This document shows, one piece after another, positions 1-35,481 of a stretch of 35,481 nucleotides of DNA. The position numbers were made by a program, and so were the translations under genes. Below the pieces are notes generated by a model. That model was not told the DNA's origin. It did not search any database and worked only from the letters and a program-made list of their open reading frames with translations. Origin of the DNA: Ruminococcus sp. (lineage in GTDB: Bacteria > Bacillota > Clostridia > Oscillospirales > Ruminococcaceae); NCBI GenBank assembly GCA_021770655.1, contig JAETQO010000038.1:1-35481 (forward strand), written 5' to 3'. The first letter of the stretch is position 1. Every line of letters begins with the position of its first letter.

Positions 1-26
1 TTTTTTAATTCGGGTCGATAGGTACT

Positions 27-278
27 TCAAGGAGTAACTTTTCCCGCCCGAAGACCTCGCTTGCAGGAGTTTCTCAATAGCATTAAACCGCACAAAGTCC
101 GTTTGGTGATTTTCAGTAACGTTGTTACAGCCACCTTTGTAAAAAGTAGGGGTGATGAAAATTGTCGTTCGGCTAACTCACGACAATTTATCGTCCTGTT
201 AGACCCGTTGCACGTTTGGCGGTTTTCGGCAACGTTAGTAAATGCAGAGGCAGGCGTCTTCGACAACCTGTCAAACAT
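27..278. other. Possible decayed repeat, no credible gene
   Basis: The first ~300 bases hold no gene I can support. Open frames exist on both strands over the same bases, which is typical of a non-coding repeat. The minus-strand frame gives a basic, Cys/Arg-rich peptide without a family signature. The phrase CAGGAGTTTCTC near 65 recalls the CAAGGAGTTTCTG core of the MITE-like element found elsewhere in this window, but the rest does not align. It may be a separate dispersed repeat, which one window cannot show. Confidence 0.2.
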
Positions 279-302
279 GATTCAAATAAAAATACATGAC
301 AT

Positions 303-336
303 AAAAAATGCACGGGCGAATGTCCGTGCATTTTTT
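303..336 (-). terminator. Rho-independent terminator, probably bidirectional
   Basis: The arms AAAAAATGCACGG (303-315) and CCGTGCATTTTTT (324-336) are exact complements around an 8-nt loop, so the hairpin has U runs in both directions. On the minus strand it lies ~100 bases beyond the carboxypeptidase stop codon, with a MITE remnant between them. It is therefore the likely original terminator of that gene, pushed away by the insertion. Confidence 0.75.
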
Positions 337-346
337 ATTATTACAT

Positions 347-440
347 TTGTGTCTTTCAAGGAGTTTCTGTGCAAGATAACGGAAAATTGGCAAGTTAGAC
401 GTACACAAAGCCGTTAGGCGATAGTTGTGTGATGTTGCCT
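347..440 (-). repeat. MITE-like element, copy 1 (partial)
   Basis: These ~94 bases match one half of the complete copies at 3264-3440 and 4625-4797: the TTGTGTCTTTCAAGGAGTTT core, the TTGGCAAGTTAGACGTACAC stretch, and a terminal repeat ending TAGTTGTGTGATGTTGCCT, followed by TA. The other half is missing, with a breakpoint near 347. The outer T at 440 plus the flanking TA (441-442) forms the TAA stop of the carboxypeptidase gene on the minus strand. Orientation is given relative to the copy at 4625-4797, taken as plus. Confidence 0.8.
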
Positions 441-1567
441 TAATCCTCAACATCGGATACAGACGAGGTATCCGTATCATCAGCCTTGTCATCGCTCTGT
501 GCGGGAGCGTCGCCGAGATACTTTTCATAGATAGCTATCTCGTCCTCAACAGACTTGAACTCGTCCTTCGATTTGGTCGTCACGCATATGTACTTGTGTC
601 CGTTATCGTCAAGTATGGTGGAAAGCGTGTAAAGCGCCTCGTCTGTAAAGCCCGTCTTTCCACCCTCGACAGAAATTCCGTCGTCGGCGTTTCCGTCACC
701 GTCGCAGTCTATAAAATAACCCGACAGTCTTGCCGCAACTATGCTCGTCAACTCGATACCGTCCTCATGCTGTTTAGTCTTGGAGGTTGTGTACTTAGTC
801 GCAGTAAGTATCTTATAGCAGGTCTCGTTTTCCATAGCCGCCTTTGTTATAACGGCAATATCCTGCGCCGTAGAATAATGGTTCTTGTTGTGAAGTCCGC
901 TGGAGTTCACAAAGCTTGTACCGGTAAGACCCAGCTCCTGTATCTTTGCGTTCATAAGCTCAACGAACTTTTCCTCTGAGCCTGCAACAGCATTTGCAAG
1001 ACCATTTGTTCCGTCTGCACCGCTGGCCAGAACGGAAGCGTAAAGCAGATCCTCCATAGTAACAGTCTCGCCTGCCTCAAAGCCCGCTCTTGAAGCGTTG
1101 TCCTCGATAAGCGGATCAATGTCCTCAGCGGTGAACTTATACGTTGCGCTCATATCGTCAATGTTCTCGACTGCTACCAGAATCGTAAGTATCTTTGTGA
1201 GTGAAGCCGGATATATCTTCTTTTCATAGTTGAAACCGGCTACTATCTCGTTGCTGTCGGCATCAAGAAGTATAGCGGTGTTCGCCGTCATATCCTTAAT
1301 GTCAATATCCGAATATCCCGCCGCCTTTGCAGGATAAAGACTAACAGGCTCCTCCGCCGCAGAAGACAGATCCTCCGTTTCGGACATATCCTCAGAGGAG
1401 CTTTCCTCCGGCTCGTTGTCGATCTTGACTACAGCGTCCGCTACCTTGCTTTCCTGTATCGTATATCTTCCGGTAACTATCAAAGCCGCTGAACCGACAG
1501 CCACAAGAATAATAACGATCAGCACAGCGACTACAGCCGCGCCGCCCTTTCTGTTTTTCCTCTTCAT
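440..1567 (-). CDS. D-alanyl-D-alanine carboxypeptidase (S11 penicillin-binding protein)
   Basis: This 375-residue protein probably trims the terminal D-Ala from peptidoglycan stem peptides outside the membrane. A basic N-terminus and one hydrophobic segment (about 9-32) act as signal or anchor. An acidic Ser/Glu-rich linker follows (about 50-75), then the S11 domain. The active-site SxxK is Ser122-Leu-Thr-Lys125. The second motif reads SGAD instead of SGN, a variant I recall from other clostridial S11 enzymes. The KTG motif is in GGKTGFT. The tail is acidic (DKADDTDTSSVSDVED). The stop codon TAA is shared with the end of a MITE fragment, so the last codons could have been altered by insertion, though the protein is of normal family length. 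It is transcribed alone, 111 bases after the CBS gene. Confidence 0.9.
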   Translation of the reverse strand: MKRKNRKGGAAVVAVLIVIILVAVGSAALIVTGRYTIQESKVADAVVKIDNEPEESSSEDMSETEDLSSAAEEPVSLYPAKAAGYSDIDIKDMTANTAILLDADSNEIVAGFNYEKKIYPASLTKILTILVAVENIDDMSATYKFTAEDIDPLIEDNASRAGFEAGETVTMEDLLYASVLASGADGTNGLANAVAGSEEKFVELMNAKIQELGLTGTSFVNSSGLHNKNHYSTAQDIAVITKAAMENETCYKILTATKYTTSKTKQHEDGIELTSIVAARLSGYFIDCDGDGNADDGISVEGGKTGFTDEALYTLSTILDDNGHKYICVTTKSKDEFKSVEDEIAIYEKYLGDAPAQSDDKADDTDTSSVSDVED

Positions 1568-1678
1568 TTTTACAACAAATCCTTTCTATACTATCCCCTG
1601 ATCGCTCCCGCATAATCGTCCGCACAGAGCAAATTTATTTTTTTTATCAGAGAAATTCATTCTTATCGGCAGTGAAAA

Positions 1679-2134
1679 TCAGTTGACTCCGACGATCTCT
1701 CTGTCCTCGTCTTCGCCTAATTTTTCATCGTACTCCTGCAATTTATTGTGACAATACTGTAAAATATCCTTTCTTGTCACTATGCCTATAAAAACTTTTC
1801 TGTCGTCAATAACCGGAACAAAGTTCTGATCCATGGACAGCAGAATAAGATCCTCAATGGTAGAATAAACGTAAACAGGTTTCATGTTTACTCTTCTGGT
1901 TATCTGCCAGATCCTGTATTGCTCGAGTTCTCTCACATCGGTAATTTCGTTGTTTACCATAAACCAGAGAAAGTCGCCCTCAGCAAGGGTTTTGACATAT
2001 TCGCCGTTGTGATTGATAACGGGAACGGCGGTAAAGCCGTGATTTTTCATTTTTTCCAGTGCTTGTCTTGCGGTATTGTCGTCATAAACGTAATCTATGC
2101 ATGCCTTCGGTTTCAAAAGCTTCAGTATGTTCAT
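1679..2134 (-). CDS. CBS-domain protein
   Basis: This 151-residue protein consists of little more than a tandem CBS pair (Bateman module), a fold that usually senses adenine nucleotides. The first CBS (about 5-60) contains ARQALEKMKNHGFTAVPVI and the second (about 80-135) contains FVPVIDDRKVFIGIVTRKDI. No partner domain is present, so it may act through another protein. I chose the ATG at 2134 because TGAGGA precedes it at good spacing; the GTG five codons earlier overlaps that ribosome site. It ends in an acidic tail. The regulated process cannot be told from the context. Confidence 0.85.
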   Translation of the reverse strand: MNILKLLKPKACIDYVYDDNTARQALEKMKNHGFTAVPVINHNGEYVKTLAEGDFLWFMVNNEITDVRELEQYRIWQITRRVNMKPVYVYSTIEDLILLSMDQNFVPVIDDRKVFIGIVTRKDILQYCHNKLQEYDEKLGEDEDREIVGVN

Positions 2135-2152
2135 TTTTTTAGTCCTCACAGG

Positions 2153-2189
2153 TCAAAAGCCGCCCGCAGTCCTTAAAGTCCGGCGGCTT
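2153..2189 (-). terminator. Terminator-like hairpin between lipoprotein and CBS genes
   Basis: On the minus strand AAGCCGCC (2189-2182) pairs with GGCGGCTT (2164-2157), followed by a short U run. It lies ~100 bases after the lipoprotein stop and ~20 bases before the CBS start. It could end the lipoprotein transcript or act as an attenuator in the CBS leader. Confidence 0.55.
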
Positions 2190-2287
2190 ACATATCAATT
2201 ATATCAAAAAATGTCTTTCAAGTAAAGCGGCACAAGCGTTTTTTGCTTCTGCATTTTTAACAAAGTTATTTGCTGAATTTGTGCAAT

Positions 2288-3196
2288 TTACTGATTATTA
2301 TAACCGTAAGCATAAACCAGCGACACGAAATCGTCATAAGAAATGGTCTTGAGCTTATCGGTATCCGTTCCGAATTCATACATTTCGTCGGTAGTTACCC
2401 CTGCCGTAGCGCAGATACCCTGGCAGTAACCAAGGCGCTGATCCTCAGTCATATTGTCAAAATCCGAAAGAGAAGTCGCCTTCTCAACGTCGAACAAGCT
2501 CTCGTCGGCAGTATCCGACATATCGTATATCTCACGCACCTCCGAGATATCGTCGTCGCCCTCCACAGAATAAGTAGAAACATATTTTACAAGGGTTCCG
2601 TCTTCCTTGCTGAAATAAAAATCCAGCACGGTGATAAACACATCGCCGGCGTATGTATACTCCTCAACATCGTATTTCTCGGCGTCCTCGCCGTCGATAT
2701 GCGCGTCGGTCATTGGCAGATTTTCATCCACAACGCTAAGCACTATGCTGTCAAGAGAAGTCGCTTCGCTTTTGTGGTATATCCCGCATACGTTGTCAAA
2801 CTCATAGCTCTGTCCGTCGACTCTGATAAATCCGCCGGTACCTATGTCGTTTTCCTGTAACTGATAAATGTTGTCGCCGCTCACCGCTCTTGTAATATCG
2901 GTGACGCTTCCGTCCGTGCTTGTATATTTCACTTTAAAGCTGTAGGTGTCCTTGCGGAAGAACTCCGCCGCTTTCTGAATAAGCTCTCCCTGTTCGTTAA
3001 CGACCTTGCTTGAGTCGTCCGCAAGAGAGCTTTCCTCATCAATGCTCTCCGATTCGACCGTACTGCTCACCGAGCTTGTCTTAGCAGTATCACTGTCCTT
3101 TTTTGAAGAGAAATTTTTATCGCTGTCCGAACAGCCTGCCGAGGACATACATATAAGAAAGGCGCCGCATAACGCCAATGTTTTTCTCAGATTCAT
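2288..3196 (-). CDS. Lipoprotein of unknown function
   Basis: This 302-residue protein starts with a lipoprotein signal peptide: MNLRK, a hydrophobic stretch, and a lipobox ending SSAGC at about residue 22. An acidic, Ser-rich linker (about 24-70) follows, as expected for a surface lipoprotein. The remainder (about 72-300) is soluble, rich in beta-like segments and acidic, and may resemble LolA/DUF6612-type lipoproteins, but I see no diagnostic motif. The ATG at 3196 has AAAGGAAC upstream. It appears to be a single gene; MITE copy 2 (3264-3440) sits just upstream and may contain or displace its promoter. Confidence 0.75.
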   Translation of the reverse strand: MNLRKTLALCGAFLICMSSAGCSDSDKNFSSKKDSDTAKTSSVSSTVESESIDEESSLADDSSKVVNEQGELIQKAAEFFRKDTYSFKVKYTSTDGSVTDITRAVSGDNIYQLQENDIGTGGFIRVDGQSYEFDNVCGIYHKSEATSLDSIVLSVVDENLPMTDAHIDGEDAEKYDVEEYTYAGDVFITVLDFYFSKEDGTLVKYVSTYSVEGDDDISEVREIYDMSDTADESLFDVEKATSLSDFDNMTEDQRLGYCQGICATAGVTTDEMYEFGTDTDKLKTISYDDFVSLVYAYGYNNQ

Positions 3197-3263
3197 ATAT
3201 TGTTCCTTTCATAGTCAAAACGTATACAAAAATATCAGCCGTAAGCCCGGCATTACTGCTTTA

Positions 3264-3440
3264 GGGCAACACCGCACAACTATTGCGCGCGGATAACGCA
3301 GATAATTTTTCGTTAGTTAGATTGTATAGAAACGACGCAGGAATACTTGTGTCTTTCAAGGAGTTTCTGTGCAAGATGACGTAAAATTGGCAGGTTAGAC
3401 GTACACAAAACCGCTAGGCGGTAATTGTGCGGTGCTGCCC
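3264..3440 (-). repeat. MITE-like element, copy 2 (complete, 177 bp)
   Basis: This complete element is flanked by TA (3262-3263 and 3441-3442). The ends GGGCAACACCGCACAA and TTGTGCGGTGCTGCCC are near-perfect terminal inverted repeats. It lies in the opposite orientation to the copy at 4625-4797 and is 4 bp longer because GTTA is duplicated (GTTAGTTAG near 3313). No transposase is encoded; the small frames within it are not credible genes. TA flanks suggest mobilisation by an IS630/Tc1-mariner-type transposase, which is inference. Confidence 0.85.
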
Positions 3441-3559
3441 TAGTTATTATACACCAGCAGGCGGCTAATGTCAAGCAGACAAATCCCTGCATCAGGGAAA
3501 TCAATTTTCAAAATATTAAATCGGGAAAAGACGATATTATGTTTAAATTACAATAATTA

Positions 3560-3601
3560 TCTGTATATCTTCCCCGCCGTACGGCGGGGAAGATATACAG
3601 A
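3560..3601. repeat. 42-bp perfect palindrome
   Basis: The arms run 3560-3580 and 3581-3601 with no loop. The left arm begins TCTGTATATCTTCCCC and the centre is GCCGTACGGC. It lies ~100 bases upstream of the permease gene. No U run follows directly on either strand, so it is not a classical terminator. It could form a cruciform, serve as a dimeric protein site, or form a strong leader hairpin. Confidence 0.85.
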
Positions 3602-3698
3602 AACATTAATTCTTTTTTCACAAATATTTGGTACACTAAATTGGTATGTGTCAAACAACGCCTTATATTTTTTGACAATAAGTAAAAGAGGAATGAAT

Positions 3699-4625
3699 AT
3701 GAAAACCGGAATCCTGATCGGAAATCAGATAATAATTATGTTTATGATACTCGCAATAGGCGCATTCTGCTTTCTTAAAGGCATAATAACCAAAAGCGGT
3801 ACAAAACAGCTTTCCGCCGTAGCCCTGAACATAGTAAATCCTGTGCTGATATTTATGTCCTATCAGTCGGAATATGACAATGAGCTTATAAAGGGACTTA
3901 TGTGGGCGTTTCTGCTTTCCGCAATATCCTATGCCGTTACAATACTGCTGAGCTATGCTCTCATACGAAAAAAGACTCCCGACAGAGGAACAGAGCGTTT
4001 CTCGGCGATATATTCAAACTGCGGATTTATGTGTATACCGCTTATCAACGGAATATACGGTTCAGAGGGCGTGCTGTATCTCACCGCATATCTTACCCTT
4101 TTCAATCTGCTGGTCTGGACTCACGGATTTATGCTTATAAAAGGCGAACGGGATTTCTCCTCTCTTCTGAAAGCCTTTGTTTCGCCCTCGGTCATCGCAG
4201 TCGTCATCGGTCTGATATGTTATCTTACCAATTTAAGACTGCCCTCCGTACCTGCTCACGCTTTGCAGTACATTGCTGATATGAACACTCCCCTGGCAAT
4301 GCTTATCGCAGGAGCGACTGCCGCTCAGACAAATCTCATAAAAGCGTTCACCAAACCGAGGATACATCTTGTAACGCTGTGCAGACTTCTTATACTGCCT
4401 GCCGCCGCTTTTGTGGTAATGAGACTTCTCTCCCCTCCGCCGACAGTACTTATGACGGTGACTGTTGCCACCGCCTGCCCCGCCGCAACTATGTGTACTA
4501 TGTTTGCCGTGTCCATTGACAAAGACCCCAAAGTCGCCTCAGAGATCTTCACTGTGACCACGCTTATCAGCGCCGTAACACTCCCGCTTATCACGATCCT
4601 GTGCGACAGGCTTGCAGGATTTTAA
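3699..4625 (+). CDS. AEC-family (auxin efflux carrier-like) permease
   Basis: This 308-residue, very hydrophobic protein has about ten membrane segments and matches the AEC/MdcF-type permease family, which exports or exchanges organic acids and similar small anions. Features include the N-terminal segment MFMILAIGAFCFLKG, a conserved-looking NPVLIFMSYQ in the second segment, NCGFMCIPLINGIYG in the middle, and TACPAATMCTMFA near the end. I chose ATG 3699 because AGAGGA (3686-3691) lies at good spacing; an ATG at 3693 overlaps it. The substrate is unknown. The TAA stop (4623-4625) coincides with the TA target and first base of MITE copy 3, so insertion appears to have landed in the stop codon. 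The gene is bracketed by two MITEs in opposite orientation. Confidence 0.85.
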   Translation: MKTGILIGNQIIIMFMILAIGAFCFLKGIITKSGTKQLSAVALNIVNPVLIFMSYQSEYDNELIKGLMWAFLLSAISYAVTILLSYALIRKKTPDRGTERFSAIYSNCGFMCIPLINGIYGSEGVLYLTAYLTLFNLLVWTHGFMLIKGERDFSSLLKAFVSPSVIAVVIGLICYLTNLRLPSVPAHALQYIADMNTPLAMLIAGATAAQTNLIKAFTKPRIHLVTLCRLLILPAAAFVVMRLLSPPPTVLMTVTVATACPAATMCTMFAVSIDKDPKVASEIFTVTTLISAVTLPLITILCDRLAGF

Positions 4626-4797
4626 GGCAACACTGCACAACTACCGCCTAACGGCTTTGTGTACGTCTAACTTGCCAATTTTCCGTCATCTTGCACAGAA
4701 ACTCCTTGAAAGACACAAGTATTCCTGCGTCGTTTCTATACAATCTAACGAAAAATTTTCTGCGTTATCCGCACACAATAGTTGTGCGGTGCTGCCT
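4625..4797 (+). repeat. MITE-like element, copy 3 (complete, 173 bp)
   Basis: This complete element is flanked by TA (4623-4624, 4798-4799). Its ends are AGGCAACACTGCACAACTA and TAGTTGTGCGGTGCTGCCT, inverted repeats with two mismatches in 19. Each end can also fold alone, for example CCGCACA/TGTGCGG near the right end. I use this copy as the reference orientation. It sits between the permease stop codon and that gene's terminator. Confidence 0.88.
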
Positions 4798-4856
4798 TAA
4801 AGAAACAAAAAGACCTGTCGGCAACAAGCCGCAGGCTGTGAAAATAAACCGTATGA

Positions 4857-4889
4857 CTTTCCGCTTTTACCCCCTGCGGGAAGTTTTTT
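4857..4889 (+). terminator. Rho-independent terminator of the permease gene
   Basis: CTTTCCGC (4857-4864) pairs with GCGGGAAG (4876-4883, one G-U) and is followed by TTTTTT. It lies beyond MITE copy 3, which appears to have separated it from the permease stop codon, as at the carboxypeptidase gene. Confidence 0.65.
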
Positions 4890-5231
4890 ATTTCACCCTT
4901 TTTGCCGCGCATACAGACATATAAACGTCCATGCCTGCCGCGCACATCAAATCCCCTTCAAGTTTTTTATCTACCCATAGTATACACCTTACTTCAATGG
5001 TGCCTCGGATAATAAAAGTATAACATACAATTACGGCACAGTCAACAAACTTTTAAGTTTATAAAAAATAATTGTATGTTTTAATAAATTATATGAGAAA
5101 TTTATTGCAACTTACACAAATTTGTCATAAGCAAGAACAACATCGGAGCAACAAATATTACAATTTGAAATATATAAGTATCATCTCTGTTTTTAACACT
5201 ACAAACAATTGAAAAACTACTACTTATATAA
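4890..5231. other. AT-rich intergenic spacer
   Basis: I see no gene, RNA or repeat here. The stretch becomes strongly AT-rich towards the restriction gene, marking the edge of the accessory island. No clear terminator for the restriction gene (minus strand) was found. Confidence 0.5.
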
Positions 5232-6521
5232 TTACTCGTTTATAAGACCTACAATCCACTCAATCCAACTTCTAATAGTAGAAGCTCGTCTTTCAAAGGT
5301 AGCATCACTTTTCACTTTATAAATGACAGCTTGCTTCATAAACTGTGTTATCTCACTATTTGATGGCATAACACCTGTTTCAAAGTATCTGCTTAGCACA
5401 TCAGCAAAAACTCTATGACGCAAAATAAGGCGACAAAAATCTAATTGACGCTGTTTGTATCCTTTCTGTAAAATTATTTTGCATTTTGAAGTAAGACGAT
5501 AAACCGGTACTCCATTTCCCCTGTTTTTTTCAATCAATCCAAGGTAACGTGCGGCATCAGTATAATAATTAGTTTGTCGAGCGTCAAAATCATAGTTTTC
5601 GGTAACCTGCTCCCTATTCATGGAATGCTCACTAAGTAATTCACACAAGTTAATAACTCGTTCAAAGCTATTCGCTTGAGGAAATGAAACTTTGGGTTCT
5701 GGAATAAATACAACATTTTTCAATAAGTCTTGAATATCCTGAGAAGTAATGGTAGTATCTTCAATAGTATAATTTTTTTGTTTAACGAGCACTAAAGAAC
5801 TATAATCTCTTGGATTTTCAAATTTATATTGATATAAACGATAAATACCATTTGAATAAACAAGAAAAATCGGCTTTATTTCCTTTTCAACACGACTACA
5901 CCATGTTCGGTAAGGATAATATAATTGGCGAACTAAAAAATCTTCAGATAGATCACGTTTAGCTTCAAATAAAGATAGATATTGAATGCCTTCGTATGCA
6001 GCATCAATCTCAATTTGAGAATTAATAACATTCACATATCTATGTCTATTGCTTTGTGTATCCATAATTTCAAAACTAAATAAACCAGAACTCATTCTTC
6101 CAGAAACAGTAGGAATGATTTGTTCATCACCAGTAAAATCTTCAATAATTTCAGAAGCTATTGCACAATTTAAAGCAACCGCTTCGCTTGTAATGTTATT
6201 GTAATCTAAACTCTGTATATGCGCAGGAAGTGACACTTTAATCAAAGTAGTATCCGTGTTTTCAAATTTATGATATGCATCAAAATGTGAAATCATATAA
6301 TCACCTCTTGTAATAGGGAGTATTGCAAGTCCATTAGATGCAAATATCTTTGGCAAATTAATTGAATGGTCAAACTTTACCATTAAACGAGGTTCTCTGA
6401 ATTCTTTAATTTGTGCAGCAGAGATTTGAAAACTTCCATTAATATCAATTTGATTAAGAATATCATATTTATCGAACAATTGTTTCCATGCTTTATCATT
6501 AAGACTTTTAGATTCATCCAT
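5232..6521 (-). CDS. Type II restriction endonuclease, PD-(D/E)XK-like
   Basis: This 429-residue protein follows an adenine methylase with an 8-base overlap, the usual arrangement for a restriction partner. A likely nuclease core is IEIDAAYEG followed by LFEAKRDLSEDF (about residues 168-195), which fits the D-Xn-ExK pattern of PD-(D/E)XK enzymes. A C-terminal part (about 290-429) looks helical and DNA-binding-like, with YDFDARQTNYYTDAARYLGLIEKN resembling a winged helix. The architecture recalls large type II enzymes paired with Dam-like methylases, but I cannot name the prototype. Base composition is clearly more AT-rich than the flanking genes, which suggests horizontal acquisition. The target may be GATC-like by association with the methylase, which is inference. 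Confidence 0.75.
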   Translation of the reverse strand: MDESKSLNDKAWKQLFDKYDILNQIDINGSFQISAAQIKEFREPRLMVKFDHSINLPKIFASNGLAILPITRGDYMISHFDAYHKFENTDTTLIKVSLPAHIQSLDYNNITSEAVALNCAIASEIIEDFTGDEQIIPTVSGRMSSGLFSFEIMDTQSNRHRYVNVINSQIEIDAAYEGIQYLSLFEAKRDLSEDFLVRQLYYPYRTWCSRVEKEIKPIFLVYSNGIYRLYQYKFENPRDYSSLVLVKQKNYTIEDTTITSQDIQDLLKNVVFIPEPKVSFPQANSFERVINLCELLSEHSMNREQVTENYDFDARQTNYYTDAARYLGLIEKNRGNGVPVYRLTSKCKIILQKGYKQRQLDFCRLILRHRVFADVLSRYFETGVMPSNSEITQFMKQAVIYKVKSDATFERRASTIRSWIEWIVGLINE

Positions 6522-7350
6522 AATTTCTCACCACCACTTCATCAACATCACCACGTTTGCTGGCAACGGAGTTGATTGCACGTTTTGCTTGAACAATTGT
6601 GATATTATATGCGGCATACTGTTCATGAATAAATTCGGTCGAAGAATTTGAAAGCATAAACTTAATACCACGTTTATTTAGTTCATCACAACATTTACGC
6701 AGTCTTATCTGATCAGCCTGTGTAAAGCCGCCTTTTGAATAACCAGTAAAACTTGATGTTGTAGAAACAGGATCATAAGGAGGATCTAGATATACAAAAG
6801 TTCCCTTAGGTATTGAATCTAACACCTCAGCGTAATCTGTTGAAGTAAAATGAATTGTAGCATTATTAAAATAAGAATTAACAGCACGTAAAACAGGCGC
6901 ATTCACAATATTAGGATTTTTGTAATTACCAAAAGGACTGTTAAATTCCCCAGCATTGTTAACACGATACAAGCCGTTATAGCAAGTTTTGTTTAGATAG
7001 ATAATTCTTGCTGCACGCTCTATATCAGTCAATGATTCGTACTTTTCCTTATCCCTATCCCAATCTCTTACAGAATAAAAAAATTCAGCTTCATTTTTAT
7101 ACTCTGTTAAAGCATAAATAAGTGATTCAACGTCATTTTTTATTACCTTATATACAAGAATAAGATCACTATTTATATCATTTATATAAGCGATATTAGG
7201 TTGCATATTAAACAGCATTGCACCGCCACCAACAAAAGGTTCACAATATGTAGATACTCTTTTGGGCAATAGTGGAGTTAAAGTATCCATAAGTTGCCTT
7301 TTACCGCCAACCCATTTCAAAACCGGAACAACCAACTTGTTTCTTTTCAT
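6514..7350 (-). CDS. DNA adenine methylase (Dam/DpnM type)
   Basis: This 278-residue protein transfers a methyl group from S-adenosylmethionine to N6 of adenine and should protect host DNA from the nuclease encoded next. The SAM motif region is KWVGGKRQLMDTLTPLLP near the N-terminus with YCEPFVGGGAMLFN just after. Catalytic motif IV is VYLDPPYDP (about residues 186-194). FMLSNSSTEFI follows at the place expected for D12-class methylases. Length is normal for the D12 (N6-adenine) class. The ATG at 7350 is preceded by GAGAGG. It leads the restriction operon. It is as AT-rich as its partner. Confidence 0.9.
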   Translation of the reverse strand: MKRNKLVVPVLKWVGGKRQLMDTLTPLLPKRVSTYCEPFVGGGAMLFNMQPNIAYINDINSDLILVYKVIKNDVESLIYALTEYKNEAEFFYSVRDWDRDKEKYESLTDIERAARIIYLNKTCYNGLYRVNNAGEFNSPFGNYKNPNIVNAPVLRAVNSYFNNATIHFTSTDYAEVLDSIPKGTFVYLDPPYDPVSTTSSFTGYSKGGFTQADQIRLRKCCDELNKRGIKFMLSNSSTEFIHEQYAAYNITIVQAKRAINSVASKRGDVDEVVVRNYG

Positions 7351-7389
7351 AAGTCTCTACCTCTCTTAAAGACATAATCATTCATCTAT

Positions 7390-7418
7390 ATTATACTACA
7401 CAAAATGCAATAAATCAA
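7390..7418 (-). promoter_or_regulatory. Sigma-70-type promoter of the restriction-modification operon
   Basis: On the minus strand TTGATT (7418-7413) and a perfect TATAAT (7395-7390) are 17 bases apart. Transcription would start about 30 bases before the methylase start codon. I see no controller-protein gene or C-box. Confidence 0.65.
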
Positions 7419-7693
7419 TATAGAATAAAAATTTAATTATATACAATAAAATATCCCCAACATCTAGAAAGAGGTTATTGGCTTTACTTTCATTTATTTG
7501 TACATAACAAGTATACCATAATAACATCAATTGTTCAAGATTTCATTTAATAAAAACCTGCTGAATTCTCGCTGCTCTTTAAATCCGCGCCAATTGTCAT
7601 AATAATCAATTTAATGAGAATTAGCTCCATAAAAATCAATCTATTTAATCAAATACAACAACTATTCATATAAATAATTAGCTAACTTGTACA
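7419..7693. other. AT-rich divergent intergenic region
   Basis: Between the promoters of the methylase gene (minus) and the secreted-protein gene (plus) I see no open frame with coding character and no convincing hairpin. Confidence 0.4.
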
Positions 7694-7722
7694 TTGCAAA
7701 ATATTTATTAATATTGTATAAT
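7694..7722 (+). promoter_or_regulatory. Sigma-70-type promoter of the secreted-protein gene
   Basis: TTGCAA (7694-7699) and a perfect TATAAT (7717-7722) are separated by 17 bases, ~30 bases upstream of the start codon and its AAGGAG site. Confidence 0.65.
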
Positions 7723-7754
7723 TAATATAAATTTAATTTTAAGGAGAAAATAAT

Positions 7755-9320
7755 ATGAAAAGTATTATTAGAAAAGCAGTTTCGGTTTCTGCGGCGGCTC
7801 TTATGCTCTCATCGGCTGCAATACAGGTAAACGCCGCTGAAAATATTACAGGAACAAAAACTGTTGAATATCAGTTTAACAAACCGTATTTAAATATAAA
7901 TGTTGACGGCGGCAACTTGGATTTAAGCGAAGTTGACTTCTCATTGAAAAACAGTGACGGAGAGATTGTTGCAAAGTGGGTCGGCGGCGCTGAGAAATTT
8001 TCCGAGGTTGCAGACGGACTTTACGATGTAAGCAAAATGAAGTCCGGAGAATATAATAATTTCAATAAATTGCCTTGGGATAAGTTTGATAAAACCGAAC
8101 TTCAAAATCAATTCCCCAGTGGCTTTTATGCCCTCAATTATGAGCCGGGCGGCATACACGCTATTTTTCTTAATGACTGCATATACCCAACTAGCAATGT
8201 TTCATTCGTATACCGCAACGTTGACGACTTGAAAACCGGCGAAACTATGACTGTTCCGGCAAACACGGTGGTTCTCTGGGCAGACGAAGCATATAAAACC
8301 AACGGAGACGATTATTCTCTTTTCTGGCTTAACAATGAAGACAATGACAGAGTTCTGCGTGAAACTTTTGCCTCAAGCGCAGGCAAAGCAACTGAATACA
8401 GCCTTCCTGCGGGAACATATGGGCTGTGCCTAGGCTTTACCTCAGGCGCAGGTGTAGGATCTACTGATTTTCCTGTGTATGATAAACCGCAGGAATATGT
8501 ACAGATCAAATTCAACATGAAAGATTATATGCGTTTTGTACAGCTTGACGACGATTTGAATTTTGTTAAAGATATGTTCGGACACGAATGTATTTGTCCC
8601 ACACGAGGAGATAAAAGCGATGCAAACAGAGTTTGTTTTGAATATACCAGCGGTTCGGTAATATCCGCTCCTATCCCCGATGAAAGCGGTGATGTTAAGA
8701 TCTGGATAAAAGCAGACGATTTGACGGTTTTATTCCATAATACCTATGATACTCCTCACGGATTCGGCGGCGGAACCAGCGATTCACTGCTTATCCCCAA
8801 AACTATACTTAATCTCAAAGCAAAATGGGAATATCCGACAGACGGCTTGACTTTGTATAACATTCCGGCAGGCGATTACACAGTTGAGGTAGACAGCACA
8901 GAGTATGTGCTTGAAAACAACACGATCAAAGTGACGGATACCAAGGATATGCAGAGCGCAGATGTTGTTCTCAAAAAGGTTGAAGATCCTTCATCTTCCG
9001 AAACATCTTCTTCTGAAACTTCTTCCGAGACATCTTCCGAGACATCTTCTTCCGAAGTTTCTTCATCGGAAACTTCATCATCGGAAGTCAACTCTTCTGA
9101 GACTTCATCATCTGAGGCTGATTCCTCTGATACTGATTCATCAGATACTACTTCGTCTGTAACGGACAGCAAGACAACTTCTTCTAATTCTTCGTCCAGC
9201 AGTAAGACGGAAAACAAGAACAGCGCAACTAACCCTTCAACAGGTGCAGCCGCAGGTTTTGCAGGCATTGCTCTGATTGCAAGCGCGGCAGTTGTTGTAA
9301 ACAAGAAAAACAGGAATTAA
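7755..9320 (+). CDS. Secreted, probably wall-anchored protein with Ser/Thr-rich linker
   Basis: This 521-residue protein has a signal peptide (MKSIIRKAVSVSAAALMLSS..., cleavage probably after VNA near residue 27). A region of unknown fold (about 30-410) follows, with beta-rich segments such as SLPAGTYGLCLGF and NIPAGDYTVEV that recall Ig-like or SpaA-like repeats. Residues about 413-480 form a low-complexity linker of SSETSS and SSE units. The end reads NPSTG, a hydrophobic helix and KKNRN, which fits a sortase-type anchor with N in place of L. ATG 7755 is preceded by AAGGAG. It has its own promoter and terminator. The ligand is unknown; a role in surface adhesion is only a guess. Confidence 0.8.
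   Translation: MKSIIRKAVSVSAAALMLSSAAIQVNAAENITGTKTVEYQFNKPYLNINVDGGNLDLSEVDFSLKNSDGEIVAKWVGGAEKFSEVADGLYDVSKMKSGEYNNFNKLPWDKFDKTELQNQFPSGFYALNYEPGGIHAIFLNDCIYPTSNVSFVYRNVDDLKTGETMTVPANTVVLWADEAYKTNGDDYSLFWLNNEDNDRVLRETFASSAGKATEYSLPAGTYGLCLGFTSGAGVGSTDFPVYDKPQEYVQIKFNMKDYMRFVQLDDDLNFVKDMFGHECICPTRGDKSDANRVCFEYTSGSVISAPIPDESGDVKIWIKADDLTVLFHNTYDTPHGFGGGTSDSLLIPKTILNLKAKWEYPTDGLTLYNIPAGDYTVEVDSTEYVLENNTIKVTDTKDMQSADVVLKKVEDPSSSETSSSETSSETSSETSSSEVSSSETSSSEVNSSETSSSEADSSDTDSSDTTSSVTDSKTTSSNSSSSSKTENKNSATNPSTGAAAGFAGIALIASAAVVVNKKNRN
8986..9165 (+). repeat. Low-complexity Ser/Thr/Glu linker-coding repeat
   Basis: This in-frame tract repeats TCTTCYGAAAC/GTTTC-type units coding for SSETSS and SSE variants. 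It is protein linker sequence inside the secreted-protein gene and not an array with spacers. Copy number may vary between strains. Confidence 0.7.
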
Positions 9321-9340
9321 TTAAATTTATTGATATAAGA

Positions 9341-9374
9341 AACTCCGAACGGTAATGCGTTCGGAGTTTTTTAC
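9341..9374 (+). terminator. Rho-independent terminator of the secreted-protein gene
   Basis: AACTCCGAACG pairs exactly with CGTTCGGAGTT around the loop GTAATG, followed by TTTT. It lies 20 bases after the stop codon. Confidence 0.85.
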
Positions 9375-9423
9375 GATCTGAGGTTTCAAAATTAAAATCC
9401 CAAAGTCTTTGTGTTACTATAAA

Positions 9424-9640
9424 GATGATATTTCAAATATAAATTGAATGCGTAAATGATTTTCTTGTTCACAATTTCCCTTGCACACGCCCTCACATTA
9501 TTGAGCCGTCCAACCCATTCTAAGGCGTTTTCTGCCTTTTACTCTGTTATGCTCTGTGCCTGTTTCATACCCTCTATGAGCCTTTCAAAGCGTTCCTGTG
9601 CCTGTCTGTCAATGTCGGCAAGGTAGGCGTTAAGAAAATG
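9424..9640 (-). pseudogene. tnpV: Decayed tnpV transposon gene fragment
   Basis: Reading the minus strand gives AYLADIDRQAQERFERLIEG, then MKQAQSITE, a TAA stop (9541-9539), and then KAENALEWVGRLNNVRACAR leading to EIVNKKIIY. This is the C-terminal half of TnpV, a small protein carried by some clostridial and enterococcal transposons. The in-frame stop and the missing N-terminus show that it is dead. Downstream on the plus strand (about 9630-9717) a short frame KMREYLLSYKEQGKTDQ may be another scrap of a mobile element. The rest of 9375-9790 holds nothing else recognisable. Confidence 0.65.
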
Positions 9641-9796
9641 AGAGAGTATCTGCTTTCATACAAGGAACAGGGCAAGACAGATCAGACTGTCAGTGCTGCT
9701 GATGTCATTATAATATAAAAAATCAATTTAAATATTGCACCGATATAAACAAAGAAAAGCTTCCGCTTAAAATTAATAAAACAGATCAAAATACTC

Positions 9797-10648
9797 TCAG
9801 CAATCGCTTTGAAGCTTTTCGGTGTCGAGCATATCCAGACTTCCCGAAAGGTCTGTAAGCTCCAACTGCAGGCAGAAGATATTTGCGGCGGTCGTGATAA
9901 AGTCCAGAATAACGTTCAGCGCAATAGCTATTGATACCGCATCGTCCGGAATTCCAAGCTGAGTCATCAATATCGTATAACAGACCAGCGCTCCGCCCGG
10001 AACAGGCGGTGCTGCAACAGCAAGCACAAACGCTATTACGAACAGCGTCACAAGCCACATCGGAGTAACGGCAACATCGAAAATCTCCGCCATGCAAAGC
10101 CCCATAATAAAAAACAGCACCTCCATGCCAGGCATAAATATTACCTGTCCGAGCGGCAGCCCGAAGCTTACTATCTTCTTGTCGATTCCGAGACGTTTTT
10201 CGCATGCTTCAACGTTTACTGCGTATGCGGCGGAAGACGACGCCGTTGTCACTGTTATCATAAATGTCGGAAGCACCTTTTTGACAAGCAGCAGCGGTGA
10301 CACTTTCCTTCTCAGGCAAACGAACACAGTGTACACAATCATTATAATCAACTCGCACATGACCCCAAGAATTACAGGTTTTACCGAACCCGATACGGTG
10401 TTAAAATTTCCGCTTATTATCATATTGAATATGCTGAAAAAAACGAAAATAGGGATAAACCCGCTTAAACATTTCATTATAAACTGAATGATGTAATTCG
10501 CCTGCTCCGTAAATTTCGCGACAGTCGCTGTCTTGTCGTTTAAGATAAGCATAGTCAGTCCGAAAATCACGGCAATGAAAATAATCTGCATAGGGTTTCC
10601 TTCCGTGAAAGGTGTGAGCAGGTTTGACGGAATGATATCAAGCAGCAT
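9797..10648 (-). CDS. SLC1-type dicarboxylate/amino-acid:cation symporter, C-terminal part
   Basis: These 283 residues are the second half of a DAACS-family (GltP/DctA-like) symporter: IIPSNLLTPFTEGNPMQIIF, then transport-core segments including TASSSAAYAVNVEACEKRLG (cf. family TxSSxATLP), FGLPLGQVIFMPG, and the late segment APPVPGGALVCYTILMTQLG with IALNVILDFITTAANI (cf. family D-x-x-x-T-x-x-N). It is in the same frame as the preceding gene half, separated by one TAG stop; the ATG at 10648 follows that stop directly. The two parts together make a normal-length symporter. It is either a pseudogene, a readthrough product or two subunits. It ends the long operon; no strong terminator is seen after it. 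Confidence 0.75.
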   Translation of the reverse strand: MLLDIIPSNLLTPFTEGNPMQIIFIAVIFGLTMLILNDKTATVAKFTEQANYIIQFIMKCLSGFIPIFVFFSIFNMIISGNFNTVSGSVKPVILGVMCELIIMIVYTVFVCLRRKVSPLLLVKKVLPTFMITVTTASSSAAYAVNVEACEKRLGIDKKIVSFGLPLGQVIFMPGMEVLFFIMGLCMAEIFDVAVTPMWLVTLFVIAFVLAVAAPPVPGGALVCYTILMTQLGIPDDAVSIAIALNVILDFITTAANIFCLQLELTDLSGSLDMLDTEKLQSDC

Positions 10649-11401
10649 CTAATACAGCTCCGAAAAATCAGCCCTGTCACCGCCGCCCGATGATACGGAG
10701 AAAAACGGTATCAAAACGAAGCAGAACAGAACAAGCAGCGACGCACTTATCAGCAAAAATCTTGCTATCATTCGCTTGCCTATTTTCCCGAAGGACACAA
10801 CGTCGCCGACACTGTAGATTCCCCACAAAACCGAAAAGAATATCAGCGGTCCCGAAACAGCCGACAACAATCCCATAAATGTTCCCGAAATCGGCGCGAT
10901 TATACTGTCGGACAAAAAAGTACACGTGCTCTCGGGGAACAGCGAGCACAAAAGCCCCGCCCCGACAGCAAGCGCTACTGAGGTCAGCAACCATATCACT
11001 GAGGAAACACGTTTTTTCTTTTCGGGAGTGAGCGTTATGATGTTACGACCGTTTTTGTAGCGATAGCTCGGAGCAAGCCCCATTGTCGACAGCATACCGC
11101 GAAGCACCTCGCTTGAATATTCGTCCTCGTCTGTACTTTCAATACCTGAGAACGGCTCAAAGCTCTCCCCTGCAATGCTTATCACCACGTGCGGGTTTGA
11201 AAAGCGTTTAACACAACGCAGCGTAAAATGCTCACTTTCACCGAAATGATCACGATAATTTAATAGTATCTCCTCAATCATCAACTTATGACGCAGGACA
11301 TTTTTCTTCTCTATTGAAGCACCCGTCAAAAAGCTCTCAATCGCCGTGCTTGCCTCGTCGATATTTGTACCCGTCAGTTGATATGTTTTCGGATTACCCA
11401 A
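10649..11401 (-). CDS. RsbW-like domain fused to N-terminal part of SLC1-type symporter
   Basis: This frame of 250 residues has two parts. Residues about 1-125 resemble a serine-kinase/anti-sigma HATPase fold: an N-box-like MIEEILLNYRDHFG, a weak G1 region AGESFEPF, and a terminal strand YKNGRNIITL. The glycine-rich lid is poor, so ATP binding is doubtful. From about 133 come the first membrane segments of an SLC1 symporter (SAVSGPLIFFSVLWGIYSVGD matches the family GP.iFf.iv.gi.siGd pattern). The frame ends in TAG at 10651-10649, immediately before the continuation. The start is a TTG at 11401, supported by GGAGG eight bases upstream; there is no ATG alternative. It follows a lipoprotein gene by 14 bases. 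Confidence 0.75.
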   Translation of the reverse strand: MGNPKTYQLTGTNIDEASTAIESFLTGASIEKKNVLRHKLMIEEILLNYRDHFGESEHFTLRCVKRFSNPHVVISIAGESFEPFSGIESTDEDEYSSEVLRGMLSTMGLAPSYRYKNGRNIITLTPEKKKRVSSVIWLLTSVALAVGAGLLCSLFPESTCTFLSDSIIAPISGTFMGLLSAVSGPLIFFSVLWGIYSVGDVVSFGKIGKRMIARFLLISASLLVLFCFVLIPFFSVSSGGGDRADFSELY

Positions 11402-11415
11402 TTTATTTTCCTCCG

Positions 11416-12132
11416 TTACTCGGTTATTCTTTTAATGAACTCCGCTGTCGTGTCCGTAAATTCGACCGTAATCTCAGCTTTGTCCGACACCAGAAATTCA
11501 GTCAAACCGTATTCGGTATTGTTATCAGCCCAATCGTAGGTGTACCCAAGACGAGTCCACGGGTAATATTCGTCATAGTACGAGGCGATGATATTACCGT
11601 CGAACCAATCCTTGAAATCCTCGTCAACGCTCTCTTCAAAAACGTTTGACATCTCACCCGATTCGGGGTCTGTCTGATAGGCAGGACGCATTACGTCATC
11701 GGGACTTACCCAAAAGCCCGTAACGGTGGTGTAATCGCAATCTGGAGGCAGTCCTATAAGCTGTTTCAGACGCATTTCCGGGCCCTTGCACTTTTTAATT
11801 TCAGACTTGTAAGACTCTATCTCTTTTTCAGTAAACATCCACACGGGACCCCACTCTACGGTTACGTTTTCTCCCTCCGGATAGCTGTCCGGGTAACTGT
11901 GCCACGTGCATAGCAAAACACGCCCGCTGTCATCCCACGTTGTCATTTTATCATCGGCGGTGAGGGACACGAGCGGGAGAACTTCGTCCTCGTCGGCAAA
12001 CGCCGCATCGTGTACCGCCGACATATAAAGAGCGTTCATATCCTCGTCCCTGCCTTTGCAACCCGTAAGTGCAGTTAAGGTCACGGAAGAAACCGCTAAA
12101 CTAAAACAAATTATCCTTATAATCCTTTTCAT
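11416..12132 (-). CDS. Lipoprotein of unknown function in transporter operon
   Basis: This 238-residue protein has a lipoprotein signal (MKRIIRIICFSLAV..., lipobox ALTGC at about residue 25). The mature part contains several Trp/Tyr-rich segments (VEWGPVWMFTEKEIESYK, FKDWFDGNIIASYYDEYY, RLGYTYDW) and no motif I recognise. AAGGTG precedes the ATG. It lies 13 bases after the ABC ATPase gene and 14 before the symporter half-gene, so it is surely co-transcribed. A role as accessory sensor or binding protein for one of the transporters is possible but not shown. Confidence 0.7.
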   Translation of the reverse strand: MKRIIRIICFSLAVSSVTLTALTGCKGRDEDMNALYMSAVHDAAFADEDEVLPLVSLTADDKMTTWDDSGRVLLCTWHSYPDSYPEGENVTVEWGPVWMFTEKEIESYKSEIKKCKGPEMRLKQLIGLPPDCDYTTVTGFWVSPDDVMRPAYQTDPESGEMSNVFEESVDEDFKDWFDGNIIASYYDEYYPWTRLGYTYDWADNNTEYGLTEFLVSDKAEITVEFTDTTAEFIKRITE

Positions 12133-12145
12133 AAATTCACCTTTG

Positions 12146-13222
12146 TTATATCTTCAGGACGAGAACATTTTCCTTTCCGTCATACTTATGCGAAATTGAT
12201 TTTGTAACGCCCCTCAAAGTTATTGCCGTGAGATCATCTTCATCATCGGGCAAGCCAAGCTTTTTGCCGCCGTAGCGGAAAATCATATCAACGGAGTCTT
12301 CCTTCTCGGAATACTCCACGTCCATATGGATTTCCCCGATATCCTTTTCGCAGACAAGCCGCTGCATGACAAGTTCCTCAAACACAAGCTGCGTTCTGTA
12401 TATCCGCCTTTGCGGCATCATCTGCTTACGCCCGAACTCCTCAAGACTCGAATTTATTGCGGGAAAGTCGAAATCGGACTTGTTGATAACAAGGCTCAGC
12501 ACCTTCAGCTGACGGATAAATCTGCGGGTTTTCTCATTTTTGGGATTCTCAAAAATTTGCTGCGGCGTGCCGTCCTCGTATATAATGCCCTCGTCCATAT
12601 AGAACACTCTGTTCGATACGTTTTTTGCAAAACTCATCTCGTGAGTGACGATAAGCATTGTAAGTCCGCTGTCCGCAAGCCGCTTGATAACGGAGAGAAC
12701 CTCACCGACCATGGTGGGATCGAGAGCGCTTGTCGGTTCATCAAAAAGCAGTATTTCCGGTTCCATCGTAAGTGCCCTCGCTATCGCTACACGCTGCTTT
12801 TGTCCGCCCGACAATTCATCAGGGTAGTTTTCCGCCTTTGACGCAAGACCAACGGTCTGCAGCAGCTCCATACCGCAGTCGTATGCTTCCTTTTTCGATT
12901 TTCGGAGCAAGTCCATAGGAGCACACATCAGATTTTCAATAATGCTCATATGCCCGAACAGATTAAAGCTTTGAAAGACCATGCCCATTTTCCGATGCAA
13001 TCCCGGCAGATCGGCTTTTTTCGCGCATATATCCACGCCGTCCACCAGAATCTCGCCGGAGGTTGGGGTTTCCAGACGATTGATGCAGCGCAGCAGCGTG
13101 CTTTTTCCCGTGCCTGAGGGTCCGATGATCGAGATCACATCACCTTTTTTTATTTCGGCGTTAACATTCTTAAGCGGCGTAATATTCGGATATTCTTTCC
13201 TGAGATTACGTATCACTATCAT
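12146..13222 (-). CDS. Amino-acid ABC transporter ATPase with RsbW-like C-terminal domain
   Basis: This 358-residue protein energises amino-acid import with the permease encoded upstream. Residues 1-240 form a GlnQ/PAAT-type ATPase: Walker A GPSGTGKST (34-42), Q-loop MGMVFQSFNLFGHM, signature LSGGQKQRV, Walker B ILLFDEPTSALDP, and the H-loop in TMLIVTHEM. Residues about 248-358 are an extra domain absent from ordinary GlnQ. Its INSSLEEFGR, N-box-like LVFEELVMQRL, strand VDMIFRYGG and terminal KENVLVLKI resemble the RsbW-type ATPase fold, with degenerate nucleotide motifs. ATG 13222 is chosen over an in-frame TTG one codon upstream because AGGAGG is best placed for it. The permease stop shares one base with this start. 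Confidence 0.88.
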   Translation of the reverse strand: MIVIRNLRKEYPNITPLKNVNAEIKKGDVISIIGPSGTGKSTLLRCINRLETPTSGEILVDGVDICAKKADLPGLHRKMGMVFQSFNLFGHMSIIENLMCAPMDLLRKSKKEAYDCGMELLQTVGLASKAENYPDELSGGQKQRVAIARALTMEPEILLFDEPTSALDPTMVGEVLSVIKRLADSGLTMLIVTHEMSFAKNVSNRVFYMDEGIIYEDGTPQQIFENPKNEKTRRFIRQLKVLSLVINKSDFDFPAINSSLEEFGRKQMMPQRRIYRTQLVFEELVMQRLVCEKDIGEIHMDVEYSEKEDSVDMIFRYGGKKLGLPDDEDDLTAITLRGVTKSISHKYDGKENVLVLKI

Positions 13223-14748
13223 CAATTTACCCTCCTTTTGTGCTTTTTCGGATCAAGCCGCACTTCAATTCTGCCAAGGAATAATGTAAGCAACCATGAG
13301 ATCACGAAATAGATCACCGCTGTGACGATAAGAGGGAAAAACGCCTCATATGTTCGGCTGCGTATAATGTCGGACGCCTTTGTGAGATCCTGTATGGTGA
13401 TATATCCAACGATAGACGTCATCTTCACAAGCGAGATGAATTCCCCCTTGATTACAGGCAGAAAATGCCTTGCCGCCTGCGGGAACACTACCTTGAAGAA
13501 GCTTTGTCTACTCGTATAACCAAGCGCCAGTGCCGCTTCGTTTTGTCCCTTGTCAACGGATTCTATGCCCATACGCATCATTTCGGACACGTAGGCTGAG
13601 AAATTCACTGCGAACCCGATAACAGCCACAACAACAGGCGATATATCGCTTTTTCCGAATACTACATAATAAAGGATCATCAAGAAAACCAGAATTGGAG
13701 TTCCCTGCATAATCCGGATATACACGGCGGCTATACCGCGGAGCGCCTTATTGCGACAGCGTCTGAGCATACACACTCCGAAACCAAGCACAGCTCCCGC
13801 CAGTCCTGAGCAAACCGAGATAAGCACCGTAAGTCCCAGTCCCGACAGCAGCATTTTCCAGCGGCTTTCTTTGATAAAGTTTTTATAAAAGCTATCTTTC
13901 AGATTTTCAAGAAATCCGGACTTTTCCCCTGCGGCGGCACTGTCCGCCACCATTACGACCACTCCGCCCTCATAATCGGCGTCCGAAAAATAAACGCTTT
14001 GGGCACGTTCCTCGGTGACGGTGATACAGCACGCCGCCAAATCTGCCTTTTCCGCAGTAATTGCAGGAATTACAGCCGCAAAATCCACATCGGACATTTC
14101 AAGCCCGTAGCCGTTTCTTTTGCAGAATTCGCACAGTATATCGACATCATAGCCGACCAGTTGCCCGTCCTTTACATATACGAACGGCGCCGAACCGCTG
14201 GTTCCCGTAAAGTGAAGAGTTCCGGACTGTCCTGTCGTATCGGGGTAGGTGATACTTTTGGCAGTATCGTCGTCGCCGAACCATCTGTCCTCAATTTCCT
14301 TTATTGTTCCGTCCTCACGTATTTCAGACAGAAACTTATTGAAGCTGTCACGCAATGCGGCGCCCTTTTCAGTTTTCGGGAACGCAAAGGCATAGCTCTC
14401 ATGACTGATGTATTCGTCAAGGTAACGTATACCGCCCTGTTCACTGCATAGCATACGCGCAAGAGGTTCGTCAACGAGAAACGCCGATATTTTCCCCTGC
14501 TTCACTGCGACAGTCATATCCGCAAAGGATTCGTAATATTTCTTTTGTGCATTTTCTATGCATTCGTCCGTCATTACATCAAAGGTTGAGCCGGTCTGCA
14601 CGCCTATGTCGCACCCGTTAAGCTGGGATATTTCATTTACACCCTCAGCATTGCCGATGTCGTTCGATGCCGAACAGCCGCATAAGGAAATCGCAATAAG
14701 AACCGACAGTGCCAAAAAGCACAAAATTCTCTTTATAGCTATTTTCAT
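13222..14748 (-). CDS. Amino-acid ABC transporter: lipoprotein binding domain fused to permease
   Basis: This 508-residue protein combines the solute receptor and membrane pore of a polar amino-acid importer. A lipoprotein signal (lipobox SLCGC, about residue 25) is followed by SBP_bac_3 sequence in unusual order: lobe-2-like GCDIGVQTGSTFDV, ending in EIREDGTIKEIEDRWFG (about 38-170), and only then lobe-1-like FVYVKDGQLVGYDVDIL with AACCITVTEERAQSVYFSDA (about 175-270). The permease domain (about 290-500) has several membrane segments and the EAA-like loop EAALALGYTSRQSFFKVVFP. No second complete binding protein is present. It is 14 bases after the RsbW-like gene. The substrate is unclear. 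Confidence 0.85.
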   Translation of the reverse strand: MKIAIKRILCFLALSVLIAISLCGCSASNDIGNAEGVNEISQLNGCDIGVQTGSTFDVMTDECIENAQKKYYESFADMTVAVKQGKISAFLVDEPLARMLCSEQGGIRYLDEYISHESYAFAFPKTEKGAALRDSFNKFLSEIREDGTIKEIEDRWFGDDDTAKSITYPDTTGQSGTLHFTGTSGSAPFVYVKDGQLVGYDVDILCEFCKRNGYGLEMSDVDFAAVIPAITAEKADLAACCITVTEERAQSVYFSDADYEGGVVVMVADSAAAGEKSGFLENLKDSFYKNFIKESRWKMLLSGLGLTVLISVCSGLAGAVLGFGVCMLRRCRNKALRGIAAVYIRIMQGTPILVFLMILYYVVFGKSDISPVVVAVIGFAVNFSAYVSEMMRMGIESVDKGQNEAALALGYTSRQSFFKVVFPQAARHFLPVIKGEFISLVKMTSIVGYITIQDLTKASDIIRSRTYEAFFPLIVTAVIYFVISWLLTLFLGRIEVRLDPKKHKRRVN

Positions 14749-14762
14749 TCTCGGAGTTCCTC

Positions 14763-15170
14763 TTATATATTCTTCCTGATTTTTAAGATATTCTGCCCGT
14801 TCTTGTATTCGTACGAAATGTCGTCCATGGATTTTTTTACCATATAAATTCCCAAACCGCCTATTTCCCGTTCCTCGGCGGACAGCGTGATGTCGGGATC
14901 GGAATTTGCGAGCGGATCATAGGGTACACCGTTATCAATAAAGGTTATCACGACAGCAAGCGGGTTTTCTGTGACCTCAACACGCACGGTCGCCGCACCG
15001 ACCTCGGGATTGTACGCATAATTTGCAATATTCCCGAACAGCTCATCTATCGCTATATCCACCTGCATCTGCGTTTTTACCGGACAGTCGAGCTGCTCCA
15101 GTTGCTCGTCCACAAATGCGGTCACGACAGCGACGTTGTCAATGGTCGCGTCAATGGTAAGCTCTTTCAT
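14763..15170 (-). CDS. RsbW/SpoIIAB-like serine kinase (anti-sigma-type ATPase)
   Basis: This 135-residue protein is a stand-alone HATPase of the RsbW family. The N-box is IAIDELFGNIANYAY, G1 is FIDNGVPYDP and G2 is GGLGIYMVKKSMDDISYEY. All ATP-site motifs look intact, unlike the transporter-fused versions nearby. By family knowledge it would phosphorylate a STAS protein, here most likely the one at 23717-24013, and may bind a sigma factor or another client. I chose ATG 15170, one base after the phosphatase stop, because GGAGG overlaps the end of that gene. No sigma factor gene is seen in the window. Confidence 0.88.
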   Translation of the reverse strand: MKELTIDATIDNVAVVTAFVDEQLEQLDCPVKTQMQVDIAIDELFGNIANYAYNPEVGAATVRVEVTENPLAVVITFIDNGVPYDPLANSDPDITLSAEEREIGGLGIYMVKKSMDDISYEYKNGQNILKIRKNI

Positions 15171-15171
15171 T

Positions 15172-17139
15172 TCAAACCTCCATTCTCGCCTTGTACTCAA
15201 GGCACAGCATAGTGATATCGTCAAACTGGGGCGCTTCTCCCACAAAGCCGTCGATATCCTCTTTAATTTTCGGCAGCAGCTCGGTGGGTGAAAGATATGA
15301 ATACCGTCCGAGCGTTTCGGTCAGTCTGTCCATTCCGTAAAGTTCGTTATTTGCGTTCGTAGCCTCGGTAACGCCGTCGGTATACTGGAATATTTTATCG
15401 CCGACCTCCAATTGCATTTCACCGCACTTATAGTGCATACCTTCCATGCCAGCAAGAACGAACCCCGCACGTATTTTATAAGGCTCAAATTTTCCGTCCT
15501 TCTTGCAGATGTATGGAATTTCATGCCCTGCGTTTACAAAACGAAAATTACCGTTTACAAGATCGAGAACTCCCTCGAACGCCGTAATGAACAGCCCTTC
15601 GCTGTTGGACTCGCACAGCAGATCATTCACCTCGGTAAACACCTCACCCAGATCCTTATCAGGCTGAGTGTGATCCTTTATCAGCGTTTTGCCTATTACC
15701 ATAAACAGAGCTGCGGGAACACCCTTTCCCGACACGTCCGCCACAACTATCGCCAGATGACGCTCGTCTACCATAAAGAAATCGTAAAAATCACCGCCCA
15801 CCTCTTTGGCGGGGTTCATGGTAGCGTAAATATCCAACTCGTTTCGCTCGGGAAATGCCGGAAATATGCGGGGGAGCATATCGGCCTGTATCTGCGTCGC
15901 CACATTAAGCTCCGCTCCGATACGTTCCTTTTCCGCCGTAACTGTGCGGATATTCAGGACATATTTTTCAATATCTCCCATCATTCGATTAAAATCGTGT
16001 GCCAACTCGCCGATCTCGTCCTTTGTACGTTCCTGTATAAAATTGCACATTTCCTTGAGTTTTTTATTGTCATTGTCTCCCAGGTGATCCTGCCCTGCAA
16101 ACTCACCCACCAATTCCGAAATTTTTTCTATGGGCAAGGTGATCCTGCTTTCAACATACCAAAGTGCAAGTATCGTCACACCGAAAATAATATTAATAGC
16201 AATCCCGACTACCAGATATATATGATTTACAAGAGTAAGCCTTGGGATCTCACCGTTCATTGTCATTGATGTATATGTCGCTTGGAAAACAAACGCAATG
16301 AACACAACCGCCGTAATCAAGAATCCTACGGTGACCTTCGCCTTAATTGAAAACTTCGCCTTCTTTTTTACCGTCATATCTATATCCGACGTAAAAGGAC
16401 GGCAGATATAAATAATAAGCATTAACATAAACACGATCATCATTGGCAGAGTAATATTCGGCTTCATTTCGTTGTCTACGAATTTTGAAAGGCAGAAATA
16501 TCCGATACCGACAGCCGATATAACATAAGGCACGGCGGAGGATATTTTCAGAAAAATCTTCCGGATATGAGTTCTTTCCTTCTTTTTGGGAAAACAAGGA
16601 GTCACCTTCGAGTTGGCAAGTATTGACAGCAAAGGTACTCCAAGGATCATTGCAAAGTCAAAATTATTGAAAAACAGCAGCGGAGCATTTTCGCCCGAAG
16701 AACCAAAGCCCGCCGTTTCAAAAATAAGCATAAGCAGTATTGTCACAAGCAGCGAATTGATAAAAATGACAAAGATAAACTTAATTACGTCCTTCATACT
16801 GCTCAGATTTGGGGAATTTACCTTTCCCTTTGAATTAAACTCCGTATACCACATACGGTACGGCAGGTATGCAAACAGAAAATTCGCAATAAATCCCGTT
16901 ACACATATAAAAAGATTGCTTCCGCCGAGTATATCGGAAATGAGATTTCCTATCGAAATGCCAAGTGCGGCGGGAAGCCCAAACAGTATCCCCAATACCG
17001 GAGGAACAACATTTGCGGGACGTATCTCGGTAACGCCGGGTACAAGCGAAAAAAGATATTTAAAAGGCATGGAAACCGAAAAAAATATCGCCGCACTGAT
17101 AAACATTCTTCTTACAAACGTTAGTATTTCTTTCTTCAT
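15172..17139 (-). CDS. Membrane PP2C phosphatase (SpoIIE/RsbU type) with HAMP
   Basis: This 655-residue protein probably dephosphorylates the STAS protein in response to a membrane signal. Residues 1-220 hold several membrane helices; VPPVLGILFGLPAALGISIG followed by NLISDILGG resembles the transport-type fold of QueT/ECF S components more than a usual sensor. Further helices (about 225-320) lead to a HAMP-like segment (about 325-385) and a coiled coil (TAEKERIGAELNVATQIQAD). The PP2C domain (about 410-650) has NPAKEVGGDFYDFF, VVADVSGKGVPAALFM and GDKIFQYTDGVTEATN, with the metal-binding Asp residues present. An AAGGA site precedes ATG 17139, and the upstream MATE gene ends 10 bases before. 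Confidence 0.9.
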   Translation of the reverse strand: MKKEILTFVRRMFISAAIFFSVSMPFKYLFSLVPGVTEIRPANVVPPVLGILFGLPAALGISIGNLISDILGGSNLFICVTGFIANFLFAYLPYRMWYTEFNSKGKVNSPNLSSMKDVIKFIFVIFINSLLVTILLMLIFETAGFGSSGENAPLLFFNNFDFAMILGVPLLSILANSKVTPCFPKKKERTHIRKIFLKISSAVPYVISAVGIGYFCLSKFVDNEMKPNITLPMMIVFMLMLIIYICRPFTSDIDMTVKKKAKFSIKAKVTVGFLITAVVFIAFVFQATYTSMTMNGEIPRLTLVNHIYLVVGIAINIIFGVTILALWYVESRITLPIEKISELVGEFAGQDHLGDNDNKKLKEMCNFIQERTKDEIGELAHDFNRMMGDIEKYVLNIRTVTAEKERIGAELNVATQIQADMLPRIFPAFPERNELDIYATMNPAKEVGGDFYDFFMVDERHLAIVVADVSGKGVPAALFMVIGKTLIKDHTQPDKDLGEVFTEVNDLLCESNSEGLFITAFEGVLDLVNGNFRFVNAGHEIPYICKKDGKFEPYKIRAGFVLAGMEGMHYKCGEMQLEVGDKIFQYTDGVTEATNANNELYGMDRLTETLGRYSYLSPTELLPKIKEDIDGFVGEAPQFDDITMLCLEYKARMEV

Positions 17140-17149
17140 TTCCTTATCC

Positions 17150-18904
17150 TCACAATACTATTCTGAAATTGTTAAAACCAATGGTTTGTATATAGTCGTA
17201 CTCTTTCGCAACGTTTTTTACAATCCCGATCCCAAGCAGATTAAAGGATTCCTCCTCTGCCGCCTCCAAGGCGGAGCCGGCAGTCTTGGCCGTCGGATCA
17301 AATTCGATAAAGTCGTCCCTTATTCGTATCACAATTTCACCGTCTGTCAGCCGTTCGATTTTCACGTCAACATTATATTTTCTGCTGTCGTTTTTTGACA
17401 TCTGCATTGTGTTGACTACCATTTCTTCCATACATATAGAAATGTAATATGATATTTTCGGAGAAAAATCATACTCATCTCCGAGTTTCTCCACCTCGTT
17501 AAGAAGGCTGTGAACATACTCCTCTTCCAAAGGAATTATTTTAGTAAAAATGATCGTCGAAGAGTCCTCGTCGTGTTTTTCTTTGACTGCCGCTTTTTTG
17601 AACAGCAGCCAGAAAAACATGGTCGCAATGTCCGAAGCCACCAGCCCGAAATATACGGAATAAACGGAATAATTTATCAAACGGACAATAACGCTTATAA
17701 GCGCAATCGGAAAAACGCAGTTATTCATAATTATAATAAGCATGGAGAACATTACGTGCCCCGTACATCTGTAATATGCATTCAAAAACGCAATGACAGC
17801 GGCACTTACGCAATACACAGCCTGTATTCTCACGGAGGTGATAACCGTTTTGGCAAGTTCTCCCTCTCCCGCACCAAGAATTTCGCATATCTGAGGAGCA
17901 AACAATTCCAGAATGAACGTAAGGCATATTCCTATGAGGATAATGGTACGGATTGCGATTTGGGACGTTGTTTTAATATTTTCTTTCTCGCCCTCGCCAA
18001 AGTATATACCGAGCATTGGCTGGACAGCACCCGTAACGCCGTCAAACAGAGCGTATATAAATGTGATTATGTATTTTATGACAGCATATGACGCAACTCC
18101 GTCAACGCCGCCGCACTTTATAAGCGTTCGGTTTATAAATGACGTCAGCAATATCTGAAGCAAAAATATCATAGCCATAGGCGATCCGGGCGATACTATT
18201 GATTTCAGAAGCTTTAAAGAAATTTTTGTTTTTACGATTTTGAATACCGAGGATTTTCTCAGCAAAACCGTTCCCGCAGCAATTGCCGACAGCGTTTGTG
18301 CCAGAACGGACGCTGCGGCTATGCCGGACAAACCTATTTTTAATACCGCCGCAAAAAACACATCGCCAATAAGATTGATCGTTCCGGCGACAATTACGAT
18401 AATCATTGAAACCTTCGGTTTGCTGTCGTTTCTGAGAAAGGTATTTAAAATCGGCGAAAAAACCATGGGAATAAATCCTATCAATATGGGACGAATATAT
18501 CTTTCGGCGTTATCCTGCAAGGCAGGGTCGGTCGCTCCGCAAAGATACATTAGCTCTTTCGTGAATATATTCCCGAGGATCATGACTATCAAGGAAACAA
18601 AAAGTGCAAAAAAACAAGCGTTTGTGAAGATCTCGCCGCATATCTTTTTATTTCCTTTTCCGAGCTGCGTTGATATAAATATTGCCGCTCCCGTACCCAA
18701 AAGCGCGCTGAGAATATTTATCACAAGAATTAGGGGAAGTGCAATGCTCATTGCGGACAGAGCTTCTTTTCCGAGAAAATGTCCCACTATCGCCATATCC
18801 GTCAATGAAATAACCGCCAGCGATACCGATGAAATCATTGTTGGAAAAAGAAACCTGTAAAAGGTTTTCCTAACGATGTCACGGCGCAGAGTATCTTCAT
18901 TCAT
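17150..18904 (-). CDS. MATE transporter fused to RsbW-like ATPase domain
   Basis: This 584-residue protein has an N-terminal MATE exporter (about 1-445, twelve membrane segments; ISLTDMAIVGHFLGKEALSA and the second-half GAVQPMLGIYFGEGEKENIK are typical). Residues about 450-584 form a cytosolic HATPase domain: N-box YYISICMEEMVVNTMQMS, G1 RIRDDFIEFDP, G2 NLLGIGIVKNVAKEYDY, and terminal NNFRIVL. ATP motifs are fairly well kept. Fusion of a drug/metabolite exporter to an anti-sigma-like kinase domain is unusual. It suggests that the exporter itself is a client or kinase of the partner-switching module encoded around it. The ribosome site before ATG 18904 (AAAGGA) is somewhat distant. Confidence 0.88.
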   Translation of the reverse strand: MNEDTLRRDIVRKTFYRFLFPTMISSVSLAVISLTDMAIVGHFLGKEALSAMSIALPLILVINILSALLGTGAAIFISTQLGKGNKKICGEIFTNACFFALFVSLIVMILGNIFTKELMYLCGATDPALQDNAERYIRPILIGFIPMVFSPILNTFLRNDSKPKVSMIIVIVAGTINLIGDVFFAAVLKIGLSGIAAASVLAQTLSAIAAGTVLLRKSSVFKIVKTKISLKLLKSIVSPGSPMAMIFLLQILLTSFINRTLIKCGGVDGVASYAVIKYIITFIYALFDGVTGAVQPMLGIYFGEGEKENIKTTSQIAIRTIILIGICLTFILELFAPQICEILGAGEGELAKTVITSVRIQAVYCVSAAVIAFLNAYYRCTGHVMFSMLIIIMNNCVFPIALISVIVRLINYSVYSVYFGLVASDIATMFFWLLFKKAAVKEKHDEDSSTIIFTKIIPLEEEYVHSLLNEVEKLGDEYDFSPKISYYISICMEEMVVNTMQMSKNDSRKYNVDVKIERLTDGEIVIRIRDDFIEFDPTAKTAGSALEAAEEESFNLLGIGIVKNVAKEYDYIQTIGFNNFRIVL

Positions 18905-18934
18905 CAGAAAGCAGATCCTTTCTTTGGTTCTAAT

Positions 18935-20230
18935 TCACAAGGAGGGAGAGATTTCCTTAAGGTAACACCGCACAACTATTGTGTGCGGATAACGCAGAAA
19001 ATTTTTCGTTAGATTGTATAGAAACGACGCAGGAATACTTGTGTCTTTCAAGGAGTTTCTGTGCAAGATAAGTCCGTCCTCATCAATAAGCGTTTTAAAT
19101 TCCTCCGACGCCCCCAAAAGATGCATTCCGTCCGAAAGATGGTGAGTACACATTATTTCCGCAAGCATAAGCATCTCCAGAAAAACAAGATCGATCATTC
19201 GGTCGGTTAGACTGATAACATTTTTTCGGAAGAAGTTTATGGGCATTCCGTCGGCAAACAGAAAAATATGCTTTTTCTTTCCGTTTCCGATAAGCCCGTA
19301 AAGCGTATAATACTCCTGTTTTTCTTCGGTAATCAGCCTTATGCCGCTGATATTTTTCTTTCCCAGTGCAATCTCAATAAGCAGGATAAATTCATAATTT
19401 TTTGATGACGCACTGGCAAGATAAAGATTTTCTGCCTCTCCGTCCATAAACGCCCGAAGCATCTCTTCCGAAAAAATACTGCTGCCCACGCACCCAATAA
19501 GCACGGTATCCTTTCGGAACATATTCGGAGAAACATCTGAAAACACTTTGCACATATCTCTTTCAGCGGTTTTTCTTATCGTTTCATCGATGTCAAAAAC
19601 CGAAATATTGCAGGAATAAGAACCGAGTGATTTAAAAACGCTTCTTCCAACGATTCCGTACCCTACTATAAGCACGTTCCCAAAATTGAGAAAGGTATTC
19701 GCAGAGTATAAGAAAAGGCTTAACTCTTCAACAATACGCTGGCCTATGAAAATTGATTCAAGGTTCATTTTGACCTTTGAACGGGCAACGCTTGCACATG
19801 GAAAGCCAAGCCCGTTTTTATTACTATGAGACAGCGTTCTGCGTGTTCCCGACGTCGTCTGTTCAACTACGCCCAATACACTGCCCTCAAGGCTCGGATA
19901 TTTGCGGACAGCACGAACATACACAGGAAGAAAATAGCCGCCGTCCTCAATAACGATTATTTTTTTCCCGTTTTCGACCGCAGGAATTACAGCGTCCGAC
20001 AGCACACGTTCTATCTGCTCCTCTACAAGCTCCTGAAACGAGCGATACGTTTTATATTCCGCAGCCCCGTCATAAATGACCGGAATAAAAAAGACCTTGC
20101 CGAAAACATTCTCCAGGAAGGTATTAAAGCGGTAAGAATTGTCAACATCGTGATTGATATGTAAAAGGACAATATCTTCGTGCTTTTTTAAATTCTGAGT
20201 ATATTCCCGTAAAAGCGGCATATTGTTCAT
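18935..20230 (-). CDS. S-adenosylhomocysteinase-like NAD protein, C-terminus replaced by MITE
   Basis: This 431-residue frame resembles S-adenosylhomocysteine hydrolase: IVIEDGGYFLPVYV, GVVEQTTSGTRRTLS (cf. EETTTGVHR), and an NAD-binding Rossmann site VLIVGYGIVGRSVFKSLG, then VLIGCVGSSIFSEEMLRAF. At the catalytic Lys/Asp region of true enzymes it has SVARSKVKMN, so the usual residues seem replaced and hydrolase activity is doubtful. From about residue 388 the reading frame enters MITE copy 4, and the last ~43 residues (LHRNSLKDTSIPASF... to the stop) are element- or flank-encoded. The native 3' end is lost, so the protein may be inactive or may keep its NAD core. GGAGGACAG precedes ATG 20230. 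The role in the operon is unknown. Confidence 0.7.
   Translation of the reverse strand: MNNMPLLREYTQNLKKHEDIVLLHINHDVDNSYRFNTFLENVFGKVFFIPVIYDGAAEYKTYRSFQELVEEQIERVLSDAVIPAVENGKKIIVIEDGGYFLPVYVRAVRKYPSLEGSVLGVVEQTTSGTRRTLSHSNKNGLGFPCASVARSKVKMNLESIFIGQRIVEELSLFLYSANTFLNFGNVLIVGYGIVGRSVFKSLGSYSCNISVFDIDETIRKTAERDMCKVFSDVSPNMFRKDTVLIGCVGSSIFSEEMLRAFMDGEAENLYLASASSKNYEFILLIEIALGKKNISGIRLITEEKQEYYTLYGLIGNGKKKHIFLFADGMPINFFRKNVISLTDRMIDLVFLEMLMLAEIMCTHHLSDGMHLLGASEEFKTLIDEDGLILHRNSLKDTSIPASFLYNLTKNFLRYPHTIVVRCYLKEISPSL
18960..19074 (-). repeat. MITE-like element, copy 4 (truncated, inside a gene)
   Basis: The sequence starts AGGTAACACCGCACAACTA after TA (18958-18959) and follows the complete copies up to GTGCAAGATAA at ~19074, where it changes abruptly to the SAHH-like gene. 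The ~60 bases of the other end, with its inverted repeat, are missing. It is in the same orientation as copy 2, and its minus strand is read in frame as the tail of the SAHH-like gene. Confidence 0.85.
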
Positions 20231-20356
20231 ATCTGTCCTCCAATATAGAATTATTTGTTATGTTTATATTGCCACTCAGTACCGACAGTGCACACGGCAG
20301 AAACTCTTTACAGAACGCCTTTTTCAGAAATAGTTCGTTTTGTCTGAACTCAATTT

Positions 20357-21775
20357 TTACTCCGATTTTCCTTTTGATTTTGCACACTTCACGGTATACA
20401 GTGCAAAGCACGCCGCCGCAAAGCATATGCCTATTGGGTACGCTATCGCCGAGGATATTTTAAACCCCTCGTCCGCCATTAAAATGTAAGTGCAGGAAAC
20501 CGCCGACATAAATGCCGCAGGCAGCGCGCACATCATCGAGTACCAACGTTTTTCCGCGTTGCGGACAAGGTACATTGCTGCTGCCCAGAGCGTTATCATC
20601 GCGAGCGTCTGATTACTCCACGAAAAATATCTCCATACAACGTCAAAATCAAGCTGAGTAAGCACCGCACCTACAACAAGCAGCGGTATCGTCACGGAAA
20701 TACGTTTGGAAAGCTTTGACTGATCGATCCTGAACCAGTCGGCGATAGTGAGCCGTGCACTTCTGAATGCGGTATCGCCTGATGAAACGGGACAGACCAC
20801 TACCCCGATTATCGCCATTGCACCGCCCGCTATTCCAAGCAGCGACACGGAAATATCATACACAACTCCCGATTGCCCCATCTCCGCAAGCGCATTCTGC
20901 AATCCGCCCGTTGCGCCGTAGAATGCCACTCCCGCCGCAGCCCACACAAGTGCGATAACGCTTTCGGAAATCATTGCTCCGTAAAAAACGCGTCTGCCGT
21001 GCTTTTCGGACTTTATGCACCGAGCCATCATCGGAGACTGCGTTGCATGAAATCCCGAAATAGCGCCGCATGCAACGGTTATGAACATAAACGGAAACAC
21101 AGGCTTGTCACTGGGGTGGAGGTTTGCAAGCTGAAGCTCCGGAATATGATAACCGCCGACGCCAAGACCTATCATAATTCCCACAGCCATAACGATCAAC
21201 ACACCGCCGAATATCGGATAAAGCTTTCCTATCAGCTTATCGATCGGCAGAAGCGTGGCAAGAAAATAATAAACAAGTATCACCGCAACCCAGAAAAGCG
21301 TGTTCGCCCAATCCGGAGTAAGCCTTGCCAGAAGTGCGGCAGGACTTGTGGTAAACACCGCGCCCACCAGTATCAACAGTATCACGGAAAACACACGCAT
21401 GATCTGTTTTGCGGCTTTTCCGAGATACTTTCCCACGATCTCCGAAACGGACACTCCGTTCATTCTCACCGAGATCATTCCGCTCATATAGTCGTGCACC
21501 GCCCCGCCGAGTATCGAGCCGAACACTATCCACAAAAAAACTACGGGACCGAATACCGCACCCATAAGCGCACCGAAAATAGGTCCGGTACCTGCGATAT
21601 TCAGCAGCTGCACCAAAAAGACGCGCCAAGTTTTCATCGGGATATAGTCCACACCGTCGGGGTGCTCTATTGCAGGAGTAGGACGGTCATCGGGGCGGAA
21701 AACGTGCTCGACAAGCTTTCCATACAGAAAATATCCCGCCAAAAGAATTATTATAGCAACTATAAAGGTTATCAT
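20357..21775 (-). CDS. cstA: CstA-family carbon-starvation transporter
   Basis: This 472-residue, multi-spanning membrane protein belongs to the CstA/BtsT family, whose studied members import pyruvate or peptides. Family marks are the early AGTGPIFGALMGAVFGPVVF followed by GSILGGAVHDYMSGMISVR, the middle FHATQSPMMARC, and VVCPVSSGDTAFRSARL. It is shorter than E. coli CstA, like many Firmicute homologues. The start ATG 21775 abuts the TAA of the lipoprotein gene with GAGGG upstream. In other bacteria such transporters are controlled by LytTR-type two-component systems, and one is encoded divergently at 24266-26343. Confidence 0.9.
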   Translation of the reverse strand: MITFIVAIIILLAGYFLYGKLVEHVFRPDDRPTPAIEHPDGVDYIPMKTWRVFLVQLLNIAGTGPIFGALMGAVFGPVVFLWIVFGSILGGAVHDYMSGMISVRMNGVSVSEIVGKYLGKAAKQIMRVFSVILLILVGAVFTTSPAALLARLTPDWANTLFWVAVILVYYFLATLLPIDKLIGKLYPIFGGVLIVMAVGIMIGLGVGGYHIPELQLANLHPSDKPVFPFMFITVACGAISGFHATQSPMMARCIKSEKHGRRVFYGAMISESVIALVWAAAGVAFYGATGGLQNALAEMGQSGVVYDISVSLLGIAGGAMAIIGVVVCPVSSGDTAFRSARLTIADWFRIDQSKLSKRISVTIPLLVVGAVLTQLDFDVVWRYFSWSNQTLAMITLWAAAMYLVRNAEKRWYSMMCALPAAFMSAVSCTYILMADEGFKISSAIAYPIGICFAAACFALYTVKCAKSKGKSE

Positions 21776-22198
21776 TTAATTACTACCCTCGCGCAGTTCA
21801 AATGCCGCACTGCTTTCCTGTATCAGAACGGACTTCAGATTAAGCTCTTTCTTCGCTGTATCGGCAATATCGTCAACGTCGCTTTTTTCCATATACACCA
21901 AGAAGTAAACAAGGGTGACGTTTTCAACGGATTTTCCGTTCTCGGTATATGCACCGTAGGTGGTATACTCGGTGTAGCCCAGACCTTTGTCGGTGATGAT
22001 CTTGCGGATAGCTTTGCTGGCGTCCTCGGTCGGCACCTCTTGCTTATTCGTTTCGGCATCGTTCAAACCGAAAGATACCATATAATATTTTTCCGTGCCG
22101 CTTTCCGTTTCACTTTTCTGACACCCCGAAAACAGTACAACAAGTGCCAGCGTCGTCAGTATTATCGTCAGTGTTAAAAATATTTTTAATTTTTTCAT
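21776..22198 (-). CDS. Small lipoprotein of unknown function
   Basis: This 140-residue protein has a clear lipoprotein signal: MKKLKIFLTLTIILTTLALV and a lipobox LFSGC at about residue 24. The mature domain, about 110 residues, has an alternating pattern (YYMVSFGLNDAETN, TEYTTYGAYTENGKSVENVT, LVYFLVYMEKSDVDDIADTAK) suggestive of a small alpha/beta sensor-like fold, possibly similar to DUF3574-type proteins; I cannot name it with confidence. ATG 22198 is chosen because a signal peptide starts there and GAGGACGAAGG precedes it; the frame stays open for 61 more codons upstream. Its stop abuts the CstA start, so the two products may work together. Confidence 0.7.
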   Translation of the reverse strand: MKKLKIFLTLTIILTTLALVVLFSGCQKSETESGTEKYYMVSFGLNDAETNKQEVPTEDASKAIRKIITDKGLGYTEYTTYGAYTENGKSVENVTLVYFLVYMEKSDVDDIADTAKKELNLKSVLIQESSAAFELREGSN

Positions 22199-22386
22199 TC
22201 CTTCGTCCTCGCATTCTGTTTTAATCAATAAGCTTACGCAGCTTTTTAAGCTCCGACATGAGGCTGCTTTACATAGCTGTATGAAATATCTGTCATACTC
22301 GCTATCTCTTTCAGAGCTGCGCTGTTTTATTTGTTCGTCAAACCAACCCATTATTACGTTTTTGCATTCTGTTCCGATCAATAAAT
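22199..22386 (-). pseudogene. Gene remnants between acyltransferase-like and lipoprotein genes
   Basis: This 188-base stretch is read open on the minus strand and contains MGWFDEQIKQR (from 22351), which from memory resembles the start of NHLM/NHLP-type bacteriocin export ATPases. A second frame gives ALKEIASMTDISYSYVKQ, helix-turn-helix-like, ending in another frame as KKLRKLID and a stop. None has a ribosome site. A 28-base imperfect direct repeat containing GCATTCTGTT and ATCAATAA occurs at ~22203 and ~22358, framing the stretch. I read it as deletion debris; the identification is weak. Confidence 0.3.
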
Positions 22387-23685
22387 TCAGGGCAATTCAA
22401 GAGAAGCAATGTTTTTTACTCTGTAATTGCTGACGCTGTAGGACAGCCCCGCCTCGTTCAGCGTGTTCAAAAAGGCGTTTATGTATCTGTCGGTCCTCGT
22501 TACCTGATTGAGCGTAATATAGAACATATTGCCTATCGCGTTTATTTCAACAAGCAGGTTGCCGAAGAGCACGGTGTTCATTGACCTTACGAACCTGTTC
22601 ATCACGCCAAAATCGGTCTGACCCACATAGCTTACGTTATACGTATCCTTGCAGCCCTTGGTAAATATTCCTTCGCTGAGGCAGAATTTTCTCTTTTCCT
22701 CAACGGTTTTCAGCCGATCGACTTTTTCATAATACTCAAGCGTTTTTTTCATCTCAATGACCGAATTTTCCGGCTGGGACTGCAGCATTATCATTCCTCT
22801 TGTTATCGTTCCCAGCTTGTCGACCGGCATGTCGAGGTAACGCCGCTTGTAGCTGATATGCAGCGCCCTGCTTATCGAATGATATGCGTTGGGACAACCG
22901 ACGGCGTCTCTGAAATTACAGGCGACACCTGCCGAGAAAACATTTTCCTCACCGGGAAGCAGCGGAGCAAGCGCCTTAAACATAAACACGGCAACGATCG
23001 CCGCAGGGCTCGCGTCATTTGAGTGAACATATTTCATAAGTTCTCTCTGCTTCATGCTTATGCAATAATATCCGTCACCCTTAGGATCGGGGTCTTTCAC
23101 CGCATGTATGTAATCATCGGCAGGGAAATATCCCATTTCGGGCTTACTGTATAAGCTGAGATCGGATTCAGGCAGACTGTCTTTTGTCGGGAAATCAAAT
23201 TCTCCCGGAAAAAACTCCGAAACGGCGGTATCGTCCTTCTCGACACCGATCTCCTCGCCGTGTGTTCTGATGAGATACTGATACAGCACGGACTTTATAA
23301 AAGGTATATATCCCGCCGCATCGGTGATGCTGTGGCTTACGTTGAAATAGATCGTATCATTGGCGTAGTCTACATAATTAAGATGGTAATTGACCTCCTT
23401 TGAACCGAGCGGCGCCGCCGGAATTTTTGTTTTCATGACTGCGACGGGAAGCTCGTTCGGTATAAAAGCATAGCTTCCGTTTACATTTTTTACGCGAACA
23501 GAAAAATAAGGATAGCGTTTTATCGCCTCGTTTACCGCCTCGTATAAAACTTCCCCGCTGATATCCTCGGTCAACTCCAAGACAAATCTTATGTTCGTGT
23601 TTGCCGGCGTGCTGTCTCTCCTTTCATAGAGCAAATAGGTATCGGGCTTCATTATTTCGGTAAGCTCCGTTTCACTAAGCTTCAT
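22387..23685 (-). CDS. Condensation/acyltransferase-superfamily protein
   Basis: This 432-residue protein belongs to the CoA-dependent acyltransferase/condensation superfamily (wax-ester synthase, alcohol acetyltransferase, NRPS condensation). The catalytic HxxxDxxG motif is VSHSITDAAGY (about residues 118-128). The N-terminal half carries LEGLT-like strands (FVLELTEDISGEVLYEAVNE AIK region), and the C-terminal half a second lobe (NTVLFGNLLVEINAIGNMFY). No carrier-protein or adenylation gene is nearby. It lies in the partner-switching operon, 31 bases after the STAS gene. The substrate is unknown; transfer of an acyl group to a lipid or small molecule is the family expectation. ATG 23685 is chosen for the GGAGG before it. 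Confidence 0.75.
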   Translation of the reverse strand: MKLSETELTEIMKPDTYLLYERRDSTPANTNIRFVLELTEDISGEVLYEAVNEAIKRYPYFSVRVKNVNGSYAFIPNELPVAVMKTKIPAAPLGSKEVNYHLNYVDYANDTIYFNVSHSITDAAGYIPFIKSVLYQYLIRTHGEEIGVEKDDTAVSEFFPGEFDFPTKDSLPESDLSLYSKPEMGYFPADDYIHAVKDPDPKGDGYYCISMKQRELMKYVHSNDASPAAIVAVFMFKALAPLLPGEENVFSAGVACNFRDAVGCPNAYHSISRALHISYKRRYLDMPVDKLGTITRGMIMLQSQPENSVIEMKKTLEYYEKVDRLKTVEEKRKFCLSEGIFTKGCKDTYNVSYVGQTDFGVMNRFVRSMNTVLFGNLLVEINAIGNMFYITLNQVTRTDRYINAFLNTLNEAGLSYSVSNYRVKNIASLELP

Positions 23686-23716
23686 ATGCACCTCCATGTT
23701 TATTCAGTGTTATTCG

Positions 23717-24013
23717 TTATTCAATGGTGAGAATATCCACGAAGCCCGTCACCTCGAACACCTCGGAGATAACGTCGTTGACATTACGGATAACCATTTT
23801 CCCCTGCTTATTCATTACTTTCTGAGCCGCCAGCAATATACGAAGTCCCGCCGAGGAGAGATACTCCAGCTTTTCAAAGTCAAATATCAGCTCAGTGTTG
23901 TCCGCGATGCTCTGCTTCAATTCCGCTTCCAGCTGCGGTGCGGTTGTCGTGTCAAGTCTTCCCTCCAATGCGATGTTCAGAACTTTGCCCTCTGTGTTTT
24001 TAACGATATTCAT
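23717..24013 (-). CDS. STAS-domain anti-sigma factor antagonist (RsbV/SpoIIAA-like)
   Basis: This 98-residue protein is a single STAS domain. LEGRLDTTTAPQLEAEL is the first half, and FDFEKLEYLSSAGLRILLAA carries the usual phosphorylation site, with Ser54 (second Ser of LSSAG) the likely acceptor, aligning with RsbV Ser56. Family knowledge: unphosphorylated STAS binds the RsbW-like kinase and releases its client; the kinase phosphorylates it and a PP2C restores it. All three components are in this operon, which starts with this gene. ATG 24013 is chosen because GGAGG precedes it. Confidence 0.9.
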   Translation of the reverse strand: MNIVKNTEGKVLNIALEGRLDTTTAPQLEAELKQSIADNTELIFDFEKLEYLSSAGLRILLAAQKVMNKQGKMVIRNVNDVISEVFEVTGFVDILTIE

Positions 24014-24085
24014 ATATTTTACCTCCATAAATTATTGACTGTCGGTTTTCCCACCGTGAGCGGAAAACCAATAAAAAAGCATACT

Positions 24086-24108
24086 AATATGTTATATTAT
24101 AACATATT
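24086..24108. repeat. 23-bp inverted repeat over the operon promoter
   Basis: AATATGTTATA (24086-24096) and TATAACATATT (24098-24108) are perfect arms around a single T. It covers the -10 of the STAS operon, so it could be an operator for a dimeric repressor, or simply a symmetric AT-rich promoter core. Confidence 0.6.
24096..24104 (-). promoter_or_regulatory. Extended -10 promoter of the STAS-transporter operon
   Basis: On the minus strand the sequence TGTTATAAT is a perfect extended -10. No good -35 lies 16-18 bases upstream, which fits a promoter that needs an activator. Transcription would run into the 5' leader of the STAS gene (start 24013). Confidence 0.55.
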
Positions 24109-24130
24109 TTGACGTGATTCTCACCTGTCT

Positions 24131-24157
24131 TTTACGGAATAAAACATACACTTTACG
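24131..24157. promoter_or_regulatory. Candidate LytTR operator: two TTTACG repeats 21 bp apart
   Basis: TTTACG occurs at 24131-24136 and 24152-24157, inside CTTTTACGGAA and ACTTTACGAAG. LytTR regulators typically bind two ~9-bp direct repeats with a start-to-start distance of 21-22 bp. The pair lies about 40-70 bases upstream of the predicted start of the STAS operon, a usual activator position, and between it and the LytTR gene itself. Binding is inference. Confidence 0.5.
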
Positions 24158-24187
24158 AAGTCTGTACATCGATTTAGTGTGCAAAAG

Positions 24188-24216
24188 TTGACAAATGGAC
24201 GCAAAAATGATAAAAT
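24188..24216 (+). promoter_or_regulatory. Sigma-70-type promoter of the two-component genes
   Basis: A perfect TTGACA (24188-24193) and TAAAAT (24211-24216) are 17 bases apart, ~50 bases upstream of the response-regulator start. Confidence 0.7.
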
Positions 24217-24265
24217 AATAAAATATAAACAGCAAATATATAATAATGAAGTTGGTGGTGTTTTA

Positions 24266-24994
24266 ATGCGGCTTAACATTGCCGTCTGTGATGACTGTGA
24301 AGAGGACAGCGCAGAGCTTTCGGAGCAGATCCTTGCCCTTTGCGAAGAAAAGGAAATCTCGGCACAGATTTACATATTCCGTTCTGGAGAGGAACTGCTC
24401 GCATCAAACGTTACACCGAGCCTGAACATCATTTTTATGGATATCTATATGGACGGTATAAGCGGAATTGAAACGGTGCGCAATCTCCCCATGAGCGACA
24501 ATTGCCGTGTGGTATTCATCACCATCAGCACGGATCATGCGGTAGAAGCGTTCGGTCTTAATGCGGCACATTATCTTGTAAAGCCGGTGACAAGAGCTTC
24601 GGTTTCCGAGGCCCTGGAACGCTGTGTAAGGCAGATTTCGCGTGTTTCCGAAAGCGTTTTGGAAATAAGATCTGGAAATGTCACCGTCCCGATACCTACG
24701 GATAAGATAGTATATATAGAAGTTATGGACAAGTTCTGTGCAATTCACACGGACGACAACACGTTTAAGGTCTGGGTTTCGCTCGGAACACTTTACGATC
24801 AGCTTGACAATGGGCTATTTATGCGTGCCCAACAGAGCTATGTTGTCAATATGTCGGCGATAGAAAAATTCAGCTACGACAGTGTGACGATACGCGGCGG
24901 TAAAAAAATTGCTCTTTCAAGGAAGAACAGGGCTGAGCTTAAAGAGCAATATCAATTGTATCTTTTCAAGCTGGCAAGGGGGAGCGGAATATGA
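24266..24994 (+). CDS. LytTR-family response regulator
   Basis: This 242-residue transcription regulator has a receiver domain (1-120) with the acidic pocket CDDCEED, phospho-acceptor Asp59 in IIFMDIYMDG, and the conserved Lys in YLVKPV. A LytTR DNA-binding domain follows (about 140-236: IVYIEVMDKFCAIHT, FMRAQQSYVVNMSAIEKF). I start it at ATG 24266, since the frame upstream lacks a receiver-like sequence and GGTGGTG precedes this ATG. The kinase gene overlaps it by four bases (ATGA). Likely targets are its own promoter and the divergent operon, which includes cstA. Confidence 0.9.
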   Translation: MRLNIAVCDDCEEDSAELSEQILALCEEKEISAQIYIFRSGEELLASNVTPSLNIIFMDIYMDGISGIETVRNLPMSDNCRVVFITISTDHAVEAFGLNAAHYLVKPVTRASVSEALERCVRQISRVSESVLEIRSGNVTVPIPTDKIVYIEVMDKFCAIHTDDNTFKVWVSLGTLYDQLDNGLFMRAQQSYVVNMSAIEKFSYDSVTIRGGKKIALSRKNRAELKEQYQLYLFKLARGSGI

Positions 24995-26343
24995 CGACTT
25001 TTTTGTGGGTATTATGCGATGATCTTACAGCCTTTGTGCCGTTCGCCGTGCTGTGTTTCTTTCCGCTGAAGGAATATTTCAGATTCCCTGTGAAGAAGAC
25101 TGTCCGGTTGACGGCACTTGTGATTTTTGCATCAAACGCCGCCGATGCGGGTACCCAAACATACATTTACTCCGTTATCGACAACCCCGACAAGCTTTAT
25201 TCCGTCACTAACATAACGTTTCTTGCGCCGGTCATAGTGTGCTTTGTATGGTATATCTATGCGATAAAAACTATCTGGCAGCGTAAGGCGTTCATTTTTC
25301 TGTTTACACTGGTGGTGGCGATGTTCACAACTTCCATCGCCAACTATATTATTCAGTTTCTGCCCGATAACGAAGTACACTCGGTGACTTATTCTAACAG
25401 CCAAACCGTTATATTGAGTTTTATCATAGATGCAGTATGCGTGCCGCTGATGTATCTGTTTTCTAAAAAGCTGTATATGCCCGTGGATAAGTTTATCGGA
25501 AAGAAAGAATATTTATATATGGATATCCCGATGCTTATTCTGTTCGTGATCTATTACTTTATGTTTACCTTTATTTCCTTCAAAACCTTGAGCACTGATC
25601 CGAGTATGACAATGCTCTATTTCGGACTTCTAATAATGGTTTTCATACTATATGCGATCATTTTCAGAATGTGCCGTCTTTTCGGAGAGCGCCAGGCGGC
25701 AAACGAAAGGTATATCCAAACGCAATTTCAAATAGATATTCGTGACGAGCAGTACCGCCGCATTTCGGACAACATCGAGAATGTCCGCCGTCAGCGGCAC
25801 GATCTGCGTATACATATGACGGCGCTGTACGGTTTTCTTACAAACGGTGAAACAAATAAAGCGATCGAATATCTCGATCAATATTTAGAAACCACTCAGA
25901 CCCAAAAGCTCGTGAGATACAGCACAAACCACGTCGTAAACGTTTTGGTGAGTCATTATGCCGATATAGCAAAGAAACGGGAGACGGCGTTTTACGTGCA
26001 CATACAGATACCCGACGATTTGCCGATACAGGATACCGATATTTCCGTAGTTATCGGCAATCTTCTCGAAAATGCTATCGACGCCGTCTGTGAACTCCCG
26101 CCGTCCGAGCGTTCTATCAAGGTGAATATGATCTACCGCGGAAATATGCTTGCTATTACCGTAGACAACACCTTTAACGGCGTTGTAAATCAGAAAGACG
26201 GCGTGTATCTTTCCACCAAAAGCGAGCACAGGGGAATGGGGCTTTCGAGTATCGCAGATATTGCCGGGAAATACGGGAGCGTCGAATTTCGCAACGATGA
26301 TAAAATGTTCTATTCGGCTGTAATGCTTAAGGCTGATGACTGA
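24991..26343 (+). CDS. AgrC-like sensor histidine kinase (GHKL ATPase)
   Basis: This 450-residue membrane kinase has about six membrane segments (about 1-225), a linker helix, and a dimerisation/phospho-acceptor helix RQRHDLRIHM with His270 as the likely phosphorylated residue. A GHKL-type ATPase follows: N-box NLLENAIDAV (Asn361), G1 ITVDNTFNG and G2 HRGMGLSSIADIAGKYG. AgrC-like kinases of this shape sense peptides or small molecules; the cognate signal is unknown and no signal-peptide gene is evident nearby. It is translationally coupled to the LytTR regulator gene. Confidence 0.9.
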   Translation: MTTFLWVLCDDLTAFVPFAVLCFFPLKEYFRFPVKKTVRLTALVIFASNAADAGTQTYIYSVIDNPDKLYSVTNITFLAPVIVCFVWYIYAIKTIWQRKAFIFLFTLVVAMFTTSIANYIIQFLPDNEVHSVTYSNSQTVILSFIIDAVCVPLMYLFSKKLYMPVDKFIGKKEYLYMDIPMLILFVIYYFMFTFISFKTLSTDPSMTMLYFGLLIMVFILYAIIFRMCRLFGERQAANERYIQTQFQIDIRDEQYRRISDNIENVRRQRHDLRIHMTALYGFLTNGETNKAIEYLDQYLETTQTQKLVRYSTNHVVNVLVSHYADIAKKRETAFYVHIQIPDDLPIQDTDISVVIGNLLENAIDAVCELPPSERSIKVNMIYRGNMLAITVDNTFNGVVNQKDGVYLSTKSEHRGMGLSSIADIAGKYGSVEFRNDDKMFYSAVMLKADD

Positions 26344-26457
26344 TCCTCTGCCAAGAAATTATTGAAAAAATTGTATAAAAACGCATACCCGGAAAGCTGA
26401 AGCGGCAAGGTGAGCATTTCAGTTTTATTATCAGTTTTCTATCTTATCTTGACACTG

Positions 26458-26463
26458 TATAAT
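26458..26463 (+). promoter_or_regulatory. Possible -10 of the AraC-type regulator gene
   Basis: A perfect TATAAT lies ~38 bases before the start codon. A TTGACA is only 2 bases upstream of TGTATAAT and cannot be its -35, and no other -35 is good, so this is a weak call. Confidence 0.35.
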
Positions 26464-26500
26464 TCTAATAAAGCTATTTACTTTGGAGATGACTCGAGTA

Positions 26501-27376
26501 ATGGAATACATAACCGAAGTTTTTAAACTCGATAAAAAGTTCCCGTTCACCGTTTTTAAAGGCAAGGGCTTTTCTGCCGAAGCTGTGAAAAGCGGCAGAG
26601 TATATATGCACAACCATTATTGTCTTGAAATCAATCTGGCGTTATCGTCGGGCGGAACATATTACATCGGCGACAGCTCATATCCGATAAATAAAAGCGA
26701 TATTTTTGTTATTAATAATTACGAATACCATTACGCCGCCAATTTCTCGGACGATATGGAGCTTATGGTTATCATATTCGACCCTGAGCTTGTATGGCAG
26801 AATGAAGAAATGGATTATCTGTATATCAAGGCGTTTTACGAATGGAAGGACGGTTTCAAACACAGACTTGCCGGAGAAGCTGTTTCATCGGATATTTCCG
26901 ATATCATATTTGAAATGGAACGAGAGTGGAATGAGAAATCCACGGGGTATAAGCTTGTAATAAAATCCCTGCTTTTGAAATTGCTCGCCTTGCTTTACAG
27001 GCGATTTGAGGAAACAAGCCGATATTCCGAAAAAATAATTCGTTTCCAGAATGAATATATACGCATAATTGACACTATAAACTATGTCGATCAAAATTTC
27101 AAGGAGCCTGTTACTCTGAAAAAGCTTGCCGCAATGGTCCATATGAACCCGAATTATTTTTCGACTTATTTCCGCAATGTTATGAACTGCTCGGTGTCTA
27201 CTTACATTATACGAAGAAGATTGAAATATGCCTGTCTGCTGCTGGCTACTACGAAAGAAAGCATAATAGAGGTCGCGTCGGATTCGGGATTTGAAAATGT
27301 TCCGTATTTTAACCGTACATTTAAAAAACATATAGGAATGACTCCCGGTGAATACAGGAATTCCGCAAATACATAA
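26501..27376 (+). CDS. AraC-family transcriptional regulator
   Basis: This 291-residue protein has an N-terminal cupin-like sensing domain (HNHYCLEINLALSSGGTYYIG, then SDIFVINNYEYHYAANFSDD) and two C-terminal helix-turn-helix motifs (about 190-288): KKLAAMVHMNPNYFSTYFRNVM and SIIEVASDSGFENVPYFNRTFKKHIGMTP, which is the AraC signature. The layout is that of sugar-responsive regulators of carbohydrate operons. It converges on the minus-strand GH94/GRE operon, whose control is its most likely job. Possible starts are a TTG at 26483, ATG 26489 and ATG 26501; GGAG at 26485 fits the last best. Confidence 0.88.
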   Translation: MEYITEVFKLDKKFPFTVFKGKGFSAEAVKSGRVYMHNHYCLEINLALSSGGTYYIGDSSYPINKSDIFVINNYEYHYAANFSDDMELMVIIFDPELVWQNEEMDYLYIKAFYEWKDGFKHRLAGEAVSSDISDIIFEMEREWNEKSTGYKLVIKSLLLKLLALLYRRFEETSRYSEKIIRFQNEYIRIIDTINYVDQNFKEPVTLKKLAAMVHMNPNYFSTYFRNVMNCSVSTYIIRRRLKYACLLLATTKESIIEVASDSGFENVPYFNRTFKKHIGMTPGEYRNSANT

Positions 27377-27414
27377 AAATGCTGCCCGTTCGGATGGAAC
27401 AGGCAGCATTTTTT
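27376..27414. terminator. Bidirectional terminator between convergent genes
   Basis: AAAATGCTGCC pairs with GGCAGCATTTTTT across a 13-nt loop, with A/T runs on both sides. It lies right after the AraC-type stop codon and at the end of the GH94-like gene, so it can end both transcripts. Confidence 0.8.
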
Positions 27415-29605
27415 ATTCATTTATTCTGTAATAGCAGTACAGTATCCATGCGTGAGGGTGTGCGCAGTAAACAGGAATTGCGGCATAATCTATGGTCTGA
27501 TCGGGCAACCCTTCCTCCGGAATCAGCGATGATTCCAGATTATCCGCAGCCGACCAGTATGATGACCAGTACTGCGGAAATTCCTCCGATAAATGCTGCA
27601 ATGTCATGTTTTTAAGAAGCCGTACCGCCTCCTGCTTGTCAAACTGTGATACTCCGATTATTACGGGACCGTTCAACGCCCACCAGAATCCGCCGTTTTC
27701 TCGAGAACCCTTGTCAAAGCCGTCATCATCGAATTCGGGGGCTTCCTGTTCTCTTGCACCAAGCTTTTCACCGCTGTAAACCCGCTTTTTCAGTTCCTCA
27801 TAAAGCAGACGCTTTCTTTCCTCGGAAAGCTCGTTTATCTGTAAAGTAAACCCCTGCGGCTCAAGAAACATATTATCATCGCCGTACGGTTTGTCGTTGA
27901 AATACATTCTTCTCGGAAAGCTTCGCTCGCTCATATCCGCAAGATATGCACGGAGAATATTATTTCGATAAAGAGTCATACTTTCGCAAAGACGGTCAAG
28001 CCTTTCGGAGTATTCAGCAGCGCTTTTAAGCTCAGGTATCAGTGTCTGGAATATGCTTATCACCATCGCTGAGTTCATATGTGATTCGCCTGTAAAGAAA
28101 ATATTGTTATACGGCACTTTTTCAATGTAATATACAGCGTCATTCCAGTCGGAATTAAGAAGCTTCACAAGTCCGTGAACGCCAGTGCCTATGGTGTCAC
28201 GCAGAAATATGAAGCATTTTTCCGTAAGCTCCGCAACAGTCATTTCTGTTTGTTTTTTTGCGGGATAGGGCTGTACCTTTTCGCCCATAAAAGCGTGATC
28301 CTTAGTTACACGAAGATATTCGGACAAAAGCAGGAAGAAATAAAGCTGCTGGTCGCTGGTGAAATAGCGGTCGTTGTCTGCATAGCCGTTTCCGTATTCG
28401 ATAAGTCTTATTTCGCCGAAAGATGTGGTACGTTTAAGCAAATATCTCAGCACGCTTTTTGCAAGCTTGGGATTGTAATAAACAAGCGGAAGTGCATGCT
28501 GGAAGTTATCACGGGCGCTTGCGTGCTGTCCCCAATGATAGTCATAAATCGTTCCCTGAGGAATTTTGGTTTCGTTGTAATATTCGCTGTAAGTCGCCAT
28601 CGCTTCAAGATTATAAACGTGCCATCTCAGCTCACGGCGAAGCGTTTCGTCCTTTTCGTTTTCAAAAGCAGGAATGATTTTCAGCCATTCCTCGGCAAAG
28701 GCACAAACAGGCTCGGTCACTGTTTTCACTGTGGAAAGCTCGGCGCATATGCCGTTCTGAGTTGACGAGCCGTATTCAAAGGAATAACCGATTATGATAC
28801 CAAACGTTTTTTCTTCATTCGGCGCAAGAGTGAACGAAAGCTTTGCGCATATACCATTACTGCCGCCTGAAAATACTGTGTTTTCGGACAGAGATTTCAT
28901 AAACAGCAGGGGCGGAAATGCGTCGTGCTTTGACATTGCCTCTCTGTCGGGAACGATTAGAGGGTCGTCGCTGTGTGCGGTTATGACTACTCTTGCAGAA
29001 TTGTCCTCAGCATTCTCGGAATATTCGTTTGCGTATTTAAGAGGAAACCATTCCTTCGGCATAGTCTGAAACTGTATCGTTTCAAAATTTGCCCCCACAA
29101 ATTCGCTGTATGTGCAGTTCACGCTTTTGCCGCCGTTATTCTTTACAGTAACAGTCATCAGAAATGCCGACGCACCGTTATAGGTCTCTGTTGACGGCTT
29201 CACGGAAAGATTTCTGTTTACCGAAACTCTGTTAATTTCGTAGGAATAGTTTGCAAATCCGCAGCCGAAAACCCTGCGGCATTTTTGGGAGTTTGCCGCA
29301 AGAGAATCCATGCCTGTAAGAGTGAATTTTTCACCGTCAACAGTAATTTCGGATAAATTCACTCCGCTGTTTTTCTTCTTGCCCTGATTTATCCTTGCCC
29401 ACGAGCGCTCGCCGCTTATCAGTTCATATTCGCCGCTGATATGAGTAAATAATGTAAAACGGTAGTTGCCCAGAAGGAACCAAGGATCCTCGGGGAGTTT
29501 TACCTCCGTGCCGTTATCAAGCCTTGCGGAATAAGGTATACCTCCCGTATATTCAAAGCAAGGCAAGCCTGCTTTATCGCTGCTCCAATGACCTATATTA
29601 ATCAT
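27413..29605 (-). CDS. GH94-like glycoside phosphorylase/hydrolase
   Basis: This 730-residue protein matches the cellobiose-phosphorylase-type (GH94/GH65-like) layout: an N-terminal beta-sandwich domain (about 1-270), a linker, and an (alpha/alpha)6 barrel (about 310-700). The NSDWNDAVYY segment near residue 485 corresponds to the catalytic-Asp DWND motif of GH94. YDYHWGQHASARDNFQHAL near residue 360 fits the active-site region. No signal peptide, so it acts in the cytoplasm on imported oligosaccharides, releasing sugar phosphate if it is a phosphorylase. It overlaps the HAD gene by four bases (ATGA). The exact linkage is not determinable from sequence alone. Confidence 0.75.
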   Translation of the reverse strand: MINIGHWSSDKAGLPCFEYTGGIPYSARLDNGTEVKLPEDPWFLLGNYRFTLFTHISGEYELISGERSWARINQGKKKNSGVNLSEITVDGEKFTLTGMDSLAANSQKCRRVFGCGFANYSYEINRVSVNRNLSVKPSTETYNGASAFLMTVTVKNNGGKSVNCTYSEFVGANFETIQFQTMPKEWFPLKYANEYSENAEDNSARVVITAHSDDPLIVPDREAMSKHDAFPPLLFMKSLSENTVFSGGSNGICAKLSFTLAPNEEKTFGIIIGYSFEYGSSTQNGICAELSTVKTVTEPVCAFAEEWLKIIPAFENEKDETLRRELRWHVYNLEAMATYSEYYNETKIPQGTIYDYHWGQHASARDNFQHALPLVYYNPKLAKSVLRYLLKRTTSFGEIRLIEYGNGYADNDRYFTSDQQLYFFLLLSEYLRVTKDHAFMGEKVQPYPAKKQTEMTVAELTEKCFIFLRDTIGTGVHGLVKLLNSDWNDAVYYIEKVPYNNIFFTGESHMNSAMVISIFQTLIPELKSAAEYSERLDRLCESMTLYRNNILRAYLADMSERSFPRRMYFNDKPYGDDNMFLEPQGFTLQINELSEERKRLLYEELKKRVYSGEKLGAREQEAPEFDDDGFDKGSRENGGFWWALNGPVIIGVSQFDKQEAVRLLKNMTLQHLSEEFPQYWSSYWSAADNLESSLIPEEGLPDQTIDYAAIPVYCAHPHAWILYCYYRINE

Positions 29606-30210
29606 TTTAACGCTCTCCTTATTTCTTCAATTTCACTTGCTGCCTGCTGCTGATTTCTGAACACGATTCCGTGAATGCCGAGAGTTTCGGCAGCAATTAC
29701 GTTCCGATCAATATCATCTATGAAAATACATTCGTCTGCAGATAAACCGTACCTTTCAAGAATAAGTCTGAATATCCTATGGTCAGGCTTGATAAGACGC
29801 TCTTCATAGGACAGGATTTTTCCGTCAACAAGCTTTAAAAATTCAAGCTCGTCTGCACAGTCGTCACATATTTTCCCCGAAATATTTGAAAGGCAGAAAA
29901 TCTTTAACCTGCTTTCTTTCAGCTTGCACACCCAGTCTACAGCATAGGGATAGGCCGTAATAAATCCACCCATATCATTGAAAACGCTTCTCAGCGGCTT
30001 TTCAATTCCGGGGTCGTTCTTTACAAAGCCGTTCATAATCTGAGAAAAATCCCAGACTCCCCTGTCAAGCTCTTTCCAGACGGGACTCAAAAAAGTGGCT
30101 TTTTCAAGGCGAGCAACAGTTTCCTCATCATATCCCTTTTGTATAAAAAAATCGTGATAATTTGATTTCACCAGAACATCGCCTATGTCAAGAATAATAT
30201 TTTTTATCAT
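29602..30210 (-). CDS. HAD-family phosphatase (YihX-like)
   Basis: This 202-residue HAD hydrolase has motif I ILDIGDVLVKSNYH (Asp at residue 8), motif II LSNIS, motif III with Lys in IKPDHRIF, and motif IV ECIFIDDIDRN. The helical cap lies between about 18 and 85. It resembles sugar-phosphatases such as YihX, which dephosphorylate hexose phosphates; here it might act on a phosphorylated intermediate made by the operon. The ribosome site CGGAGGA is inside the end of the activase gene, and its stop overlaps the GH94-like start, giving tight coupling. Confidence 0.85.
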   Translation of the reverse strand: MIKNIILDIGDVLVKSNYHDFFIQKGYDEETVARLEKATFLSPVWKELDRGVWDFSQIMNGFVKNDPGIEKPLRSVFNDMGGFITAYPYAVDWVCKLKESRLKIFCLSNISGKICDDCADELEFLKLVDGKILSYEERLIKPDHRIFRLILERYGLSADECIFIDDIDRNVIAAETLGIHGIVFRNQQQAASEIEEIRRALK

Positions 30211-30211
30211 T

Positions 30212-31117
30212 TTATCCTCCGATTTTTATTATCAGTCCAAACGCTTTGCCTTTATCAGTATAATGCATCAGGATATTCGGGTCAAGGCTTTCACGAATAT
30301 GATAAGTATATTCACGTCCGAGCTGTTCATACTTTGACATTCCAAGAGTGTGATATGGAAGAAGATCAAGTTTTTTCACTCCGTGAAAAGCGGAATACTC
30401 CATTATGTCCGTTATTTCGTTATCGTTGAAGTCGGGAATAACGGGTACTCTCACAGTTACCTTTGCGGGTGCGTTCTTGCAGAGAAATTCAAAGGAATTA
30501 AGCGCCGTTTCGATATTTCCGCCTGTATATTCTCTGAACTTCCGGCTATCAAGAGTTTTAATATCAAACAGGAACATATCCGCATATTCAAGTGCAATTC
30601 TCACGTTTGAAACAGGCACATAGCCACAGGTTTCAACGGCTATGCTTATATGTTCGTTTTTGCATTTCTCAAGAAAAGACAGCATTTTTTCTATCTGCAA
30701 AAGCGCTTCTCCGCCCGATATAGTAACTCCTCCGCCGCTTGTTTCATAGTAATCCTTATCCCGTAAAACTATGTCAAAAAGCTCGTTGCTTGTTATCTTC
30801 TGACCCGAAACTTTCAGTGCGCCGCTGATGCATTTTTCCGAACAGCTTCCGCAGGAAATACACCTGCTTCTGTCGATAACGGATCTTCCGTCTGCAACGT
30901 GAACGGCGTTTTGACTGCAAGCCTCAGCGCATTTTCCGCAGCCGACGCACCGACTCGAAAAGAACATAATATGCTTTCCCACGGTATGCGATTCGGGATT
31001 TGCACACCACCTGCACCTTAACGGACAACCCTGAAAAAACACCGTTGTGCGTATTCCCGGACCGTCGTGTATTGCAAAGCGTTCAATTTCAAAAATATCG
31101 AGATCTGTTTCGTTCAT
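30212..31117 (-). CDS. Glycyl-radical enzyme activating protein (radical SAM)
   Basis: This 301-residue iron-sulfur protein installs the glycyl radical in the enzyme encoded just before it. The radical-SAM motif CPLRCRWC (CxxxCxxC, about residues 31-38) binds the catalytic 4Fe-4S cluster. A ferredoxin-like insert with two clusters follows: CVGCGKCAEAC and CISCGSCSEKC (about 57-100), as in activases of non-pyruvate-formate-lyase enzymes. TSGGGVTISGGEALLQ is the conserved SAM region. It overlaps the target gene by four bases (ATGA), as expected. Confidence 0.93.
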   Translation of the reverse strand: MNETDLDIFEIERFAIHDGPGIRTTVFFQGCPLRCRWCANPESHTVGKHIMFFSSRCVGCGKCAEACSQNAVHVADGRSVIDRSRCISCGSCSEKCISGALKVSGQKITSNELFDIVLRDKDYYETSGGGVTISGGEALLQIEKMLSFLEKCKNEHISIAVETCGYVPVSNVRIALEYADMFLFDIKTLDSRKFREYTGGNIETALNSFEFLCKNAPAKVTVRVPVIPDFNDNEITDIMEYSAFHGVKKLDLLPYHTLGMSKYEQLGREYTYHIRESLDPNILMHYTDKGKAFGLIIKIGG

Positions 31118-33426
31118 ATACGGGAATTCCTTTCATCATACAGCGTTCTGCTAAGAATTTCACGCTGGACTGTCGGGTCAAGGTTTACAAACACCGCCGA
31201 ATATCCCGCAACTCTTACTATCAGATCGGGGTATTTTTCGGGATTTTCCATTGCGTCCTCCAGAGCGCCGCTGTCAACAACAGTGACCATAAGATGACAG
31301 CCGCCTTTTCTGAAATAGGTCTTGAAAAGCGCTTCGATAATGTTCCGATTTTTGTTGAACATTCCTGCTGAGAACTTGATGTTCTGCACAGAGCCTGCGT
31401 GATATTTCGGGTCAAATCTGCAAAGGGAATTAAGCATTGCAGTAGGACCGTTTTTGTCCGCTCCGCCCTGCGGGTTGTTTGCAGGATTCATATACATTCC
31501 CGAAAGTCTTCCGTCGGGGCTTGCGGCAGTTTTTATTCCCCATTCGGTGTTCAGCGAATTGTTGCTGATAACGATAAGGAAATACTGCATACCTTTTTCA
31601 ATTCCTCGGCTTCTTATACCTTTGGAAACAAATTCGTATAAATCGTTTGCCGTTTCATCGGCAGTATCAAGATCGTTTCCGTATTTGTCGCAGTCAAGGC
31701 ACATTTTTCTTATATCTTCATATCCCTCGAAATCAGCCTTTACAGCGGCGCAAAGCTTTGAAAGAGTTATTCTTTTATCCTCAAAGACAAGCTTTTTAAC
31801 TGCATAAAGCGAGTCGGAAGTATTGATATTTCCGTAGGTTTCGCAGGTTCCGCCAAGATATTTTACTCCTCCGTCAAGCAGGGCTTTTCCTCTCTCGATA
31901 CAGTCGTCCATGAGAATGCTCGTAAACAGGAATTTTACCTGTTCGTTCATTATTTCATATGAACTGTACTGAGCGTCAGCCGAAAGGTCCATATAATAAT
32001 CAAGCAGTTCCTTATAGCCGCCGTAAAATTCATCAAAGGTCTTTATCTCGCTCATTTTCCGGGTCTTGATTTCGCCTGTTTTGTTCTGTCCGTCAACAGG
32101 GTCAATCCCGTCGTTCATATAGATAGTCAGCAGCTTCAGAAGATTGATACAGATATTAGGCGTTCCCGTGCTCTGTCCCCACAGAACAAATTCCGTACAG
32201 CCGAAGGGAACATATCTTTTGGCTGTTTCTTCATCAACTCTCATACCGTAGGAAACGGCAGGAACATTTACCTCGTCGTTATAAAGTGTGGGATAGGTCG
32301 CTCCTGCACCTAGGGCGTCAAGCGCCGCCTGCCATGTTTCCTCGGAGGTCTCGCTGTCAACTCTCAGCGTAAACTGCGGCTCAACATAACGGCAGTCCTT
32401 GCACACCTTCAGTGCAATACGCATGAATATATCGGCTTCCTTTGGGTGCTGTCTGCCTTTGCCGCCTACGATAATACGCCCGTTAACGGTGGTGCGTCGG
32501 TTTTCGATCATCGTCCAGAGAGAACGAATATAATCGTATGCTTCGTCCTCGGTTATTCTGCCGTTTTTTAAATCTGCCGCAAGATACGGACCGAGGAAAT
32601 CATCAAGCCTTCCATAATTTATAACGCCTGCAAGAAGAGCGTAAAGCCAGAAAAGCTGCAATGCCTCATGAAAAGTTTCGGGCTTGTCGGTGCGTATCTT
32701 TCCGAGAACGTCCGACATACGGCGAAGCTCTTTTCTGCGCTTTTCCTCACCGTCGGGAAGCTCCGAAAGCCGCTTTTCAGCCTGCTCACGCAGATGATCT
32801 GCACTTGCCGTAAAAATATCAAGACATTCAAGGCTCGCTATGTAAAATTCATTGTCCGGGTCGGACTCCATTTTTTCGGATATAATCTTTTTCAGCCCCG
32901 AAATTCCGCTCGCAAGCAGCTTCGGATAATCCAGCATCATTCCCGATAATCTAGCCGTTGCAATGAGCGGATAATTAACGTCGATAAATCTTCCCACAGT
33001 AGTTTCGGTAAGAGTTCTGCGGCAGTATTCCGTTTTAAGATCGTTATCCAGCCAGTATCTGTAAAGTGCTTCAACACGCTCGTGATAATCTTCGCCAAGC
33101 CGGTCTATTTCTTTCTGAAAAGCTCTCAGCTTTGCAAATACACAGTAATGACCAACTCCGCCTACAGAAGTGACCGTGCCGAAACCGATAGGAAGAAAGT
33201 CAAGCCTGCCTGCGATAAGGTTGCTGTCCTCGATAGAACGGAACATCTGCGGATATATCACTTTAAGACACTCCACCTCACGTCTTTCCTTTGATGCGGA
33301 CGCATATTTTTTGTGGGTATCAGTGTACTGCTCCATAATTTCCAGCTGACGAACAAGAGGCTTTTCGCACTTGATCTTTTTGCTCACCTCAACGTTCTGA
33401 CCGCCCTCAACATCGAATTTCACCAT
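31114..33426 (-). CDS. Glycyl radical enzyme of unknown substrate
   Basis: This 770-residue protein belongs to the pyruvate formate-lyase-like glycyl radical family. The radical motif is RVAGYSA, with Gly741 near the C-terminus. The catalytic Cys is Cys410 in VPFGCTEFVLWG; the Cys-x-Glu pairing is the one used by dehydratases and lyases such as glycerol, hydroxyproline or choline enzymes, and pyruvate formate-lyase has two adjacent Cys instead. I start at ATG 33426 because AGGAGG precedes it; the frame stays open 50 codons upstream without family similarity. The neighbours are a NanE-like epimerase, GH5 and GH94-like enzymes and a sugar phosphatase, so a sugar-derived or amino-sugar-derived substrate is likely, though inferred. 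Confidence 0.85.
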   Translation of the reverse strand: MVKFDVEGGQNVEVSKKIKCEKPLVRQLEIMEQYTDTHKKYASASKERREVECLKVIYPQMFRSIEDSNLIAGRLDFLPIGFGTVTSVGGVGHYCVFAKLRAFQKEIDRLGEDYHERVEALYRYWLDNDLKTEYCRRTLTETTVGRFIDVNYPLIATARLSGMMLDYPKLLASGISGLKKIISEKMESDPDNEFYIASLECLDIFTASADHLREQAEKRLSELPDGEEKRRKELRRMSDVLGKIRTDKPETFHEALQLFWLYALLAGVINYGRLDDFLGPYLAADLKNGRITEDEAYDYIRSLWTMIENRRTTVNGRIIVGGKGRQHPKEADIFMRIALKVCKDCRYVEPQFTLRVDSETSEETWQAALDALGAGATYPTLYNDEVNVPAVSYGMRVDEETAKRYVPFGCTEFVLWGQSTGTPNICINLLKLLTIYMNDGIDPVDGQNKTGEIKTRKMSEIKTFDEFYGGYKELLDYYMDLSADAQYSSYEIMNEQVKFLFTSILMDDCIERGKALLDGGVKYLGGTCETYGNINTSDSLYAVKKLVFEDKRITLSKLCAAVKADFEGYEDIRKMCLDCDKYGNDLDTADETANDLYEFVSKGIRSRGIEKGMQYFLIVISNNSLNTEWGIKTAASPDGRLSGMYMNPANNPQGGADKNGPTAMLNSLCRFDPKYHAGSVQNIKFSAGMFNKNRNIIEALFKTYFRKGGCHLMVTVVDSGALEDAMENPEKYPDLIVRVAGYSAVFVNLDPTVQREILSRTLYDERNSRI

Positions 33427-33440
33427 AAGACCGCCTCCTG

Positions 33441-34184
33441 TCAGTGCTTCGCCCTTTCGGCAGCTCTCCAATCGTCCTGAAGTCCCGAAATCAAATCCAC
33501 AAATCTCTTTGCAATAAGGTGAGGACGTGTTATCGCACTTCCGACAACTATCGCGTCTGCGCCTAAATAAAGGCATTTTACAGCGTCCTCCGGTGTGTAA
33601 ATATGTCCCTCCATTATCATAAACGCCTTATCCCCGAAATCACGGCACATTCTTGCAAATTCTCTCAGGTCGGGAGATGTTATGTGCTTTGTTTCCTCGG
33701 TATATCCGTAAAGCGTGGGACCCACAATATCCGCTCCCATTTCAACAGCCCTTGCCGCTTCTTCGTAATTTGAAACATCGGCAAAGATAAGCGCGTCGGG
33801 TATCTCCTTTTTTACGATTGGAAGAAGTTCATATGCGGGATGTCCCTCGTGAGTAAGCTGGGAGGTGCAGTCAAGAGCGATTATCTCCGCTCCCGCTTCC
33901 CACACCTGCCTTGCGGCTTCAAGTGTAGGCGTTATAAAAACATCGGTATCGTCGTTCCATATTTTATAAAGACCTATCATCGGCAGATTCACATTTTCTT
34001 TGATAAGCTTTATCTGTTCGGGTGAATTTGCTCTTATGCCGACAGCTCCCGCCCACTGCGCAGACTGCGCCATTTTAAGCACAAAGTCCTCCGAATAACA
34101 GGGATCGTCGTGCTGCACCTGACAGGAAACTATAAGCCCGCCTCTGAGCATTTCAAGTATTTTGTTCTTTGCAAATTTTTTCAT
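33441..34184 (-). CDS. nanE: N-acylglucosamine-6-phosphate 2-epimerase (NanE-like)
   Basis: This 247-residue TIM-barrel protein matches NanE, which converts N-acetylmannosamine-6-phosphate to N-acetylglucosamine-6-phosphate. Family marks are GGLIVSCQVQ, GAVGIRANSPEQI, LPMIGLYKIWNDD (catalytic Lys in the YK), ITPTLEAARQVWEAGAEIIALD, and ADIVGPTLYGYTEET. It is slightly longer than usual (about 230). No sialic-acid lyase (nanA), kinase (nanK) or sialidase is seen in the window, so a role in sialate use is not supported and it may serve a related sugar phosphate. Its ribosome site (GAGGAG) overlaps the GH5 stop; the gap is 6 bases. Confidence 0.82.
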   Translation of the reverse strand: MKKFAKNKILEMLRGGLIVSCQVQHDDPCYSEDFVLKMAQSAQWAGAVGIRANSPEQIKLIKENVNLPMIGLYKIWNDDTDVFITPTLEAARQVWEAGAEIIALDCTSQLTHEGHPAYELLPIVKKEIPDALIFADVSNYEEAARAVEMGADIVGPTLYGYTEETKHITSPDLREFARMCRDFGDKAFMIMEGHIYTPEDAVKCLYLGADAIVVGSAITRPHLIAKRFVDLISGLQDDWRAAERAKH

Positions 34185-34190
34185 AGTTCA

Positions 34191-35372
34191 TTACTCCTCA
34201 TATACTTTCATTATTGCTTCGAGAACGTCCTCGGCATACCATGTGTATTCATCACGGTTATACAAACCGAAGGGTATCAGCTCGGCAGTTCTTTCATTGT
34301 TATCCCAGATAACGCACGGAATGTTCTGTTCTCCCGCTTTTCCGAGAAAATATGTTATCCACTTTGCAACCTCGCCTGTGTTGTATTTATCATCTACAAG
34401 CTTGAATTCAGCGCCGTATTCGGTTATCATAACAGGAACGCCCTTGCTTGTAATGTATTCGTCAATGAGATCAAAAACATAATCAACCGAACTGTTCTCT
34501 CTTCCGTCCCACTCGAATGTTTCATAGCTTTCCCCCGAATGATAACAGAAGCTGTAAGGGATATATGCATGAAGCGCAACGCCCACATATTTATCATCGA
34601 TAAGCTCAAGTCCCGAAAGAGCGGACTCTGTAACCGCCTGTGCGTGAGTTGCGATCAGCAGAACACGTTCTGAATTATTTCCTCCCGAAGCTCTTACAGT
34701 GTCTACAAACACCTTGTTCAGACGGTTTACACAGTTACGCTCGTCATCGTTTCCGCCTGTCCATTCGTGAGGCTTTCCCTTTACTCTCGGCTCGTTCATG
34801 GACTCGAAAACAAGCTTATCGCCGTAATCCTTGAAACGCTCGGATATCTGCTGCCAGAGCGCTGTAAACTGCGGCTCCACCTCCGACATATGCTCGCTGT
34901 CGGGAATAAGCCAGGAATCGGGCTCGTGATGTATCTCAAGTATTACGTACATTCCGTCCGCAACTGCATAATCCACTACCTCATTTACTCTGTCCATAAA
35001 GTCGGCGTCAACCGTATAATCGGGCGCACCGCCCATATGATGTCCCCATGTTACGGGGATACGGATAATATCGAAACCGCCGTCCCGTATCATATCTATC
35101 ATCTGCTGCGTAGTTGCAGGATTTCCCCATGCTGTTTCTCCCCCGCCTAATGAATCAAGAGAATTACCTAAATTCCAGCCTGTTTTCATCTGAGATATAA
35201 GCTCACTTGCGGTATAACCGTGCATAGTTCCTTTATCGATTGCAGATACCTGCGGCGAGTCGGAAATATCCGAACTGTTCTCACCGGACGTTTCATCTTT
35301 GGCACACGCTGTAAATGCGGTTAAAATCATTGTGTATGCCGATGCGATTGCTAACAATTTTTTGATTTTCAT
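34191..35372 (-). CDS. GH5 endoglucanase-like lipoprotein
   Basis: This 393-residue surface glycosidase has a lipoprotein signal (MKIKKLLAIASAYTMILTAF, lipobox FTAC near residue 22), a short linker and a GH5 barrel. NLGNSLDSLGGGETAWGNP, DIIRIPVTWGHHM, VILEIHHEPDSW and FESMNEPR are typical; the acid/base is Glu194 in NEP and the nucleophile Glu318 in MITEYGAEF. The pattern is closest to GH5 subfamily 4, active on cellulose, xyloglucan or mixed-linkage glucan. No carbohydrate-binding or dockerin module is present. I start at ATG 35372, not 35405, as the signal peptide begins there and AAAGGCGG precedes it. It leads the six-gene operon. Confidence 0.88.
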   Translation of the reverse strand: MKIKKLLAIASAYTMILTAFTACAKDETSGENSSDISDSPQVSAIDKGTMHGYTASELISQMKTGWNLGNSLDSLGGGETAWGNPATTQQMIDMIRDGGFDIIRIPVTWGHHMGGAPDYTVDADFMDRVNEVVDYAVADGMYVILEIHHEPDSWLIPDSEHMSEVEPQFTALWQQISERFKDYGDKLVFESMNEPRVKGKPHEWTGGNDDERNCVNRLNKVFVDTVRASGGNNSERVLLIATHAQAVTESALSGLELIDDKYVGVALHAYIPYSFCYHSGESYETFEWDGRENSSVDYVFDLIDEYITSKGVPVMITEYGAEFKLVDDKYNTGEVAKWITYFLGKAGEQNIPCVIWDNNERTAELIPFGLYNRDEYTWYAEDVLEAIMKVYEE

Positions 35373-35383
35373 AATTATAATCC

Positions 35384-35400
35384 GCCTTTCTGCGAAAGGC
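35384..35400 (-). promoter_or_regulatory. Leader hairpin covering the GH5 ribosome site
   Basis: On the minus strand GCCTTTC and GAAAGGC form a 7-bp stem with a 3-nt loop. The second arm contains the AAAGG of the ribosome site before ATG 35372. If formed, it would limit translation of the first gene in the operon. Confidence 0.4.
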
Positions 35401-35446
35401 ACCAATGTGGTTATGAAAAAGGCGCTTTCGCTAAAAATGTATATAT

Positions 35447-35475
35447 GATATAATGTAGTTGAGTGAAACGGTCAA
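35447..35475 (-). promoter_or_regulatory. Promoter of the GH5-GRE operon
   Basis: On the minus strand TTGACC (35475-35470) and TATATC (35452-35447) are 17 bases apart, ~75 bases upstream of the GH5 start. The -35 is good and the -10 only fair, which would suit regulation. Confidence 0.5.
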
Positions 35476-35479
35476 CTAC
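35455..35479. promoter_or_regulatory. Inverted repeat overlapping the -35, candidate operator
   Basis: GTAGTTGA (35455-35462) and TCAACTAC (35472-35479) are perfect arms with a 9-base spacer (GTGAAACGG). It overlaps the -35 and spacer of the predicted promoter, as expected for a repressor site. The window ends two bases later, so the regulator or a divergent gene cannot be seen. Confidence 0.5.
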
Positions 35480-35481
35480 AG

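Follow-up and report, generated by a model that had tools for sequence, protein, structure and literature searches.

Partner switching is mostly known as a form of transcription control, and the locus described here raises the question of what such a switch would act on when it is encoded together with transporters that carry a domain resembling its own kinase. The window (the whole stretch of DNA analysed, 35,481 nt of Ruminococcus sp., assembly GCA_021770655.1, contig JAETQO010000038.1) contains a minus-strand gene run, 24028-9797, encoding a STAS protein, an intact kinase of the RsbW type and a SpoIIE-type phosphatase of the membrane. Three transporters encoded in the run, of the MATE, ABC (polar amino acid) and SLC1 kinds, bear one RsbW-like domain apiece. 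The run comprises the following features:

23717..24028, minus: STAS-domain antagonist, SpoIIAA/RsbV-like (Pfam STAS, TIGR00377)
22387..23697, minus: acyltransferase-like protein with an HSITDAAG motif (weak hhalign match to NRPS condensation domains)
21776..22381, minus: small lipoprotein, start probably near 22198 (translation, lipobox-like FSGC)
20357..21775, minus: CstA-type peptide/pyruvate transporter (Pfam CstA, 189.9 bits)
18935..20230, minus: adenosylhomocysteinase-like protein (weak matches below cut-off)
17150..18904, minus: MATE exporter with a C-terminal RsbW-like domain, about residues 450-584 (Pfam, hhalign)
15172..17139, minus: membrane phosphatase with QueT-like domain, HAMP and SpoIIE-type PP2C (Pfam)
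14763..15170 (ORF 14763-15245), minus: intact RsbW-type serine kinase (HATPase_c_2)
13222..14748, minus: substrate-binding protein/permease fusion of a polar amino acid ABC importer (Pfam, NCBIfam)
12146..13225, minus: GlnQ-type ABC ATPase with a C-terminal RsbW-like domain, residues 240-359, in which the ATP-binding Asp and the G2 glycines are missing (ABC_tran, hhalign, Foldseek)
11416..12132, minus: lipoprotein (translation; relatives in two other loci)
10649..11401, minus: SLC1/SDF symporter, piece 1, with an N-terminal RsbW-like domain (about residues 1-132) and the first membrane segments (SDF, 29.3 bits)
9797..10648, minus: SLC1/SDF symporter, piece 2, in the same frame (SDF, 160.4 bits)

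Promoter-like sites (36, against a shuffled mean of 25.7, sd 4.9) and terminator-like sites (19, against 15.4, sd 3.7) were little above expectation.

The switch core and the genes around it

The three core proteins were all matched by Pfam models, in agreement with the preliminary description, which had placed them in one minus-strand run. The STAS protein (54.6 bits, cut-off 22.6; TIGR00377 also over cut-off) carries a YLSSAGLR motif holding the presumed phosphorylated serine, identical in 111/111 aligned STAS domains, and by its domain and this phosphorylatable residue it is a candidate antagonist. The kinase matched HATPase_c_2 at 70.3 bits (cut-off 27.4); its ORF opens at 15245, the likely true start being the ATG at 15170. 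Its N, G1 and G2 box residues are kept in all 109 aligned sequences, the window copy included, and although the RsbW-picked loci came from N-box and G2-box patterns, a bias toward intact motifs, the same residues are kept in all 28 RsbW sequences obtained without such patterns. The phosphatase has the catalytic domain of a SpoIIE/RsbU-type PP2C (SpoIIE, 151.5 bits), besides QueT at 36.7 (cut-off 33.7) and HAMP at 25.1 bits, and the kinase has the motifs of a GHKL serine kinase, so that a partner-switching module is predicted.

This module is not the sporulation switch of the organism. Genome searches brought up a pair each of STAS, intact RsbW-type and SpoIIE-family proteins; the second STAS protein is SpoIIAA, the second intact RsbW-type protein is SpoIIAB, one of the SpoIIE-family proteins is presumably SpoIIE, and SpoIIAA, SpoIIAB and SigF sit on a different contig. 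Comparison with this SigF revealed no sigma-like ORF in the window, as had been noted before, so no cognate sigma factor was found encoded with the module, which might nevertheless act on an unlinked one. Among 142 loci sigma-like ORFs occurred in five: L001 and L041 (both spoIIA-type), L046, L152, with the ORF some 0.6 kb past the phosphatase, and L093 (weak).

The importer genes are well defined. In the permease fusion SBP_bac_3 (97.8 bits), BPD_transp_1 (87.2 bits) and the NCBIfam model HEQRo_perm_3TM (over cut-off) were matched, and in the ATPase ABC_tran (124.8 bits), with the GlnQ equivalog model under its cut-off (293 of 379 bits). These matches predict an ABC importer for polar amino acids, with HEQRo-type permease and GlnQ-type ATPase. 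Three of the further genes that had been proposed as parts of the same system can reasonably be counted as such because they recur in relatives. The CstA-type transporter, on which no fused domain was seen, has counterparts near STAS, RsbW or fusion genes in six loci (L044, L070, L075, L076, L077, L101) and recurs in L134 and L137. The acyltransferase-like protein matched no Pfam or NCBIfam model and reached only 58% (E 1e-4) in hhalign against NRPS condensation domains, to whose superfamily it possibly belongs; its gene recurs in L036, L077, L136 and L155. The adenosylhomocysteinase-like protein, with weak matches all under cut-off and repeats within its gene that revealed nothing evident, is probably NAD-binding, and its relatives lie next to STAS, MATE fusion and phosphatase genes in L074/L075, L101 (Blautia schinkii) and L197. 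The two lipoproteins recur as well: the one at 11416..12132 in L077 and L075 (profile matches, E 3e-111 and 2e-55), and the small one, as weak relatives, in L084, L091 and L121.

RsbW-like domains on transporters and their neighbourhoods

Profiles built from the window's relatives were compared with RsbW using hhalign, yielding 99.5% for the MATE C-terminal domain, 98.5% (E 1.9e-15) for the ABC C-terminal domain and 97.9% (E 5e-13) for the SLC1 N-terminal domain, as against at most 0.4% for four unrelated profiles. The MATE product, an exporter by its MatE domains (131 bits over two stretches, over cut-off), also matched HATPase_c_2 at residues 458-573 (31.5 bits, over cut-off), bearing out the HATPase domain previously assigned to it. 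Pfam gave no HATPase match beyond about residue 240 of the ABC ATPase or in the N-terminal domain of the symporter. For these two domains predicted structures were compared using Foldseek: that of the ABC domain (pLDDT 91.7) had SpoIIAB 1tid as its best PDB match (E 5e-6), the top nine PDB matches of the SLC1 domain (pLDDT 81.2) were all anti-sigma factors, and SpoIIAB, RsbW and UsfX were the best matches of the pair. All three fused domains therefore show homology to RsbW/SpoIIAB, the MATE domain by Pfam and hhalign and the others by hhalign and predicted fold, and the profile and fold comparisons, with their negative controls, argue that the likeness of the ABC and SLC1 extensions to HATPases is not accidental. 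The degenerate HATPase-like C-terminus reported for the ABC ATPase is hence upheld.

The symporter requires a correction: its N-terminal domain stood, but the single reading frame assumed for it did not. An in-frame TAG at 10649-10651 divides the gene in two, and the second piece opens with an ATG directly after it, such that no single protein in the window has a complete SDF domain with NMDGT, which we take to be the SLC1/SDF symporter motif. In eight aligned SDF relatives the TAG position is occupied by E, R, D, H, S or T, and the N-terminal domain is present in seven relatives, each of them one protein of 529-555 aa. As the relatives are uninterrupted at this position, the window's copy is either broken or made in two pieces. 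At the NMDGT position the window has FMPGM, and L074 and L076 are altered there too.

At least five kinds of transporter bear an RsbW-like domain, namely MATE, ABC, SLC1 and, each seen once, a xanthine/uracil-type (NCS2, L156) and an EamA (L129) transporter; fusions were counted solely from retrieved and annotated loci. By the established topology of these proteins, the fused ends are cytosolic in MATE, SLC1 and ABC.

A STAS, RsbW or phosphatase gene lay within 8 kb of the fused transporter in 22 of 49 loci, compared with none of 20 controls picked by an unfused MATE or ABC ATPase in the window's genus alone (2/20 of them <10 kb). Within the genus the figures were 12/29 and 0/20. The 49 loci are a subset that includes 25 of the 29 profile-search rows reaching the C-terminal domain and leaves out six rows of one family-level search and seven of another; several share a genome, and joining L074 to L075, the other half of the same region, would give 21/48. 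Family regions were chosen after four genomes had shown ABC and SLC1 matches together on a contig, and the L071 region with its nearby RsbW match already known. In the remaining 27 loci no module gene was found within 8 kb, as for 5/7 SLC1 genes picked by themselves; four of the 49 loci are <10 kb, so that partners could sit elsewhere, and the other non-matching loci are plain misses. In the reverse direction, 80 loci picked by RsbW alone contained STAS in 61, a phosphatase in 53 and some fused transporter in 25 (two of the seven ABC fusions, in L140 and L156, being partial frames). Among MATE-fusion loci from four further families of this phylum, 9/9 had a phosphatase within 6 kb.

Some candidates were set aside. 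L041, where the operon is of spoIIA type and includes a SigF-like gene, was removed from the positives and kept among the misses; G094:C4:38530, G263:C135 and G048:C1:1312439, among others, proved to be MATE-domain or RsbW matches rather than ABC or SLC1 fusions; and L200 and L202, taken for MATE fusions from frame length, were annotated as phosphatase-RsbW fusions, a type also present in L042, L060, L071 and L127.

The tie between transporters and switch that the preliminary description had proposed is thus supported by recurrent co-localisation in many genera, and its genes and domains were confirmed, apart from the in-frame stop that it had missed in the symporter.

Proposed gating of transport and its alternatives

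We think it probable that the run encodes a partner-switching circuit that has membrane transporters, and not a sigma factor, as its outputs. In such a circuit the RsbW-type kinase would phosphorylate the STAS protein, and the membrane sensor phosphatase, on receiving its signal, would strip the phosphate off again. In its unphosphorylated form STAS would dock on the RsbW-like domains of the transporters, competing with RsbW and opening or closing them, and phosphorylated STAS would release these domains. By analogy with anti-sigma factors, each fused domain is expected to restrain its own transporter, with STAS relieving the restraint. The fused domains would then be docking domains through which the phosphorylation state of a single STAS protein gates both uptake (ABC, SLC1) and export (MATE), resetting them together without new transcription.

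An alternative, which we judge unlikely, is that the fused domains work as kinases or nucleotide sensors in their own right, binding ATP and, parallel to RsbW, phosphorylating STAS or sensing the energy state. GHKL ATPases bind ATP through the G1 Asp, which is kept in 109/109 RsbW and 43/57 MATE domains and in 0/30 ABC and 0/13 SLC1 domains. The N-box Glu is nearly invariant (109/109 RsbW, 55/57 MATE, 30/30 ABC, 12/13 SLC1), and the N-box Asn is kept in 33/57, 4/30 and 3/13 of the MATE, ABC and SLC1 domains, respectively. One G2 glycine is kept in 47/57 MATE domains, but the other two in just three each, and any given G2 glycine is found in at most 1/30 ABC and 2/13 SLC1 domains. Judged by these residues, the ABC and SLC1 domains are not expected to be active RsbW-type kinases, and an intact kinase is encoded alongside. 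The MATE domains appear less worn, and some may bind nucleotide: 33/57 have both Asp and Asn, including that of the window, which retains Glu, Asn, Asp and the last G2 glycine besides exceeding the HATPase_c_2 cut-off. Where the transporters had been called clients or parallel kinases, clients is accordingly the better reading for ABC and SLC1, with the Asp and nearly all G2 glycines lost, while the MATE domains keep so much of the ATP site that a kinase or ATP-binding role is possible for them.

RsbW and SpoIIAB form dimers, and the fused domains, as RsbW homologues often encoded close to a kinase, could instead pair with RsbW itself, recruiting or titrating it to the membrane, with the regulated output perhaps elsewhere. 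We hold this to be improbable too, given that only STAS was found near a fused transporter in L044, L072 and L073, and only STAS and a phosphatase in L198, and that, with five such dissimilar transporters, STAS is the simpler choice of a shared docking partner. Mere co-location, in which the module controls transcription by way of a sigma factor encoded elsewhere, or acts on another target, and the fused domains bind ligands or are relicts, would accommodate the 27 fusion loci without a nearby module gene, the ability of partner switches to work in trans and the sigma-like gene of L152. It is at odds with the 0/20 unfused controls, the association in four other families, the conserved Glu, Pro and Asn positions within the fused domains, which argue against relicts, and the scarcity of sigma-like ORFs (5/142), and we consider it very unlikely.

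Returning to STAS-dependent gating, the enzyme genes that recur (for GH3, NRPS and condensation-like proteins and for formyl-, acetyl- and acyltransferases) hint at amino acids inward and an amide- or peptide-type product outward as the cargo; these genes vary between loci, and the cargo therefore stays a guess. Some fused exporters adjoin NRPS genes, and in one relative STAS is joined to an NRPS condensation domain. More tentatively, a wider picture is plausible: a transporter switchboard of gut and rumen Bacillota, in which a portable, largely kinase-dead RsbW-type docking domain sits on at least five unrelated transporter families and one STAS phospho-switch post-translationally sets amino acid uptake, product export and the product-making enzymes. 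If the fused domains do dock STAS, partner switching in bacteria of the gut and rumen would also serve as fast, reversible gating of membrane transport across several superfamilies of transporters; extensions that family models currently pass over would gain testable functions, and the docking domain could perhaps be transferred between transporters.

Comparison with known systems

The core resembles SpoIIAA-SpoIIAB-SpoIIE and RsbV-RsbW-RsbU/P of Bacillus in its STAS protein with conserved serine, GHKL kinase with intact motifs and SpoIIE-type PP2C. It differs from them in that no sigma factor was found in the window cluster and in the extra RsbW-fold domains on transporters, those of ABC and SLC1 lacking the ATP-binding Asp. 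Parts of the module can be fused to each other, as in the phosphatase-RsbW fusions of L042, L060, L071 and L127, akin to Rv1364c-like RsbU-RsbW fusions; Rv1364c, whose RsbU and RsbW domains are represented among the Foldseek matches by PDB entry 3ke6, is not known to have a transporter part.

The three-part logic with a non-sigma output is shared with SiaABCD of Pseudomonas, SypA/SypE of Vibrio and the cyanobacterial icfG cluster, whose known outputs are a cyclic-di-GMP synthase, biofilm or carbon metabolism. The SiaB-SiaC complex 6kko was among the Foldseek matches of the ABC and SLC1 domains, and the window's phosphatase matched the SiaA model far under its cut-off. Cyanobacterial kinases are treated in PMC11863333. 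Unlike in these three systems, the proposed outputs in the window are transporters that bear a kinase-like domain, and literature searches within one open-access collection brought up no description of transporters with RsbW-like domains under a partner switch.

A STAS fold is linked to a transporter in two other settings: MlaB, a STAS protein, sits on the MlaF ABC ATPase, and the window's STAS protein scored 20.1 bits against the MlaB model (cut-off 90). SLC26/SulP transporters carry a STAS domain (PMC8256260), and a Pfam scan of 20 window proteins gave no SulP match. In SulP, then, STAS is built into the transporter, whereas in the window STAS is free and it is the kinase-side domain that is found on the transporter.

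Layout of the gene cluster and its switch module

All genes of the cluster lie on the minus strand of the window (24028-9797), in a 2.66 Mb draft genome that also carries a separate spoIIAA-spoIIAB-sigF operon. According to the gene coordinates, adjacent genes overlap slightly or are separated by 0-30 bases, with two exceptions: a gap of 126 bases after CstA, and one of about 190 bases before the first lipoprotein, if that gene starts near 22198, as is thought likely. Such spacing would look like that expected of a predicted operon.

Order of the cluster genes in the window
First four (minus strand): STAS, acyltransferase-like, first lipoprotein, CstA
Middle four (minus strand): adenosylhomocysteinase-like, MATE, membrane phosphatase, RsbW
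Last four (minus strand): substrate-binding/permease fusion, ABC ATPase, second lipoprotein, SLC1 symporter

The SLC1 symporter gene is split by an in-frame TAG (10649-10651, minus strand) with an ATG immediately after it; aligned relatives carry E, R, D, H, S or T at this position. Directly upstream of the cluster, and divergent from it, are genes for a LytTR response regulator, a GHKL histidine kinase and then an AraC-type regulator (24179-27376, plus strand). Elsewhere in the window, residues 1-39 of a 77-aa ORF (4691-4924, plus strand) align with part of the adenosylhomocysteinase-like protein (residues 389-427; phmmer E 9e-20); this ORF is perhaps a stray partial copy of that gene. A D12-class adenine DNA methyltransferase adjoins a protein with DUF6996, DUF6997 and DUF7226 (5232-7350, minus strand), and the two are perhaps a restriction-modification pair.

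The STAS protein, the RsbW-type kinase and the SpoIIE-type phosphatase all scored well over Pfam cut-offs. The kinase, whose nearest named relatives are from Lachnospiraceae and other Clostridia, retains the N-box Glu and Asn, the G1 Asp and Gly, and the G2 glycines. These motif residues (N, G1, G2) were kept in 109/109 aligned RsbW sequences, including all 28 that had been found otherwise than by motif patterns, and the STAS Ser was identical in 111/111 aligned domains. In Pfam, the phosphatase combines a QueT-like membrane domain with a HAMP domain. Ten relatives were scanned: two gave a QueT-like match that stayed under its cut-off, four matched a Cache-type sensor domain (three over a cut-off, one under it), and the remaining four showed neither. 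Since the sensor domains differ in this way, the module seems to stay constant while its input varies.

In the genome, a pair each of STAS, intact RsbW-type and SpoIIE-family proteins was found. SpoIIAA is one of the STAS pair and SpoIIAB one of the RsbW-type pair, and the SpoIIE-family protein outside the cluster is presumably SpoIIE itself. The module thus looks like the only other such switch in the genome.

A search with the genome's own SigF, covering 142 loci (L174-L204 outside the set), returned sigma-like ORFs in just five, a result that argues against the module's usual client being a linked sigma factor. Two of these were the genome's own spoIIA operon (L001) and a spoIIA-type operon (L041); the others were L046, L152 and, weakly, L093. 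In L152 the sigma-like gene (12449-13228; phmmer E 2e-41 to SigF), possibly that of a sporulation sigma factor, belongs to a locus with a STAS-NRPS-esterase-RsbW-phosphatase cluster and follows the cluster's phosphatase at a distance of about 0.6 kb.

RsbW-like domains fused to transporters

The preliminary description had placed HATPase/RsbW-like domains on three transporters, and profile comparisons, joined by structure comparisons for the ABC and SLC1 domains, bear this out. The MATE C-terminus passed the HATPase_c_2 cut-off, and its profile matched the RsbW set at 99.5%. The ABC and SLC1 domains had no HATPase match in Pfam; in profile-profile comparison they matched the RsbW set at 98.5% and 97.9%, respectively, against at most 0.6% for control profiles (STAS, phosphatase, permease, lipoprotein). 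AlphaFold models of the window's own copies of these two domains (mean pLDDT 91.7 and 81.2) found SpoIIAB, UsfX and RsbW as their best structural matches, with TM-scores mostly of 0.6-0.77 by query length. For the SLC1 domain the best nine matches were all anti-sigma factors, the weaker ones including histidine kinases and phytochromes. The NCBIfam matches listed for the MATE protein and for the ABC ATPase (25 of 189 for the latter) end ahead of the fused domain or close to where it begins.

The fused domains have lost kinase motifs to differing degrees. The G1 Asp is absent from 30/30 ABC and 13/13 SLC1 domains and their G2 glycines are nearly all lost; retained are the N-box Glu (30/30 and 12/13), the G1 Gly (30/30 and 13/13) and the C-terminal Asn (25/30 and 13/13). 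Wear in the MATE domains is intermediate, with Glu in 55, Asn in 33 and Asp in 43 of 57, and the three G2 glycines in 3, 3 and 47. In a tree of 124 domains, weakly resolved owing to few columns and several long branches, the RsbW (98/79), MATE (85/74) and SLC1 (99/90) domains each fell on one side of a branch, as did the ABC domains, except that a long-branch NCS2 domain sat among them.

Eight loci (L031, L033, L037, L038, L067, L076, L092, L140) also encode a conserved protein, roughly 190-215 aa long, near STAS and RsbW. Of the five that were scanned (L031, L038, L076, L092, L140), none reached a Pfam cut-off; around the N-box, most of these proteins weakly resemble the fused domains.

Co-localization and distribution

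The gene-neighborhood search proposed in the preliminary description was run, and module genes were found within 8 kb at 22/49 fused-gene loci versus 0/20 unfused loci (Fisher p ~1e-4). For the 20 controls, the starting gene was an unfused MATE or ABC ATPase gene of the window's genus; within that genus the comparison was 12/29 versus 0/20 (p ~6e-4). Outside the window, a module gene lay within 8 kb of 20/31 MATE fusions (including that of L041, counted as a miss in the per-locus tally because its operon is of the spoIIA type), 10/22 ABC fusions and 2/7 SLC1 fusions.

Conversely, the 80 named loci picked by RsbW held STAS in 61, phosphatase in 53, and MATE, ABC and SLC1 fusions in 19, 7 and 5. 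At least one fused transporter occurred in 25 of the 80 (19/39 among those of at least 15 kb), and two or more kinds in seven. In a genome of another genus (G048), a region of about 28 kb (L074 and L075) contains two SLC1, two ABC and one MATE fusions together with STAS, adenosylhomocysteinase-like, phosphatase, RsbW and CstA genes. A further locus, L077, closely resembles the window's cluster.

Gene order in L077
First part: STAS, acyltransferase-like, MATE fusion, GH3, phosphatase, RsbW
Second part: binding-protein/permease, ABC fusion, lipoprotein, CstA, second MATE fusion

The binding-protein/permease protein that accompanies the ABC fusion reaches about 1280-1295 aa in four loci (L054, L055, L084, L091), where it carries four binding-protein stretches.

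Among genomes drawn from the window's family, the domain profiles matched 20/297 (ABC), 16/297 (SLC1) and 18/119 (MATE), some of these matches being to RsbW or to other fused domains. The MATE profile matched 17 of 398 genomes drawn from the phylum. Outside the window's genome, 11 of the matches fell in open frames of 574-638 aa, and each of these was fetched; nine proved to be MATE fusions, spread over seven genomes in four other families, and every one of the nine has the phosphatase within 6 kb. Three of the 80 RsbW records (L121, L129, L167) carry Synergistaceae or Synergistales labels, either genuine or the result of misbinning.

Further fusions and relation to known partner switches

Two more transporters with an RsbW-like domain were each seen once. 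In L156, a STAS gene is followed by a xanthine/uracil-type permease with such a domain at its C-terminus (profile E 2e-5; HATPase_c_2 14.1 bits, below cut-off); in L129, an EamA transporter bearing one lies upstream of a phosphatase-RsbW gene. STAS itself is fused to an APH-type phosphotransferase (kinase) domain in L064 (2384-3580) and in Blautia schinkii (L101, 3503-4690), both with phosphatase and RsbW nearby. A single protein of L204 (2355-3947) joins an N-terminal STAS to a C-terminal NRPS condensation domain, and its neighbors are a phosphatase, a second STAS, an NRPS and a MATE fusion.

Amide- or ester-forming enzymes are repeatedly encoded near the module or MATE fusions: GH3 (L077, L078, L082, L094, L099), NRPS-type proteins (L036, L071, L152, L204), a formyltransferase (L088) and a GNAT (L195). 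For the acyltransferase-like protein of the window, kinship with condensation domains is no more than tentative (58%). The large genes adjoining MATE fusions in L036 and L071 were scanned and encode NRPSs with a terminal reductase-type domain, an arrangement we take to be reminiscent of gut peptide-aldehyde clusters; large genes also adjoin MATE fusions in L039, L042 and L043.

We established the anatomy, fold, motif losses and conservation of the fused-transporter clusters. For the mechanism, we infer that the STAS protein would be the ligand of the fused domains and that its docking on them would gate transport, and we likewise infer the direction in which docking would act. Among the papers listed by full-text searches of open-access literature, no title or abstract start concerned transporters that bear RsbW-like domains. 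Compared with the partner-switching family, all three module parts have the family's features, and a linked sigma factor was not found here. We therefore class the system with partner switching, the RsbW-like domain on the transporters being its novel feature.
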